The translations under genes were made by a program, and so were the position numbers. A stretch of 64,000 nucleotides of DNA from Microbacter sp. GSS18 (GTDB lineage: Bacteria; Actinomycetota; Actinomycetes; Actinomycetales; Microbacteriaceae). Under the pieces are notes generated by a model that saw only the letters and a program-made list of their open reading frames with translations, did no database searches and was not told the origin of the DNA. The stretch is from assembly GCA_029319145.1 (NCBI GenBank), contig CP119753.1, forward strand, positions 1,116,001-1,180,000, written 5' to 3'. The stretch's first letter is position 1. Every line of letters begins with the position of its first letter. Shown piece after piece: positions 1-64,000 of the stretch.

Positions 1-1
1 G

Positions 2-940
2 ATCAACAACGTCATCGGCCAGGCGCTGCTGACCAAGCGCCTGGGCAAGACGCGCGTGATCGCCGAGACCGGCGCCGGCCAGCACGGCGTCGCCACGGCG
101 ACCGCGGCGGCGCTGTTCGGGTTCGAGTGCACCATCTACATGGGCGAGGTCGACACCGAGCGCCAGGCGCTGAACGTCGCTCGCATGCGGCTCCTGGGCG
201 CCGAGGTCGTGCCGGTGACGACGGGATCGCGGACGCTCAAGGACGCGATCAACGAGGCCTACCGGGACTGGGTCGCCAGCGTCGAGACGACGAACTACAT
301 CTTCGGCACGGCCGCGGGTCCCCACCCGTTCCCGGCGATGGTGCGCGACTTCCAGAAGATCATCGGCGAGGAGGCCCGCGCCCAGCTGCTGGACGAGATC
401 GGGCGGCTGCCCGACGCGGTCATCGCGTGCGTGGGCGGCGGCTCCAACGCGATCGGCATGTTCGACGCGTTCCTCGACGACTCCGGCGTCGCCCTCTACG
501 GCGTCGAAGCGGCCGGCGACGGCGTCGACACGCCCCGCCACGCGGCGTCGATCGAGCGCGGCCGGCCCGGCGTCCTCCACGGCGCGAAGACCTACGTGCT
601 GCAGGACGAGGACGGCCAGACCGTCGAGTCCCACTCGATCTCGGCGGGACTGGACTACCCGGGCGTCGGACCCGAGCACGCGTGGCTGGCCTCGATCGGG
701 CGCGCGACCTACATCCCCGCCACCGACGACGAGGCGATGCAGGCGCTGCGCCTGCTGTCGCGCACCGAGGGCATCATCCCCGCCATCGAATCCGCGCACG
801 CCCTCGCCGGCGCCCTGCGCATCGGACGCGAGCTCGGCCCGGACGCCGTGCTGGCGGTCTCGCTGTCGGGACGCGGCGACAAGGACATGGACACGGCCGC
901 CCGCTACTTCGGGCTGTACGACGAAGGAGCCACCGAATGA
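2..940 (+). CDS. trpB: Tryptophan synthase beta subunit, 5' end missing
   Basis: This enzyme condenses indole with L-serine using PLP, the last step of tryptophan synthesis, in a complex with TrpA. The open frame runs in from the window edge. The first residues, [10 protein letters not shown], normally follow directly after the PLP-binding lysine (HK-INN), so that lysine lies just outside the window. The phosphate-binding loop GGGSNAIG is visible at about 428-451. Roughly the first quarter of a usual protein of about 400 residues is missing because of the window edge, not because of a mutation. The stop codon overlaps the trpA start in an ATGA arrangement, so translation of the two subunits is probably coupled. 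Confidence 0.97.
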
Positions 941-1731
941 CCTCGCGCGTGTCGGCCGCCATCGACGCCGCGCGCGCCGCGGGGCGCGGAGCGTTCGTCG
1001 GCTACCTGCCGATCGGCTATCCCGACCTGCAGACGAGCATCGAGGCGGCGGTGACGCTCGCCGAGAACGGCGCGGACATCCTCGAGCTCGGCCCGCCGTA
1101 CTCGGATCCGGTGATGGACGGCCCCATCATCCAGGAGGCCACGACGGCGGCCCTCGCCGCCGGCTTCAAGCTGCGCGACACCTTCACCGCGGTGCGCGAG
1201 ATCGTACGGCGCGTCGACGTGCCCGTGCTCGTCATGACGTATTGGAACCCCGTGCTCCAGTACGGCGTGGACCGGTTCGCCGACGAGCTCAGCGCCGCGG
1301 GCGGCGCCGGCCTCATCACCCCCGACATCACGCCGGACGCGGCGGGGGAGTGGGTCGCCGCGAGCACGCGCACCGGGCTCGACCGGGTCTTCCTGGCGGC
1401 CCCGACCTCCACCGAAGACCGGCTCCGGATGATCGTCGAGAACTCCACCGGCTTCGTGTACACCGTCTCGACGATGGGCATCACGGGGGAGCGGGCGCAG
1501 CTCGACGCCGCCGCGCGCACGCTCGTCGCCCGGCTGCGCGAGCACGGGGCCGGCCACGCCTGCGTCGGCATCGGCATCTCGAACGCCGAGCAGGTCGCCG
1601 GCGTGCTCGAGTACGCCGACGGCGCCATCGTCGGCACAGCCCTCGTCCGCGCCCTGCGCGACGGCGGCCTCGAGGGTCTCGCGGCCGCCGCACGCGACCT
1701 CGCCGGTGGCACAGCGCTCCACTCGATCTAG
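937..1731 (+). CDS. trpA: Tryptophan synthase alpha subunit
   Basis: TrpA cleaves indole-3-glycerol phosphate to indole and glyceraldehyde 3-phosphate and channels indole to TrpB. The 264-residue product is of normal length. The catalytic pair is visible: E50 in ILELG and D61 in SDPVMDG, which match Glu49 and Asp60 of the well-studied enteric enzyme. The ATG at 937 overlaps the trpB stop by four bases. A longer open frame extends upstream, but it only overlaps trpB in another frame. It is followed after 53 bases by lgt, as in other actinobacteria. Confidence 0.97.
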
Positions 1732-1784
1732 ACTTCACACGTCGGCAATCCCCGGCACACCCACCAGCAAGGACCCGATCGCAC

Positions 1785-2771
1785 ATGATCCATGCCGCGC
1801 ACAGCTTCACGAACACCCTCGTCGCCAGCATCCCGAGCCCGTCGATCAGCTACTTCGACCTGGGGCCGCTGCGCGTCCACATCTACGCGCTGTGCATCAT
1901 CACGGGCATCATCGTCGCGGTCCTGATGACCAACCACCGCCTCACCAAGCGCGGGGCGGAGCCCTGGGTGGTCATCGACATCGCCCTCATCGCCGTCCCG
2001 CTCGCCATCATCACGGCGCGCATCTACCACGTGCTCACGCACTGGAGCTTCTACTTCGGCGAGGGCGCCGACCCGCTCACCGCGCTCTACATCTGGGAGG
2101 GCGGCATCGCCATCTACGGCGCGCTAATCGGCGGCGCCGTGGGCGCGTGGCTGGGATGCCGCTGGACCGGCATCCGCTTCTGGTCGTTCGCCGACGCCCT
2201 GGCACCGGGCATCCTGCTCGCACAGGCCATCGGACGCTTCGGCAACTGGTTCAACCAGGAGCTGTTCGGGCTTCCCACCGACCTGCCGTGGGGCCTCGAG
2301 ATCGACAGCGACAACCCCGCCTTCCCGCCGGGGCTCGAGCCCGGAACGCTGTTCCACCCGACCTTCCTGTACGAGGTCCTCTGGAACACGCTCGGCGTGC
2401 TGGTGCTGCTGTGGGCCGGTCGCGCCCTCAAGCTCCAGTGGGGCAAGCTCTTCGCCCTCTACCTCATCTGGTACAGCGCGGGCCGCGTCGTGTGGGAGTC
2501 CATCCGCATCGATCCGAGCGAGATCATCCTGGGCCTGCGCACCAACGTGTGGGCCGCCATCATCGGCGTCCTGCTCGGTCTCGTCATCATCGTCGTGCAG
2601 ACGCGGAGGCACCCGGGGATCGAGGCGTCGCCGTATTCTCCGGGCCGCGAATGGCGCCCGGACGGACCTGTACAATCTCAGGACACCGACGACTACGTCG
2701 ACGTCAGCGAACCGCCGGCGGCCGAGGAAGTCACAGCGAACGCCACAAGCACTGTCGCCACGAAGAAGTAA
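1785..2771 (+). CDS. lgt: Prolipoprotein diacylglyceryl transferase
   Basis: Lgt transfers diacylglycerol from phosphatidylglycerol to the lipobox cysteine of prolipoproteins at the cytoplasmic membrane. The 328-residue product has several hydrophobic segments and the family signature GRFGNWFNQE at about residues 149-158. The ATG at 1785 begins MIHAAHSF. The histidine found in the HGGLIG motif of enteric Lgt is a tyrosine here (IAIYGALIGG), which is common in actinobacterial versions. A hydrophilic tail of about 50 residues rich in E, D, T and A follows the last membrane segment. The stop codon lies inside an 18-base tandem duplication. Likely substrates in this window include the FKBP lipoprotein at 44265-45227, and Lnt is encoded at 36985-38565. 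Confidence 0.95.
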   Translation: MIHAAHSFTNTLVASIPSPSISYFDLGPLRVHIYALCIITGIIVAVLMTNHRLTKRGAEPWVVIDIALIAVPLAIITARIYHVLTHWSFYFGEGADPLTALYIWEGGIAIYGALIGGAVGAWLGCRWTGIRFWSFADALAPGILLAQAIGRFGNWFNQELFGLPTDLPWGLEIDSDNPAFPPGLEPGTLFHPTFLYEVLWNTLGVLVLLWAGRALKLQWGKLFALYLIWYSAGRVVWESIRIDPSEIILGLRTNVWAAIIGVLLGLVIIVVQTRRHPGIEASPYSPGREWRPDGPVQSQDTDDYVDVSEPPAAEEVTANATSTVATKK

Positions 2772-2800
2772 CGCACGCTCCGGAAGTAACGCACGCTCCG
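2765..2800. repeat. 18-bp perfect tandem duplication over the lgt stop
   Basis: The unit GAAGTAACGCACGCTCCG occurs twice back to back, at 2765-2782 and 2783-2800. The first copy carries the lgt stop TAA and the second copy is untranslated. It looks like a recent slippage duplication. Confidence 0.9.
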
Positions 2801-2861
2801 CAAGCATCACCCACTGGGCCGACGTCGTCCCATCTTGAGCATCAACGTGAGGACGGTAGGT

Positions 2862-8922
<6,061 letters not shown>

Positions 8923-8925
<3 letters not shown>

Positions 8926-8942
8926 GCTTGCGAGGGCCTCGC
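8923..8942 (+). promoter_or_regulatory. Probable pyk promoter -10 box and leader hairpin
   Basis: TAGGCT at 8923-8928 overlaps the gltD stop. It is followed by a short inverted repeat, GCGAG-GGC-CTCGC, at 8930-8942. A start near 8935 would give pyk a leader of about 42 bases. This is inferred from motif similarity only. Confidence 0.4.
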
Positions 8943-8976
8943 GGCCACTGGGATTCATTCACACAGAAAGCACGGG

Positions 8977-10419
8977 ATGAGACGCGCCAAGATCGTCGCC
9001 ACACTGGGACCTGCGACTTCGACGTACGAGATGGTGCGAGCCATCATCGACGCCGGTGTCGACGTCGCCCGGTTCAACCTGAGCCACGGAGACTACTCCG
9101 TCCACGAGAACAACTTCGCCAACGTGCGCAAGGCTGCCGACGACGCCGGTCGCTCGGTCGCCGCGCTGGTGGACCTCCAGGGCCCGAAGATCCGGCTCGG
9201 CAAGTTCGCCGCCGGCCCCCACGAACTCGCCGAGGGTGACATCTTCAAGATCACCGTCGAGGACATCGCCGGCACCAAGGAGATCTGCGGCACGACATTC
9301 AAGGGCCTGCCCCAGGATGTCGAGCCCGGTGACATGCTGCTGATCGACGACGGCAAGGTCCGCGTCGAGGTCATCTCCACCGACGGCACGGTCGTGACGA
9401 CCAAGGTCATCGTGGGCGGTCCGGTCTCGGACAACAAGGGCATCAATCTCCCCGGCGTCGCCGTGAACGTGCCCGCCCTCAGCGAGAAGGACGAGGCCGA
9501 CCTGCGGTGGGCGCTGCGCGCCGGCGCCGACTTCATCGCGCTGTCCTTCGTCCGCAGCGCGAAGGACGTCGAGCGCGTCCACGTCATCATGGCCGAGGAA
9601 GGGCACCGCATCCCCGTCATCGCCAAGATCGAGAAGCCGCAGGCCGTCGACAACCTCGAGGAGATCATCGACGCCTTCGACGGCATCATGGTCGCCCGCG
9701 GCGACCTGGGCGTCGAGCTTCCGCTCGAAGCGGTGCCGATCGTGCAGAAGCGCGCCGTGGAGCTGTGCCGCCGCATGGCCAAGCCGGTCATCGTCGCCAC
9801 GCAGATGCTCGAGTCGATGATCCACAGCCCGGTCCCCACGCGCGCCGAGACATCGGATGTCGCCAACGCCGTGCTCGACGGTGCCGATGCCGTGATGCTG
9901 TCGGGCGAGACGAGCGTCGGGGAGTACCCGACCATCGTCGTCGAGACGATGGCGCGCATCATCGAGTCGACCGAGGAGCACGGCCTCGAGCGCATCGCAC
10001 CGCTCACCGCCAAGCCGCGCACGCAGGGCGGCGCCATCACGCTCGCCGCGATGGAGGTCGCCGAGTTCGTCGAGGCGAAGTACCTGTGCATCTTCACCGA
10101 GTCGGGCGACACCGCGCGCCGCATGTCGCGCCTTCGGCCCGCCATCCCGACGATCGGCTTCGCGACCGACCCGGCGATCCGACGCCGCATGGCCATCACG
10201 TGGGGCGTGCGCTCGACGCTCGTGCAGCCGGTGTCGCACACCGACCGCATGTTCATCCAGGTGGACGACTACCTGCTCACGAACGAGCTGGCCACCGTCG
10301 GCGACAAGGTCGTCGTGATCTCGGGATCGCCCCCCGGCATCATCGGCTCGACCAATGACATCCGCATCCACCGCGTCGGCGACGCGGTTCACGGCAACGC
10401 GCCGGTCTACCGCGAGTAG
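8977..10419 (+). CDS. pyk: Pyruvate kinase
   Basis: Pyruvate kinase converts phosphoenolpyruvate and ADP to pyruvate and ATP in glycolysis. The 480-residue protein begins MRRAKIVATLGPAT, the usual N-terminus. It carries the catalytic-lysine signature IPVIAKIEKPQA at about residues 211-222 and the MVARGDLGVE motif at about 238-247. The length is typical for bacterial type II enzymes, with an A domain, inserted B domain and C-terminal regulatory domain. A strong hairpin follows 17 bases after the stop, so the gene is probably monocistronic. Confidence 0.97.
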   Translation: MRRAKIVATLGPATSTYEMVRAIIDAGVDVARFNLSHGDYSVHENNFANVRKAADDAGRSVAALVDLQGPKIRLGKFAAGPHELAEGDIFKITVEDIAGTKEICGTTFKGLPQDVEPGDMLLIDDGKVRVEVISTDGTVVTTKVIVGGPVSDNKGINLPGVAVNVPALSEKDEADLRWALRAGADFIALSFVRSAKDVERVHVIMAEEGHRIPVIAKIEKPQAVDNLEEIIDAFDGIMVARGDLGVELPLEAVPIVQKRAVELCRRMAKPVIVATQMLESMIHSPVPTRAETSDVANAVLDGADAVMLSGETSVGEYPTIVVETMARIIESTEEHGLERIAPLTAKPRTQGGAITLAAMEVAEFVEAKYLCIFTESGDTARRMSRLRPAIPTIGFATDPAIRRRMAITWGVRSTLVQPVSHTDRMFIQVDDYLLTNELATVGDKVVVISGSPPGIIGSTNDIRIHRVGDAVHGNAPVYRE

Positions 10420-10436
10420 GCCCCGTCCGCGGACCT

Positions 10437-10486
10437 GAAGACGGCGGCGGCCGCTCCACGACGGTGAGAGCGACCGCCGCCGTCTT
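10437..10486 (+). terminator. Strong hairpin terminator after pyk
   Basis: Arms of 20 bases (10437-10456 and 10467-10486) pair with one G-U position around a 10-base loop. There is no clear T-run downstream, which is common in high-GC actinobacteria. Confidence 0.8.
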
Positions 10487-10512
10487 CGCCGATCATCGCC
10501 CGCGGCGCGGGC

Positions 10513-10701
10513 ATGGCGCAGCGAGCCGGCGCGGGACACGCCCGGGCGACCGCAGATGACGAGTGCCGTCGCGTGGCCTCGGCCGACCCGGCGGCGGACA
10601 TCGCACGGGCCGAAGACCTGCTGGATGCGGGCGCCATCAGCCAGGGAGAGTTCGAGGCTCTCACGAGCAAGGCCCTGGGCAACCCGCACTTCGGCGGCTG
10701 A
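10513..10701 (+). CDS. Small SHOCT-domain-like protein
   Basis: The 62-residue product ends with a stretch (IARAEDLLDAGAISQGEFEA) that matches the SHOCT short C-terminal domain pattern: a helix, DAG-I, then a helix beginning with E-F. SHOCT modules usually sit at the end of larger, often membrane-anchored proteins and are thought to aid oligomerisation. Here almost nothing precedes the module, so this is either a minimal SHOCT protein or the remnant of a longer gene. No clear ribosome-binding site precedes the ATG at 10513. The gene sits between the pyk terminator and a tRNA gene on the other strand. No function can be assigned. Confidence 0.5.
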   Translation: MAQRAGAGHARATADDECRRVASADPAADIARAEDLLDAGAISQGEFEALTSKALGNPHFGG

Positions 10702-10742
10702 ACGCCGACGGGCGGCCACGCCCGCGCGACCGCCCGCTCACG

Positions 10743-10825
10743 TGCCGATGGTGGGAGTCGAACCCACACGCCCTCGCGGGCAACCGAGTTTGAGTCGGTC
10801 GCGTCTGCCATTCCGCCACACCGGC
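10743..10825 (-). tRNA. tRNA-Leu (anticodon CAA)
   Basis: The minus strand folds as a cloverleaf. It has the acceptor stem GCCGGTG with CATCGGC, the anticodon stem ACCGA/TCGGT with loop CTCAAAC (anticodon CAA, reading UUG), a long class II variable arm, and the T-arm GGGTTCGACTCCC. The discriminator base is A, and the CCA end is not encoded. Confidence 0.95.
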
Positions 10826-10851
10826 GGGCACGTGCGCGAACGACGATACCG

Positions 10852-10857
10852 TAGGAT
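10852..10857 (+). promoter_or_regulatory. -10 box of leaderless pdtaR-like gene
   Basis: TAGGAT ends six bases before the GTG start at 10864, which places the expected transcription start on the G of the start codon. Confidence 0.65.
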
Positions 10858-10863
10858 TCTAAG

Positions 10864-11484
10864 GTGACCGAGCAAGAGCAGAACGCCGCCGCAACCAGTT
10901 CGACCCCTCGTCGCGTCGTCGTGGCCGAGGACGAGTCGCTGATCCGTCTGGACATCGTGGAGATCCTCCGCGACAACGGATTCGACGTCGTCGGCGAGGC
11001 CGGCGATGGCGAGACCGCCGTCGCCCTCGCCACCGAGCTGCGCCCCGATCTGGTGATCATGGACGTGAAGATGCCCCAGCTGGACGGCATCTCGGCCGCC
11101 GAGAAGCTCAGCAAGAGCCACATCGCCCCGGTCGTCCTCCTGACCGCCTTCAGCCAGAAGGAGCTCGTCGAGCGTGCCAGCGAGGCCGGCGCCCTGGCCT
11201 ACGTCGTGAAGCCCTTCACTCCCAACGACCTGCTGCCGGCCATCGAGATCGCCCTGGCCCGCTACGAGCAGATCATCACGCTCGAGGCCGAGGTCGCCGA
11301 CATGGTCGAGCGCTTCGAGACCCGCAAGCTCGTCGACCGCGCCAAGGGCCTCCTCAACGAGAAGATGGGTCTGAGCGAGCCGGAGGCGTTCCGCTGGATC
11401 CAGAAGGCGTCCATGGACCGCCGCCTGACGATGCAGGACGTCGCCAAGGCGATCATCGAGCAGCTCGCGCCCAAGAAGGGCTGA
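10864..11484 (+). CDS. pdtaR: ANTAR-domain response regulator (PdtaR type)
   Basis: This is a two-component response regulator expected to bind RNA through its ANTAR domain and relieve terminators. Residues 17-130 form a receiver domain with phosphoacceptor D67 (VIMDVKMP), T94 and K116 (VVKPF). Residues of about 140-200 form the three-helix ANTAR domain (RKLVDRAKGLLNEKMGLS). The length of 206 residues matches mycobacterial PdtaR, which also lies a few genes from polA. The GTG start sits six bases after TAGGAT, so the mRNA is probably leaderless. No partner histidine kinase is encoded in the window. Confidence 0.92.
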   Translation: MTEQEQNAAATSSTPRRVVVAEDESLIRLDIVEILRDNGFDVVGEAGDGETAVALATELRPDLVIMDVKMPQLDGISAAEKLSKSHIAPVVLLTAFSQKELVERASEAGALAYVVKPFTPNDLLPAIEIALARYEQIITLEAEVADMVERFETRKLVDRAKGLLNEKMGLSEPEAFRWIQKASMDRRLTMQDVAKAIIEQLAPKKG

Positions 11485-11490
11485 GGCGCC

Positions 11491-11946
11491 TCACGCTCGT
11501 TCTCCCGCCGATCCGCGAGGACGGTGGGAGGCGACGTTGAGCAGCGTCGAACCCGCGAAGAGCGCGCCGGCGATGTACCACAGCGGACGGCCGACCTCAG
11601 CGAGCGGCCACCAGAAGAACATCGACGTCGCGAGGTACAGCGCCGTGTACGGAACGAACACGCTCCAGCGGATCGGCGATCGCCAGCGGATCCGCATCGC
11701 GTATTCGACCACGGCGCCGTACGCTGCCCACGCCAGATAGAGCAGCCCCGCCGCGGCGAACGACCACGACGCCCCCGACGCCACGAGCACGGCGCTGCCG
11801 ATCGCCGCGGGCACCGCGAGGGCATAGACGATCCACCCGAAGCGGATGGCCAGGTCCCGTCGGCGCCATCGCACGGCGAAGTGGACGAGCAGCAGGGTCT
11901 GGTACCCGAGCGCGCTCACGACGTAGATCGTCTCGTCGGTGTCCAC
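11491..11946 (-). CDS. Uncharacterised integral membrane protein
   Basis: The 151-residue product has about five hydrophobic segments (roughly residues 5-22, 36-57, 61-82, 96-113 and 122-140) joined by short basic loops such as RWRRR and RIRWRSP. I recognise no family. The likely start is the GTG at 11946. It lies 82 bases downstream of the thioesterase gene on the same strand, so the two may be cotranscribed. It converges with the pdtaR-like gene, and only six bases separate the two stop codons. Confidence 0.75.
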   Translation of the reverse strand: MDTDETIYVVSALGYQTLLLVHFAVRWRRRDLAIRFGWIVYALAVPAAIGSAVLVASGASWSFAAAGLLYLAWAAYGAVVEYAMRIRWRSPIRWSVFVPYTALYLATSMFFWWPLAEVGRPLWYIAGALFAGSTLLNVASHRPRGSAGERA

Positions 11947-12028
11947 GGAACCGATCCCAGCGATCCCGGCGTCCGAGCGCCAGAGCCGGAGGTCCCGCCG
12001 GGTGGTGATGGCCGGCGGACCGGTGGGG

Positions 12029-12454
12029 TCAGAGGTCCTTGATCATGTTCGTGATGCGGATGGTCGAGCAGCGCCGACCGTGATCGTCGGTCACGACGAT
12101 CTCGTGGACGGTGACCGACCGGCCCAGGTGCACCGGCGTGCACGTGCCGGTGACGTGTCCGCTGGTGGCAGAGCGTGTATGGGTGGCGTTGATGTCGACG
12201 CCGACGGCGAGGCGGCCCGGGCCGGCATAGAGATTCGCCGACATCGAGCCGAGAGACTCGCCGAGCACGACGTAGGCGCCGCCGTGCATGAGCCCGACCG
12301 GCTGGGTGTTGCCCTCGACGGGCATCGTCGCGACGCTGCGCTCGACGGTGAACTCGGTGAAGCGCATGCCCATCCGCTCCGCGAGCGCACCGATCCCACG
12401 GTTGGCGACCCACGCGAGTCCGTCGGTATCCGGATCCGGCAGCTGCTCGGGCAT
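12029..12454 (-). CDS. PaaI-family hotdog thioesterase
   Basis: Members of this family hydrolyse acyl-CoA or aryl-CoA thioesters. The 141-residue product is of single-hotdog length and carries the family motif GLMHGGAYVVLGES, with the HGG turn and a nearby acidic residue that may be catalytic. I chose the ATG at 12454, which begins MPEQLPDP and follows AGAGG on the minus strand, over a longer frame whose extra 25 residues are arginine- and proline-rich. It is divergent from polA with a 59-base shared intergenic region. The substrate cannot be predicted from sequence. Confidence 0.88.
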   Translation of the reverse strand: MPEQLPDPDTDGLAWVANRGIGALAERMGMRFTEFTVERSVATMPVEGNTQPVGLMHGGAYVVLGESLGSMSANLYAGPGRLAVGVDINATHTRSATSGHVTGTCTPVHLGRSVTVHEIVVTDDHGRRCSTIRITNMIKDL

Positions 12455-12501
12455 GGGCGACCTCTCGTACGTGACGCGGGGGGAGTGTCCGCGGCCGCGA
12501 C

Positions 12502-12507
12502 TAGGCT
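12502..12507 (+). promoter_or_regulatory. -10 box of leaderless polA
   Basis: TAGGCT ends six bases before the GTG start at 12514. No Shine-Dalgarno sequence is needed for a leaderless message. Confidence 0.65.
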
Positions 12508-12513
12508 GTCGGG

Positions 12514-15153
12514 GTGACGGACTCCGCAAAGCCTACCCTCCTGGTCGTCGACGGCCATTCGCTGGCGTATCGGGCGTTCTACGCGCTTCCGATCGACAAT
12601 TTCTCGACCAAGGACGGCCAGCACACCAACGGCATCTACGGGTTCCTGGCGATGCTCGTGAACCTGATCAAGGCCGAGAAGCCGACGCACATGGCCGTCG
12701 CGTTCGACACGTCGCGTCAGTCGTTCCGGACGCGGGAGTACGCCGAGTACAAGGCGAACCGTTCCGAGACCCCGGCCGAGTTCAAAGGGCAGATCCCCCT
12801 GCTCCAGGACTGCCTGGCGGCGATGGGCATCACGGTGCTCCAGAAGGAGGACATCGAGGCCGATGACATCCTCGCCACACTCGCGACGCAGGGCGCCGAG
12901 CGCGGGTACGAGGTGCTGGTGTGTTCGGGGGACCGCGACACGATCCAACTCGTCGACGACGACATCACGCTGCTCTACCCCAACGTGCAGGGCGTGTCGC
13001 AGCTCAAGCGCTACGACCCGGACGCGGTGGTCGAGAAGTACGGGCTCCCGCCCGCGCAGTACCCCGACATCGCGGCGCTCGTCGGCGAGACCAGCGACAA
13101 CCTGCCGGGCGTGCCCAAGGTCGGCGAGAAGACCGCTGTGAAGTGGCTGACGCAGTTCGGCACGCTCGACGAGCTGCTCGAGCGCTCGGGCGAGATCAAG
13201 GGAGTCGTCGGCGGCAACCTTCGCGAGCACCTCGACGACGTGCGCCGCAACCGTTCCCTGAACGCGCTGCTGCGCGACGTCGAGCTGCCGGTGGGCGTGG
13301 ACGATCTCGCGGTCCGCCCGATGGACGCGCAGGCCGTGCGAGACATCTTCGCGCGCCTCGAGTTCCGCACACTGCTGCCGCGCGTGTTCGAGGCCGCCGG
13401 TGTCGACGAGGCGATGGCCCCTGCCGCGCAGACGCCCGCCGTGACCATGCCCGAGCCCGCCGAACCCGACCCTGCCGCGTTGCGCGCGTTCGTCGAGGGC
13501 GCCGACGGCGACGTCGGCCTCACGATCGTGATCGAGGGCGGTCTGCCGGTGCGCCTCGGCGTCGCGACGGCGGATGCCGCGGCCGAAGCGGCGTGGGGGG
13601 ATGACGTCGCCGAAGCCCTCGGTCCCTGGCTGTCCTCGCCCGCACCGAAGGTCGTCAGCGACGCCAAGTCGCACGTGAAGGCCCTGCGACGAGCCGGCGT
13701 CCGGCTGGACGGCCTGGCGTTCGACCCGATCATCGCCGGGTGGCTCGTGCGCCCGAGCTTCCCCGACAAGACCCTCGCCGACCTCGTCGAGCGGTACCTC
13801 GACGAGAAGCTTCCCGAAGCCGATCCCAGCCAGCTCGTACCCGAGACCGAGGGTGCGACGCCGGGCCAGCTGGCGTGGTTCGCACTGCGCGTGGCCGGCG
13901 CCCTGCGCGCCGATCTGCCGGCGAAGGTCGCCGGCGTGCTCACCGACATCGAGCTGCCGACGCTGCAGTCGCTTGCGGACATGGAGCTGGCCGGCGTCGC
14001 CGTCTCGCACGAGAAGCTCTCGGGGTTCTCGGGCGAGCTCGCGCAGCGCGCCGACGGCATCGCGCAGGAGGCCTTCGCCACGATCGGCCGCGAGGTGAAT
14101 CTCGGCTCGCCCAAGCAGCTGCAGGAGGTGCTGTTCGAGGATCTCGGGCTGCCGAAGACGCGCAAGACCAAGACCGGCTACTCGACCGATGCGGCGGTGC
14201 TCGCAGACCTGCAGGAGTCGAGCCCGCATCCGTTCCTCGATCTGCTGCTTCAGCACCGGGAAGCGACCAAGCTGCGTCAGATCATCGAGTCACTGGACGG
14301 CTCCATCGCATCGGACGGCCGGATCCATACGACATACGTCCAGACCGGCAGCCAGACCGGACGGCTCAGCAGCACCGACCCCAACCTGCAGAACATCCCG
14401 GTCCGCACCGACGAGAGCCGCCGCATCCGCGCGGCCTTCGAGGTGGGCTCGGGCTACGAGACGCTGCTGACGGCCGACTACTCGCAGATCGAGATGCGCA
14501 TCATGGCCCATCTGTCGGAGGATCCGGGCCTCATCGAGGCGTTCAACTCCGGCGAGGACCTGCACCGCTTCGTCGGCGCGCGCGTGTTCGGCGTGAACCC
14601 CGAGGACGTCACGCCGGCGATGCGCACGAAGGTCAAGGCGATGTCGTACGGCCTGGTGTACGGCCTGTCGGCGTTCGGGCTGTCCAAGCAGCTGCGCATC
14701 GAGCAGTCCGAGGCCAAGCAGCTCATGATGGAGTACTTCGCGCGATTCGGCGCCGTTCGCGACTATCTGCGCTCGTCGGTCGAGCAGGCCCGCATCGACG
14801 GCTACACCGAGACGATCTTCGGGCGGCGCCGGCCGTTCCCCGATCTCGGCAGCCCGAACCGCGTGCTGCGCGAGAACGCCGAACGCGCGGCGCTGAACGC
14901 CCCCATCCAGGGCAGCGCCGCCGACATCATGAAGATCGCGCTGTTCCGCATCCATGGGGAGTTCCTCACGGCCGGAATGGACTCACGGGTCCTGCTGCAG
15001 ATCCACGACGAACTGGTCGTCGAGGTCGCGCCGGGGGAGTGGGATGCGGCCGAACGCATCGTCCGCGAGCGCATGGGCGGCGCCGCCGAGCTCTCGGTGC
15101 CGCTGGACGTCCAGATCGGGCGCGGCGGCGACTGGGACGAGGCGGCGCACTGA
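12514..15153 (+). CDS. polA: DNA polymerase I
   Basis: PolA processes Okazaki fragments and fills repair gaps. The 879-residue protein has an N-terminal 5'-3' nuclease domain (about 1-300), a middle domain that lacks recognisable 3'-5' exonuclease residues (about 310-490), and the polymerase domain (about 500-879). Polymerase motif A is DYSQIEMR with D655, motif B is RTKVKAMSYGLVYG, and motif C is QIHDELVVE with D832. The inactive-looking proofreading domain is usual in actinobacteria. The GTG start follows TAGGCT by six bases, which suggests a leaderless message. Confidence 0.97.
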   Translation: MTDSAKPTLLVVDGHSLAYRAFYALPIDNFSTKDGQHTNGIYGFLAMLVNLIKAEKPTHMAVAFDTSRQSFRTREYAEYKANRSETPAEFKGQIPLLQDCLAAMGITVLQKEDIEADDILATLATQGAERGYEVLVCSGDRDTIQLVDDDITLLYPNVQGVSQLKRYDPDAVVEKYGLPPAQYPDIAALVGETSDNLPGVPKVGEKTAVKWLTQFGTLDELLERSGEIKGVVGGNLREHLDDVRRNRSLNALLRDVELPVGVDDLAVRPMDAQAVRDIFARLEFRTLLPRVFEAAGVDEAMAPAAQTPAVTMPEPAEPDPAALRAFVEGADGDVGLTIVIEGGLPVRLGVATADAAAEAAWGDDVAEALGPWLSSPAPKVVSDAKSHVKALRRAGVRLDGLAFDPIIAGWLVRPSFPDKTLADLVERYLDEKLPEADPSQLVPETEGATPGQLAWFALRVAGALRADLPAKVAGVLTDIELPTLQSLADMELAGVAVSHEKLSGFSGELAQRADGIAQEAFATIGREVNLGSPKQLQEVLFEDLGLPKTRKTKTGYSTDAAVLADLQESSPHPFLDLLLQHREATKLRQIIESLDGSIASDGRIHTTYVQTGSQTGRLSSTDPNLQNIPVRTDESRRIRAAFEVGSGYETLLTADYSQIEMRIMAHLSEDPGLIEAFNSGEDLHRFVGARVFGVNPEDVTPAMRTKVKAMSYGLVYGLSAFGLSKQLRIEQSEAKQLMMEYFARFGAVRDYLRSSVEQARIDGYTETIFGRRRPFPDLGSPNRVLRENAERAALNAPIQGSAADIMKIALFRIHGEFLTAGMDSRVLLQIHDELVVEVAPGEWDAAERIVRERMGGAAELSVPLDVQIGRGGDWDEAAH

Positions 15154-15188
15154 GTCCGAGGGATTCCGGGACCAGGTCCCGCGGTGGA

Positions 15189-15194
15189 TAAGCT
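15189..15194 (+). promoter_or_regulatory. -10 box of the DUF885 gene
   Basis: TAAGCT ends six bases before ATG 15201. The six spacer bases GGAGGG could also act as a ribosome-binding site, so a leaderless mode is likely but not certain. Confidence 0.5.
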
Positions 15195-15200
15195 GGAGGG

Positions 15201-16874
15201 ATGACCGATTCCCCCCGCACTCCGTCGCAGATCGACACGATCGCCGACGCTTGGGTCGACACCGTCGCCGACCTGGCGCCGTCGGTGGCGACCTACATCG
15301 GCCGCTCCGAGCACAACGGACGACTCGAAGACCTCTCGCCCGAGGGACACGAGCGCGTTGCCGAGGAGATGCGCCGCACCCTCGCCGCCCTCCGCGGCGC
15401 CACCGCGGTCGACGCGGTCGACGAGGTCACCAAGACGGATTTGACGCGCGACCTCGAGCTCGCCCTCGAGCTGCACGAGTCGAAGTGGGACCTGCGCGAC
15501 GTCAACGTCATCGCGAGCCCCGCCCAGGACCTTCGCGGCGTGTTCGATCTGATGCCCACGGACACCGCCGAGGACTGGGCCGTCATCGCGACCCGCCTGG
15601 GCGCTGTGCCGGCCGCCCTCGACGGGTACGTCGAGACGCTGCGCTCCGGCATCGCCGCCGGGATCGTGCCCGCGCGCCGTCAGGTGCTCGAGGTCATCAC
15701 CCAGATCGAGCGCTACACCGCCTCGTCGGGCTTCTTCGCGGAGTTCGCCGGCAACGCCGCGCCGAAAGAGGGGCAGCTGCCCGCCGCTCTCGCGCGCGAC
15801 CTCTCCGACCGGGCCAACGCGGTGCGGGTCGCCTACGAACGTCTCGCCGACATCATGCGCACCGAGCTCGCCCCCGCGGCGGCCGAGGAGGACGCCGTCG
15901 GGCGCGACCTCTATGCGCTGCACTCCCGACGCTTCCTCGGCGCCGCGGTCGACCTCGACGAGACCTACGAGTGGGGCCTCGAGGAGCTCGCGCGCATGGT
16001 CGCCGAGCAGGAGGCGATCGCGAACGAGATCAAGCCGGGTGCGTCGGTCGAAGAGGCGGTCGCCTTCCTCGAGGCCGACCCGTCGCGCAAGCTCCACGGC
16101 ACCGATGCCCTGAGGACGTGGATGCAGGAGACGAGCGACCGCGCGATCGAAGAGCTCGGCCGCACGCACTTCGACATCCCCGAGCCGATCCGCCGGCTCG
16201 AGTGCATGATCGCCCCCACGCAGGAAGGCGGCATCTACTACACCGGTCCGACGGACGACTTCTCGCGCCCCGGCCGCATGTGGTGGTCGGTGCCCGAGGG
16301 CGTGACCGAGTTCGACACGTGGCGCGAGCTGACGACGGTGTATCACGAGGGCGTTCCCGGCCATCACCTGCAGATCGCGCAGGCGGTGTACAACCGCGCC
16401 GAGCTGAACTCGTGGCGCCGGCTGCTCGCCGGCACGAGCGGCCACGCCGAGGGGTGGGCCCTGTATGCCGAGCGCCTCATGGAGCAGCTCGGCTACCTGG
16501 AGGACCCGGCTGACCGCCTGGGCATGCTCGACGGCCAGCGCATGCGCGCGGCCCGTGTCGTGCTCGATCTCGGCGTGCACCTGGGCAAGCCGCGTCCGGA
16601 CGGCAAGGGGACGTGGGATGCCGACTACGCGCTGGAGTTCATGCGCGCCAACGTCAACATGCCCGATGCGTTCGTGCGGTTCGAGGTCAACCGCTATCTC
16701 GGCTGGCCGGGACAGGCGCCGAGCTACAAGGTGGGCCAGCGCATCTGGGAGCAGCTGCGCGATGAGGTCGCCGAGCGCGAAGGCGCCGACTTCTCGATCA
16801 AGGCGTTCCACAAGCGTGCGCTCGACCTCGGCAGCGTCGGCCTCGACACGCTGCGCGCGGCGCTGGCAGGCTGA
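15201..16874 (+). CDS. DUF885 family protein, probable zinc-dependent hydrolase
   Basis: The 557-residue product matches the DUF885 family in length. The diagnostic motif HEGVPGHH at residues 382-389 resembles a metallopeptidase HExxH-type zinc site, and it is followed by HAEGWALYAERL with a candidate third ligand. No signal peptide is evident, so a cytoplasmic location is expected. The family is related to thermolysin-like peptidases, but substrates are generally unknown. It starts 47 bases after polA with its own -10 box. The downstream gene converges on it with a gap of 19 bases. Confidence 0.9.
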   Translation: MTDSPRTPSQIDTIADAWVDTVADLAPSVATYIGRSEHNGRLEDLSPEGHERVAEEMRRTLAALRGATAVDAVDEVTKTDLTRDLELALELHESKWDLRDVNVIASPAQDLRGVFDLMPTDTAEDWAVIATRLGAVPAALDGYVETLRSGIAAGIVPARRQVLEVITQIERYTASSGFFAEFAGNAAPKEGQLPAALARDLSDRANAVRVAYERLADIMRTELAPAAAEEDAVGRDLYALHSRRFLGAAVDLDETYEWGLEELARMVAEQEAIANEIKPGASVEEAVAFLEADPSRKLHGTDALRTWMQETSDRAIEELGRTHFDIPEPIRRLECMIAPTQEGGIYYTGPTDDFSRPGRMWWSVPEGVTEFDTWRELTTVYHEGVPGHHLQIAQAVYNRAELNSWRRLLAGTSGHAEGWALYAERLMEQLGYLEDPADRLGMLDGQRMRAARVVLDLGVHLGKPRPDGKGTWDADYALEFMRANVNMPDAFVRFEVNRYLGWPGQAPSYKVGQRIWEQLRDEVAEREGADFSIKAFHKRALDLGSVGLDTLRAALAG

Positions 16875-16893
16875 GCCCCCTCGGCGCGCGTGC

Positions 16894-17517
16894 TCACGCG
16901 GGGAGGTCGTCGGACAGCAGTCCGATGACCTCCTCGTCCTTCGTCTGGGTGAAGTCGTCGTAGAACTGCCCGACCGCCCAGAAATCGGCGATCGGATGCG
17001 GGCACACGTACTCATCGACCGCGCCCGGTGGCGGACTCCATGCCGCGGGGGCGACGGGGGAGGCGAGCACGATGCGCGACGCACCCTCCGCGCGCAGCGC
17101 CAGGCACGCCGCCGTGGCGGTGGCGCCGGTCGCGATCCCGTCGTCCACGACGAGCGCGGTGCGGCCGGCGAGATCGGCCACGCGGCGCGGGAACGCCGTG
17201 CTCCGTCGGGCGAGCTCCTTTCGCTCGCTTTCCTCGACGGCGGCGAGGTCGCTCTGGCTCACACCGCCGGCAGCCCGGTCGTCGACGACCCGGACTCCCG
17301 CGGCGATGGCTCCGACGGCGTACTCCTCGTGCGCCGGTGCGCCGAGCTTGCGCACGACGACGACATCGAGCGGCAGCCCGAGCGCGGCGGCGACGCGCGC
17401 GGCGACGACCACCCCGCCGCGGGGGATGCCGAACACCACGGCGTCGGACCCGCGCCACGACGTCAGCGCCGAGGCGAGGTCGTCCCCGGCGGCCCGCCGG
17501 TCGGCGAACAGCGCCAT
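16894..17517 (-). CDS. Phosphoribosyltransferase-domain protein
   Basis: The protein has the type I phosphoribosyltransferase fold, with the PRPP-binding signature ALVVDDGIATGAT near the middle of the chain and an N-terminal MALFADRRAAG segment typical of the COG1926 group. Reading from ATG 17517 gives 206 residues. Longer in-frame starts at 17577 and 17661 add a basic, low-complexity N-terminus and are less likely. The substrate is unknown, since the family includes predicted PRTases never assigned to nucleobase salvage. A second PRTase domain lies at the end of the RecQ helicase 0.5 kb away. Confidence 0.85.
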   Translation of the reverse strand: MALFADRRAAGDDLASALTSWRGSDAVVFGIPRGGVVVAARVAAALGLPLDVVVVRKLGAPAHEEYAVGAIAAGVRVVDDRAAGGVSQSDLAAVEESERKELARRSTAFPRRVADLAGRTALVVDDGIATGATATAACLALRAEGASRIVLASPVAPAAWSPPPGAVDEYVCPHPIADFWAVGQFYDDFTQTKDEEVIGLLSDDLPA

Positions 17518-17743
17518 GACGGCCACGTTACGCCGCCGGCCGCCCGGCGACGAGAGGTCCTGCTTCCGCGCCGCCATCGGCCAGCGGGCTTCCTCCTCGC
17601 TCGGCTGAACCGCCTGCACCGCCGGTTTCCGGGTTCCCGCAATCGGATCTGCGGCGAACACCCTTTCCGGGCCGCCAGGTCGCCGCTATCGTGGCGCCGA
17701 GCGCTCGGCGACAGGGAAGCGCGCGGCGACGTGGAGGTGCGAC

Positions 17744-17989
17744 ATGGATGCGCGGAGCGGACGTCGATGGTGGTACGCGGCAGCGGCTGCGGCGCTCGCG
17801 ATCGGTGCGCTGGCGGCCGTCCAGTCGATCGGCTACTGGGCGCTCACTGCGGTGCAGGGCGAGCCCGCCAGCGTGCTGTTCATCGATCACGCAGGACCAG
17901 CCGTGACGTCGTTCCTGATCGCGATCGTGATGCTCGGATTGGGGGTCGCGGCGCTGGCCGCGGCACGGCGCCGTCCTCGTCCTCGCTGA
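17744..17989 (+). CDS. Small two-helix membrane protein
   Basis: The 81-residue product has hydrophobic segments at about residues 9-28 and 52-73, a basic N-terminus (RSGRRWWY) and a basic C-terminal tail (ARRRPRPR). A good ribosome-binding site, GGAGGTG, lies eight bases before the ATG. I recognise no family. It converges with the recQ-like gene 40 bases downstream. The 226 bases before it (17518-17743) hold no gene that I can support. Confidence 0.65.
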   Translation: MDARSGRRWWYAAAAAALAIGALAAVQSIGYWALTAVQGEPASVLFIDHAGPAVTSFLIAIVMLGLGVAALAAARRRPRPR

Positions 17990-18029
17990 GAGCACCGCCC
18001 GTTGACGGAGGACCGTCGTCGACGCCGCG

Positions 18030-20141
18030 TCACCCGCGCATCGCGAGGGCGAACGGCAGGACGCGGGTCGCACCAGCTCGTCTGAGTTCGCGCGTGGCGA
18101 CCGTCATCGTCCACCTGCTGTCGACGAGGTCGTCGACCAGCAGGACGGGACCGGTCGGGACATCGATGTTCGCGGCGCCGATCCGCCCCCATACGCCGGC
18201 GAGCCGGAAGGCGCTGTTGCCGCCGGGGCGTCCGGTCGGTCCACCATCCACGAGGTCGAGGCTGCCGAGCAGCGGCATCCGCCCGACCTCGGCGATGCCG
18301 CGCGCAACGCTGCCGACCAGCTGCGGCCTCGCCCGCGAAGGCATCGCGATGACCGCGACGGGACGCTCGGCCCACCCCCAGTCGGCGAGTACGCGGACAC
18401 ATGCGGCGAGGACATTCGCCGAGACGGGTTCGTCCGCGGCGCCCGCCGCGAAGATCTCGCGCAGGGCTCCTCCCCATCCGAGATCGCTGAGCCGTGCGAG
18501 GCACCGGCCCTCGTCCGCCTGCTCGTCGGCGGGGATGCGGCCCCGCACGCTCACACCGAGCCGGTCCGCACCGGTCGGCCATTGACGTCTCGGTTCGATG
18601 GGCACGCCGACGCGATCGAGAGCGGTGGATGCCGCCTCCGTCGCGTCCTGGCCGATGGCGGTCGGGAACCAGGGACCCGCGCAGTTGTCGCACCGCCCGC
18701 ACGGCGCCGCCGTGTCGTCGTCGAGGGAGCGCTGAAGGAACTCCATACGGCACCCGCGCGTCTGCTCGTAGTCGATCATGTGCTGCTGTTCGGCGGTGCG
18801 CTCGGCGGCGATCCGCTCGTAGCGGTCTTCGTCGTAGGTCCAGGACCGCCCCGTCGCGACCCAGCCGCCCCGCACGCGGGCGACCGCTCCGTCGACGTCC
18901 AGCACCTTCAGCAGCAGCTCCAGGGGAGTGCGACGGATGTCGACGGCCGCCTCGAGCGCGGGCGTCGACAGCGGCGCGTCGGAGGCCGCCAGTGCGGTGA
19001 TCACGCGCTCGGCGCGCTCCCGGTCGGGCATCGATGCGGTGGCGAAATAGTGCCAGATGTCTCGATCCTCGACGCCCGGGAGCAGGAGCACGTCGGCCGA
19101 GGCGGTGGCACGTCCCGCGCGCCCGACCTGCTGGTAGTACGACACGGGCGACGAGGGCGCACCGACGTGGACGATGAAGCCGAGGTCGGGCTTGTCGAAA
19201 CCCATCCCGAGTGCGCTGGTCGCGACGAGCGCCTTGACCCGGTTCTCCTTGAGAAGCGCCTCGGACTCTTCGCGCTCGTCGGGGTCTGTCTGGCCCGTGT
19301 ACGCCCGCACGTCGAACCCGCTCTCTCGCAGGAGCCGTGCGATGTCGTTCGCGGCGGCGACGGTGAGGGTGTAGATGATGCCCGAACCGGGCAGGTCGTC
19401 GAGGTGGCTGATGAGCCAGGCCAGCCGGCCGGGCGCATCGCGCAGCCGCAGGACGCCGAGCCGGAGCGAGGTGCGCGCGAGCGGCCCCCGGATGATCACG
19501 ACCTCGGAAGCCTCGCCCTCGAACCCGCCCAGCTGCTCGGCGACATCCGCGACCACCCGGCTGTTCGCGGTCGCGGTCGTCGCGAGCACCGGAACCCCGG
19601 CGGGTATGCGCGCGATCAGGTCGCGAAGGCGTCGGTAGTCGGGACGGAAGTCGTGCCCCCAGTCGCTGATGCAGTGCGCCTCGTCGACGACGAGCAGCCC
19701 GATCCTCGTGACGAGCTGCGGCAGCTGCTCATCGCGGAAGGACGGATTGTTGAGCCGTTCGGGAGACACCAGCAGCACGTCGACCTCATCGCGGTCGAGT
19801 CGGGATATCACGTCGGTCCACTCGTGCGAATTGGTGGAGTTGATCGCGACCGCCCGCACCCCGGCTCGCCGCGCGGCGGCGATCTGATCGCGCATGAGGG
19901 CCAGCAGCGGCGAGACGAGAACGGTGGGCCCGGCACCGCGTCGGCGGAGCAGAAGCGTCGCGACGAAGTAGACGGCCGACTTCCCCCACCCCGTGCGCTG
20001 CACCACGAGAGCCCGCCGCCGGTCCTCGACGAGCGCCTCGATCGCCTCGAACTGTCCGTCGTGGAAGTCGACCTCGTCGGCGCCGACGAGGGATCGCAGA
20101 GCGTCGAGGGCTTGGGCGCGGGGGGCGAGCGACGACGGCAT
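18030..20141 (-). CDS. RecQ-family helicase fused to a phosphoribosyltransferase domain
   Basis: Residues of about 25-350 are a superfamily 2 helicase core with an unusual Walker A (RTGWGKSAVYF) and the RecQ signature VVDEAHCISDWGHDFR. A cysteine cluster (GCRMEFLQRS, then CGRCDNC) marks the RecQ zinc-binding domain. The last 110 or so residues are a PRTase domain with the PRPP motif VLLVDDLVDSRWTMT. The full length is 703 residues. RecQ enzymes unwind duplex DNA 3'-5' in recombination and fork repair. The PRTase extension is reminiscent of the ComFA/ComFC helicase-PRTase partnership in DNA uptake. The start at 20141 follows GAGAGGG on the minus strand. Confidence 0.92.
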   Translation of the reverse strand: MPSSLAPRAQALDALRSLVGADEVDFHDGQFEAIEALVEDRRRALVVQRTGWGKSAVYFVATLLLRRRGAGPTVLVSPLLALMRDQIAAARRAGVRAVAINSTNSHEWTDVISRLDRDEVDVLLVSPERLNNPSFRDEQLPQLVTRIGLLVVDEAHCISDWGHDFRPDYRRLRDLIARIPAGVPVLATTATANSRVVADVAEQLGGFEGEASEVVIIRGPLARTSLRLGVLRLRDAPGRLAWLISHLDDLPGSGIIYTLTVAAANDIARLLRESGFDVRAYTGQTDPDEREESEALLKENRVKALVATSALGMGFDKPDLGFIVHVGAPSSPVSYYQQVGRAGRATASADVLLLPGVEDRDIWHYFATASMPDRERAERVITALAASDAPLSTPALEAAVDIRRTPLELLLKVLDVDGAVARVRGGWVATGRSWTYDEDRYERIAAERTAEQQHMIDYEQTRGCRMEFLQRSLDDDTAAPCGRCDNCAGPWFPTAIGQDATEAASTALDRVGVPIEPRRQWPTGADRLGVSVRGRIPADEQADEGRCLARLSDLGWGGALREIFAAGAADEPVSANVLAACVRVLADWGWAERPVAVIAMPSRARPQLVGSVARGIAEVGRMPLLGSLDLVDGGPTGRPGGNSAFRLAGVWGRIGAANIDVPTGPVLLVDDLVDSRWTMTVATRELRRAGATRVLPFALAMRG

Positions 20142-20219
20142 ACGACCTACCCTCTCTCACGGCACCGACATCGCGAAGCGCCCGTCCGAGCCGCCGGGGA
20201 ATGCGGCGGCGGGTGACCG

Positions 20220-20225
20220 TAGGGT
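20220..20225 (+). promoter_or_regulatory. -10 box of SGNH hydrolase gene with GGGGGAG in the spacer
   Basis: TAGGGT ends six bases before GTG 20232. A copy of the dif-directed heptamer GGGGGAG (20226-20232) fills the spacer and ends on the first base of the start codon. Confidence 0.6.
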
Positions 20226-20231
20226 GGGGGA

Positions 20232-20999
20232 GTGAGCAGCATCCGCTATGTGGCCATCGGGGACTCCTTCACCGAAGGCGTGGGTGACGACCTTCCCGAC
20301 GGCCGCGTGCGCGGCTGGGCCGACCTCGTCGCACAGGGATGGGCCGATGCCACGGCAGGCAGCGTCGACTACGCCAATCTGGCCATTCGCGGCAGGCTCG
20401 TGTGGCCGATCGTCGACGAGCAGCTCGAGCAGGCTCTGGCCCTCGGCCCCACCCACCTGTCGTTCAACGGCGGCGGGAACGACATGCTGCGCCCGCGGAC
20501 GAACATCGCCAAGGTGACGACGGCGTTCGAGCGGGTGCTCACGCGCTGCGACGACGAGGGCGTGCGGCTCATCGTGCTGTCGGGCGCCAACCCCTCCCCG
20601 CAGCTTCCGCTCAGCCGGGTCATCCAGCGCCGCGGCGACCAGCTCTCCGCAGCGGTCGCCGAGGTGCTGAAGGACCGCCCCGATGTGATCCGCGCCTTCA
20701 ACTGGCCGGACCGGGAGCTCTCGACACCCCCGTACTGGTCGGAGGACCGCCTGCACATGAACCTGCGGGGGCACCACCGGGTCGCGGCGCGCGTGCTGAC
20801 CGCGCTGGGGTTCGAGCCGCCCGCGGAGTGGTGGTCGCTGCCCGAGCTGTCCGTCGCCGGGATGCGCGGCGCGTCGTACTACCGCGAGCACGTCGGCCCG
20901 TGGGTGCGCCGACGGCTCACGGGCACGTCATCGGGCGACGGCCGGGAGCCCAAGTACGGCGCGTGGCATCAGGTCGTGCCGAGCGGAGCCACGGCATAG
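20232..20999 (+). CDS. SGNH/GDSL hydrolase
   Basis: This is an esterase or lipase-like hydrolase of the SGNH fold. Block I is VAIGDSFTEGVG with the nucleophile serine, block II is LAIRGR, block III is NGGGNDML, and block V is DRLHMNLRGHH with the catalytic Asp and His. There is no signal peptide, so it is probably cytoplasmic. It is a paralogue of the protein encoded at 53675-54547, sharing the block I core IGDSFTEGVG, NLAIRGRL and IVDEQ. The 3' end overlaps the convergent DHFR-like gene by 31 bases. The substrate is unknown. Confidence 0.9.
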   Translation: MSSIRYVAIGDSFTEGVGDDLPDGRVRGWADLVAQGWADATAGSVDYANLAIRGRLVWPIVDEQLEQALALGPTHLSFNGGGNDMLRPRTNIAKVTTAFERVLTRCDDEGVRLIVLSGANPSPQLPLSRVIQRRGDQLSAAVAEVLKDRPDVIRAFNWPDRELSTPPYWSEDRLHMNLRGHHRVAARVLTALGFEPPAEWWSLPELSVAGMRGASYYREHVGPWVRRRLTGTSSGDGREPKYGAWHQVVPSGATA

Positions 21000-21553
21000 G
21001 AGAGCTCGGCGAACTGCCCCGCCTGGCGCGCGGCGGTCAGCTGCAGCCGTCCGGAGCCGAGGGCCCGGGGGAGCAGCGGCTTGCCCGAGACGAGCGTCAC
21101 GGGCGCGACGCTCAGCCGCACCTCGTCGAGCAGACCGGCGTCGGCGAACTGCCCGACGACATCGCCGCCGCCGACGAGCCACACCGTCTTGTCGCCGGCC
21201 GCAGCGGCGATCTCAGGCCACAGATCGGCAGCGGCCCCGGAACGGACGCGGATATCGCAGTCCGCGGGCACATCGTGCGGGCGTGTGGACAGCACGAAGG
21301 CCGGGCGGTCGCCGTACATGTCGCGCCACAGCTGGGGCCGGAGGAGCAGCCGCTCGTGCGCGAGAACCCACTCGTACGTGGCCGAGCCCATGACGAAGGT
21401 TCCGACGCCGGCGAGGAAATCGGCGAACCCGCTCTCGGCATCGTCGGCGCCCGGCACGGCGAAGAGCCAATCGAGGGAGTCACCGTCGTCGGCGAGGAAA
21501 CCGTTGAGCGTCGTCGCGGTGTTGAAGACGACCTGGGGTCGTGTGGTGTCCAT
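20969..21553 (-). CDS. Dihydrofolate reductase/RibD C-terminal-like reductase
   Basis: The 194-residue product belongs to the RibD C-terminal or YwjB/YyaP-like group. It begins with a beta strand and substrate loop (VVFNTATTLNGFLA), has a central GTFVMGSATYEW segment, and has a glycine-rich NADPH loop (VWLVGGGDVVGQF). Such proteins are related to dihydrofolate reductase but usually do not act on folate, and their substrates are unknown. ATG 21553 is preferred, although GTG 21562 is possible. Both the gene and the protein overlap the end of the SGNH gene tail to tail. Confidence 0.85.
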   Translation of the reverse strand: MDTTRPQVVFNTATTLNGFLADDGDSLDWLFAVPGADDAESGFADFLAGVGTFVMGSATYEWVLAHERLLLRPQLWRDMYGDRPAFVLSTRPHDVPADCDIRVRSGAAADLWPEIAAAAGDKTVWLVGGGDVVGQFADAGLLDEVRLSVAPVTLVSGKPLLPRALGSGRLQLTAARQAGQFAELSYAVAPLGTT

Positions 21554-21616
21554 GGCGTCCACCGTACGCGCCGGGTGCGACGTCGCCCTGGCCGCTGTCG
21601 ATGGGCCGCAAAGGGC

Positions 21617-22453
21617 TCAGAGGGCGCCCGCGCGCACCAGCGCTGCGCGGGCGCCCTCTGCGCCGGCGCGCACCGCTTCGGGGGCAGCGGCCCCCTCGAC
21701 GGCGGCGAGGATGTAGCCCGCCGCGAAGGCGTCGCCGGCTCCGGTCGTGTCGACGATGCCGTCCACCGGGGGCACGGGCACCATCTCGACGTGGTCGCCC
21801 TCGCGCACCAGGACCGGTTCCGCTCCGCGCTTGACGACGAACGTGCCGGGGATCGCGACATCGGCGTCATCGATCCACGCGGCCTCGTCCGCATTGGCGA
21901 ACACGACCGAGGGACGCAGGTCGTCGACCGCGGCGGCGACGGCGCCCGCGCCCAGCTCGCGCAGGGTCGACGTGCTCGACAGATCGACACTGACCGGCAC
22001 GTCGCCGGGGAGGGCCGCCACGGCATGCGCGATCGCCGTGCGCGACGCGGGCGCCAGCATGCCGTACAGCGGCACGTGCAGCCAGCGGGCGCCCTCGAGC
22101 CAGCTCGCATCCAGCGCCTCGAGCTCGGCGGCCGCGGCGCGGTCGGTGATCATGGTGCGCTCACCGTCGTCGTCGACGACGATGACGATCGCGCCGGTCC
22201 GTCCCGAACGCTGCACCCGGACGTCCACCCCGGCGCGCTCGAGCTCCTCTGTCAGCATCCGGCCGAGCAGGTCCCCGCCGACACGGCCGATGAACCGCGC
22301 TCGGCCACCGCCTGCCGCCACCGCGGACGCGACGTTCGCGGCGCTGCCGCCGCGGGTCAGCGTGACCTGGGCGGTGTTGTCTGTGGCCCGCTCCAGCGGG
22401 CCGAGGCCGAGCACGACGAGATCTGCGACCAGATCGCCGACGACGACGATCAC
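21617..22453 (-). CDS. psuK: PfkB-family kinase, probable pseudouridine kinase
   Basis: The 278-residue protein has the PfkB sugar-kinase signatures: an N-terminal RGGSAANVA motif and the C-terminal DTTGAGDAFAAGY motif with the catalytic Asp. It is encoded directly after psuG with a four-base GTGA overlap, so pseudouridine is the expected substrate, phosphorylated at the 5' position for cleavage by PsuG. PfkB kinases are hard to tell apart by sequence, and the assignment rests mainly on the operon. No nucleoside transporter is encoded beside it. Confidence 0.85.
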   Translation of the reverse strand: MIVVVGDLVADLVVLGLGPLERATDNTAQVTLTRGGSAANVASAVAAGGGRARFIGRVGGDLLGRMLTEELERAGVDVRVQRSGRTGAIVIVVDDDGERTMITDRAAAAELEALDASWLEGARWLHVPLYGMLAPASRTAIAHAVAALPGDVPVSVDLSSTSTLRELGAGAVAAAVDDLRPSVVFANADEAAWIDDADVAIPGTFVVKRGAEPVLVREGDHVEMVPVPPVDGIVDTTGAGDAFAAGYILAAVEGAAAPEAVRAGAEGARAALVRAGAL

Positions 22454-23364
22454 CCTCGCGACTCCGCGAGGGCGCGCGCGATGCGCGTGCCCAGCCCGAC
22501 GTTGCCCCGGTAGACGGCGACGTTGACGTCGAGGCTTCGCCCACCGGTCTCGCGCTGCATCGTCTCGAGCAGGAACGGGGTCGTGTCGTGCCCGCTCACC
22601 CCCGCGGCTGCCGCAGCGGCCAGCGCCCGCTCGAGGACGGCGTCGTGCAGCTCGGGGGGCAGCTGGGCTTCGGTGCCGACGGGGTTGGCGACGAGGATCG
22701 CCGAGCTCAGGCCGAGCTCGTGCTGAGCCCTGACCATGCGCGCGATCTCCTCGGGGGAGTCGGCGGCGTACTCGATGTCGTAGCCGGAGTCGGCGATGTA
22801 GAAGCCGGGATAGTCGGTCGTGCGGTATCCGATCACCGTGAGGCCGAGGGTCTCGAGCCGCTCGAGCGTCAGCGGGATGTCGAGGATGGACTTCACGCCC
22901 GCGCTGACCACGACGAGGGGCAGTCCCGCGAGCGTGGGCAGATCGGCGGATTCGTCGAAGGTCTCGGCCGCGCCGCGGTGGACGCCCCCGAGCCCGCCCG
23001 TCGAGAAGACCTCGATCCCCGCGCGGTGGGCGAGGTAGGCCGTCGCGGCCACGGTGGTGCCGGCGCTCAGTCCCTTGGCCATCGCGACGGGCAGATCCCG
23101 CACGCTGGCCTTCACGACGTCGTCATCGGTCGACAGCCGCTCGATCTCATCGGTCGTCATGCCCACGGTGGGCACGCCGGCGACGACGCCGATGGTGGCG
23201 GGGACGACACCGGCATCGCGCACACGGCGATCGGCCTCCAGCGCGACGTCGAGGTTGCGCGGCCGGGGCAGGCCGTGGGTGAAGATCGTGGATTCGAGGG
23301 CGAGGACGCCACGGCCGTCGGCGACGGCCGCACGCACCTCGTCGGACACATGAAGGCTGCTCAC
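22450..23364 (-). CDS. psuG: Pseudouridine-5'-phosphate glycosidase
   Basis: PsuG reversibly splits pseudouridine 5'-phosphate into uracil and ribose 5-phosphate, breaking the C-C glycosidic bond. The 304-residue sequence is colinear with the family: LALESTIFTHGLP near the N-terminus, the KASVRDLP segment, FSTGGLGGVHRG and a C-terminal DVNVAVYRGN region. GTG 23364 is preferred because AGGA lies seven bases upstream. An alternative GTG at 23382 would add six residues. It is first in a two-gene operon with psuK and gives the cell a route to recycle modified nucleosides from rRNA and tRNA turnover. Confidence 0.93.
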   Translation of the reverse strand: MSSLHVSDEVRAAVADGRGVLALESTIFTHGLPRPRNLDVALEADRRVRDAGVVPATIGVVAGVPTVGMTTDEIERLSTDDDVVKASVRDLPVAMAKGLSAGTTVAATAYLAHRAGIEVFSTGGLGGVHRGAAETFDESADLPTLAGLPLVVVSAGVKSILDIPLTLERLETLGLTVIGYRTTDYPGFYIADSGYDIEYAADSPEEIARMVRAQHELGLSSAILVANPVGTEAQLPPELHDAVLERALAAAAAAGVSGHDTTPFLLETMQRETGGRSLDVNVAVYRGNVGLGTRIARALAESRG

Positions 23365-23538
23365 AGATGCATCCTGCCGCACCCGCGTGCCACCGACGAA
23401 CCGGTCGGGCGATCACAGGCCCGGCCCACTTGTCAACCCCCGGCGGCCGGCGGAACCGGGCCTGGCATCCTGCTGTGCGGCGCACACGAGCGCCCCAGCC
23501 CAGGGGAGCACACCCGCAGCCCCGGAAAGGAACCTCGC

Positions 23539-23802
23539 ATGAGCATCGGAACCGGAATCGTCCTGTTCGTCATCGGAGCCATCCTCGCGTTCGCCGTGAA
23601 CGTGGACGTGCAGTGGATCAACCTCGACCTGATCGGCTACATCCTGATGGGCGCAGGGGTCGTCGTCTTCCTGATCGGCATCGTCCTCATGGTCCGCCGC
23701 CGCCAGAGCGAGACCGTCACGCGCACCGAGGTCGACCCGGCCAGCAACCAGCGTGTCACGCGCCAGTCCACGAGCGCCACGGACGACACCGCCGGCCTCT
23801 GA
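23539..23802 (+). CDS. DUF6458 family membrane protein
   Basis: The 87-residue product has two membrane segments (about residues 5-21 and 32-51) separated by the short loop NVDVQWINLDLIGY, followed by a basic stop (RRRQS) and a hydrophilic T/S-rich tail. This arrangement matches the actinobacterial DUF6458 family, whose function is unknown. GGAAAGGAA is a clear ribosome-binding site before ATG 23539. A strong hairpin follows the stop, so the gene is probably monocistronic. Confidence 0.85.
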   Translation: MSIGTGIVLFVIGAILAFAVNVDVQWINLDLIGYILMGAGVVVFLIGIVLMVRRRQSETVTRTEVDPASNQRVTRQSTSATDDTAGL

Positions 23803-23821
23803 GCCGGCACCGAAGACCACA

Positions 23822-23855
23822 CGGAGGGGCGGGGCCTGCGGGCTCCGCCCCTCCG
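23822..23855 (+). terminator. Hairpin terminator after the DUF6458 gene
   Basis: Fifteen-base arms at 23822-23836 and 23841-23855 pair with one G-U position around a four-base loop. Confidence 0.8.
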
Positions 23856-23881
23856 CCATTGTGCGGCGTGCCCGCGTACCG

Positions 23882-23887
23882 TAGCGT
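23882..23887 (+). promoter_or_regulatory. -10 box of the cysteine-synthase-like gene
   Basis: TAGCGT ends seven bases before GTG 23895, and it supports that start over the upstream in-frame GTG at 23868. Confidence 0.5.
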
Positions 23888-23894
23888 CGCCGAC

Positions 23895-24845
23895 GTGGGG
23901 GAGCAGGCGGCCGGGCGGACGGCGCTTCCGGGCGCGCTCTCGGCGATCGGAGGAACGCCGATCGTGCGGCTCGACGCCGTCGTTCCGGCCGGCGCCGCGG
24001 AGGTCTGGGTCAAGCTCGAGGGGGCGAACCCGACGGGATCGTACAAGGACCGGATGGCGCTGTCGCTCGTGCGGGGAGCGCTCGGCCGCGGTGAGATCGC
24101 ACCCGGCGACACGCTCGTCGAGTACACCGGCGGCAGCACCGGCACATCGCTGGCTTTCGTGGCCGGCGTGCTGGGCATGGGCTTCACGGCGATCTTCTCC
24201 GACGCGTTCTCCATGAGCAAGAAGCAGGCGATGGAGGCCTTCGGCGCGACCGTGCTCGTCGAGCACAGCGACGACGGGCTCATCTCGACCGCGCTCGCGG
24301 AGCGGATGAGGCGGCGGGCCCACGAGGTCGCCGCGCAGCCGGGCCATCACTACGCCGACCAGTTCGGCTCATCGGACGTACCCCGCGGATACCGCCCCCT
24401 GGGGACCGAGATCGCCGACGCACTCGACGGCGCGGTCGACGTGCTGTGCGCCGCCGTCGGCACCGGCGGCGCGATCATGGGCACCCTCGGAGGGCTGCGC
24501 GATGCCGGCATCGATCCCACCGTCGTCGCGCTGGAACCGGAGCAGTCGCCCCTGCTGACCACGGGCCGCAGCGGCGCGCATGCGGTGGAGGGGATCGCGG
24601 TCTTCCCGGATCCGCCATTCGTGGATCGGGAGCAGATCGACCAGGTGCGCACGATCGACCAGGAGCGCGCCTTCGAGATGTGCCGGCTGCTCGCCCGCGC
24701 CGAGGGGATCTTCGGCGGCGCATCGACCGGGCTCAACGTCGCGGCGGCCGTCGACATCGCCACCGAGCTCGGTCCGGGACACCGCGTCGTGACCATCGCG
24801 TGCGACAGCGGGCTGAAGTACCTCGGCGGACGGGTCTACCCCTGA
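23895..24845 (+). CDS. Cysteine synthase family PLP enzyme
   Basis: This fold type II PLP enzyme resembles O-acetylserine or cystathionine beta-synthase-type lyases. The N-terminal SAIGGTPIVRL signature, the Schiff-base lysine K51 in GSYKDRM, the phosphate loop GTGGAIMG and the substrate loop YTGGSTGTS are visible in the 316-residue product. The usual cysteine synthase loop TSGNTG is replaced by TGGSTG, so the substrate may differ from O-acetylserine. No serine acetyltransferase gene is adjacent. GTG 23895 is chosen for its -10 spacing. Confidence 0.87.
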   Translation: MGEQAAGRTALPGALSAIGGTPIVRLDAVVPAGAAEVWVKLEGANPTGSYKDRMALSLVRGALGRGEIAPGDTLVEYTGGSTGTSLAFVAGVLGMGFTAIFSDAFSMSKKQAMEAFGATVLVEHSDDGLISTALAERMRRRAHEVAAQPGHHYADQFGSSDVPRGYRPLGTEIADALDGAVDVLCAAVGTGGAIMGTLGGLRDAGIDPTVVALEPEQSPLLTTGRSGAHAVEGIAVFPDPPFVDREQIDQVRTIDQERAFEMCRLLARAEGIFGGASTGLNVAAAVDIATELGPGHRVVTIACDSGLKYLGGRVYP

Positions 24846-24874
24846 CGCGCGGAGCCCGCCGGTTCCCGGGCGAC

Positions 24875-24880
24875 TAGAGT
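24875..24880 (+). promoter_or_regulatory. -10 box of the formylglycine-enzyme-like gene
   Basis: TAGAGT ends six bases before GTG 24887, which is the leaderless arrangement. Confidence 0.6.
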
Positions 24881-24886
24881 TCCCGG

Positions 24887-25633
24887 GTGACCGACTTCGA
24901 GATGGCCCGCATCGCCGGGGGAGAGGTGACGCTGCACGATGCCCGCCGCCGCACGCGGCGGGCGGTGAGCCTCGAGCCGTTCGAGATCGGCGTCTACCCG
25001 GTGACCGAGGAGCAGCTCGCCGAGGTGCTGGGCGTATCGGCCCGGCATCCGAACCAGCCCGCGACCGACGTCAGCTGGCTGCGGGCGGTGCACCTGTGCA
25101 ACGCGGCCTCGGAGTGGGAGGGCCTCGACCCCGCGTACACGTTCGACGGCGAGGACGTGACGTGGCATGTCGATGCCGACGGCTTCCGCCTGCCGACCGA
25201 AGCCGAGTGGGAGTTCGCGTGCCGGGCCGGTTCGACGGGAGCGCACTACGGCCCGCTCCCGGACGTCGCGTGGACCGCCGCGGACGGCGTCACGTCGCCC
25301 CAGGCCGTCGGGGGCAAGCTGCCGAATCTCAACGGCGTGTTCGACATGCTCGGGAACGTGTGGGAGTGGTGCTGGGACCTGCTCGACCCCGCCCGCTACG
25401 ACGAGTACCGCGTGTTCCGCGGCGGCGGGTTCGCCGACGACGCCTGGAGCGTCCGCGCATCGACACGACGCGGCGGCGCGCCGCGCATGCACCACGACGA
25501 CGTCGGGGTGCGGCTGGCCCGCGGCGGTTTCGACACGACGGATGCCGCCCAGGGCTGGTCTGCGGCTGCCGACCGCGAGCGGGCCGCGACCGAGGCGCCG
25601 CTGCCGCCCGGCTGGACGCCCCGAAAGCGCTGA
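24887..25633 (+). CDS. Formylglycine-generating-enzyme-like (SUMF1 fold) protein
   Basis: The 248-residue product shows the FGE-sulfatase fold landmarks: PFEIGVYPVTEEQ, RLPTEAEWEFACR, the GNVWEWCWD turn and the RGGGF strand. However, the RGGS-x-L-C-(5)-C region that supplies the catalytic copper-binding cysteines of true formylglycine-generating enzymes reads RGGGFADDAWSVRAS here, with no cysteine. It is therefore probably not a sulfatase activator and may be a binding or structural member of the fold. No sulfatase is encoded in the window. It has its own leaderless-type promoter. Confidence 0.85.
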   Translation: MTDFEMARIAGGEVTLHDARRRTRRAVSLEPFEIGVYPVTEEQLAEVLGVSARHPNQPATDVSWLRAVHLCNAASEWEGLDPAYTFDGEDVTWHVDADGFRLPTEAEWEFACRAGSTGAHYGPLPDVAWTAADGVTSPQAVGGKLPNLNGVFDMLGNVWEWCWDLLDPARYDEYRVFRGGGFADDAWSVRASTRRGGAPRMHHDDVGVRLARGGFDTTDAAQGWSAAADRERAATEAPLPPGWTPRKR

Positions 25634-25698
25634 CCGCCGTCGCGCAGGGGGGGGGACGCCGCACTCAGGAACGCGCGGCCGATCGCCGGGATCCCGAT

Positions 25699-25714
25699 AT
25701 GATGACTTCATCAT
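25699..25714. promoter_or_regulatory. Perfect inverted repeat over the arsR start, probable operator
   Basis: ATGATGA-CT-TCATCAT forms two seven-base arms around a two-base centre. It overlaps both the -10 box TATGAT (25698-25703) and the start codon at 25713. Bound repressor would block initiation, which suggests autoregulation of the arsR-sulP operon. Confidence 0.6.
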
Positions 25715-26090
25715 GCCATTCAGCAGTGAGCAGCGCCCGCTCTACGAGGTCAAGGCGAACCTCTTCAAGGGGCTCGCGCATCCCTTCCGCATCCGCATCC
25801 TCGAACTGCTCTCCGCGGCGGCAGAGGTCAGCGTCGCCGACCTTCAGCTCGAGACCGGTCTCGAGGCGTCGCACCTGTCGCAGCATCTGGCGGTCCTGCG
25901 GCGGCACCGACTGGTCACGTCGGAGCGGCGGGGGAGCCACGTCTACTACCGGCTCGCGAACCGGGACGTCGCCGAGCTTCTGGCCGTCGCCCGCAGGCTT
26001 CTGATCGACCTGCTGCAGGCCGACACGGGCCTGCTCGCGGATGCGGCATCGCTCCCGGAGATCGCCGCAGGCACGGGTCCGGCGCGGTGA
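25713..26090 (+). CDS. ArsR-family transcriptional regulator
   Basis: The 125-residue product is a winged-helix regulator of ArsR/SmtB size. It carries the family pattern LFKGLAHPFRIRILELL, a recognition-helix region (ETGLEASHLSQHLAVLR) and the wing RRGSHVYYRL. There are no CxC metal-binding cysteines, so it is not a classical arsenic or zinc sensor. Its stop overlaps the start of the SulP transporter gene by four bases, so it probably controls that transporter. A perfect inverted repeat covers its own start. Confidence 0.9.
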   Translation: MPFSSEQRPLYEVKANLFKGLAHPFRIRILELLSAAAEVSVADLQLETGLEASHLSQHLAVLRRHRLVTSERRGSHVYYRLANRDVAELLAVARRLLIDLLQADTGLLADAASLPEIAAGTGPAR

Positions 26091-27757
26091 CGGACGCCAC
26101 CGCGCCCTCGGCCGTCCGCAGGATGGCCACGCATCTGCGCAGTCTGCTGCCCTCTGGCGACGACTACCGCACCGCGAAGCGGACGTGGCGCCGCGACCTG
26201 ATCGCCGGCGTCACGGTCGGGATCGTGGCCCTTCCGCTCGCTCTCGGCTTCGGGATCTCATCGGGCGCGGGAGCCGAGGCGGGTCTCATCACCGCGATCG
26301 TCGCCGGGTTCGTCGCCGCCGTCTTCGGGGGCTCGAACGTGCAGGTGTCGGGTCCCACCGGCGCTATGGTGGTCGTGCTCGCGCCCATCGTCGCGTCGCA
26401 CGGGGTGGGAGCGGTCGCGCTCGTGAGCGTCATGGCCGGCATCCTCGTCCTCGCGGCGGGCGCGACCCGGCTGGGGCGGGCGGTGTCGTTCATCCCGTGG
26501 CCGGTGATCGAGGGATTCACCCTCGGCATCGCCGTCATCATCTTCCTGCAGCAGGTGCCCGCCCTCACGAGCCCCGAGGCGCACGGTGCGTCCCACACGA
26601 ACGTCGCGGTCGAAGCGGGGGAGTCCGTCGTCGGTGCCGATCCGGGGTACCTCCTGTGGTCGCTCGGCGCCGTCGCGATCGTGGCGGCGTGCATGCTGCT
26701 GCTGCCGAGGCTGCATCGGGCGATCCCGGGGTCGCTCGTCGGCATCGTCGTGGTGACGCTGCTTTCGCTGGTCGTTCCGTCGCCGCTGCGCGTGATCGGC
26801 GACCTGCCGCACTCCCTGCCCGCACCCGCGGTCCCCGCGTGGGACCTCACGACCCTCTCGGCCCTCGCGTTGCCCGCCGTCACCGTCGCCGCGCTGGCGG
26901 CGATCGAGTCGCTGCTGTCGGCGCGGGTGGCGGCATCCCTCGCCGACACCGGCCCCTACAGCCCCGACCGCGAGCTCGTGGGGCAGGGCCTCGCGTCGGT
27001 CGCGGCGGGGCTGTTCGGCGGCATGCCCGCCACCGGCGCGATCGCCCGCACGGCGGTGAACGTCCGGGCCGGCGGCCGGACGCGCATCGCCGCCGTCACG
27101 CACGCGCTCGTCCTGCTGATCGTGGTGCTCGCGGTGGCGCAGCCGGTGGGCCTGATCCCGCTCGCAGCACTGTCGGCCGTCCTCATGGTCACGGCCGTCC
27201 GCATGGTGCATGTGGCGACGGTGTCGTCGATCCTGCGGTCGACGAGGGCGGATGCCGCGGCCTTCGTGATCACCGCGATCGTGACCGTCTCGGTCGACCT
27301 GATCGTCGCCGTCGTGATCGGCATCGCTGTCGCCGGCGTCTTCGCGATCCGCAGCATGGCGCGGGCGACCGGCGTGCACCGCGAGCAGATCGCGGGGGAG
27401 CCGCAGCCGGGGGACGAGCGCATCGCGATCGTGCGCCTGGACGGTCCCCTGTTCTTCGCCGCCGCCGACCGCGTCGAGAGCGAGGTCACGTCGCTCGGGG
27501 GAGTGTCGGTCGTGATCCTGCGGATGTCGCAGCTCGAACTCGTCGACGCCACCGGCGCCCGCATCCTCACCGAGATCGTGCAGCGTCTCGAGCGCGACGG
27601 CGTCACCGTGCTGATCAAGGGCGTCCGCGAGGGCCATGAGGAGCTGTTCCGCACCGTCGGCGTCCTCGACGCGCTGCGCCACCACAAGCACCTGTTCACG
27701 ACGCTGCCGGACGCGATCGCGCACGCGCGCAGCCACGTCGAGCGCGAAGCGGCCTGA
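26087..27757 (+). CDS. SulP-family anion transporter with STAS domain
   Basis: The 556-residue protein has about ten to twelve membrane segments between residues 35 and 425, with the family motif VSGPTGAMVV early in the core and GMPATGAIART in the second repeat. It ends with a cytoplasmic STAS domain (about 440-550, with LSQLELVDATGARIL-like features). SulP proteins carry sulfate, bicarbonate or other anions, and the substrate here is unknown. The GTG start overlaps the arsR stop, giving a two-gene operon under probable ArsR control. No carbonic anhydrase or sulfur-assimilation gene is adjacent. Confidence 0.93.
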   Translation: MTDATAPSAVRRMATHLRSLLPSGDDYRTAKRTWRRDLIAGVTVGIVALPLALGFGISSGAGAEAGLITAIVAGFVAAVFGGSNVQVSGPTGAMVVVLAPIVASHGVGAVALVSVMAGILVLAAGATRLGRAVSFIPWPVIEGFTLGIAVIIFLQQVPALTSPEAHGASHTNVAVEAGESVVGADPGYLLWSLGAVAIVAACMLLLPRLHRAIPGSLVGIVVVTLLSLVVPSPLRVIGDLPHSLPAPAVPAWDLTTLSALALPAVTVAALAAIESLLSARVAASLADTGPYSPDRELVGQGLASVAAGLFGGMPATGAIARTAVNVRAGGRTRIAAVTHALVLLIVVLAVAQPVGLIPLAALSAVLMVTAVRMVHVATVSSILRSTRADAAAFVITAIVTVSVDLIVAVVIGIAVAGVFAIRSMARATGVHREQIAGEPQPGDERIAIVRLDGPLFFAAADRVESEVTSLGGVSVVILRMSQLELVDATGARILTEIVQRLERDGVTVLIKGVREGHEELFRTVGVLDALRHHKHLFTTLPDAIAHARSHVEREAA

Positions 27758-27867
27758 GCTCCGCGTCCGGCGAGGTGCCGACGGCGACGACCGACGGCGG
27801 CATCGCTCGGAGTGTGCCACGATGACTGCGTGTCGACGTACGACGATCTGCGGGGGACGAGGACACG

Positions 27868-28626
27868 ATGAGCGATCTCCCCGTCGTCTCACCGTGGTTC
27901 CGGGTGACGCCCGTCGACAGCCGCGTGACGCGCATCGAGGAGCCCTACGCCGACCCGTGGGTCTCGGCGAACAGCTGGCACGTGCGCGGGCGGGATGTCG
28001 ATGTCGTGTTCGACACCGGCCTGGGAGTGCTCTCGCTGCGCGACGAACTGGTGTCGCGGTTCGGGCGGGAGCCCGTGGCGATCCTGTCCCACGCTCACCT
28101 CGACCACATGGGGTCCGCCCACGAGTTCGCCGAGTGCTGGGCGCACGAGCGCGAGCCGACCGAGGAGCCGGGTCGGGGAACGCTTTCCGGCAGCCGTCTG
28201 CTGCAGATCCTCGGCACGGACGCGATGGGTGACGGCGGGCCGGCCGAGGTCATGCTCACGGCGCTTCCGCATGACGGCTACGACATCGACGGATACGAGC
28301 TCCGCCCGGTCCGCCCGACGAGACGCCTGCGGGACGGCGACCGGATCGACCTGGGGGAGCGGACCCTGACCGTTCTGCACCTTCCCGGTCATACCCCGGG
28401 GAGTATCGGACTCCAGGACGAAGGGAATCGCATCCTCTTCACCGGCGACGTCGTCTACGAGCCGATCGAGGACCTGCTCGACGACCTCGCCGGCAGCGAC
28501 GTCGACCAGTACCGGGTGAGCATGCGCCGCCTGGCGCGTCTTGACGTCGACATCGTGCATCCGGGTCACGGCGAGAGCTTCAGCGGAGGACGTCTGAGAG
28601 AACTCATCGCGGAATACCTCCGGTAG
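27868..28626 (+). CDS. MBL-fold metallo-hydrolase
   Basis: The 252-residue product has the metallo-beta-lactamase-fold signature SHAHLDHMGS (H75, H77, D79, H80), a second metal histidine in LHLPGHTPGS, an aspartate in FTGDVVYE and a final histidine in VHPGHGES. This arrangement fits the glyoxalase II-like or quorum-lactonase-like branch, and the true substrate is unknown. ACGAGGA precedes the ATG by seven bases. It is the last gene on the left side of dif, whose core begins 84 bases after its stop. Confidence 0.9.
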   Translation: MSDLPVVSPWFRVTPVDSRVTRIEEPYADPWVSANSWHVRGRDVDVVFDTGLGVLSLRDELVSRFGREPVAILSHAHLDHMGSAHEFAECWAHEREPTEEPGRGTLSGSRLLQILGTDAMGDGGPAEVMLTALPHDGYDIDGYELRPVRPTRRLRDGDRIDLGERTLTVLHLPGHTPGSIGLQDEGNRILFTGDVVYEPIEDLLDDLAGSDVDQYRVSMRRLARLDVDIVHPGHGESFSGGRLRELIAEYLR

Positions 28627-28664
28627 ACGCGCCGTGCGCACGCGATGGACGCGCCGAGGGGAGG

Positions 28665-28684
28665 GCTCGCAACCCTCTGCGAGC
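28665..28684 (+). terminator. Short hairpin after the MBL hydrolase gene
   Basis: GCTCGCA (28665-28671) pairs with TGCGAGC (28678-28684) around a six-base loop. It is a weak terminator candidate just before dif. Confidence 0.4.
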
Positions 28685-28709
28685 GAGCCTGCCGCGGGTT
28701 CCCGGCGCG

Positions 28710-28737
28710 AGTTGACATAATGTGCATTATCGGCGAT
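28710..28737 (-). other. dif: dif site (XerC/XerD chromosome dimer resolution)
   Basis: Read on the minus strand, this 28-base site consists of ATCG, then CCGATAAT, the centre GC, then ACATTATGTCAA and CT. As I remember it, the published actinobacterial dif consensus has the same CCGATAAT and ACATTATGTCAA blocks, separated by two variable bases and flanked by less conserved positions. Only two outer flanking positions differ here. The core forms a palindrome (ATAATG-TG-CATTAT on the plus strand) with eleven-base recombinase arms, and it is an A/T-rich island in a very G/C-rich intergenic region. XerC and XerD would act here under FtsK control. GGGGGAG polarity and majority gene strand both switch at this point. 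Confidence 0.93.
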
Positions 28738-28788
28738 TACCATGCTCCAGCGGTTTCGGCGCCACGTGCGGGAATCCCTCTCGAGCGC

Positions 28789-29187
28789 TCACATCGCCGA
28801 CGCGACGTCGGTTCGCGAGAAGTCGTCGCCCTTGTACAGCAGCGGGACGTCGAGGTGCTTGGACAGCGCGTACGAGAAGCAGTCACCGAAGTTCAGCCCC
28901 GCGTCGTGCCGGCCCTTCCCGAAGCGCCGCCAGGCCGACGTCGCGAGAGAAGCCTGCGCGTCGTCCACCGCCACCACGTGCGCGCCGAGTCGCGTGAGCA
29001 GCCGATCCAGGTCGGCAGCCGCTTCCGTGCCCTGCCGACCCTCCACGACGATCCTCGCCTCGACCAGGGTGGCGGCGCTCACGCTGACGTCACCGGCGTG
29101 GGCTGCGAGCACCGAGGCGAAGGCGCGCGCGTCGGCCTCGCCGAAGACGACGGCCACGAGGGCGGACGTATCAGCCACGAGGCCCAT
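28789..29187 (-). CDS. vapC: VapC-type PIN-domain toxin
   Basis: The 132-residue product is a PIN-domain ribonuclease of a type II toxin-antitoxin pair. The acidic active-site residues are D6 (VADTSAL), E43 (LVEARIV), D102 (FGDCFSYAL) and D121/D122. VapC proteins cleave tRNA or rRNA when released from the antitoxin. The ATG shares one base with the vapB stop. The 3' end lies 51 bases from dif. Confidence 0.92.
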   Translation of the reverse strand: MGLVADTSALVAVVFGEADARAFASVLAAHAGDVSVSAATLVEARIVVEGRQGTEAAADLDRLLTRLGAHVVAVDDAQASLATSAWRRFGKGRHDAGLNFGDCFSYALSKHLDVPLLYKGDDFSRTDVASAM

Positions 29188-29441
29188 CAGGCCGGCAGTC
29201 CATCCTCGTCGTAGCCGACGATCTCATCCGCGCCGCGGTCATCGAGACTGCGTCGGCTGCGCCCACGCGCGATGATCGCATCGAGCTCATCGCGAACAGC
29301 CTGCTCCGCGCCGCTCGCACGCACGCGGCGCAGCCGCTCCTCCATCGCGATGCGCGCCGCCACGGTGATGCTCTCCCCCGTGGCAGCCGCAAGCTCGCGC
29401 GCGATCCGGTCGGTCTCCGGATCCTTGATGTTGAGGGCCAT
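29187..29441 (-). CDS. vapB: VapB-type antitoxin
   Basis: The 84-residue product begins MALNIKDPETDRIARELA, the pattern of the Rv0623-like VapB antitoxins, with a ribbon-helix-helix-like N-terminus and an acidic C-terminal tail (DEIVGYDEDGLPA) that would occlude VapC. It precedes vapC in the operon. The ATG at 29441 lies six bases after TAGAAT, so the message is probably leaderless. A pair of direct repeats just upstream is a plausible binding site for the VapBC complex. Confidence 0.9.
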   Translation of the reverse strand: MALNIKDPETDRIARELAAATGESITVAARIAMEERLRRVRASGAEQAVRDELDAIIARGRSRRSLDDRGADEIVGYDEDGLPA

Positions 29442-29447
29442 GCCGAG

Positions 29448-29453
29448 ATTCTA
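29448..29453 (-). promoter_or_regulatory. -10 box of vapB
   Basis: TAGAAT on the minus strand ends six bases before ATG 29441. Confidence 0.6.
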
Positions 29454-29458
29454 CCCGA

Positions 29459-29489
29459 TGAGGAAGAAAAGCATCCCTTGAGGAAGAAA
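29459..29489 (-). promoter_or_regulatory. Two 11-bp direct repeats upstream of vapB, possible operator
   Basis: TTTCTTCCTCA occurs at 29479-29489 and 29459-29469 on the minus strand. The copies are 20 bases apart, about two helical turns, and flank the expected -35 region of vapB. The 90-base spacer is shared with the divergent AEC transporter gene. Confidence 0.55.
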
Positions 29490-29519
29490 CTCATGGCGAT
29501 GGCGTCGCGCGCGGGCTTC

Positions 29520-29525
29520 TAGGCT
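29520..29525 (+). promoter_or_regulatory. -10 box of the AEC transporter gene
   Basis: TAGGCT ends six bases before ATG 29532. Confidence 0.6.
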
Positions 29526-29531
29526 CGGAGC

Positions 29532-30452
29532 ATGCTCGCTTCGCTCACCGGCTTCGTCGTGGTCGGTGTCGCGATCCTCGTGGGCTACATCATCGGGCGC
29601 ATCGATCTCCTCGGCGAGCACGCGCGTCCCGTGCTGGCCCGCCTGACGTTCTTCGTGCTGTCGCCGTTCCTGCTGTTCGTCGTGCTCGCCGAGGCGGATG
29701 TCCGCACCCTCTTCTCGGCCCTGCTGCCGGTGTCCTTCATCGCCTCCGTGGCGGCCTTCGTCGTCTTCATCGTCGTCGCGCGCTTCGTGTGGCACCGGTC
29801 GATCGGCGACGTCGTCATCGGAGCGCTCAGCGCCGGCCAGGTCAACTCCAACAACATCGGCATCCCGCTGTCGCTGTATCTGCTCGGCAGCGCCGCATAT
29901 CCGGCCCCGGTCATCCTGATGCAGCTCCTGGTGTTCACGCCCGTCACGATGGCGGTGCTCGACGCCGTCGCCTTCGGGCGCTCATCTGCGGGCCGCACGC
30001 TGGTGCGCACCGTCACCAACCCCATCGTGATCGGCTCCGCGCTCGGCGCGATCGTGTCGGTGAGCGGGCTCGAGTTCCCGCCGATCGTCATCGAGCCGCT
30101 GCGGCTCATCGCCGACGCGTGCGTGCCCGTCCTGCTCATCAGCTACGGAATGTCGCTGTACGGCCAGCGCGTGCTCGGCCCGAGCGGCCGACGCCGCGAC
30201 ATCGTCCTGGCGACCCTGCTCAAGCTCGTCGCCATGCCCCTCGTCGCGTGGGCCGTGGCGCATTTCATCTTCGGCCTGCCTGCCCACGACACCCTCGTCG
30301 TGACGGTGCTCGCAGCCCTCCCGACGGCGCAGAACGTCTTCAACTACTCGCAGCGCTACGGCCTCGGCGAGACGATCTCACGGGATACCGTTTTCCTCAC
30401 GACGATCGCGTGCGTTCCCGTCATCCTCGTGATCACTGTTCTGCTGGGATGA
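29532..30452 (+). CDS. AEC-family (auxin efflux carrier-like) transporter
   Basis: The 306-residue protein has about ten hydrophobic segments in two halves, with the NSNNIGIPL motif in the middle and the C-terminal half ending LPTAQNVFNYSQRYG. These are typical of the AEC or malate permease-like family, which exports organic acids and similar anions. The substrate is unknown. The start ATG 29532 fits a leaderless promoter. It is divergent from vapBC and is the first plus-strand gene beyond dif. Confidence 0.88.
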   Translation: MLASLTGFVVVGVAILVGYIIGRIDLLGEHARPVLARLTFFVLSPFLLFVVLAEADVRTLFSALLPVSFIASVAAFVVFIVVARFVWHRSIGDVVIGALSAGQVNSNNIGIPLSLYLLGSAAYPAPVILMQLLVFTPVTMAVLDAVAFGRSSAGRTLVRTVTNPIVIGSALGAIVSVSGLEFPPIVIEPLRLIADACVPVLLISYGMSLYGQRVLGPSGRRRDIVLATLLKLVAMPLVAWAVAHFIFGLPAHDTLVVTVLAALPTAQNVFNYSQRYGLGETISRDTVFLTTIACVPVILVITVLLG

Positions 30453-30619
30453 GCACGGTCGTCCGCCCCGCGGGGCCCGCCGCGACACCCGAGCCGCTCC
30501 CCCGGCACCGCCGCGTCGGCCCCGACACAGGACACGGGACCTTCGATCCCCCGTTCGCGTGCCGGGCGCCACTAGACTCCGAGTGCATCATTCCCAGGGA
30601 ACTCTCAGAAAGGACCCCC

Positions 30620-31177
30620 ATGTCCACCGAACCCTCGGTCGAGAAGTCCGCGGTCAACGCCGTCCGGACGGCTCTCGGCATCGGCGGCGTGCTCGCCGTC
30701 ATCATCGGCATCCTCATCCTCGTGTGGCCCGGCAAGACCGCCATGGTGGTCACCGCGATCATCGCGATCTACGCGATCGCCGCGGGTCTGGTCTATGCCG
30801 GACTCGGCATCTTCTCGAAGACGAAGGGCGGATGGTCGCGCGTCGGCCACATCGCGCTCGGCATCCTGTTCATCATCGCGGGTGTCGTGGCCTTCCTGAA
30901 CCTCAGCCAGACGACCGCGTGGCTCGCGATCTTCCTCGGCATCCTCGTCGGCATCATGTGGATCATCGAGGGCGTCGTGGCGCTCTCGACGCTCGGCGAT
31001 GTGTCGTCGAAGGGCTGGACGATCTTCTTCGCGATCCTCAGCATCATCGCCGGCATCGTGCTGCTGTTCTCGCCGATCTGGGGCGCCGTCGTGCTCTGGT
31101 GGCTGCTGGGCATCTCGCTCGTCGTGCTCGGCATCATCCAGATCGTGCGCGCGTTCACGTTCGGCAAGAACGTCTGA
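30620..31177 (+). CDS. HdeD/DUF308-family membrane protein
   Basis: The 185-residue product has six hydrophobic segments in three pairs with repeated G-rich turns (ALGIGGVLAVIIGILIL, ALGILFIIAGVVAF, LSIIAGIVLLFSP), the triplicated hairpin pattern of the DUF308 or HdeD family linked to acid resistance in enterics. Its role in actinobacteria is unclear. AGAAAGGA precedes ATG 30620. A TAGACT box at 30572-30577 would give a leader of about 40 bases. It ends at a strong bidirectional hairpin. Confidence 0.88.
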   Translation: MSTEPSVEKSAVNAVRTALGIGGVLAVIIGILILVWPGKTAMVVTAIIAIYAIAAGLVYAGLGIFSKTKGGWSRVGHIALGILFIIAGVVAFLNLSQTTAWLAIFLGILVGIMWIIEGVVALSTLGDVSSKGWTIFFAILSIIAGIVLLFSPIWGAVVLWWLLGISLVVLGIIQIVRAFTFGKNV

Positions 31178-31190
31178 CACGGTCGACACG

Positions 31191-31227
31191 GCGAAGGGCC
31201 CCGGGGATCCGCCCCGGGGCCCTTCGC
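31191..31227. terminator. Bidirectional hairpin terminator
   Basis: Perfect 16-base arms at 31191-31206 and 31212-31227 surround a five-base loop. It lies between the convergent HdeD-like and S9 peptidase genes and can serve both. Confidence 0.88.
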
Positions 31228-31231
31228 TCGT

Positions 31232-33229
31232 TCACGCCGGCGGCACGACCGGCAGGTGTCTGCTCCACCACTCCAGCACGGCGTCGAACCGCTGCAGTCG
31301 ATGCCGCGGCTGGCCCGCCCGGGTCAGTTCGTGGTCCTCTCCGGGGAAGACCAGCATCTCGGCGTCCACTCCCCCGCGCTTGAGCGCCGAGTAGTAGCGC
31401 GTGGCCTGCTCGAGCGGGCAGCGGAAGTCGAGTTCGGAGTGGAGCACGAGCGTCGGCGTCCGGACGTTCCCGACGACCGCCATCGGGCTCTGAGCGGCGA
31501 TCGCGGCCGGATCCACGCCGACGTACTCGTCGCCGAAGAACGACCCGATGTCGGCGGTGCCCTGGAAGCTCGCGGGGTCGAGGAAGCCGCGCTCGACGAT
31601 CGCCCCCGCGAAGCGGTGGTCGTGGGCGATGATCCAGGCGGTGAGGTAGCCGCCGTATGAGCCCCCCATCACCCCGACGCGGTCGCCGTCGAGCGCATCG
31701 TCGGCGCCGATCGCCCCCTCGAGGAAGTCGATGACGTCGGCGAAGTCGACCGTCCCCATCGCCTGACGGATCCATCGACCGTGCTCGATGCCGTAGCCCG
31801 CGGAGCCGCGGGGGTTGCAGTACACCACGGCGTAGCCGGCGTCGACGAGCACCTGCGTCTCGTCGAAGAGGTGCACGCCGAATGCGGCGTACGGTCCGCC
31901 GTGGATCTGCAGCACGACGGGGAACGGGCCGTCGCCGGCCGGCTTGGCGACCCAGCCGTGCACCGGATGGCCGTCGCGGCCCGTGATGGTCAGCTCGCCC
32001 GGGACGACGGTCCCGGCGCGGCGCGCGGCGGCGCCGAAGTCGGTGAGCACGCGAGCGGAGCCGGACTCGACGAGCACGAGCTCACCGAAGGATGTCGGGG
32101 AGGCGACGGATGCGACCACGCGCGGTCCGGCCGCGTCCTGCCCCGAGACCTCCACGTCGCCGCCGAGCACCTCGGCGACCGAGCCGTCGCGCGAGGCCCG
32201 CAGCAGACGCACGCGCCCGCGCGAGCGCTCGCGCACCAGGAACCCGTCCTCGGACGCGACGACGTCGCTCTCGCCGAGATCGACCGATGCGCCGTCGACG
32301 ATCAGCCGCGGCCGGCCATCCTCGATCAGGTACAGCGACTCCGCGCCCGCGACGAAGTCCACGCCCGACGGGCCGACGTCGCCCGCGATGACCGCGACGG
32401 CGCCGTCCGGCGCGACCTCCAGCGCCGAGACCGACAGATTCGCGTCGCGGTCGAGCACCGTGCGCCGCGAGGACCCGTCGGCGCTCACCGCGATCACGCG
32501 AGATCGCAGATCGCGCGTGCGGTCCTCGATCTCGTCCACCAGCGTCAGGACCTCCGTGCCGTCGGCGATGAACACCGCGCCGCTGTGCGACGCGTCGCCT
32601 TGGGTGAGCTGCCGCGGCTCGGTCGGCACGACGGGCCGCGCCGGGGCGGTCTGCCCCGCCGGCACGACGGCCGGCGCCGGCTCGTACGCCGGCTCGGCGC
32701 CGGGGTCGGGCGCATCGACCACGAAGACGTGCGCGGGACGGTCGGCGATGTACCCCAGGCCGTTGGCATGCCACCGGATGCCGGTGATGCGCCGTGGCGC
32801 CTCGGCGTCGGGCTCCATGCCCTCGACGTCTCCGTAGCGACCCTCCTCGGGGATGCGCGCGGTGAACGCGATCAGCGTCCCGTCAGGCGACCATGTCGGC
32901 GCGCCGGCGCCGAGCGGGGAATCGGTGGCCTGGACGGGCTCCCCTCCCCCGGCATCGACGGCGAACACCTGCGGACGGCCCTTGGCATCGCCGCGCAGGA
33001 ACGCGATGCGCGTGCCGTCCGGTGAGAGCCGGGGCGCGGAGTCCTTCGTGCCGCGGGTCAGACGCCGCGCGGTGCCTTCGGGCAGCTCGATGCGCCACAG
33101 CTGCCCCACCGCGCTGTTGGCGGCGATGTCGGGTCGCGAGGTCGCGAAGACCGCGAACGAGCCGTCCGCCGCGATGACGGGGCGTCCGACGCCGACGAGG
33201 GACTCGATGTCCGTCGCCTGCATCGTCAC
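31232..33229 (-). CDS. S9-family serine peptidase (acylaminoacyl/prolyl oligopeptidase type)
   Basis: The 665-residue product has an N-terminal seven-bladed propeller (about 1-400, repeated SPDG strands) and a C-terminal alpha/beta-hydrolase domain. The catalytic triad is S524 in GGSYGGY, D601 in HSELDF and H633 in GEDHEL. Such enzymes cleave short peptides in the cytoplasm, and no signal peptide is visible. The GTG at 33229 overlaps the stop of the upstream SDR gene, and ATG 33223 is an alternative start. The two genes are probably cotranscribed. Confidence 0.93.
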   Translation of the reverse strand: MTMQATDIESLVGVGRPVIAADGSFAVFATSRPDIAANSAVGQLWRIELPEGTARRLTRGTKDSAPRLSPDGTRIAFLRGDAKGRPQVFAVDAGGGEPVQATDSPLGAGAPTWSPDGTLIAFTARIPEEGRYGDVEGMEPDAEAPRRITGIRWHANGLGYIADRPAHVFVVDAPDPGAEPAYEPAPAVVPAGQTAPARPVVPTEPRQLTQGDASHSGAVFIADGTEVLTLVDEIEDRTRDLRSRVIAVSADGSSRRTVLDRDANLSVSALEVAPDGAVAVIAGDVGPSGVDFVAGAESLYLIEDGRPRLIVDGASVDLGESDVVASEDGFLVRERSRGRVRLLRASRDGSVAEVLGGDVEVSGQDAAGPRVVASVASPTSFGELVLVESGSARVLTDFGAAARRAGTVVPGELTITGRDGHPVHGWVAKPAGDGPFPVVLQIHGGPYAAFGVHLFDETQVLVDAGYAVVYCNPRGSAGYGIEHGRWIRQAMGTVDFADVIDFLEGAIGADDALDGDRVGVMGGSYGGYLTAWIIAHDHRFAGAIVERGFLDPASFQGTADIGSFFGDEYVGVDPAAIAAQSPMAVVGNVRTPTLVLHSELDFRCPLEQATRYYSALKRGGVDAEMLVFPGEDHELTRAGQPRHRLQRFDAVLEWWSRHLPVVPPA

Positions 33230-33990
33230 TCGCCGGAGAAGGAGGCGGTGTCGCCGACCAGACGCGTGTTGTCGTCGGGAATCGGGTCGACCGCGGCCTG
33301 CGCGACCTCGGCGGCGAACTCCGAGACGTTGTAGAGCTTGCCGGCGGACTCCCGACGCGACGCGATCGCGCCGGGGTTCGCCCGCTCGAGCAGGGTCGCG
33401 GTGATCGTGCCCTCGATCATGTCTCCGGAGACGACGACGAACTCGACGCCCTTCTCGGTCAGCGCCGGGATCCGCTCGCGCAGCGCGTCCTCGCCCGCGC
33501 GCTTGGACAGCGCCACGGGCTCGTACTCGGGCATCGTCGGGGTGGTGCGGATGAAGTGAGCCTGGTGGCTGGTGACGAACACGACACGCGATCCGGCGCC
33601 CATGAGCGGCAGCGCGGTCTCCAGCACGCTCACCTGCGCGTCGCGGTTGAGGGCGAGGGCGTAGTCCTCGGCCATCCCGGACTCCATGCCGCCCGAGGCG
33701 TTGAGGACGAGGATGTCGAGGGTGCCGAACGTCTCGCGCACGGCGTCGAACATCGCCTGGACCGACGCGGGGTCGGTGAGGTCGGCGCCGACGACGAGCG
33801 CCTCGACGCCGAGGCCGCGCAGCTCGGTCGCGAGCTTCTCGGCGCGCGGCGCCTTGTTGCGGTAGTTGATGACGACGTTCGCCCCCGCCTGGGCGAGGTA
33901 GCGAGCGGTGTCGGCGCCGATGCCGCGCGACGATCCGGTCACGAGTGCGGTGCGGCCGGCGAGGGACGCCGGGGCGAGAGGCTGGGTCAT
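33226..33990 (-). CDS. SDR-family oxidoreductase with altered active site
   Basis: The 254-residue Rossmann-fold protein has the cofactor motif TGSSRGIG, an NAG-like NASGG motif and a serine (S141) where the catalytic Ser is expected. The conserved YxxxK is not present. At the position four residues before K163 there is V159 (PVALSK), and the nearest tyrosine is Y156. It may bind NAD(P) without normal reductase activity or may use another residue. AGGAG precedes ATG 33990. It is followed directly by the S9 peptidase gene. Confidence 0.88.
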   Translation of the reverse strand: MTQPLAPASLAGRTALVTGSSRGIGADTARYLAQAGANVVINYRNKAPRAEKLATELRGLGVEALVVGADLTDPASVQAMFDAVRETFGTLDILVLNASGGMESGMAEDYALALNRDAQVSVLETALPLMGAGSRVVFVTSHQAHFIRTTPTMPEYEPVALSKRAGEDALRERIPALTEKGVEFVVVSGDMIEGTITATLLERANPGAIASRRESAGKLYNVSEFAAEVAQAAVDPIPDDNTRLVGDTASFSGE

Positions 33991-34111
33991 GAGGTGCTCC
34001 TGGGTGGGTGCGTCGCCCGCGCGTGCACGGCGGGCCGAAACGACACTATCAACCGGCCCTCCGGGTGCTGCGGTTGGTAGTGTCATCGCAAGGGCCTCGG
34101 AAAGGACCGCG

Positions 34112-34615
34112 ATGCTTCCGGATCTGACGCAGTGGATGTGGATCCTCTGGCTCGCCCTGGCGTTCCTCTTCGTCATCATCGAACTGGTCACCCTCGAATT
34201 CACCTTCCTCATGCTGGCCGTCGGCAGCCTCGTCGGGGGGCTCGGCGTCAACCTGCTCGGCGGTCCGTGGTGGCTCCAGGTCGGGATGGCGGCGGCGATC
34301 TCGGGGCTGCTGCTCTTCACGATCCGGCCCCTGCTGCTGCGCGCGCTGCGCCGCAGCTCGAAGCCGGTCGCCACCAACGTCGACGCGATCTTCGGCATGG
34401 GCGCGCGCGTGATCGCACCCTTCTCGGACGGCGCAGGGTCGGTCAAGCTCGACAACGGCGAGACCTGGACCGCCAGGCTGGCGCACGGGACTCCGGATGC
34501 CGCCCTCGGCGTCGGCGACCGTGCCGTCGTCGTGGCCGTCCACGGAGCGACCGTGGAGGTCTCACCGGCGGGTGCCCGGCCCGCCGCCTACGAAAGGACG
34601 GACGACGATGGTTGA
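34112..34615 (+). CDS. NfeD-family membrane protein
   Basis: The 167-residue product has three hydrophobic segments in the first 85 residues and a C-terminal OB-fold domain (about 100-160, with GARVIAPFSDGAGSVKLDNGETW). This is the short NfeD type that pairs with stomatin-like proteins. GGAAAGGA precedes the ATG. It overlaps the SPFH gene by eight bases, so the pair is translationally coupled and probably forms a membrane microdomain complex. Confidence 0.9.
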   Translation: MLPDLTQWMWILWLALAFLFVIIELVTLEFTFLMLAVGSLVGGLGVNLLGGPWWLQVGMAAAISGLLLFTIRPLLLRALRRSSKPVATNVDAIFGMGARVIAPFSDGAGSVKLDNGETWTARLAHGTPDAALGVGDRAVVVAVHGATVEVSPAGARPAAYERTDDDG

Positions 34616-35672
34616 CATCGGGGGCTTCATCGGCCAGATCTTCATCATCATCCTGCTGATCGTCATCGCGATCTTCGTCGTGGTGGTGATCTTCCGCTCG
34701 ATCCGCATCATCCCGCAGGCCTATGCCGGAGTCGTCGAGCGGCTCGGGCGGTACCAGCGCACGCTGCGACCGGGGCTGAATCTCCTGGTGCCGTTCATCG
34801 ACCGGCTCCGCCCCCTCGTCGACATGCGCGAGCAGGTCGTGTCCTTCCCCCCGCAGCCGGTCATCACCGAGGACAACCTGGTGGTGTCGATCGACACCGT
34901 CGTGTACTTCCAGGTGACCGACGCGCGCGCCGCGACGTACGAGATCGCCAACTACCTCAGCGCCGTCGAGCAGCTGACCACGACGACGCTGCGCAACGTC
35001 GTCGGCGGGCTCAACCTGGAAGAGGCCCTCACCAGCCGCGACAACATCAACGGCCAGCTCCGTCTCGTCCTCGACGAGGCGACCGGCAAGTGGGGTCTGC
35101 GCGTCTCGCGCGTCGAGCTGAAGGCGATCGATCCGCCGCTGTCGATCCAGGACTCGATGGAGAAGCAGATGCGCGCGGAGCGCGATCGTCGCGCCGCGAT
35201 CCTCACCGCCGAAGGATCCAAGCAGTCCCAGATCCTCGAGGCGGAAGGACGCCGGCAGGCCGAGATCCTGCGTGCCGAGGGTGACAAGCAGGCCGCCGTG
35301 CTGCGCGCCGCCGGCGAGTCCGAGGCGATCCAGATGGTCTTCAACGCCATCCACGCCGGCGACCCCGACGACAAGCTGCTGGCCTACCAGTACCTGCAGA
35401 CGCTCCCCAAGATCGCCGACAGCGCCTCGAGCAAGATGTGGATCATCCCGAGCGAGTTCACCGAGGCGCTCAAGGGCATCGGCGAGGCGTTCGCCGGACA
35501 GGCGAAGCCGACGGCCCCGCGACCGGAGCGCGCAAGCGCACCGGTCTCCTCCGCCGGTGCCGAGGAGGCGGTGGCGGCGGCGATGCAGGCGGCCTCGGCC
35601 GCCGACGACATCGCCACGGAGGCCCGCAAGGCGACCCCCGGGGCCGCGGCACCGCCCGATGCGCGAGGCTGA
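34608..35672 (+). CDS. SPFH/band 7 (stomatin-like) protein
   Basis: The 354-residue protein has an N-terminal membrane anchor (about residues 8-30), an SPFH domain (VVERLGRYQRTLRPGLN), and a long coiled-coil region rich in A, E, K and Q (QILEAEGRRQAEILRAEG). The C-terminal tail is alanine-rich. Stomatin-like proteins assemble ring or cage scaffolds at the membrane. Its partner NfeD is encoded immediately upstream with overlapping codons. The glycerophosphodiesterase start overlaps its last codons. Confidence 0.92.
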   Translation: MVDIGGFIGQIFIIILLIVIAIFVVVVIFRSIRIIPQAYAGVVERLGRYQRTLRPGLNLLVPFIDRLRPLVDMREQVVSFPPQPVITEDNLVVSIDTVVYFQVTDARAATYEIANYLSAVEQLTTTTLRNVVGGLNLEEALTSRDNINGQLRLVLDEATGKWGLRVSRVELKAIDPPLSIQDSMEKQMRAERDRRAAILTAEGSKQSQILEAEGRRQAEILRAEGDKQAAVLRAAGESEAIQMVFNAIHAGDPDDKLLAYQYLQTLPKIADSASSKMWIIPSEFTEALKGIGEAFAGQAKPTAPRPERASAPVSSAGAEEAVAAAMQAASAADDIATEARKATPGAAAPPDARG

Positions 35673-36486
35673 CGGGCGCGGCACGGCACCGCACCCGTAC
35701 TTCGCCGGAGACCGCCCCCGCGTGCTCGCCCATCGAGGCCTCGTGACGGACGAGGACGCCGCGGGCGGCGTGGCCGAGAACTCCTTCCTCGCCGTCGCCG
35801 CCGCACACGCCGCCGGCGTGCAGTACATCGAATCGGACTGCCACGTCACCTTCGACGGCGAGGTCGTGCTCTTCCACGACGACGACCTCGCCCGCGTCGC
35901 CGACGATCCGCGTCGCGTCGCGGACGTCACGGCGCGCGAGCTCGCCGACCTCATGGCAGACCGCGGCGGTCTGATCACGCTCACGCAGGCCTTGGAGTCC
36001 TTTCCGGAATCGCGCTTCAACCTCGACGTGAAGGCACCGGCCGCCGCGGAGAGCGTCGGCCGCATCGTCGCTCGACACGCCGAGCGCGTGCTGCTGACGA
36101 GCTTCTCCGACACGCGACGACGCGCCGCCCTCGCCGCGGCCGCGGACGCCGGCGTGCGCGGGGGCGTCCTTCCGGCGACGTCGCCGGGGTCTGCCACGAT
36201 CGCCCGCCTGCTCGCGGCCGTGTCCCTGCGATCGCGCGCGCTCGCGACGCGTGTGCTGCGCGGCGTCGACGCCCTTCAGATCCCCGAGCGGCAGGGACGC
36301 ATCCGCGTGGTGAGCCCGCGTCTGATCGACATGGCGCACGCGTCCGGCGTCGAGGTCCACGTGTGGACCGTCAACGCCGCAGAGGACATGGAGCGGCTGC
36401 TCGCCGCCGGCGTCGACGGCATCGTGACCGACCGCGCCGACGTCGCGCTCGAGGTCGTCGCGCGTCCCGATTCCGCGCCGCGCTAG
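35659..36486 (+). CDS. Glycerophosphodiester phosphodiesterase
   Basis: The 275-residue GDPD protein has the HRG catalytic motif (VLAHRGL), the metal-binding pair E-x-D (YIESDCHVT) and a later FHDDDL motif with the second catalytic histidine. These enzymes release glycerol 3-phosphate and an alcohol from deacylated phospholipids. It lacks a signal peptide and is thus the cytoplasmic type. ATG 35659 overlaps the end of the SPFH gene by 14 bases, which makes it the third gene of an NfeD-SPFH-GDPD unit linked to membrane lipids. Confidence 0.9.
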   Translation: MREADGRGTAPHPYFAGDRPRVLAHRGLVTDEDAAGGVAENSFLAVAAAHAAGVQYIESDCHVTFDGEVVLFHDDDLARVADDPRRVADVTARELADLMADRGGLITLTQALESFPESRFNLDVKAPAAAESVGRIVARHAERVLLTSFSDTRRRAALAAAADAGVRGGVLPATSPGSATIARLLAAVSLRSRALATRVLRGVDALQIPERQGRIRVVSPRLIDMAHASGVEVHVWTVNAAEDMERLLAAGVDGIVTDRADVALEVVARPDSAPR

Positions 36487-36544
36487 CCCGGGTGCGTGAA
36501 CCGCTGGGGATCGGCTGTGAAACCGTCGGCGAACGGCGTCGTTC

Positions 36545-36586
36545 GGATGATCCGCACAGGTCGCTCCGTTATACCTGTACAGCGAC
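36545..36586 (+). promoter_or_regulatory. Possible rbpA promoter and leader hairpin
   Basis: GGATG at 36545-36549 is spaced 18 bases from GTT at 36568-36570, which resembles a SigR/SigH-type ECF promoter (GGAAT, 18 bases, GTT). A housekeeping-like TATACC overlaps at 36570-36575. GTCGCT (36560-36565) and AGCGAC (36581-36586) form an inverted repeat. This assignment is tentative. Confidence 0.35.
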
Positions 36587-36600
36587 GAGAGGACCACACA

Positions 36601-36981
36601 ATGGCAGACCGCAGTCTGCGCGGCATCCGACTCGGCGCCTCGAGCCTACAGAGCGAAGAGGGCGTCGTTTTCCATGAGCGCGCACAGCACATCTACTCGT
36701 GCTCGTCCTGCGGACGAGACACGACCCTGACCTTCGCGGCAGACGCAGAGGTCCCTGAGGCCTGGGAGTGCCGCACGTGCGGCGCCGAGGCGCTGCTTCG
36801 CATCGGCGACAGCACCGCCACGGTCGACCACTCGGGCGACAAGACTCCCCGCAGTCACTGGGACATGCTGCTCGAGCGCCGCACGATCCCCGAGCTCGAA
36901 GAGCTTCTCGAGGAGCGGCTCGCGCTGCTGCGCGAGCGTCGCGGCGGCAAGGCGGCCGAAGCCGACAAGATCAGCGCCTGA
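36601..36981 (+). CDS. rbpA: RNA polymerase-binding protein RbpA
   Basis: RbpA binds the sigma factor and core RNA polymerase and stabilises open complexes. It is restricted to actinobacteria. The 126-residue protein starts MADRSLRGIRLGASS and has the central fold with two cysteine pairs, C34/C37 and C57/C60, as in the zinc-containing Streptomyces form. The C-terminal sigma-interaction helix is HWDMLLERRTIPELEELL. GAGAGGA precedes the ATG. It converges with lnt, with a gap of three bases. Confidence 0.96.
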   Translation: MADRSLRGIRLGASSLQSEEGVVFHERAQHIYSCSSCGRDTTLTFAADAEVPEAWECRTCGAEALLRIGDSTATVDHSGDKTPRSHWDMLLERRTIPELEELLEERLALLRERRGGKAAEADKISA

Positions 36982-36984
36982 GGC

Positions 36985-38565
36985 TCAGCCCTCCTGCGCA
37001 GCGCCGGTCCCCTCGGGGGCCGGCGTCTTCTTGTTCCAGCGGCGGAATCGCAGCACGAATCCGAGCGCGGCCAGCCAGATCACGCTGCCCCACCCGAGGA
37101 CGGCCTGCACGCCCGGGCCGATCAGCACAGCGGGGGTCAGCCCCGTCCGCAGCGGGACGTCGGTCAGCATGTGCCCCGCCTCGCCCGCGCCCAGCGACTC
37201 CAGCGTCGACCCGTCGGGGGCGATGACCTGGCTGGTGCCGACCGTCGAGATGTTCACGACCGACCGCCCCGTCTCGATCGCGCGCATGCGGGCGAAGGCG
37301 AGCTGCTGCAGGTTCTCGTCGGTGTCGCGGAAGTCGGCGTTGTTCGTCTGGAACATGTACACCTGGGCACCGTCTGCGGCGCCCTCCCAGATGACGTCGT
37401 CGTAGATGACGTCGAAGCAGATCGCCAGGCCCACGCCCACGCCGTCCACGTCGAAGAACGGCGGATTCGTCCCCGGCGTGTACTCGCGCTGGATGAGTCC
37501 GATGAGGTCGGGCACGATCATCTCGTAGAACCAGCGATCGGGGACGTACTCCCCCATCGGCACAGGATTGCGCTTGTCGTGGATCTGCACCGCACCCTCG
37601 CCCGCGATCCAGTGGATCGAGGTGTTGAACGTGTCGTCGCCGCGTGTCGTGGCGGCGTTGACGACCAGCGGCGCGTCCAGCCGCTCGGAGACGGCGTCCA
37701 GGACCGACGCGGTGGCGTCATTCGACAGCGGGTCGGAATCGATGCCGCCTTCGGGCCACAGCAGCACGTCGACGTCCTCGCCGATGAGCGGCACCGTCGC
37801 CTCGAGCTGGGCGTCGAGCACCGCGTTGCGCGCGCGCTCGTCGAAGTAGCCGCTCGGGCCGTTGCCCTGGACCGCGCCGACCCGCAGCGTGCCGGCGGGG
37901 CTCGTGGGGAACGCCGGCACCGCCAGCAGCAGCACGGCGAGACCGGCGGCCGGCACCGCCGTCCGCACATCTCGCAGCCGCCCGACGCGCAGCCACTCGA
38001 TGACCGCCGCGGCGAAGAAGACCATCAGGAAGGTCAGGCCCGATACGCCGAGCCACGACGCGATGTGGGCGAGCGGGCTCTCGGACTGGCTCATGCCGAT
38101 CCGTCCCCACGGGAAGCCGGTGTAGGGCCACGAGCCCATGAACTGCTCACGCGCCGTCCACAGCCCCGCCACGAGCGCCGGCAGCAGGAGGAGACGCGTC
38201 CACAGCGACGTGGAGAACTGCGGCATCCACCGGTACGCCAGCGTGAGGAGGATGGATCCCACGGCCAGGAAGACCGTCTCGATGCCGGCCAGGGCGAACC
38301 ACGGGATCAGCCCGAGGTAACGGGTGATCCACACGATGTGCGTGAAGTAGAACGTGGCGCCGAAGACGAAGCCGACAAGGACCGATCCCCACAGACTGCG
38401 ACCGATCAGCCCCACGAGCGACAGTCCCACGCCCACGACCGCGAGCGGCCACCATCCGACGTCGGGGAACGACAGATCCAGCAGAAGGCCGCCGACGACC
38501 GCGGCCATGACGGCGAACCACAGGGGCAGGACCGGGCGCGGGCGCCGACTCGGCGAGGGGGGCAT
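36985..38565 (-). CDS. lnt: Apolipoprotein N-acyltransferase
   Basis: Lnt adds the third acyl chain to the N-terminal cysteine of lipoproteins. The 526-residue product has about seven membrane segments in the first 215 residues, a carbon-nitrogen hydrolase domain (about 225-475) and a last membrane segment. The catalytic triad is E272 (WPEGG), K331 (HDKRNP) and C383 (AICFDV), matching E267/K335/C387 of the E. coli enzyme. The gene has a TAGGCT box seven bases before ATG 38565. It indicates that triacylated lipoproteins are made in this Gram-positive cell. Confidence 0.93.
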   Translation of the reverse strand: MPPSPSRRPRPVLPLWFAVMAAVVGGLLLDLSFPDVGWWPLAVVGVGLSLVGLIGRSLWGSVLVGFVFGATFYFTHIVWITRYLGLIPWFALAGIETVFLAVGSILLTLAYRWMPQFSTSLWTRLLLLPALVAGLWTAREQFMGSWPYTGFPWGRIGMSQSESPLAHIASWLGVSGLTFLMVFFAAAVIEWLRVGRLRDVRTAVPAAGLAVLLLAVPAFPTSPAGTLRVGAVQGNGPSGYFDERARNAVLDAQLEATVPLIGEDVDVLLWPEGGIDSDPLSNDATASVLDAVSERLDAPLVVNAATTRGDDTFNTSIHWIAGEGAVQIHDKRNPVPMGEYVPDRWFYEMIVPDLIGLIQREYTPGTNPPFFDVDGVGVGLAICFDVIYDDVIWEGAADGAQVYMFQTNNADFRDTDENLQQLAFARMRAIETGRSVVNISTVGTSQVIAPDGSTLESLGAGEAGHMLTDVPLRTGLTPAVLIGPGVQAVLGWGSVIWLAALGFVLRFRRWNKKTPAPEGTGAAQEG

Positions 38566-38572
38566 GCCTTCG

Positions 38573-38578
38573 AGCCTA
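38573..38578 (-). promoter_or_regulatory. -10 box of lnt
   Basis: TAGGCT on the minus strand ends seven bases before ATG 38565, which is compatible with a leaderless message. Confidence 0.5.
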
Positions 38579-38607
38579 CGTGCCCGTGAAGGGCCCGCAG
38601 GTCGCCG

Positions 38608-41097
38608 CTACACCGACGTGTAGGCCACGATGCCGCGCCGGACCTGGTCCAGCGCGCGCCGGGCCGTCGTCGCGACCTCGGGGGCTGCCACGAGCGAGAG
38701 CTGATCCAGCAGATCGATCGTCTGCTTCGCCCACCGCACGAAGTCGCCCGCTGCCATGTCGGCCTCGATGAGGACGCGGTCGAGCGCAGCACCGCGCGCC
38801 CACGAGTGCATCGCCTGCGCGAGCCCCGCAGCGACCGGCTCGGAGCCGGGAAGGTGATGATCGCGCTCGAGGTCGTCCAGCCGCGCCCACAGCTCCTGCG
38901 TCGCGGTGAGCGCGAGGCGGAACGCACCCCGCGGCAGCGATCGCTCGCCGGTCTCGTCTCGGCGCGGTTCGTACACGAGGCAGCACGCCAGGGCGGCCAG
39001 CGACGGCGCGTCCAGCGTCCGCCACAGCCCCTGGCGCAGGCTCTCGGCCACGAGCAGGTCGCGCTCGCCGTAGATCCGGCGCATCGTGCGGCCGGCGTCG
39101 GTGAGGACGGTCCTGCCCTCGTCGTCGACCGCCACGTAGTCGACCTCGGTCAGCACGTCGACGACGCGGTCGAACACGCGCGCGACGGTTCCGGTGCGGT
39201 TCTGGATCTGCCGCCGCGTGCGCTCCACGTCGCGGCGCAGCCGCCAGTAGCGCTCGGCCCACCGCGCGTGGTGCTCGCGATCGGGGCACTGATGGCACGG
39301 ATGCCGCTGCATGCGCTTCCGCAGACTCGCGATCTGCTTCTGGCGCTGATCTCGGGTCGCGCGCGACGCGCCGGCGTCCTTGCGGTTGACCTTCTCCAGG
39401 TCGCTCAGCTCGCGGCGGATCGAGGAGTACGCGGCGAAGTCCCCGCGGTCGCAGGACATCGCGTCCTGGTACCCGGCGAGCGACTCCTCCTTCTCCTTCA
39501 CCTCGCGGGCGAGCCCGACCACCGACCGATCGGCCTGGAACTGCGCGAACGATGACTCCAGCACCTCGCGCGCGCGGGGGCGCCCGAATTGGTCGATGAG
39601 ATTGACGGCCATGTTGTACGTGGGCCGGAAGCTGGAGTTGAGCGGATACGTGCGCCGGGACGCCAGCGCGGCGACCGCCTGCGGATCCAGCCCCTCGGTC
39701 CACTGGATGACGGCGTGGCCCTCCACGTCGATGCCGCGGCGGCCGGCGCGACCGGTCAGCTGGGTGTACTCCCCCGACGTGATGGCCACGCGGGCTTCGC
39801 CGTTGAACTTCTCGAGCTTCTCGAGCACGACCGTCCGCGCTGGCATGTTGATGCCCAGCGCCAGTGTCTCGGTGGCGAAGACGGCCTTGAGGAGCTTGCG
39901 CTGGAAGAGCTCCTCCACGACCTCCTTGAAGGCCGGGAGGAGTCCCGCGTGGTGGGCCGCGACGCCCCGCTCGAGGTTGTCGAGCCACTCCCAGTAGCCG
40001 AGCACGGCGAGGTCTTCGTCGGGGAGCGTCCGCATCCGCAGCTCGGCGGTCTCGCGGATCTCGCGACGCTCCTCGGCCGACGTCAGCCGCACTCCGCCCC
40101 GGCGCACCTGCTGGACGGCGGCGTCGCAGCCGGCCCGGCTGAAGATGAAGAAGATCGCGGGGAGCAGATTGGCGCGGCCGAGCAGCCGGATGACGTCGGG
40201 CCGGTCGATGCGCTCGATGCGCTGGACGTTCGCGGCCCGCACCGGGCGGCGTCCGCCCCGGTTCGGCCGGCGCGACCCGTATCCGTCGCGATGACCGCCG
40301 CTGCGCGCCGACTGCGCTCCGCGGTTTCGCTCGAAGTTCGCTCCTTTGAAGGAGCGGATGCGCATCAGCTCCTGGTTCACCTGCGCCGTCGCGACGCCGG
40401 CGCGGTCGTCGAACAGCGGCAGCAGGTCGTCGCGCACCAGCACGTGCTGCTCGAGCGGGACGGGACGGATCTCCGACACGATCACCTCGGTGTCGCCGCG
40501 CACCGTGTCGAGCCAGTCGCCGAACTCCTCGGCGTTCGAGACGGTCGCCGACAGCGCGATGAGCCGCACCGCGCGCGGCAGGTGGATGATGACCTCCTCC
40601 CACACCGCGCCGCGGAAGCGGTCGGCGAGGTAGTGCACCTCGTCCATCACGACGTAGCGCAGCCCCCGCAGGGCCGGCGAGTCGGCGTACAGCATGTTGC
40701 GCAGGACCTCGGTGGTCATCACGACGATGCGCGCCGACGCGTTGATGTTGGTGTCGCCCGTGAGCAGGCCCACCTCGTCCGCACCGTACACGGCCTGGAG
40801 CTCGCGGAACTTCTGGTTGGACAGCGCCTTCATCGGCGTCGTGTAGAACGCCTTGTCCCCCGGCTCGCGCATCGCGAGGTGGATCGCGAACTCGCCGACG
40901 ATCGTCTTGCCCGCGCCGGTCGGCGCGGCGACCAGCACGCCGTGGCCGGACTCCAGAGCACGGCATCCGGCGAGCTGGAACTCGTCCAGCTCGAACCGCT
41001 GGGAGGCCGCGAAGTCGGCCGTGACGGGATGCTCGCGATCGGCGACGGCTTTCGCCCGGGCCCGAGCGTAGCGCTCGCCCGGGCCGGGCTCGCTCAT
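38608..41097 (-). CDS. helY: Ski2/Mtr4-like superfamily 2 helicase HelY
   Basis: The 829-residue protein has Walker A APTGAGKT, DEVH box VVMDEVHYLADRFRG, motif VI QLTGRAGRRGID and a C-terminal DSHCT-like region. An arginine- and glycine-rich insert (about residues 245-275) and a CHQC cluster lie in the middle. The family unwinds RNA in eukaryotes, and the mycobacterial homologue next to tatC is called HelY. The ATG at 41097 overlaps the tatC stop by four bases, giving an order pafB-pafC-tatA-tatC-helY as in Mycobacterium. Its physiological substrate is not established. Confidence 0.92.
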   Translation of the reverse strand: MSEPGPGERYARARAKAVADREHPVTADFAASQRFELDEFQLAGCRALESGHGVLVAAPTGAGKTIVGEFAIHLAMREPGDKAFYTTPMKALSNQKFRELQAVYGADEVGLLTGDTNINASARIVVMTTEVLRNMLYADSPALRGLRYVVMDEVHYLADRFRGAVWEEVIIHLPRAVRLIALSATVSNAEEFGDWLDTVRGDTEVIVSEIRPVPLEQHVLVRDDLLPLFDDRAGVATAQVNQELMRIRSFKGANFERNRGAQSARSGGHRDGYGSRRPNRGGRRPVRAANVQRIERIDRPDVIRLLGRANLLPAIFFIFSRAGCDAAVQQVRRGGVRLTSAEERREIRETAELRMRTLPDEDLAVLGYWEWLDNLERGVAAHHAGLLPAFKEVVEELFQRKLLKAVFATETLALGINMPARTVVLEKLEKFNGEARVAITSGEYTQLTGRAGRRGIDVEGHAVIQWTEGLDPQAVAALASRRTYPLNSSFRPTYNMAVNLIDQFGRPRAREVLESSFAQFQADRSVVGLAREVKEKEESLAGYQDAMSCDRGDFAAYSSIRRELSDLEKVNRKDAGASRATRDQRQKQIASLRKRMQRHPCHQCPDREHHARWAERYWRLRRDVERTRRQIQNRTGTVARVFDRVVDVLTEVDYVAVDDEGRTVLTDAGRTMRRIYGERDLLVAESLRQGLWRTLDAPSLAALACCLVYEPRRDETGERSLPRGAFRLALTATQELWARLDDLERDHHLPGSEPVAAGLAQAMHSWARGAALDRVLIEADMAAGDFVRWAKQTIDLLDQLSLVAAPEVATTARRALDQVRRGIVAYTSV

Positions 41098-41918
41098 GCG
41101 CCGGACTCGGGCGGGAGCAGCGTCGCGTCGCGCTTGCGTCGCCGGCGGTCGAAGAGCAGCGAGATGCCCGCTGCGGCGAAGAACAGCACCATCATGATGC
41201 CCGCCAGCAGGAACGTCGTGGCGACGTCGGCGGGAGGTGTCGCGAGCGCCGCGAACACGATCGAGACGATGACCGCGACCCGCCAGCCCTTGAGGATCGC
41301 GCGGCCCGACACGATCCCGGCGAAGTTGAGCGCGACGAGGAACACCGGCAGCACGTAGGCGACGCCGACGAACAGCAGGAGCTTGAACACGAAGTCGTAG
41401 TAGTACGAGGCGTCGTAGAACGCCGCCGCACCCTCGGGGACGAACTGCGCCATGAGCCGCACGATGTTCGGCATGACCCACAGGCCGGTCGCGGCTCCGA
41501 GGAAGAACAGCGGCACCGCTGCTCCGACGAAGCCGATCGTGTACTTGATCTCCTTGCGCGTGAGCCCGGGGACCACGAACGCCCACGCCTGCCAGATCCA
41601 CACCGGCGCGGACAGCAGGAGTCCGATCGCGATCGACATGCGCAGACGCAGGTCGAAGCCCGACGCCACCGTGCTGAACATGAGCTCGACGCGCGACTCG
41701 TCGCCGCGCACCTCCGCCACCTGGCGGATGGGCTCTGTGATCAGCGCCAGAACCGGGTCGGTGATGATGAATGCCACGACCATCCCCACGACGAGGGCGA
41801 TCGCGGAGATGATCAGCCGCTTCTTGAGCTCGACGAGGTGAGCCCCGAGCGACATGCGCTTGTCGCGCCGCGGCGCGTCGGGATCGTCCTCCACCCGCGG
41901 CGGTCCCGCCGTCACCAC
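41094..41918 (-). CDS. tatC: Sec-independent protein translocase TatC
   Basis: TatC is the twin-arginine signal peptide receptor. The 274-residue product has six membrane segments, the N-terminal motif HLVELKKRLI and the conserved LSAPVWIWQAWAFVVPGL region. The basic C-terminal tail is RRRRKRD. GTG 41918 is the first start after tatA, while the internal ATG at 41855 (MSLGAHL) is the position where many TatC proteins begin. Its stop overlaps helY. Confidence 0.95.
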   Translation of the reverse strand: MVTAGPPRVEDDPDAPRRDKRMSLGAHLVELKKRLIISAIALVVGMVVAFIITDPVLALITEPIRQVAEVRGDESRVELMFSTVASGFDLRLRMSIAIGLLLSAPVWIWQAWAFVVPGLTRKEIKYTIGFVGAAVPLFFLGAATGLWVMPNIVRLMAQFVPEGAAAFYDASYYYDFVFKLLLFVGVAYVLPVFLVALNFAGIVSGRAILKGWRVAVIVSIVFAALATPPADVATTFLLAGIMMVLFFAAAGISLLFDRRRRKRDATLLPPESGA

Positions 41919-41923
41919 GCGGC

Positions 41924-42181
41924 TCAGCTGCTGCTGCTGGAGCCGCTTGCGCCGCCTGCGTCAGGTCGCGCAGGCTCCGCCGCCTCCGACGTGGCGACCT
42001 TCGTCTGGTCGCCGGCGTCGTCCTTGGCAGCGGCGTCTTCGTCCTTCATGGCCTTCATCTCGCCCTTGAAGACGCGGGCGGACTGGCCCATGCTCTTCGC
42101 GAGCGCGGGCAGCTTCGCCGCGCCGAACAGGAGCAGGATGACGGCCAGGATGAGAAGCCACTGCCAGCCTTGAATACCCAT
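41924..42181 (-). CDS. tatA: Sec-independent protein translocase TatA
   Basis: TatA forms the protein-conducting assembly. The 85-residue product starts MGIQGWQWLLILAVILLLFG with a single membrane helix, followed by the amphipathic helix region beginning LPALAKSMGQSARVFKGE and a low-complexity acidic/serine tail. ATG 42181 is chosen because AAGGA precedes it. It lies five bases before tatC. No tatB is present nearby. Confidence 0.95.
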   Translation of the reverse strand: MGIQGWQWLLILAVILLLFGAAKLPALAKSMGQSARVFKGEMKAMKDEDAAAKDDAGDQTKVATSEAAEPARPDAGGASGSSSSS

Positions 42182-42262
42182 GGAGTTCCTTTCGAAGGGT
42201 TCCGCCCCAGTGTAACCCCGGTGCACCCGGCCTCGGGAGCGATCGGGAACGATGGGGGGACG

Positions 42263-43225
42263 TCAGCCGTACTGGGCCAGCCCGTCGGCCGCCCATGCCG
42301 CCGCGGCGCGGCGCGCGCCCTCGGGCTCGAGGATCTCGACGCCGCCGCCGCGCTGCGCCGCCAGCCGCCGGAGGCTGGCCTCGTCGGCCACGCGCATCGT
42401 CGCGATCGAGTGCTCCCCGTCGGACTCCACGACGGCACGGTCGAGGTACTCGCCCAGCAGAGGCGCCAGATCGGTGCGGAACCGGATGCGGGCGACGATG
42501 TCGTCCTCGCTCGATTCGAACCATGCGGGCACCGGCTCTTCGGCATGCGCGATCGGGATGTCGGTGAGCGCCAGGTCGCTGACGCGGTCGAGATGGAACG
42601 TCCGCATCGCGCGGCGGAGGTGGCACCAGCCCTGCAGATACCACTGGCCGTCGGCGATCTGGACCTTGATCGGGTCGACGGTGCGGGTGGTCGTCGCGGC
42701 ATCCGGCGCCTTGTACGCGAACGAGACCGCGACACCCCGCCTCAGGGCCTCGGCGACGGCCGTGCGCACGGCGTCCACCGGACCGGGCGCGACGATGACG
42801 TCGGCGGGGACGCTGGAGGCCCCGCGGGAGAGCTTGGCCAGCAGTCCCGCGAACAGCTGTGTGTCACCCACCCCCGGGATCGAGCTCGCCAGCTGCAGAC
42901 CGGCCAGGAGCGCGGCGGCCTCGCGCGCGGTCAGGCGGGGAGAGCGCTCGAGACCGACCGAGTTGGTGATGACGATCAGATCGTCGCGGTCCAGCAGCTC
43001 CCAGTCGATGTCGAACAGATCGTTGGCCATCTGCCAGTAGCCCGCTTCGCCGGGGAGGCCGATGACGGTGAGCTTCTCGACCATCTCGCGCATCTGGTCG
43101 ACGTCGACGTCGAACTCGTCGGCCGCTTCGACCAGCGAGACCTCGCCCTTGCCGATCAGGTAGGGCACGAGCTGAAGCATGAGGGCGGCCCGGTCCGCGG
43201 CCACCAGCGGTCGCCGCGCGCTCAC
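42263..43225 (-). CDS. pafC: WYL-domain transcriptional regulator PafC
   Basis: PafC forms with PafB the heterodimeric activator of the LexA/RecA-independent DNA damage response in actinobacteria. The 320-residue protein has an N-terminal winged helix (AADEFDVDVDQMREMV), a WYL domain (about 145-250, with GQWYLQGWCH) and a C-terminal extension. Its start overlaps the pafB stop by four bases. Confidence 0.92.
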   Translation of the reverse strand: MSARRPLVAADRAALMLQLVPYLIGKGEVSLVEAADEFDVDVDQMREMVEKLTVIGLPGEAGYWQMANDLFDIDWELLDRDDLIVITNSVGLERSPRLTAREAAALLAGLQLASSIPGVGDTQLFAGLLAKLSRGASSVPADVIVAPGPVDAVRTAVAEALRRGVAVSFAYKAPDAATTTRTVDPIKVQIADGQWYLQGWCHLRRAMRTFHLDRVSDLALTDIPIAHAEEPVPAWFESSEDDIVARIRFRTDLAPLLGEYLDRAVVESDGEHSIATMRVADEASLRRLAAQRGGGVEILEPEGARRAAAAWAADGLAQYG

Positions 43226-44217
43226 GACGCGCCCCCGTTCGCCGCAACCGTCGCGCGCAGGCGCTCGACGACGGCGTCGCGCAGCGCGGCCGGCTCGACG
43301 ACCCGGACCTCGGGTCCGTAGGACGCCAGTTCACCGGCGAAGATCTGCAGGTCCACGTAGGGGACGCGGATGCCCTGCGGCGCGGACATGGCGCGGCGGG
43401 CCAGCCGCAGCGCGGCCTCGGTGCCCGGATTGACCTCGAGCAGGGCCACGTTGCGGGCGGCGACCTCGGCCAGGCCGGTGAGGGCGCGCTCGCCGGCGCC
43501 GTCGCGCAGCGCCGGATCGAACCGCGTGCGGGACAGCTCGACACCCCCGACGATGCGCGACAGCAGGAAGGTCCGCTCGGCCCCGACGCCGAGGTCGTTG
43601 CCGAACACGTGCCAGCGCGCCTCGTACTCCACCAGCGCCAGAGGCTGGATGCGGCGCACGCGCGCGTGGCCGCTGCCGGGCCGGACGTAGGGGAACGTCA
43701 CGACCCGCGACTGCTCGATCGCCTGCTGCAGCGGCGCGAACGACGGCTCGCGCACGCTGATGCGCGGCGAGAAGCCGATGATGGGGTCCTCGACCGGGAT
43801 GCCGAGCGCGCGGATCTTGCGCAGCCCCGTGCGCGCCTCGGACGACAGCGAGCTCTCGCTCCACACGCCCCCCGCGAGATTGAGCAGGGCGAGCTCGGCG
43901 GGGCTGAACTCGATGTCCCCGGGAAGCTCGTACTCGGCGGTGGGAACGCGATAGCGCGCCTCGCGCAGATCGTCGGGGTCGGCGCGGTCGCCGATCGTCT
44001 CGATGGGGACGCCGAGGGCCCGGAGACTCTCCTTGTCGCGCTCGAACATCTTCTCGAGAGCATCCTTGGACGCCCCGGACGAAGCCTGCTCCCGGTAGCC
44101 CGAGACCGACGCGAGGATGGTGTCCTTGGTCAGGCCCTGCTCGGTCGCCATGAGGGCGACGACGAGATTGACCAGGCGCTCCTCGGGCGGGATCTTCGCA
44201 GACACGTGGTCGGGCAC
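43222..44217 (-). CDS. pafB: WYL-domain transcriptional regulator PafB
   Basis: The 331-residue partner of PafC has an N-terminal HTH region (about 10-100), a WYL domain (with EARWHVFGNDLG) and a C-terminal extension. GTG 44217 is preferred because TATGAT at 44224-44229 lies six bases upstream. GTG 44205 with GAGGGAG upstream is the alternative. The name comes from the proteasome accessory factor locus, but no pupylation or proteasome genes lie beside it here. Confidence 0.92.
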   Translation of the reverse strand: MPDHVSAKIPPEERLVNLVVALMATEQGLTKDTILASVSGYREQASSGASKDALEKMFERDKESLRALGVPIETIGDRADPDDLREARYRVPTAEYELPGDIEFSPAELALLNLAGGVWSESSLSSEARTGLRKIRALGIPVEDPIIGFSPRISVREPSFAPLQQAIEQSRVVTFPYVRPGSGHARVRRIQPLALVEYEARWHVFGNDLGVGAERTFLLSRIVGGVELSRTRFDPALRDGAGERALTGLAEVAARNVALLEVNPGTEAALRLARRAMSAPQGIRVPYVDLQIFAGELASYGPEVRVVEPAALRDAVVERLRATVAANGGAS

Positions 44218-44223
44218 TCCCTC

Positions 44224-44229
44224 ATCATA
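44224..44229 (-). promoter_or_regulatory. -10 box of pafB
   Basis: TATGAT on the minus strand ends six bases before GTG 44217. Confidence 0.6.
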
Positions 44230-44264
44230 GGATCGCCGCCGGCGACGGCCGGGGCGCTCGCCGG

Positions 44265-45227
44265 TCAGGACGCGGGCTGGTCGAGCCCCAGGATGTCGAT
44301 GACGAACACCAGCGTCGAGCCCGCGGGGATCGATCCCTGCGCGACGTCCCCGTAGCCGAGCTCGGGCGGGATGACGACCATGACCTGCGAGCCGACCGTC
44401 TGGCCCTCGAGAGCCTGGGCGAACCCCGGCACCACCGAGTCCAGCGACATCGAGCGGGGCTCGCTGTCCCACGACGAGTCGAACACGTCCTTGCCGTCCC
44501 ATGTCACACCCGTGTAGTGCACGCGGACCGGCCGGTCGCCGGCGACGACCTCGCCGTCACCGGCGATGAGCGTCTGGATGACGAGCTCGTCGGGTGCGGC
44601 GCTGTCCGGCACGATGATGCCCGGGCGACCGTCCTCGGCGCGCACGACCGACGGCAGGCCGAAGCCCGAGTTGAACTGCAGCGTGCCCTCGGCGTGCGGT
44701 AGGTAGACCTTGCGCAGGTCCACGATCGCGATCGCGGACTCTTCCGCGCCCAGTCCCAGGCGAGCGGCGTTGGTGGGCTCGAGCCCGTCGGGCGAGAGGG
44801 CGACGGCGACCCGCGACCCCTCGGTCGCGCACTGCAGTCCCTCCTCGAGGCCCGGGTAGGCCGCGTACACCTGCGACATCGAGAGCGTCGAGCTCAGGTC
44901 GCCGCTGTACGCGGTGGTGCCGACGATCTCGCCGCTGTCTCCAGCCAGGAGGGTGACGTCGATGACCGCGATCTGGGCGTCCGTCGTCAGCGCCGGTCCC
45001 GTGCCCGTGGACACGTCCTCATACTGCACGGACGTCGTGCTGAAGGGTGCGTAGACCTCGACGTCGGGCATGGAGTCCGGCGATCCCGACACCGAGATGA
45101 GATCCATCACGTCCGCGTCGGAGACGGCCGGGCGCGGACAGGCCGACGTGCCGGCGGGCAGCGAGCAGCCGGTCAGACCGACGGCGGTCAGAGCGGTCAG
45201 GGCGAGGGCAGCGGGGAACTTGCGCAC
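44265..45227 (-). CDS. FKBP-type peptidyl-prolyl isomerase lipoprotein
   Basis: The 320-residue protein has a lipoprotein signal with lipobox LTGC (C21), so it should be anchored on the outside of the membrane. The C-terminal part is a complete FKBP domain (VRVHYTGVTWDGKDVFDSSW, GYGDVAQGSIP, LVFVIDIL). The part before it looks like a degenerate FKBP domain. It would assist folding of exported proteins, which fits the adjacent Tat genes. The GTG start follows TAGACT by six bases. It lies between trmI and pafB. Confidence 0.92.
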   Translation of the reverse strand: MRKFPAALALTALTAVGLTGCSLPAGTSACPRPAVSDADVMDLISVSGSPDSMPDVEVYAPFSTTSVQYEDVSTGTGPALTTDAQIAVIDVTLLAGDSGEIVGTTAYSGDLSSTLSMSQVYAAYPGLEEGLQCATEGSRVAVALSPDGLEPTNAARLGLGAEESAIAIVDLRKVYLPHAEGTLQFNSGFGLPSVVRAEDGRPGIIVPDSAAPDELVIQTLIAGDGEVVAGDRPVRVHYTGVTWDGKDVFDSSWDSEPRSMSLDSVVPGFAQALEGQTVGSQVMVVIPPELGYGDVAQGSIPAGSTLVFVIDILGLDQPAS

Positions 45228-45233
45228 CGCAAC

Positions 45234-45239
45234 AGTCTA
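45234..45239 (-). promoter_or_regulatory. -10 box of the FKBP lipoprotein gene
   Basis: TAGACT on the minus strand ends six bases before GTG 45227. It lies within the 22 bases that separate the gene from trmI. Confidence 0.6.
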
Positions 45240-45249
45240 GAGGCGACCG

Positions 45250-46248
45250 TCAGTCGGATTCGTCGCCCGCGGATCCCGCCCCGCGGACGCCGTCCGCCGC
45301 GCGCTGCGCCTCGCGCACCCGCTTGCGCAGGTTCTTGTCGGTGATCTCGCGGTCTCCGACGGCCCCGGGGGTCCACAGCTCGACGTCCTCGTCGCCGTAG
45401 GAGGACTTCGACGCGCGGCGCTTGACCTCGGGCGGGATCGCGCCCGGCGCGAGCCGGCGCGCCCACACCAGGAAGCCGGTGTGGGCGACCATGCGGTGGT
45501 CGGGCCGGACCGCGAGCCCCTCGACGTGCCAGCCGCGCACCATCGTCTCGTTGGCGTCCGGCTCGGTGAACAGGCCGGTCCCGCGCATGTACTCCGCCAC
45601 ACGGCTGAGCTGGGTCGCGGTGGCGACGTAGCAGACCACGACGCCGCCCGGCGTGAGAGCGTCGGCGACGACGTCGATGCACTCCCACGGCGCGAGCATG
45701 TCCAGGACCACGCGGTCGACGCTGCCGGGCTGGACGGCGGCGGGAAGGGCCTCGCCGAGGTCCCCGAGGACGACGTCCCAGTTCGCCGGCACGGTTCCGA
45801 TGAAGGTCTCGACGTTCGCCTTGGCGACCTCGGCGAACTCCTCGCGACGCTCGAACGACACCAGACGCCCCTCGGCGCCGATCGCGCGCAGCAGCCACAG
45901 CGAGAGCGCACCCGAGCCGACTCCGGCCTCCACGACCGTCGCCCCGGGGAAGACGTCCGCCTCGGCGAGGATCTGCGCGGCGTCCTTCGGGTAGACGATC
46001 GCCGCACCGCGGGGCATCGACATGACGAAGTCGCGCAGCAGCGGTCGCAGCGCCAGGTACTCGTGCCCGCCGCTGTTCGCGACGACCGATCCGTCCGGCT
46101 GCCCGATCAGCGACGTGTGCCGCAGCACGCCGTGGTGCGTGTGCAGCTCGCCGTCCTCGCGCAGTGTGATGGTGTGCAGGCGCCCCTTGGGGCCGGTCAG
46201 CTGCACGCGGTCTCCGACGCGGAACGGTCCGCTGGGTCGCTCGGTCAT
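45250..46248 (-). CDS. trmI: tRNA (adenine-58-N1)-methyltransferase TrmI
   Basis: TrmI methylates A58 in the T-loop of tRNA using S-adenosylmethionine. The 332-residue protein has a small N-terminal beta domain and a Rossmann methyltransferase with VVEAGVGSGALS as the AdoMet motif, FERREEFAEVAKANV downstream and VVLDMLAPW as motif IV. The C-terminal tail is charged. ATG 46248 overlaps the stop of the HAD gene by four bases. In many actinobacteria trmI stands at the head of the proteasome locus, which is absent here. Confidence 0.93.
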   Translation of the reverse strand: MTERPSGPFRVGDRVQLTGPKGRLHTITLREDGELHTHHGVLRHTSLIGQPDGSVVANSGGHEYLALRPLLRDFVMSMPRGAAIVYPKDAAQILAEADVFPGATVVEAGVGSGALSLWLLRAIGAEGRLVSFERREEFAEVAKANVETFIGTVPANWDVVLGDLGEALPAAVQPGSVDRVVLDMLAPWECIDVVADALTPGGVVVCYVATATQLSRVAEYMRGTGLFTEPDANETMVRGWHVEGLAVRPDHRMVAHTGFLVWARRLAPGAIPPEVKRRASKSSYGDEDVELWTPGAVGDREITDKNLRKRVREAQRAADGVRGAGSAGDESD

Positions 46249-46934
46249 CGTGCGTCCCCCGTCGTGGTGCGGTGTGCGGCGTGGAAGGCCGAGATGTCCT
46301 CGACCGTCCGCCCTTCCAGCGTCGGCCACGTGGCGTGCGCACCGGCCCCGGCGACGGAGACCATGAGCGGGATGCCGACGACGGCGGCGCCCGAGGCGAC
46401 GGCCGAGCGGATGCCGTTGGGCGAGTCCTCGAGCGCGACCGCGGACTCCGGCGCGACCCCGAGGGCCTCGCACGCCTGCAGGTACGGGTCGGGGTAGGGC
46501 TTGGGTCGCGTGGCGTCGTCGCCGGCGACGATGAGGTCGAACGCGTCGAAGTCGATCAGGTCGACCACGGACTCGGCCATGCGGCGCATCGACATCGTGA
46601 CCAGTGCGGTGGGGATGCCGGCCTCGCGCAGCGCCAGCAGCAGCTCGCGGGCGCCCGGGCGGAACGGCACGCCGTCCTCGCGCAGACGTCGCATGACCTC
46701 GGCGGTCAGGTGGTCGACGATGTCGTGCTCGCTCATCCGCACACCGGCGGACTGCAGGATCCGCGCGGCGTCCTCGAGCCCGAGCCCGACGAGGGCGAGC
46801 GCCTGCTCGTGGGTCCACGTTCCGCCGAAGCTCTCGACGAGCGGCTTCTCGCTCTCCATCCAGTAGGGCTCGGTGTCGACGAGGGTGCCGTCCATGTCCC
46901 ACAGGACGGCAGAGGGCGCAGCTGGCGAGTTCAC
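46245..46934 (-). CDS. HAD-family phosphatase
   Basis: The 229-residue product is a subfamily I HAD hydrolase with motif I DMDGTLVDTE (D13, D15), motif II TALVTMS, a lysine in DATRPKPYPDP and motif IV ALEDSPNG. A helical cap sits between motifs I and II, typical of beta-phosphoglucomutase-like or general sugar phosphatases. The GTG at 46934 lies six bases after TAGCAT. It is cotranscribed with trmI through a four-base overlap. The substrate is unknown. Confidence 0.92.
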   Translation of the reverse strand: MNSPAAPSAVLWDMDGTLVDTEPYWMESEKPLVESFGGTWTHEQALALVGLGLEDAARILQSAGVRMSEHDIVDHLTAEVMRRLREDGVPFRPGARELLLALREAGIPTALVTMSMRRMAESVVDLIDFDAFDLIVAGDDATRPKPYPDPYLQACEALGVAPESAVALEDSPNGIRSAVASGAAVVGIPLMVSVAGAGAHATWPTLEGRTVEDISAFHAAHRTTTGDAR

Positions 46935-46940
46935 CGCACC

Positions 46941-46946
46941 ATGCTA
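46941..46946 (-). promoter_or_regulatory. -10 box of the HAD-trmI operon
   Basis: TAGCAT on the minus strand ends six bases before GTG 46934. Confidence 0.55.
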
Positions 46947-47075
46947 CCGATGCCCTCTTCCGCGGCCGCTGGGAACGGGGCGCGCGCCCGATCCCGGACT
47001 CGCCGGGCGACCGGCCCACCGCCGGCCCGCGACGCCTATCCTGGGTTGATACCGCCGTCGGGCAGAGGAGGTCGC

Positions 47076-47945
47076 GTGAACGCACTGGGTCGACGGGTGC
47101 TGGTCGCCGCATTCGACGGATGGAACGACGCGGGAGAAGCCGCGTCGTCAGCCATCACGCAGCTGCGGGAGTCCGGCGCGTACGAACCGGTGTTCTCCGT
47201 GGACCCAGAGCTGTACTTCGACTACCAGTACACGCGGCCGCACATCGCGACCGACGGCACCACGGGTCAGCGGATCCTCAAGTGGCCCGAGGCCACGATC
47301 CTCAAGCCCACGCGCCCGACCCGCGGCACGCAGCTGTGGCTGCTCACGGGCGTCGAGCCCGCTCGGGCCTGGCAGGCGTTCTCAGCCGAGTTCATCGACG
47401 TGGCGCTGCGCGAGGACATCACCGGCTTCGTCTCGATGGGATCGATGATGTCGGATGTGCCCCACACGCGCCCCATCTCGGTCTTCGCAGGCAGTGAGAG
47501 CGAGCAGGTCCGCGCGACTCTCGGCCTCGAGCGCAGCACCTACGAGGGTCCCGTCGGGATCCTCAGCGTGCTCACGCACGCGGCCGACACGGCCGGCATC
47601 GCCACGGCCGGGCTGTGGGCGAGCGTGCCGCACTACGTCGCCGGCCACACACCGTCGCCGAAGGCGACGCTCGCGCTGCTGGATCGGCTCGAGGACATCA
47701 CCGGGGCGTCGGTGCCGCGCGGGAGCCTCGCGACCGAGGCTGCCGCCTGGGAGGCCTCGATCGATGCGGCCGCCGCCGATGACGAGGAGATGACGGAGTA
47801 CATCCGCCAGCTCGAGCACACCCGCGACACGTGGGACTCCCCCGAGGCCTCGGGGGACGCCATCGCGCAGGAGTTCGAACGGTATCTGCGTCGCGGCGGC
47901 GGCGAAGGGCCCCACAAGCCGGGGCGCGACGACCCCGCGCGCTGA
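47076..47945 (+). CDS. PAC2-family protein
   Basis: The 289-residue product matches the PAC2 (proteasome assembly chaperone-like) ATP-grasp-associated family of actinobacteria, with the N-terminal VLVAAFDGWNDAGEAAS motif and a central GSMMSDVPHTRP segment. The last 60 residues are acidic and helical. AGAGGAGGT precedes GTG 47076. The function is unknown, and it appears as a single plus-strand gene among minus-strand neighbours. Confidence 0.9.
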   Translation: MNALGRRVLVAAFDGWNDAGEAASSAITQLRESGAYEPVFSVDPELYFDYQYTRPHIATDGTTGQRILKWPEATILKPTRPTRGTQLWLLTGVEPARAWQAFSAEFIDVALREDITGFVSMGSMMSDVPHTRPISVFAGSESEQVRATLGLERSTYEGPVGILSVLTHAADTAGIATAGLWASVPHYVAGHTPSPKATLALLDRLEDITGASVPRGSLATEAAAWEASIDAAAADDEEMTEYIRQLEHTRDTWDSPEASGDAIAQEFERYLRRGGGEGPHKPGRDDPAR

Positions 47946-47971
47946 CCGGCGCAGCCCGCGCCGGCGGCGGA

Positions 47972-48796
47972 TCAGTAGGCCTCGATGACGCCCATCGCCA
48001 GGAGCACCAGCAGGGTCGATCCGAGCGCCACGCGGTAGACGACGAACGGCAGGAAGCTGCGCTTGGAGATCCAGCTCATGAAGAACGCGATCACGCCGAG
48101 CGCCACGACGAACGCCACGCCGGTCGCCACGGCGGTCTCGCCGAGCGTGAAGACACCCGGCTCGTCCCAGCTCTTGATGAGCTGGTAGAAGCCCGACCCG
48201 AACACCGCCGGGATCGCCAGCAGGAACGCGTAGCGGGCGGCGGCGGCGCGCTCGTAACCCATGAAGAGCCCCGCGGTGATGGTGCCGCCCGAGCGCGAGA
48301 CGCCCGGGATGAGCGCGAGCGATTGCGCGAACCCGTAGACGACGCCGTGCCCGACCGTCAGGTCGTTCAGCCTGCGCCGCTTGGCGCCCACCAGGTCGGC
48401 GATGCCCAGCAGCACGCCGAAGAAGATCAGCATCCCCGCCACGAGCCACAGTGAGCGCAGGGTGGTCTCGATCTGGTCCTGGAAGAGCAGACCGAGAACG
48501 ACGATCGGGATCGACCCGATGATGATCAGCCACCCCATGCGGGCGTCGGGGTCGCCCCGCGGGATTCGTCCCAGAAGCGCCTGGAACCAGTGCGACACGA
48601 TGCGCACGATGTCGCGCCAGAAGAAGACCACGACGGCCGCCTCGGTGCCGATCTGGGTGATCGCTGTGAACGCTGCACCCGGGTCCTGCGCCGTCGGGAG
48701 GAACTCCCCCAGGATCCGCAGATGCGCCGAGGAGGACACGGGAAGGAACTCGGTGAGACCTTGGACCAGGCCGAGGATGATCGCCTCGAGCAGCAT
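47972..48796 (-). CDS. uppP: Undecaprenyl-diphosphatase UppP (BacA)
   Basis: UppP dephosphorylates undecaprenyl diphosphate to recycle the cell-wall lipid carrier. The 274-residue membrane protein has the two signature motifs, [14 protein letters not shown] near the N-terminus and [13 protein letters not shown] in the middle, and about eight hydrophobic segments. AAAGGCGC precedes the ATG. The UppP type of enzyme is also known to confer bacitracin tolerance when overproduced. Confidence 0.96.
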
Positions 48797-48844
48797 GGGC
48801 GGAGCGCCTTTCGATGCAGGACGCCCGGCAGGGCGTCCGGGTCG

Positions 48845-50146
48845 TCAGTAGGAGCGGAGGAGGTCGGTCAGCACGGCCTGGCCGAACACGAGCGCGTCGA
48901 TCGGGACGCGCTCGTCCACACCGTGGAACATGCCGGTGAAGTCGAGGTCCGCCGGCAGCCGCAGCGGTGCGAAGCCGTAGCCGCGGATGCCCAGGGCGGC
49001 CAGTGCCTTGTTGTCGGTGCCGCCGCCCATGAGGTACGGGATCACCGGGACGCCCGGATCGTGGCGGCCCAGTGCGTCGACCATCGCGTCGACCAGGTCG
49101 CCCGAGAAGGGGACCTCGAGGCCGATGTCGCCGTGGACCAGCTCGACGTCGATGTCGGGCCCGACGATGCGGCGGATGTCGGCGAGGGCCTGCTCCTCGG
49201 TGCCCGGGAGCACCCGCACGTCGATGAGGGCCTCGGCACGGTCGGGGATGACGTTGTGCTTGTACCCCGCGGTGAGCCCGGTGGGGTTGGTCGTGGTCCG
49301 CAGCGTCGAGCGGACGAAGCCCGCCGCCGCACCGACCGAGGCCGCGACCGCGTCGGGGTCCGCGGGATCGGTGCCCGTCAGACGCGCGAGTCCCTCCACC
49401 ATCGAGCCGGTGGTGTCGGTCAGCTCGACCGGCCACGCGGTGCGCCCGAGCCGGGCCACCGCTTCGGCCACCGCCGTGACGGCGTTGTCGTGGTGGAAGC
49501 TCGATCCGTGCGCCGCGCGGCCGCGCGCCACGAGGCGGATCCACAGCAGCGCCTTCTCCCCCACCTGGAGCAGGTACGCGCGGTCCGAACCCGCCGCGAT
49601 CGAGTAGCCTCCCACCTCGCTGATCGCCTCGGTCGCCCCGGCGAACCATTCCGGACGGTTCTCGACGACGAGCGCCGAACCCTCGACCCCGCCGTTCTCC
49701 TCGTCCGCGAAGAAGGTCACCACCAGGTCGCGCTCGGGCTGTGCGCCGGCACGGAGGATATCGGCGACCGACGTCAGGATCATGGCGTCCATGTCCTTCA
49801 TGTCGACGGCGCCGCGCCCCCACAGCATGCCGTCGCGGATCTCTCCCGCGAAGGGGTCGACGCTCCAGTCCTCGGCCACAGCCGGGACGACGTCGAGGTG
49901 GCCGTGCAGCACGAGCGCGGGCTTGTCGCGATCGCGACCGGGCACGCGCACCGACACGTTCGTCCGGCGCGGGATCGGCTCGTAGTACTCCGGCTCGAGT
50001 CCGAGCGCGCGCAGGTACTCCCCCACGTACTCGGCGGCCTCGCGCTCGCCCTTGGCGCGTCCGCCGCCGTGGTTCGTGGTGTCGAACCGGATGAGGTCGC
50101 GGGCGATCCGGGCGACCTCGGGCAGGGACGCATCGGGCGTGGGCAT
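48845..50146 (-). CDS. M20-family metallopeptidase
   Basis: The 433-residue protein has the M20 zinc residues: HGHLDVVPA, GRGAVDMKDM and ADEENGG, with a dimerisation domain in the middle. The family includes dipeptidases, deacetylases and carboxypeptidases, and the substrate is unknown. ATG 50146 (MPTPDASL) is preferred to an upstream start because TAGGTT lies seven bases before it. It is 48 bases downstream of uppP's start, on the same strand, upstream of uppP in transcription order. Confidence 0.92.
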   Translation of the reverse strand: MPTPDASLPEVARIARDLIRFDTTNHGGGRAKGEREAAEYVGEYLRALGLEPEYYEPIPRRTNVSVRVPGRDRDKPALVLHGHLDVVPAVAEDWSVDPFAGEIRDGMLWGRGAVDMKDMDAMILTSVADILRAGAQPERDLVVTFFADEENGGVEGSALVVENRPEWFAGATEAISEVGGYSIAAGSDRAYLLQVGEKALLWIRLVARGRAAHGSSFHHDNAVTAVAEAVARLGRTAWPVELTDTTGSMVEGLARLTGTDPADPDAVAASVGAAAGFVRSTLRTTTNPTGLTAGYKHNVIPDRAEALIDVRVLPGTEEQALADIRRIVGPDIDVELVHGDIGLEVPFSGDLVDAMVDALGRHDPGVPVIPYLMGGGTDNKALAALGIRGYGFAPLRLPADLDFTGMFHGVDERVPIDALVFGQAVLTDLLRSY

Positions 50147-50153
50147 GCCGACA

Positions 50154-50159
50154 AACCTA
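50154..50159 (-). promoter_or_regulatory. -10 box of the M20 peptidase gene
   Basis: TAGGTT on the minus strand ends seven bases before ATG 50146. Confidence 0.5.
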
Positions 50160-50278
50160 CCCCGCCGCACGAGGCTCCTCGCGCCACCCTCGGGCCGACG
50201 CGCCCGGGACGCGCGGATTCGTCGGATGGCTCGGACCGTGGTAGTGTCGTTCCTCGGTTGCGAAACCGGAAACCACCT

Positions 50279-50364
50279 GCGCGGGTGGCGGAATAGGTAG
50301 ACGCGCTAGCTTGAGGTGCTAGTGCCCGTATTAGGGCGTGGGGGTTCAAGTCCCCCCTCGCGCA
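50279..50364 (+). tRNA. tRNA-Leu (anticodon GAG)
   Basis: A class II cloverleaf is present. The acceptor stem GCGCGGG pairs with CTCGCGC, the anticodon stem CTAGC/GCTAG encloses TTGAGGT (anticodon GAG, reading CUC and CUU), there is a long variable arm, and the T-arm is GGGGTTCAAGTCCCC. CCA is not encoded. A TAGTGT box at about 50242 could be the promoter. Confidence 0.96.
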
Positions 50365-50371
50365 CACATGA

Positions 50372-50413
50372 GAAACGGCCCCCGACCTGGGAATCCCAGG
50401 CGGGGGCCGTTTC
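50372..50413 (+). terminator. Hairpin terminator after tRNA-Leu
   Basis: Twelve-base arms (50372-50383 and 50402-50413) pair, and the intervening bases form a second stem, CCTGGG with TCCCAGG. Confidence 0.88.
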
Positions 50414-50476
50414 GTCTCCCCGCCGTGCGGGGCGCCGGCGTCGCGCGATGACGCCGTGGGCGCGCCGGCCGGTCGA

Positions 50477-51565
50477 CTAAGCGAGGCTGACGCCGAAGAC
50501 GAGCCCCAGCACGTACGTGACCGCCGCAGCGCCGAAGCCGATCGCGAGCTGACGCAGCGCCCGTCGCAGCGGCGGGCCGCCCGACAGCAGCCCGACCATG
50601 GCACCCGTCGACATCAGCGCGATGCCGACGAGGACGAGCGCCGTGATCACCGCTGCCAGGCCCGACAGGCCGATGATCCAGGGCAGGACCGGGATGATGG
50701 CGCCCGACGCGAAGAAGAGGAAGCTCGACAGCGCCGCGCCCCATGCTCCGCCGACGACCTCGTGGTCCGCGGCAGCCTCGGCGGGACGGGCGTACAGCTG
50801 GCCGCGATCCGAGGTGCGCGCCGCCTCGACGACCTGGCGCGCACGCGCCAGCGCTTCATCGGCGGGAAGTCCTCGGGTGCGGTAGACCAGCGCCAGCTCG
50901 TTCGCGTCGAGATCGAGATCCGGCAGCACGTCGTCGGCGTATCCGTTGGGCTCCGTCGCATCCAGCAGCTCGCGCTGGGACCGCACCGAGACGAACTCGC
51001 CGGCGCCCATCGACAGCGCTCCCGCGAGAAGCCCGGCCACGCCGCTGAACAGCACGAACGTCGACGAGACGCCGGTCGCGCCGATGCCCATCACGAGTGC
51101 CAGGTTCGACACGAGGCCGTCGTTGGCGCCGAAGACCGCCGCGCGGAAGGTGCCGGACAGCCGGCGACGGCCGCGCGCGGCGAGACCGCGCACGACCTCG
51201 TGGTGGATCTTCTCGTCGGCGCGCATCGCCGGAGTGGCGTGCGGATCCCCGTCGTACGGAGAGCGCGCCTCGGCGTTCTGCGCGAGCGCCAGGACGAAGA
51301 TCGAGCCGAATCGGCGCGCCATCCACCCGAGCGTCCGGGTCTGCGCGGACGCCCGGGGCAGACGCGGCGGCTCGCCGCCGAGCAGCGTCAGCCAGTGCGC
51401 CTCGTGGCGGCCTTCGGCGTCGGCGAGGGCCGTCAGGATCTCGCGCTCCTCGCCATCGCGGCGGGCGGCGAGCTCACGGTACACGCGCGCCTCGGCTCGT
51501 TCGTTCACGAGGTACTGGGCCCAGCGGCGGCGATCGCGGTCGGTCGGCGCAGCGGGTTCGTTCAT
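50477..51565 (-). CDS. VIT1/CCC1-family iron or manganese transporter with ferritin-like domain
   Basis: The 362-residue product has an N-terminal ferritin-like helical domain (about 15-130) with the metal motif EGRHEAHW and other spaced glutamates. It is followed by a VIT1-type membrane domain with five segments and the signature FGANDGLVSNLALVMG. VIT1 proteins export Fe2+ or Mn2+ from the cytosol. The fused ferritin-like domain probably captures the metal. AGGAGA precedes the ATG. The gene is flanked by the tRNA terminator and the helicase gene. Confidence 0.93.
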   Translation of the reverse strand: MNEPAAPTDRDRRRWAQYLVNERAEARVYRELAARRDGEEREILTALADAEGRHEAHWLTLLGGEPPRLPRASAQTRTLGWMARRFGSIFVLALAQNAEARSPYDGDPHATPAMRADEKIHHEVVRGLAARGRRRLSGTFRAAVFGANDGLVSNLALVMGIGATGVSSTFVLFSGVAGLLAGALSMGAGEFVSVRSQRELLDATEPNGYADDVLPDLDLDANELALVYRTRGLPADEALARARQVVEAARTSDRGQLYARPAEAAADHEVVGGAWGAALSSFLFFASGAIIPVLPWIIGLSGLAAVITALVLVGIALMSTGAMVGLLSGGPPLRRALRQLAIGFGAAAVTYVLGLVFGVSLA

Positions 51566-51677
51566 GGGGTCTCCTGTGGTCGTCGGGACTGCACGAGATT
51601 AGCCGCGCCGACGGCGGCGTCCGGCACCCAACGGCGGGATTGCCAGCATTTCGGGATTCCGAACAGAGCGCCGGGGA

Positions 51678-53534
51678 TCAGGAGCGCACGCGGCGGCGCA
51701 GCACGTCGATGCGCGCCTGCAGCTGTGCGACGGTGGCGTGGGAGACGGCCGGCCCACCGCACACGCGGCGCAGCTCGGCGTGGACCGCGCCGTGCGGCTC
51801 GCCCGACTGGCGCGCGTAGAGCCCCACGAGGCTGTTGAGCAGCTGCCGCTGCTCCTTCAGCGTCCGATGCAGCGCCTGCGGCACGGCGGCCTCGGTCGGG
51901 CCGGATTCCGCCTCGCGGGCCTCGCGCGCGTGCCGATGACGGCCCTGCCTGACCTGCCGCTGCATCAGCAGGTCGTGCACGTGCTCGGGTTCGAGGAGGC
52001 CGGGAATCCCCAGGAACTCCTCCTCCTCGGGCGTGCCGGGCACCGCGAGCTGCCCGAACTCGCGCCCGTCGAACATCACGCGATCGAAATGCGCGAGCGA
52101 CCCGAGAGCCTGGTACGAGAACTCCTCGGTGAGCGCGTCGGAGGCCTTGTCCTCGCGCTCGGCGGCCTCCATGAGGTCCTCTTCGGCGTTCCAGTCGTCG
52201 CCGTCGCCGTCGCGGTCCAGCGCGTGGTCGCGCTGGCGTTCGAGCTCGCCGGCGAGGGCGAGCAGCTGCGGCACGTTGGGGAGGAACACGCTCGCCGTCT
52301 CGCCGCGACGGCGCGCACGCACGAAGCGGCCGATGGCCTGGGCGAAGAACAGCGGGGTCGATGCGCTCGTGGCGTAGACGCCGACAGCCAGGCGCGGCAC
52401 GTCGACGCCCTCGGACACCATGCGAACCGCGACCATCCAGCGGCTCGTGCCCTGCGAGAACTCCTCGATGCGGCCCGAAGCCTCGGCCTCGTCTGACAGG
52501 ACGATCGTCGCCTTCTCGCCCGAGACCTGCTCCAGGATGGCCGCGTACGCGCGCGCCGCCGTCTGGTCGGTCGCGATGACCAGGCCCCCGGCGTCGGGCA
52601 CCGACTCGCGCACCTCGCTCAGCCGCCGGTCCGCCGACCGCAGCACCGCCGGGATCCAGTCGCCCTCGGGGTCGAGCGCCGTGCGCCACGCCTGGGCGGT
52701 GATGTCCTTGGTGTTGTCCTGGCCGAGGTGCGCCTCCATCTCGTCCCCGGTCTTGGTGCGCCAGCGCATGTGACCGGCGTAGACGAGGAAGATGACCGGG
52801 CGGACGACGCCGTCCTCGAGCGCACGGCGGTAGCCGTACGCGTAGTCGGTGCGCGAGAGGCGGATGCCGTTCGCATCGGGGTGGTACTCCACGAACGGGA
52901 TCGGGGCGGTGTCGCTGCGGAACGGCGTCCCCGACAGCAGCAGGCGCCGCGTCGCGCGGCTGTAGGCCTCACGCAGGGCGTCTCCCCAGCTCAGCGCGTC
53001 GCCGCCGTGATGCACCTCGTCGAGGATCACGAGGGTGCGGGCGTCCATGGTCAGGCGCTGGTGGACCGAGGCCTTGACCGCCACCTGCGCGTACGTCACG
53101 GCCACGCCGTGGTAGTGCCGTGCGGGTGCGGAGTGCCGGTTGGAGAAGCCGGGGTCGAGGCGGATGGACACGCGCGCGGCGGCGTCGGCCCACTGGCTCT
53201 TCAGGTGCTCGGTGGGCGCCACCACCACGATGCGGTCGACGACCCGACGGCGCAGCAGCTCGCTGGCCAGGCGCAGCGCGAACGTCGTCTTCCCGGCGCC
53301 GGGGGTCGCGGCGGCGAGGAAGTCGCGAGGGCCCGAGCCCGGCCCATCGGGCCCGTCCATGCCGAAGTAGAGGTCGAGCGCCTCGGCCTGCCACGCGCGC
53401 AGGCGCTGTGCGGTGCCCCACGGCGCACGCTGCGGCCACGTCGGTGACAGGTGCTCGGCGGCGAAGGACCCGATGTGTGCGGTCGCGGAGGTGTCGGCGT
53501 CGGTTGTGATCGTCGACTCTTCGTGCACCGGCAT
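51678..53534 (-). CDS. DEAD/DEAH-type superfamily 2 helicase
   Basis: The 618-residue protein has Walker A ATPGAGKTTFAL, DEVHH as motif II (VILDEVHHGGD), motif III LLLSGTPFRSD and motif VI QAIGRFVRARR. This combination resembles the type III restriction or UvrB-like DEAD-like helicase group rather than RecQ. The C-terminal 150 residues are charged and helical. ATG 53534 is used. GTG 53528 is an alternative with better spacing from GGGGAGG. Its role is unknown; nearby restriction or phage-defence genes are absent. Confidence 0.9.
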   Translation of the reverse strand: MPVHEESTITTDADTSATAHIGSFAAEHLSPTWPQRAPWGTAQRLRAWQAEALDLYFGMDGPDGPGSGPRDFLAAATPGAGKTTFALRLASELLRRRVVDRIVVVAPTEHLKSQWADAAARVSIRLDPGFSNRHSAPARHYHGVAVTYAQVAVKASVHQRLTMDARTLVILDEVHHGGDALSWGDALREAYSRATRRLLLSGTPFRSDTAPIPFVEYHPDANGIRLSRTDYAYGYRRALEDGVVRPVIFLVYAGHMRWRTKTGDEMEAHLGQDNTKDITAQAWRTALDPEGDWIPAVLRSADRRLSEVRESVPDAGGLVIATDQTAARAYAAILEQVSGEKATIVLSDEAEASGRIEEFSQGTSRWMVAVRMVSEGVDVPRLAVGVYATSASTPLFFAQAIGRFVRARRRGETASVFLPNVPQLLALAGELERQRDHALDRDGDGDDWNAEEDLMEAAEREDKASDALTEEFSYQALGSLAHFDRVMFDGREFGQLAVPGTPEEEEFLGIPGLLEPEHVHDLLMQRQVRQGRHRHAREAREAESGPTEAAVPQALHRTLKEQRQLLNSLVGLYARQSGEPHGAVHAELRRVCGGPAVSHATVAQLQARIDVLRRRVRS

Positions 53535-53674
53535 CCTCCCCTCGCTCCCGACAGCGAGACTCCACCATAGGCGACGACGACGACATCGTCGTCACGGCGG
53601 GCCGATGCGCGGCGTCGACGGGAGGTCGGCGGCGGATAGTCTGATTCCGGTCACGAACCAGGTCAGGAGGCACC

Positions 53675-54547
53675 ATGGCGCGCAACGATCCCGCACCGGA
53701 GCCGAATCGCACACCCTACGTCCCCAACGCGACGCCGCACCCCTGGCACCGCTACGTGGCGATCGGCGACTCGTTCACCGAAGGCGTCGGCGATCCGGAG
53801 CCGTCGCTGCCCAACGGGCTGCGCGGCTGGGCCGACCGGGTCGCCGAGGTGCTCGGCAGCCAGGTCGAGGACTTCGCGTACGGCAACCTCGCCATCCGCG
53901 GCCGCCTGATCCAGCAGATCGTCGACGAGCAGGTCGAGCCCGCGCTGGCGCTCAACCCCGACCTCGTGACCTTCTCGGCCGGCGGGAACGACGTCATCCG
54001 CCCCGGCAGCGACCCCGACAAGGTCGCCGAGATCTTCGAGGACGCCGTCGTGCGGCTGTCCAGCGGCGGCGCCGCCGTCTTGGTGTTCACGGGGATCGAC
54101 ACCAACTTCACCCCCGTATTCCGGGGCATCCGCGGAAAGGTCGCGATCTACAACGAGAACATCCGGGCCATCGCCGACCGCTACGACGCGATCGTGGCCG
54201 ATCAGTGGGCGCTCAAGGAGATCCAGGACATGCGGTTCTTCGACGACGACCGCCTGCACCTGAACGCGCTCGGCCACCACGAGGTCGCCCGCATGGCGCT
54301 GCGGGTGCTGAACGTGCCCAACGACCTCCAGCCCATGCAGCCCGAGCCACTGCCCGCCCGAACGTGGCGCGCGGCTCGCGGCAGCGACCTGGTGTGGGCG
54401 CGCACCCACCTGGTCCCGTGGGTGCTGCGGCGGCTGCGCCATCAGTCCTCGGGCGACACCGTCACCGCCAAGCGTCCCGAGCCGCTGCCGGTCACGATCC
54501 CGGCGGCCGCTCCCCCGGTGGCCACGCCGACGGATCCCGAGGCCTGA
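53675..54547 (+). CDS. SGNH/GDSL hydrolase, paralogue of the 20232-20999 protein
   Basis: The 290-residue product has the same SGNH blocks as its paralogue: VAIGDSFTEGVG, NLAIRGRL, SAGGNDVI and DRLHLNALGHH. A longer C-terminal tail rich in P and A follows, and there is no signal peptide. AGGTCAGGAGG precedes ATG 53675. The two paralogues lie on the same strand but on opposite sides of dif, about 33 kb apart. A GGGGGAG copy on the minus strand (54510-54516) sits inside this plus-strand gene. Confidence 0.9.
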   Translation: MARNDPAPEPNRTPYVPNATPHPWHRYVAIGDSFTEGVGDPEPSLPNGLRGWADRVAEVLGSQVEDFAYGNLAIRGRLIQQIVDEQVEPALALNPDLVTFSAGGNDVIRPGSDPDKVAEIFEDAVVRLSSGGAAVLVFTGIDTNFTPVFRGIRGKVAIYNENIRAIADRYDAIVADQWALKEIQDMRFFDDDRLHLNALGHHEVARMALRVLNVPNDLQPMQPEPLPARTWRAARGSDLVWARTHLVPWVLRRLRHQSSGDTVTAKRPEPLPVTIPAAAPPVATPTDPEA

Positions 54548-54548
54548 C

Positions 54549-55361
54549 TCACCGTCCCGGTCGCAGCTCCCACAGCGCCACCGCGCTCGCGGCGGCGACG
54601 TTGAGCGAATCGACACCGCCTGCCATCGGGATGGTCACGACGGTGTCGGCTGCACCGAGCGCGGCCCGCGACAGGCCGTGCCCCTCGGCGCCCAGCACGA
54701 GCGCGACGCGCTCGGGCCGTCGCGCGGAGTACGCGTCGAGGGTGACCGCGTCGTCCGCCAGGGCGAGGGCGGCGATGTCGAAGCCCGCCGCGTGCAGCAC
54801 CTCGCGCGCGTCGGTCCACTCCGGCAGCCGCGTCCACGGCACCTGGAACACCGTGCCCATGCTGACACGGACGCTGCGGCGGTACAGCGGATCCGCGCAG
54901 CGGGGGCTGACCAGCACGGCGTCGGCGCCGAGCGCCGCGGCGCCCCGGAACGCCGCACCCACGTTGGTGTGGTCGACGATGTCCTCCAGGACGAGCACGA
55001 GGCGCGCATGCCGCAGGATGTCGGCGGGTTCGGGGAGCGCCGGCCGGTGCATCGCCGCGAGCAGCCCCCGGTGCACGGCGTAGCCCGTCACGTTCTCGGC
55101 GATCTCGGGCGGCACGACGTACACCGGGACGTCGTCGTCTCGTCCCGCGAGAAGGGCGAGCGTGTCATCGAGCCACTTCTGCTGCACGAGCACCGATCGG
55201 GGGCGGTGTCCGGCCGCCAGCGCCCGGTCCAGGACCTTCGCCGACTCGGCGATGTAGAGTCCGCCGGCGGGCTCGTGGACCCGGCGCAGCGCGACGTCCG
55301 TCAGGTCGCGGTAGTCCGCCAGCCGCGGGTCCGCCGCGTCGTCGATGCGCCAGATCGTCAT
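54549..55361 (-). CDS. SpoU/TrmH-family RNA methyltransferase
   Basis: The 270-residue product has an N-terminal L30e-like RNA-binding region and a SPOUT methyltransferase domain with the characteristic motifs VLVLEDIVDHTNVGAAFRGA, VALVLGAEGHGL and IPMAGGVDSLNVAAA. It would 2'-O-methylate a ribose in rRNA or tRNA. The start ATG 55361 follows GGAGGTGGCG. The target cannot be deduced. It ends one base from the stop of the convergent SGNH gene. Confidence 0.93.
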   Translation of the reverse strand: MTIWRIDDAADPRLADYRDLTDVALRRVHEPAGGLYIAESAKVLDRALAAGHRPRSVLVQQKWLDDTLALLAGRDDDVPVYVVPPEIAENVTGYAVHRGLLAAMHRPALPEPADILRHARLVLVLEDIVDHTNVGAAFRGAAALGADAVLVSPRCADPLYRRSVRVSMGTVFQVPWTRLPEWTDAREVLHAAGFDIAALALADDAVTLDAYSARRPERVALVLGAEGHGLSRAALGAADTVVTIPMAGGVDSLNVAAASAVALWELRPGR

Positions 55362-55459
55362 CGCCACCTCCGCACCAAGTCTCACAGGTCCCCCATCTCG
55401 CCGTAACATCCCGGAAAACGCGGCGTCCTAGACTCGAAGCGTCGGGAGGGGGCCTTCGG

Positions 55460-56308
55460 GTGACCATGGTGACGGATCGGGACGAGACGCTGATGGAGTC
55501 TGTCGCGCGCGCGGTGGACGCCCTCGCCGGCCGCCGCATCGCCGTGCTCACGGGAGCGGGCGTGTCCACCGACTCCGGCATCCCGGACTACCGCGGCCAG
55601 GGGACCCCGGTGCGAAAGCCCATGACGGTCGACCAGTTCCTCGGCAGCGACCAGGCCCGCCGGCGCTACTGGGTCGGAAGCCACCTCGGCTGGAACGCGT
55701 TCGCCGCGGCCGCGCCCAATGCCGGACACGTCGCGCTGGCGACGCTCGAGGACCGCGGCGTCGCGTCGGGCATCATCACCCAGAACGTCGACGGGCTCCA
55801 CGTGAAGGCCGGGAACCGCCGCGTCGTGGAGTTGCACGGCACGATGCGCCGGGTGTTCTGCACGCGATGCGGGCAGGTGTTCGACCGCCGCGACCTCGCG
55901 CTGCGCGTCGAGGCCGACAACCCGTGGATGACCGCTCCCGAGAACATCAAGCTCGGTCCCGACGGCGACGTGCTGCCCGAGAGCACCGAGGGCTTCCGCG
56001 TGCCGGACTGCAGTGTGTGCACGGGGATGCTCAAGCCCGATGTGGTGTTCTTCGGCGAGTACATCCCTGTCGAGAAGTTCCGCGAGGCGGAGCAGCTGGT
56101 GCACTCCAGCGAGGCGCTGATCGTGGCGGGCTCGTCGCTCGTGGTGAACTCCGGCATCCGGCTGCTCGAGCGCGCGAGGCGGCGGCGCATGCCGGTGGTC
56201 ATCATCAACCGCGGCGACACCCGCGCCGACGCCCGGGCGACGGTCAAGATCGACGCCGGCACCAGCGAGGTGCTCGGCATGATCGCCGACGCGCTGCCCG
56301 CTCGGTGA
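55460..56308 (+). CDS. Sir2-family NAD-dependent protein deacylase
   Basis: The 282-residue sirtuin has the NAD motif TGAGVSTDSGIPDYRG, TQNVDGLH, the catalytic histidine H126 (ELHGTM) and a zinc site of C134, C137, C184 and C187. The insert between the cysteine pairs is long, about 45 residues. GGAGGGGG lies seven bases before GTG 55460. It removes acyl groups from lysines, and known bacterial targets include acyl-CoA synthetases. Confidence 0.94.
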   Translation: MTMVTDRDETLMESVARAVDALAGRRIAVLTGAGVSTDSGIPDYRGQGTPVRKPMTVDQFLGSDQARRRYWVGSHLGWNAFAAAAPNAGHVALATLEDRGVASGIITQNVDGLHVKAGNRRVVELHGTMRRVFCTRCGQVFDRRDLALRVEADNPWMTAPENIKLGPDGDVLPESTEGFRVPDCSVCTGMLKPDVVFFGEYIPVEKFREAEQLVHSSEALIVAGSSLVVNSGIRLLERARRRRMPVVIINRGDTRADARATVKIDAGTSEVLGMIADALPAR

Positions 56309-56337
56309 TCGTCCAGGGTGGCGATGCGCGCGCAGTC

Positions 56338-56343
56338 TAGGCT
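56338..56343 (+). promoter_or_regulatory. -10 box of the histidine phosphatase gene
   Basis: TAGGCT ends six bases before GTG 56350. Confidence 0.6.
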
Positions 56344-56349
56344 CGACGA

Positions 56350-56955
56350 GTGACGTCCCTCTTCCTCATCCGCCACGGCGAGACCGACTGGAACCGAGAC
56401 CGCCGAATTCAGGGCGCGACCGACATCCCGCTCAACGACACCGGACGCGATCAGGCCCGCCTCGCCGCCGCCGAGCTCGAGGAGCGCTTGGACCGACGGC
56501 ATCCGGTGGGCGTGGTCTCCAGCGACCTGTCCCGCGCCCGCGAGACCGCGGGCATCATCGCCGAGCGCCTCGCGCTCCCGGCCCCGGCCGCCTACCCCGC
56601 GCTCCGCGAGCGCAGCTACGGCGAGGCCGAGGGGATGCAGATCGAGGAGTTCCATCACCGCTTCGGCGCCAGCCACCGCGGTGGCGTGCCCGGCGCCGAG
56701 GAGCCCGCGGATCTGCGCGTGCGCGCGCTCGGCGCGCTCGACGCCGTCGTGGCGGATCTGCGCCGTGCGACCTCACCGGGCCCTGCGACGCTGGTGGTCG
56801 TGTCGCACGGTGCCCTCATCCGCGAGCTCATCGGCCATGCCTCCGGCGGCGAGCTGCCCCTCGAGGGCGAGCGCCTCGCCAACGGCTCCATCCATGAGCT
56901 GCTGTACGAGCGCGATCGGGTGCGGCTGCTCTCGTACGACCCGATCGCGGCCTGA
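56350..56955 (+). CDS. Histidine phosphatase (phosphoglycerate mutase-like) family protein
   Basis: The 201-residue product has the phosphoglycerate mutase fold. The phosphohistidine is H9 in the RHGETDWN motif, and a second catalytic histidine lies in VVSHGALIREL. Small members act as phosphatases on sugar phosphates or nucleotides. The substrate is unknown. It starts 41 bases after the sirtuin gene with its own leaderless-type promoter. Confidence 0.92.
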   Translation: MTSLFLIRHGETDWNRDRRIQGATDIPLNDTGRDQARLAAAELEERLDRRHPVGVVSSDLSRARETAGIIAERLALPAPAAYPALRERSYGEAEGMQIEEFHHRFGASHRGGVPGAEEPADLRVRALGALDAVVADLRRATSPGPATLVVVSHGALIRELIGHASGGELPLEGERLANGSIHELLYERDRVRLLSYDPIAA

Positions 56956-56970
56956 CCCGCGAGCCCGGCG

Positions 56971-57789
56971 TCAGGCCGCCGGCGCGCCGGCCCGGCTCAG
57001 CAGCATGCGCGCGTGGCGCAGCACCGGCTCGTCGACCATGCGCCCGTCGAACGAGAAGACGCCCCGCTCGCCGTCGGCTGCCGCGAGCACGCGTCGGGCC
57101 CACGTCACGGCGTCGGCATCGGGACGGTACGCATCCCTGATCACGGCGACCTGCTGCGGATGGATGCACGCGGTCGCGGCGAATCCGGAGGCGGCGGCAT
57201 CCCGCGCTTCGCGGCCGAGCCCCTTCGCATCGGCGATGTCGAGATGGACGGCGTCGATCGCCGCCTTGCCCCGGGCCCCGGCTGACAGCAGCACCTGGGA
57301 GCGGGCGTGGCGCGCGATGTCGCGGTAGCGCCCGTTCGGCCTGCGGCTGGACGTGCCTCCGAGCGACGCGACGAGGTCCTCGGCTCCCCACATCAGCGCC
57401 ACGACGTTGCGCTGCTCGGCGATGCGCTCCGCGTGGGCCACCCCGCGGGCCGTCTCGCACAGCGCGATGACCTCGAATCGCGCGTCGATGCGGCCGATGC
57501 GCTTGGCGGACTCGGCCTTGGCGACCATGATCGTGCGGTAGTCCGTCTGTGACAGCGTCGACATGTCGGACTCGAACTGGTCGGAGTCGACCCCGTTGAC
57601 CCGCACGATCGTGCGGTCGGGGTCCAGCTCCGACTCGATGAGCGCCCCGCGTGCGGCCACCTTCGCGTCCGGCGAGACGGCATCCTCGAGGTCCAGGATC
57701 ACGGCGTCCGCGGCGGCGGCCGCCTTCGCGAACCGCTCGGGCCGATCCGCGGGGCAGAACAGCAGTGCGGGTCCCATGTCGAAGCTCAT
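56971..57789 (-). CDS. CitE-like CoA-ester lyase (HpcH/HpaI fold)
   Basis: The 272-residue product is a CitE-like or malyl-CoA lyase-like protein with LLFCPADRPERF at the N-terminus, the metal site LDLEDAVSPD and the C-terminal ACIHPQQV. Single CitE-like proteins in actinobacteria cleave beta-hydroxyacyl-CoAs. The mycobacterial Rv2498c, in a gene order matching this one, acts on (R)-beta-hydroxyacyl-CoA in leucine and itaconate breakdown. By synteny this gene may do the same. ATG 57789 overlaps the MaoC stop by four bases. Confidence 0.9.
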   Translation of the reverse strand: MSFDMGPALLFCPADRPERFAKAAAAADAVILDLEDAVSPDAKVAARGALIESELDPDRTIVRVNGVDSDQFESDMSTLSQTDYRTIMVAKAESAKRIGRIDARFEVIALCETARGVAHAERIAEQRNVVALMWGAEDLVASLGGTSSRRPNGRYRDIARHARSQVLLSAGARGKAAIDAVHLDIADAKGLGREARDAAASGFAATACIHPQQVAVIRDAYRPDADAVTWARRVLAAADGERGVFSFDGRMVDEPVLRHARMLLSRAGAPAA

Positions 57790-58268
57790 CGTTCCTCCTC
57801 GGCGGCATCGCGGAACCACATCAGGGCGACCCGCGTGGCGAGGGCGACGACGGCACCGTCCTGATTGCGGCCCGTGTGGCGCATCGTGATGATCCCCTGG
57901 CCGTCGCGCGAGGCCGATGCGCGCTTGTCGAGGATCTCGGTCTCGGTGTACAGCGTGTCGCCGTGGAAGAGCGGGGCGGGGAACGAGACGTCGGTCAGGC
58001 CGAGCTGCGCGACGAGCGTGCCCTGCGTGAGCTGCGCGACCGATGCGCCCACCATCGTCGACAGCGTCCACATGCTGTTCATCAGGCGCTGCCCGAACGG
58101 CTGAGCCTTCGAGAAGGCGGCGTCGAGGTGGAGCGCCTGCGTGTTCATCGTCAGCGACGAGAACAGCACGTTGTCGGCCTCGGTCGCTGTGCGTCCCGGG
58201 CGGTGGAGATAGCGGGCGCCCACCTCGATCTCGTCGTAGTAGAGCCCGCGCTGGACGATGTCGGTCAC
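57786..58268 (-). CDS. MaoC-like enoyl-CoA hydratase
   Basis: The 160-residue hotdog protein has MaoC-like features: a VGARYLHRPGRT-type substrate loop, DAAFSKAQPFGQRLM and FPAPLFHGDTLYTETEI, with the Asp and His of the hydratase motif. It lies between the acyl-CoA dehydrogenase and CitE genes, the position of Rv2499c in Mycobacterium, and would hydrate an enoyl-CoA such as 3-methylglutaconyl-CoA. GTG 58268 is used. A GGGGGAG copy overlaps its ribosome-binding region. Confidence 0.88.
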   Translation of the reverse strand: MTDIVQRGLYYDEIEVGARYLHRPGRTATEADNVLFSSLTMNTQALHLDAAFSKAQPFGQRLMNSMWTLSTMVGASVAQLTQGTLVAQLGLTDVSFPAPLFHGDTLYTETEILDKRASASRDGQGIITMRHTGRNQDGAVVALATRVALMWFRDAAEEER

Positions 58269-58291
58269 CGCTCCCCCTTCGCCTCTGACAG

Positions 58292-59443
58292 TCACGCTAC
58301 CCCGAGGCTGCGCGCGATCACGAGCAGCTGCACTTCGCTGGTGCCCTCCCCCACTTCGAGGATCTTCGAGTCCCGGTAGTGGCGTGCGACGGGGTACTCG
58401 TTCATGAACCCGTTGCCGCCGAAGATCTGCGTCGCGTCGCGGGCATTGTCCATGGCGGCGTCGCTCGCGGTGAGCTTCGCGATCGCCGCCTCGGTCTTGA
58501 ACGGCCGCCCGGCATCCCGCAGCCGTGCCGCGTGGTGCCAGGCGAGGCGCGCCGTGTGCACGCGGGCCTGCATGCGGGCCAGCGTGAACTGGATGCCCTG
58601 GCGCGCGGACAGCCGGTCGCCGAACACGATGCGCGTTCCGGCGTAATCGACGGCGGCCTCGAGACAGCCTTCCGCGGCCCCGGTGGCCAGCGCCGCGATG
58701 GCGATGCGCCCCTCGTCGAGGATGTGCAGGAAGTTCGCGAACCCTCGTCCTCGCTCGCCGAGCAGATTCTCCGCCGGGACGCGGGCGCCCTGGAACGTGA
58801 GCGGATGCGTGTCGGACGCGTGCCAGCCGACCTTGTCGTACGCCGGCTCGACGGTGAAGCCCGGAGTGCCGTTGGGCACGATGATCGTCGAGATCTCCTT
58901 GCGCCCGTCGTGCTCGCCGGTGACGGCGGTCACGGTGACGAATCGCGTGATGTCCGTTCCCGAGTTCGTGATGAACTGCTTCGTCCCGTCGATGACCCAT
59001 TCGCCGTCCTCGAGGCGGGCGGTGGTGCGGGTGGCGCCGGCATCGGACCCCGCTTCGGGCTCGGTGAGGCCGAAGCCTGCGAGGGCCGTGCCGGAGAGCA
59101 GGTCCGGGAGCAGCTGCTGCTTCTGCTCGTCGCTTCCGAACCGGAACACCGGCATGGCGCCGAGGCTGACGCCTGCTTCGAGGGTGATCGCGATCGACTG
59201 GTCCACCCGCGCCAGCGCCTCGATGGCCAGGCACAGCGCGAAGTAGTCGCCGCCCTGACCCCCGTGCTCCTCGGGGAAGGGCAGGCCGAAGAGCCCCATC
59301 TCGCCCATCTGCGCCACGACGTCCATCGGCAGCGCGTGCGACCGGTCGGCTTCGTACGAGCGGGGGGCGACGACCTCCTCCGAGAAGGAGCGGACGAGCC
59401 CGGCCAGCTCGCGCTCGTCGTCGCTGATGTCGTAGGGGTACAT
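58292..59443 (-). CDS. Acyl-CoA dehydrogenase, probable isovaleryl-CoA type
   Basis: The 383-residue flavoprotein has the signatures AGFGLTEPEAGSD, QFITNSGTDITRFV and the C-terminal IFGGNGFMNEYPVARHYRD. By position in a carboxylase-MaoC-CitE cluster it is likely to oxidise a short branched acyl-CoA such as isovaleryl-CoA. ATG 59443 follows GAGGAG by five bases. ATG 59464 overlaps the preceding stop and would add seven residues. Confidence 0.92.
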   Translation of the reverse strand: MYPYDISDDERELAGLVRSFSEEVVAPRSYEADRSHALPMDVVAQMGEMGLFGLPFPEEHGGQGGDYFALCLAIEALARVDQSIAITLEAGVSLGAMPVFRFGSDEQKQQLLPDLLSGTALAGFGLTEPEAGSDAGATRTTARLEDGEWVIDGTKQFITNSGTDITRFVTVTAVTGEHDGRKEISTIIVPNGTPGFTVEPAYDKVGWHASDTHPLTFQGARVPAENLLGERGRGFANFLHILDEGRIAIAALATGAAEGCLEAAVDYAGTRIVFGDRLSARQGIQFTLARMQARVHTARLAWHHAARLRDAGRPFKTEAAIAKLTASDAAMDNARDATQIFGGNGFMNEYPVARHYRDSKILEVGEGTSEVQLLVIARSLGVA

Positions 59444-59460
59444 GTCTGCTCCTCGGGGTG

Positions 59461-61464
59461 TCATCGTTCGGCCCCGGCGGATGCTTCGCCGCGGGGTGCA
59501 TCGGCGGGCTGTTCGTCGACGACGACGCGTGCGACGACCTGGTCCCGGCGCACCTGATCGCCCACCGCGACCTCGACGGTCACGGTGCCGGCGTGGGGTG
59601 CGACGACGGGGTGCTCCATCTTCATGGCCTCGATCGTCGCGATGCGGTCGCCGGCCGCCACGCGCGCTCCGGTGCTCGCGTGCACGGCCACGACGGCGCC
59701 GGGCATCGGAGCCCGCAGCTCGGGGTCGGCGGCGTGCTGAGCACGCTCGGCGGCGGCTCGGCGGTGGGTCATCGCCGCACGGCGGGAGAGCGGTCGCAGT
59801 CGCCACGCGGCGCCGTCGGCGTGGACCCACAGCGCGCCGTCGGCGTCCCGCGCGGTCATCGCGCCGGCGCCGAGCGCGCCCGCGTCGCCGAGCGGCACCT
59901 CGTGCATCCCGTCGGCGTCGTCGAGGAACCGCGCGACGGCTCGGGGCGCGGCCGCGCCGATGCGCCAGCCTGCCAGGTGGCGCCAGACGGCGCCGGAGCG
60001 ATCCGCCCGTCCGGGCGGATCGCTCGAGCGGTCATCGCCGGGCGATGCGTCGATCGCAGCCGCCGCCTGCAGCGCTTCGTCCGTGGGCGGCTCGGCGCTC
60101 ATGGCCGGCATTCGATCGATGAGCCCCGTGTCCATGTCGCCCGAGACGACCTCGGGTACGACCGCGAGCTCGCGCAGGAACGCGATGTTGGTGTCGACGC
60201 CGAGCACGACGGTGCCGGCGAGGGCGCGGCCGAGAGAGGCGAGGGCGGCTGCGCGGTCGGGTCCGACCGCGATGACCTTCGCGATCATCGGGTCGTAGTC
60301 GGCGGTGACGACGCTGCCGGTCTCGATCGCCGCGTCGGTGCGGACGCCCGGCGCCGGCCGGAACAGGAGCACATCTCCGGTCGCCGGCAGGAAGCCCCGC
60401 TCGGGGCTCTCGGCGTACACGCGGGCCTCGATGGCATGACCGGTCAGCGCGATGTCGGCCTGCGCGAGGGCGAGCCGTTCTCCGGCCGCGGCCCGCAGCT
60501 GCTGCTCGACCAGGTCGATGCCGGTGACCTCCTCGGTGACCGGGTGCTCCACCTGCAGCCGCGTGTTCATCTCGATGAAGTAGAACTCGTCGGGGCGGTC
60601 GGCCGAGACGAGGAACTCCACGGTGCCGGCGCCCCGGTAGTCGACGCTGACGGCCGCCGCGCACGCCGCCGCGCCGAGCCGCTCGCGCGTGTCTGCGTCG
60701 ACGACGGGCGACGGCGCTTCCTCGATGACCTTCTGATGCCGCCGCTGCAGCGTGCACTCGCGCTCGCCGAGGTGGACGACCCCGCCGTGGGCATCGGCGA
60801 GCACCTGCACCTCGATGTGCCGCGGCCGCTCGATGAGGCGCTCGAGCAGCAGCGTGTCGTCGCCGAACGAGGCGGCGGCGATGCGTCGCGCGGCGCTCAG
60901 CGCCTCGGCGAGGCCGTCGGCGTCGCGCACGACCTGCATGCCCTTGCCGCCGCCGCCCGCCGACGGCTTGACCAGCAGCGGGAACCCCGCCTCATGCGCG
61001 GCGCGGCCGATCTCGGCATCCGTCATCCCGGCAGCGCTGAAGCCGGGCACCGTGGGCACTCCGTGAGCGGCGACGTGCTCCTTGGCGCGGACCTTGTCGC
61101 CCATCACCTCGAGTGCGCCGACGCCCGGGCCGATGAAGACGATCCCGGCCTCCTCGCACGCGCGGGCGAAGGCGGCGTTCTCGGAGAGGAACCCGTACCC
61201 CGGGTGCACCGCCTGCGCTCCCGCGGACACCGCGGCGTCCACGACGCGGTCGATGCAGAGATAGGAATCCGCGGCGGGTGCCGGCCCGAGACGCACGGCG
61301 GCATCGGCCTCGCGCACGTGGGGTGCGCCGGCGTCGGCGTCGCTGTAGACCGCGACCGAGCGGATGCCCAGGCGTCGGAGCGTGCGGATGACGCGCCGGG
61401 CGATCTCGCCGCGGTTGGCGACCAGCACGGTGTCGAATCGGTCGAGGATCGAAGAGTCGGTCAC
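59461..61464 (-). CDS. Acyl-CoA carboxylase alpha subunit (biotin carboxylase and carrier)
   Basis: The 667-residue protein combines a biotin carboxylase (about 1-450: [30 protein letters not shown]) and a C-terminal biotinyl carrier domain with the target K615 in EAMKMEH. It works with the carboxyltransferase encoded just upstream. Candidate substrates are methylcrotonyl-CoA, given the cluster, or other acyl-CoAs. GTG 61464 starts four bases after the stop of the beta gene. Confidence 0.93.
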
Positions 61465-61468
61465 GCGA

Positions 61469-63073
61469 TCACATCCGGAACAGGCCGAAGCGCGGCTCGG
61501 GAAGCGGAGAGCGCGAGATGACGTCCAGGGCCAGGCCCACGACGTCGCGCGTGCTTATCGGGTCGATCACACCGTCGTCCCACAGGCGCGCGGTGGCGTA
61601 GTACGGGCTGCCCTGCTCTTCGTACCGCTCGCGGATCGGCGCCTCGAACGCCGCCTGCTCGGCGGCATCCCATGACTCTCCCCGCGCCTCGAGCTGGTCG
61701 CGCTTGACGGTCGAGAGGACCGATGCCGCCTGCGTGCCGCCCATGACCGAGATGCGGCTCGCGGGCCAGCTCCACAGGAATCTCGGTGAGTAGGCGCGGC
61801 CGCACATGGAGTAGTTCCCCGCGCCGAACGAGCCGCCGATCACGACGGTCAGCTTGGGAACGCGCGTCGTCGCGACGGCGGTCACCATCTTCGCGCCGTC
61901 CTTCGCGATGCCACCCGCCTCGGCGTCGCGGCCGACCATGAACCCCGAGATGTTCTGCAGGAACAGCAGCGGGATGCCACGCTGATCGCACAACTCGATG
62001 AAGTGCGCGCCCTTGAGGGCCGATTCGCCGAACAGGACGCCGTTGTTGGCGACGATGCCGACGGGATGCCCGTGGATACGGGCGAAGCCGGTGACGAGGG
62101 TGTCGGCGTACTCCTTCTTGAACTCGTGCAGCTCGCTGCCGTCGACCAGTCGCGCGATCACCTCGCGCACGTCGTACGGCTGGTTGACGTCGACCGGGAC
62201 CACGCCGTACAGCTGCGAGGGGTCGACCGCGGGCGGGACGGCGGCAGACACGTCCCACGCCGGCGGGGCGGGCGCCGGCAGAGTGGCGACGATGTCGCGG
62301 ACGATCTCGAGCGCGTGCTCGTCGTCGTCGGCGAGGTGGTCGACGACGCCGGACCTGCGCGCGTGCAGATCGCCGCCGCCGAGCTCCTCGGCCGTGACGA
62401 CCTCGCCGATCGCGGCCTTGACCAGCGGCGGTCCGCCGAGGAAGATCGTGCCCTGGTCGCGGACGATCACCGTCTCGTCGCTCATGGCCGGCACGTACGC
62501 GCCGCCCGCCGTGCACGATCCCAGGACCGCCGCGATCTGCGGGATGCCCGCGGCGGACATGCGCGCCTGGTTGTAGAAGATGCGGCCGAAGTGGTCGCGA
62601 TCGGGGAAGACCTCATCCTGCATCGGCAGGTACGCCCCTCCCGAGTCGACGAGGCTGATGCACGGCAGGCGGTTCTCGAGCGCGATCTCCTGCGCGCGCA
62701 GGTGCTTCTTGACCGTGAGCGGGAAGTACGTGCCGCCCTTGACCGTCGCGTCGTTGCAGATCACCATCACGTGGCGACCGTGCACGAGGCCGATGCCGGC
62801 GATGACCCCGGCCGCCGGCGCCTGGTCGTCGTACAGGCCTTCGGCGGCCAGCGGGGCCACCTCGAGGAACGGGCTCCCCTCGTCCAGCAGGCGGTCGACG
62901 CGCTCGCGCGGCAGCATCTTGCCCCGCGCCGTGTGCCGCTCCCGCGCGGCGGCGGGTCCGCCCTGCGACGCACGTTCGAGGCGGCGGTGCAGGTCGGCGG
63001 CGAGCGTGCGCTGGGCCTCGCTCGTGCTCGCGTGGGCGTCGCCCGTCACGACGGCGGTGCGCAGCGCGCTCAT
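61469..63073 (-). CDS. Acyl-CoA carboxylase beta subunit (carboxyltransferase)
   Basis: The 534-residue carboxyltransferase has the crotonase-type halves with the [20 protein letters not shown] oxyanion site and a [12 protein letters not shown] segment. It resembles the AccD1 or MccB type that carboxylates 3-methylcrotonyl-CoA in leucine degradation. ATG 63073 follows GGAGATGAC. It is the first gene of the minus-strand operon that continues with the alpha subunit, dehydrogenase, MaoC and CitE genes. A TetR gene lies divergently. Confidence 0.92.
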
Positions 63074-63130
63074 GTCATCTCCATCGACGTCACATCGCCC
63101 GCGGATGCTTGTCGCTCCGCACGCGGATCG

Positions 63131-63174
63131 GTTAGTGTTCACTAACTGGATTAGTCAGGTTAGCGAGGATTAAC
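63131..63174. promoter_or_regulatory. Two operator-like inverted repeats between carboxylase and tetR genes
   Basis: GTTAGTG-TT-CACTAAC (63131-63146) is a perfect palindrome. A second site of the same length (63159-63174) keeps the ends GTTA and TAAC. They start 28 bases apart in the 105-base divergent intergenic region, so they are likely sites for the TetR protein. Confidence 0.75.
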
Positions 63175-63178
63175 TGAA

Positions 63179-63763
63179 ATGGCAAGCGGGACGACCGACC
63201 GTGATCGGGCGAAAGCCGATCGGTACGCTGCGATCCTGCGCGAAGCGTCGCGTCTGTTCGCCGAGCGCGGCTTCAGCGGGGTGAGCCTCGAAGAGCTCGG
63301 GGCGGCCGTGGGCATCAGCGGGCCGGCCCTCTACCGCCACTTCAGCGGCAAGCAGGCGCTCCTGGGCGCCCTCCTAGTCGGCGTCAGCGAACGCCTGCGG
63401 GACGGCGGGCGGACGGTCGTCGAGGTCGAGACCGACCCGCTCACGCGCCTGCAGGGACTGATCGCCTTCCACGTCGACTTCGCCCTCGCCGACGCCGACA
63501 TCATCCGCGTGCAGGATCGCGATCTGGCGAGCCTCGGCGAGGACGATCTGCGTGCCGTGCGCCGGCTGCAGCGCGAGTACGTCGAGATCTGGATCGGCGT
63601 GCTCGCCGACCTGCATCCCGGGCGGACGGCCGAGGACCTGCGAGTGCGCGCCCACGCGTGCTTCGGGCTGATGAACTCGACGCCGCACAGCGGGCGGGGC
63701 GCCGGCCCGGCCGCCGCCAGGCGCATCCTGGAATCGATGGCGCTCGCCGCGCTCCGGGCCTGA
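63179..63763 (+). CDS. TetR/AcrR-family regulator
   Basis: The 194-residue product has an N-terminal helix-turn-helix (GVSLEELGAAVGISGPALYRHFSGK) and a helical ligand-binding region typical of TetR proteins, ending with a TetR C-terminal domain. The divergent position and the palindromes in between suggest that it represses itself and the carboxylase operon, with an acyl-CoA or related inducer. The start ATG 63179 lies four bases after the second inverted repeat. Confidence 0.92.
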   Translation: MASGTTDRDRAKADRYAAILREASRLFAERGFSGVSLEELGAAVGISGPALYRHFSGKQALLGALLVGVSERLRDGGRTVVEVETDPLTRLQGLIAFHVDFALADADIIRVQDRDLASLGEDDLRAVRRLQREYVEIWIGVLADLHPGRTAEDLRVRAHACFGLMNSTPHSGRGAGPAAARRILESMALAALRA

Positions 63764-63777
63764 TCGCCGCGCGGGCG

Positions 63778-63810
63778 CTGAGCGGAGGCGCCCCCTGGGC
63801 CCCCGCTCAG
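63778..63810. terminator. Hairpin between the tetR and E2 genes
   Basis: CTGAGCGG (63778-63785) pairs with CCGCTCAG (63803-63810). It lies between the two convergent genes. Confidence 0.55.
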
Positions 63811-63815
63811 TCCCG

Positions 63816-64000
63816 TCACCGGTGGAGCATTCCCCTCCCCGGCTCACGCAGGATTCCGCCGACCTCCGCGAGGAACCGAGCGGCCTGCTCACCGTCGACC
63901 AGGCGATGATCGAACGACAGCGCCAGAGTCATGATGTCTCGCAGCGCGATCCCACCCTCGTGCTCCCACGGCTGCCGTCGGACGGCGCCCAGAGCGAGGA
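63816..64000 (-). CDS. 2-oxoacid dehydrogenase E2 (dihydrolipoyl acyltransferase), 3' part
   Basis: The visible last 61 residues end in LREPGRGMLHR and carry the family active-site motif SFDHRLVDG, preceded by MTLAL. This is the end of the E2 catalytic domain. The start is outside the window. Next to a leucine-type acyl-CoA cluster, a branched-chain 2-oxoacid dehydrogenase E2 is more likely than the pyruvate type, but the remaining fragment cannot decide this. In Mycobacterium the corresponding E2 (Rv2495c) belongs to the same neighbourhood. Confidence 0.9.
   Translation of the reverse strand, partial: LALGAVRRQPWEHEGGIALRDIMTLALSFDHRLVDGEQAARFLAEVGGILREPGRGMLHR

Follow-up and report, generated by a model that had tools for sequence, protein, structure and literature searches.

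The heptamer GGGGGAG is very probably the FtsK-orienting polar sequence (KOPS) of Microbacter sp. GSS18 and of most of the actinobacteria that we examined, and would as such be bound by FtsK. An earlier note had proposed the KOPS/AIMS interpretation for the copies surrounding dif, and it is supported here by the opposite polarity of the word on the two chromosome arms, by its top genome-wide rank in strand skew, by the unlike behavior of its anagrams and by its recurrence in 30 other genera of Microbacteriaceae. On both arms, most copies are carried by the strand whose 5'-3' direction leads from the origin to dif, so that they point at dif from either side. As the septum closes, FtsK would bind a copy through its gamma (winged-helix) domains, and its motor would thereby be assembled in the orientation that faces dif. 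DNA would then be pumped up to the point where FtsK encounters XerC/XerD at dif, which would trigger dimer resolution.

Polarity around dif in the window

The window, that is, the whole stretch of 64,000 nt that was analysed, contains 30 copies of GGGGGAG (Table 1). Our recount returned the number and positions given in the earlier note, with 17 plus-strand copies to the left of dif (1344-28359) and 13 minus-strand copies to the right (29373-58352), and dif itself falls, as had been claimed, inside the interval 28359-29373 where the polarity switches. The dif pattern has a single match in this genome, and was matched in 50 of the 60 family genomes, this one included. With a ratio of 30/0, GGGGGAG shows the largest strand skew among the 4768 heptamer pairs with unequal counts in the window. 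The genome mean predicts 13.2 copies for a stretch of this size, and dinucleotide shuffles of the window contain 14.5 on average, none of 100 reaching 30. Read toward dif, the shares of G and C are 0.349 and 0.359 on the left and 0.360 and 0.354 on the right, a GC skew close to zero in either flank. CTGTCGG, the third most skewed heptamer of the window (19/0), was considered as a second signal and ruled out, its counts being 213/189 in the genome sample described below.

Table 1. The dif site and the copies of GGGGGAG in the window
Feature	Position	Strand	Basis
dif site (XerC/XerD recombination site), GGGGGAG polarity flip point	28710..28739	-	pattern match
GGGGGAG, toward dif	1344..1350	+	
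GGGGGAG, toward dif	1485..1491	+	
GGGGGAG, toward dif	7205..7211	+	
GGGGGAG, toward dif	8859..8865	+	
GGGGGAG, toward dif	12479..12485	+	
GGGGGAG, toward dif	15033..15039	+	
GGGGGAG, toward dif, within minus-strand gene	17056..17062	+	
GGGGGAG, toward dif	20226..20232	+	
GGGGGAG, toward dif, within minus-strand gene	21067..21073	+	
GGGGGAG, toward dif, within minus-strand gene	22753..22759	+	
GGGGGAG, toward dif	23897..23903	+	
GGGGGAG, toward dif	24917..24923	+	
GGGGGAG, toward dif	25930..25936	+	
GGGGGAG, toward dif	26617..26623	+	
GGGGGAG, toward dif	27394..27400	+	
GGGGGAG, toward dif	27497..27503	+	
GGGGGAG, toward dif, final copy before dif	28353..28359	+	
GGGGGAG, toward dif, initial copy after dif	29373..29379	-	
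GGGGGAG, toward dif	30497..30503	-	
GGGGGAG, toward dif	31369..31375	-	
GGGGGAG, toward dif	32944..32950	-	
GGGGGAG, toward dif	37549..37555	-	
GGGGGAG, toward dif	39769..39775	-	
GGGGGAG, toward dif, within plus-strand gene	47837..47843	-	
GGGGGAG, toward dif	48704..48710	-	
GGGGGAG, toward dif	49556..49562	-	
GGGGGAG, toward dif	50018..50024	-	
GGGGGAG, toward dif, within plus-strand gene	54510..54516	-	
GGGGGAG, toward dif	58271..58277	-	
GGGGGAG, toward dif	58346..58352	-	

Distribution over the genome and sequence controls

Beyond the window, the genome was sampled at intervals in 60 stretches of 20 kb, about 30% of its length, in which GGGGGAG occurs 194/22 (counts of this form are copies pointing toward/away from dif). 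The leading strand thus carries 90% of the copies (194 of 216), the E. coli figure for AIMS being at least 70% (PMC5993296). The genome-wide switch at the origin and dif, which the earlier note had named as a check, is present: the two unequal arms between dnaA and dif have opposite strand polarity, with 95/1 and 99/21. The first stretch beyond dnaA is mixed (4/7); of the 22 away-pointing copies among the 216 sampled, 7 come from a single stretch located 15-35 kb beyond dnaA. Perfect polarity is therefore local and confined to the surroundings of the terminus.

The word is also more abundant and more strongly biased toward the terminus. The terminus-proximal quarter has 57/2 at 204 per Mb and the origin-proximal 60% has 112/17 at 151 per Mb; the rise in abundance has p = 0.04 without the window and 0.0003 with it, and the rise in strand bias (0.966 vs. 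0.868) has p = 0.03. Note that the density gradient more than 250 kb from dif is weak and uneven (188, 136, 185 and 120 per Mb). Polar sites that converge on the terminus are also the geometry of a replication fork trap, in which Ter-like copies of GGGGGAG would halt forks near dif, but a trap has far fewer sites than the 830 copies that the whole genome holds, which are present up to the origin, and we give this explanation almost no credence. In E. coli, there are fewer than 20 Ter sites (PMC5993296).

For the proposed ranking of 7-mers by skew, GGGGGAG stands first among the 4387 heptamers with at least 40 copies in the genome sample; after a maximal-order Markov correction it no longer does, its z of 2.4 being below the top value, because the 6-mers within the motif are already skewed. 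This 6-mer context accounts for much of the 7-mer skew, and other G-run words lean the same way in the sample, namely GGGGG (1261/860) and GGGGGAC (92/39), the latter being imperfectly skewed as the earlier note had said when it allowed G-strand skew a contribution. A by-product of replication-strand mutation bias or of G-run skew, with no reader, could have been suspected on these grounds. It is nevertheless very improbable, since the GC skew is about zero, and such a bias predicts neither a density peak at dif nor single-base specificity. The six other anagrams with one A and six Gs, the comparison with 7-mers of the same composition that had been called for, show nothing comparable: in the 30 other genera they point toward dif in merely 66-76% of cases vs. 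99.5% for GGGGGAG, and in ten genomes of other families in 32-73%.

Could gene direction and codon choice produce the pattern? Our own gene calls near dif in the 30 genera, which are approximate, comprise 673 genes running toward dif and 368 running away, and the frame xxG GGG GAG is favored, being the commonest in window genes that run toward dif (16 of 21 copies). However, in genes running away from dif, GGGGGAG occurs 155 times toward dif and never away, where a synonymous-codon shuffle predicts 59 and 23, so that an origin of the pattern in gene direction and codon choice is hardly conceivable. The claim that gene direction is no explanation also held locally, as the five copies listed in Table 1 within genes of the opposite strand kept these assignments when the genes were re-called. 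A plus-strand ORF that a cruder gene caller placed at 22753 is a shadow ORF, given the 376-bit match to Pfam Indigoidine_A of the ORF opposite, on the minus strand at 22450-23382.

As the codon shuffle overestimates several G-run words, the ratios of the anagrams were taken as calibration. In the 30 genera, the codon-shuffle ratios of GGGGGAG are 3.29 toward and 0.02 away, and those of four anagrams are 0.64-1.18 and 0.29-0.46. In the genome of Microbacter sp. GSS18, they are 1.08 toward and 0.15 away for GGGGGAG and 0.29-0.60 for the four anagrams. Relative to the anagrams, copies toward dif are raised and copies away are lowered, and we therefore abandoned the notion that purging of reversed copies alone creates the polarity at a distance from dif. 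The pattern of GGGGGAG is reproduced neither by anagrams, nor by codon shuffles, nor by GC skew; it depends on neither the direction of genes nor codon use nor base skew.

Recurrence in other actinobacteria

The repeat in other Microbacteriaceae that the earlier note had suggested gave 615/3 within 20 kb of dif in 30 other genera, the polarity reversing at dif as it does in the window. In this range, GGGGGAG is the top heptamer in 23 of the 30 genera, and 28 have no reversed copy. GGGGGGG also appeared polarised near dif (88/4), and was rejected with 74 of the 88 copies coming from a single genome. The density of GGGGGAG in these genera is about 0.96 per kb less than 2 kb from dif and declines to some 0.4 per kb at a distance of 20 kb, and it exceeds the genome mean near dif in all 30 family genomes (median 2.28x vs. 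0.97x for a reversed control word). Ten genomes from eight other families gave 170/4 within 20 kb, with no reversed copies in seven of them and a higher density near dif in eight. Finally, 120 actinobacterial stretches from named records gave 673/13, including 13/0 in three metagenome-assembled contigs of Acidimicrobiaceae. The signal within 20 kb is poor in G009 (51% GC; 2/0), G062 (3/1) and G061 (8/0 without density gain).

In genome G074, a search with the dif pattern gave no match, and the copies of GGGGGAG point outward from dnaA, a polarity seen at one chromosome end with both strands read. Therefore, the polarity does not require dif. Chi-type sites are likewise G-rich, abundant and biased to the leading strand, and the persistence of the bias in G074 would also suit a role of the word in recombination, as a Chi-like signal, or as a site read by some other strand-specific protein, the bias then serving the repair of broken forks. 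We regard this as unlikely, since Chi is strand-biased without a rise toward the terminus (PMC5993296), whereas GGGGGAG peaks in density less than 2 kb from dif, with only 3 reversed copies of 618 near it. If GGGGGAG is the KOPS, as we favor, actinobacteria gain a precise, testable FtsK signal, and its polarity where dif has no match would set the pumping of chromosomes apart from the resolution of dimers.

The FtsK gamma domain and known polar sequences

The genome of Microbacter sp. GSS18 encodes one match to the FtsK gamma domain (PF09397, 80.4 bits vs. a cut-off of 30.6), and the domain is present in all 30 other genomes searched. Of the 31 actinobacterial sequences compared, 30 share one and the same gamma helix, which differs from that of E. 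coli, and G009, G062 and G061 have this helix despite their weak signal. Compared with the PDB chains, with E. coli FtsK numbered from an end that we take to be residue 1329, the actinobacterial helix has A for N1296 and D for E1303, and keeps R1300 and E1306. In E. coli, R1300A, E1303A and a triple mutant including E1306A impair KOPS reading (PMC2680272). We infer that the gamma domain binds GGGGGAG and that this binding sets the direction of translocation. With less assurance, we lean toward a broader reading, in which GGGGGAG is the KOPS of approximately the whole Actinomycetes, perhaps also of Acidimicrobiia, locked to a nearly invariant gamma helix of non-proteobacterial type, and works without dif by pointing outward to the chromosome ends in genomes of 7-10 Mb in which dif has no match (probably linear Streptomyces chromosomes). 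Since the word is conserved and the helix nearly invariant, exchanging either of them between actinobacteria and E. coli could probe their co-evolution directly.

Like GGGGGAG, the KOPS of E. coli and Vibrio, GGGNAGGG, is G-rich, non-palindromic, convergent on dif and denser near it; its reader is the gamma winged helix of FtsK (PMC2680272; PMC5357621), as would hold for GGGGGAG. It is, however, a different word and an octamer: in flanks of 27 and 23 kb around E. coli dif, it occurs 10/0 and the heptamer GGGGGAG 2/1, which is not clearly polarised. Polarity of the E. coli type is in turn absent from the 30 genera, where GGGCAGGG is unpolarised (28/30) and neither GGGAAGGG (8/12) nor GGGTAGGG (6/6) shows polarity toward dif. 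GGGGAGGG gave 86/19 there, consisting of 57/0 with a preceding G, which contain GGGGGAG, and 29/19 otherwise. The KOPS of Lactococcus lactis is a heptamer (PMC5357621), and thus length seven has precedent. That word is A-rich, whereas GGGGGAG is G-rich. The recognition sequence (SRS) of Bacillus SpoIIIE is GAGAAGGG. SRS are polar 8-base sequences, mainly on the leading strand, that guide FtsK-family pumps (PMC5357621); they differ from GGGGGAG in the word and in the pumps that they serve, SftA and SpoIIIE, of which SpoIIIE is required for sporulation.

The closest known sequences are the AIMS of Corynebacterium, G(A/T/C)GGGGGA and (T/C)GGGGGAG, plotted in 2010 and 2011 (PMC2830990; PMC3219685). 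The octamer set is leading-strand biased in C. aurimucosum, with 856 vs. 61 copies, and served to locate dif (PMC2830990; PMC3219685). Since (T/C)GGGGGAG includes the identical heptamer, with the same leading-strand bias, the novelty implied by the earlier note was too strong. Excerpts from newer studies of FtsK in Corynebacterium and Mycobacterium describe KOPS from E. coli and name no actinobacterial word. The Corynebacterium papers, in their passages on AIMS, deal with octamers in one genus and assign no reader (PMC2830990; PMC3219685), whereas the present analysis defines an exact heptamer core with a free 3' flank, adds near-dif density, controls and the comparison of gamma helices, and extends the word to Microbacteriaceae and other families; the breadth is a further addition, as is the outward orientation of the copies at one end of G074, where dif has no match.

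Polarity of GGGGGAG in the window and in its genome

The heptamer GGGGGAG is a real and strong polar word. A count on both strands of the window gave exactly 30 copies, 17 on the plus strand (1344-28359) and 13 on the minus strand (29373-58352), all pointing toward dif, as the earlier note had read them. This compares with 13.2 copies expected from the genome mean and a mean of 14.5 in dinucleotide shuffles of the window, none of 100 reaching 30. Among the 4768 heptamer pairs with unequal counts in the window, it has the largest strand skew (30/0, that is, copies toward/away from dif), followed by the overlapping word CGGGGGA (26/1) and by CTGTCGG (19/0). The polarity of CTGTCGG, all of whose window copies point toward dif, is a local coincidence; the stretches sampled outside the window give 213/189. 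By eye, two short minus-strand frames immediately right of dif (28790-29450) resemble a PIN-type toxin and antitoxin.

The genome (G000) is a single contig of 4,033,441 bases, the window being G000:C1:1116001-1180000, with dnaA at 3,076,281, nearly opposite dif (about 1,144,725). A count and ranking across a sample of the genome, of the kind proposed in the earlier note, bear out the polarity. The sample comprises 60 stretches of 20 kb, spaced along the genome beyond the window and covering about 30% of it; they contain 194 copies toward and 22 away, and the skew ranks top among the 4387 heptamers that occur at least 40 times. The perfect polarisation, however, is confined to the surroundings of the terminus; in the remainder of the genome polarity is about 90%, since 22 of the 216 copies sampled there point away. 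The counts are 57/2 in the ter-proximal quarter (204 per Mb) and 112/17 in the origin-proximal 60% (151 per Mb). The arms are unequal (95/1 and 99/21), and reversed copies concentrate on the arm of L048, a stretch (3091201-3111200) lying 15-35 kb past dnaA. It is the sole sampled stretch where reversed copies outnumber forward ones (7 versus 4), and it holds 7 of the 22. One of these lies, by eye, within a tRNA-like sequence. In the whole genome, GGGGGAG occurs 391 and 439 times on the two strands, and the reversed word GAGGGGG, used as control, 263 and 253 times.

Conservation around dif and beyond

The dif pattern matched in 50 of 60 genomes of the window's family (f1, which we take to be Microbacteriaceae), all from different genera. 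Across the class it matched in 85 of 98 genomes; both counts include G000. Of the 49 other matching family genomes, we selected 30 whose dif was unambiguous and whose contig was long, and counted over 20 kb to either side of dif (6.3 kb on one arm of G016). The polarity recurs in these 30 genera, with 615/3 near dif; reversed copies are absent in 28, and the word ranks first among heptamers in 23, second in 4 and third in 2, the outlier being G009 (rank 1161, 2/0). Density per arm, about 0.96/kb over the 2 kb next to dif, drops somewhat unevenly to about 0.4/kb at 20 kb, and the nearest copy lies at a median of 748 bases from dif.

For ten genomes of eight other families (one G071 arm being 7.5 kb), the count is 170/4, and the word is the first heptamer in five. 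It is 3/1 and not enriched within the 40 kb around dif in G062, and 8/0 without density gain in G061. Genome-wide, G062 (family f6, genus g67) contains 2.6 times as many copies as of the reversed control, and has the usual helix of gamma, the winged-helix domain of the DNA pump FtsK. Four more other-family genomes gave 14/1, 9/0, 8/0 and 14/0 within 10 kb on each side, the word ranking top in two of them, second in another and outside the top three in G090. Based on rounded genome sizes, copies are denser near dif than across the genome as a whole in 30 of 30 family genomes (median ratio 2.28) and 8 of 10 other-family genomes (1.84), the medians for the reversed word being 0.97 and 1.16.

Named genome records provided at least 120 dif-bearing stretches; in the 120 counted, GGGGGAG is the top heptamer (673/13), with 114/71 for the control. 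The table lists groups among the 110 stretches grouped by organism, which also include further groups. This set and the 30 genera are not fully independent, because at least two organisms (Okibacterium, Frondihabitans) are shared.

Position of dif, and GGGGGAG counts by organism among the stretches listed
Feature or group	Position in window	Toward/away	Remark
dif	28710-28739
Nocardiopsis		129/2
Blastococcus		108/3
Microbacterium		80/1
Geodermatophilus		60/3
Frankia		37/1
Nocardia		32/0
Nocardioides		29/0
Jiangella		22/0
Acidimicrobiaceae		13/0	three metagenome-assembled contigs

No dif pattern match was found in any of the eight genomes of family f18, genus g79 (7-10 Mb), which are probably Streptomyces. 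In one of them, G074 (a single contig of 9,170,506 bases, dnaA at 4.50 Mb), polarity was read on the left arm: from the left end to 555,503, 100 copies point outward (left) and 20 inward (right), 83% outward. Therefore, polarity exists without a dif match. Inward copies number 42 per Mb in its first 2.38 Mb versus 124 per Mb on the same strand of the whole contig; a similar scarcity of forward copies is seen in G126 (5 contigs), over its first 1.77 Mb, which lie left of dnaA (3.45 Mb). The ratio to the control is 1.1-1.3 in the six f18 genomes counted, versus a median of 1.7 in Microbacteriaceae.

Specificity, genes and codons

Changing any one base of the heptamer reduces the share of copies pointing toward dif in the 30 genera: 20 of the 21 variants fall to 39-88%, and the remaining one, GGGGGGG, is 96% toward, derived mainly from one genome. 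The dif flanks of G023 (L095-L096) contain 74 overlapping GGGGGGG positions, all toward dif, which suggests a long G-run repeat. Any base may follow toward copies on their 3' side (A 149, C 174, G 137, T 155). The six other anagrams with one A and six G are 66-76% toward in these genera and 32-73% in the ten other-family genomes.

The polarity is not due to genes, codons or base skew. That gene direction fails to explain it, as the earlier note had argued, is seen in the 30 genera, where genes directed away from dif still show 155/0 (59/23 predicted by synonymous shuffling within genes), and those directed toward dif 376/2 (100/85 predicted). The shuffle overestimates several G-run words, hence four anagrams served as calibration: their observed/shuffle ratios are 0.64-1.18 toward and 0.29-0.46 away, compared with 3.29 and 0.02 for GGGGGAG. 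The away ratio of GGGGGAC is low as well (0.15). Several G-run heptamers stand at 0.3-0.6 of the shuffle in both directions in coding sequence of the 60 G000 stretches, and in the 30 genera the deficit is mainly in the away direction. All 40 genomes have near-dif GC skews in the range -0.046 to 0.031. The word appears to be under selection.

FtsK gamma and known polar words

One FtsK gamma domain was found in G000 and at least one in each of 30 other genomes searched; with one sequence taken from each genome, a 23-residue stretch is identical in 30 of the 31, G005 having one change. One genome, G014 (noted at G014:C2), has four gamma matches, two about 750 bases apart, perhaps mobile-element translocases. 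We compared two PDB gamma chains, 2j5p, which we take to be E. coli, and another, presumably Pseudomonas, and assigned the numbers R1300, E1303, E1306 and N1296 to the aligned positions on the assumption that they follow E. coli. Relative to these chains, actinobacterial gamma keeps R1300 and E1306, whereas D replaces E1303 and A replaces N1296. N1296 contributes to the reading of FtsK-orienting polar sequences (KOPS) in E. coli. According to the available part of PMC2680272, this reading is impaired by R1300A, E1303A and a triple mutant with E1306A.

Neither the E. coli nor the actinobacterial word is clearly polarised in the other group: in flanks of 27 and 23 kb at E. coli dif, the counts are 10/0 for GGGNAGGG and 2/1 for GGGGGAG, both small numbers, whereas GGGCAGGG is unpolarised near dif in the 30 genera (28/30). 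In E. coli, gamma loads FtsK on its word in one orientation, and XerD is activated once the motor has run to the XerCD complex on dif (PMC5357621, in part). By analogy, gamma would load FtsK on GGGGGAG in one orientation, this binding would set the direction, and the motor would run to XerCD at dif, activating XerD. Four tyrosine-recombinase matches, candidates for XerC and XerD, occur in G000.

No paper on KOPS or architecture imparting sequences (AIMS) touching Microbacteriaceae or GGGGGAG was among the literature matches listed, and a word search of the main text of PMC5993296, part of which supplied the AIMS definitions, did not find the string "Microbacter-". The available portions of PMC3025954, PMC11898615 and PMC13277299 name no actinobacterial KOPS word. 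GGGGGAG is very probably the actinobacterial KOPS. It is a known kind of signal, and its sequence is already in print for Corynebacterium: the octamers G(A/T/C)GGGGGA and (T/C)GGGGGAG are plotted as AIMS in C. variabile (PMC3219685) and C. aurimucosum (856 leading, 61 lagging; PMC2830990, citing Hendrickson and Lawrence 2006). A literature-search listing also indicates the string GGGGGAG in three further genome papers on this genus (PMC3164646, PMC3022926 and PMC3350403).
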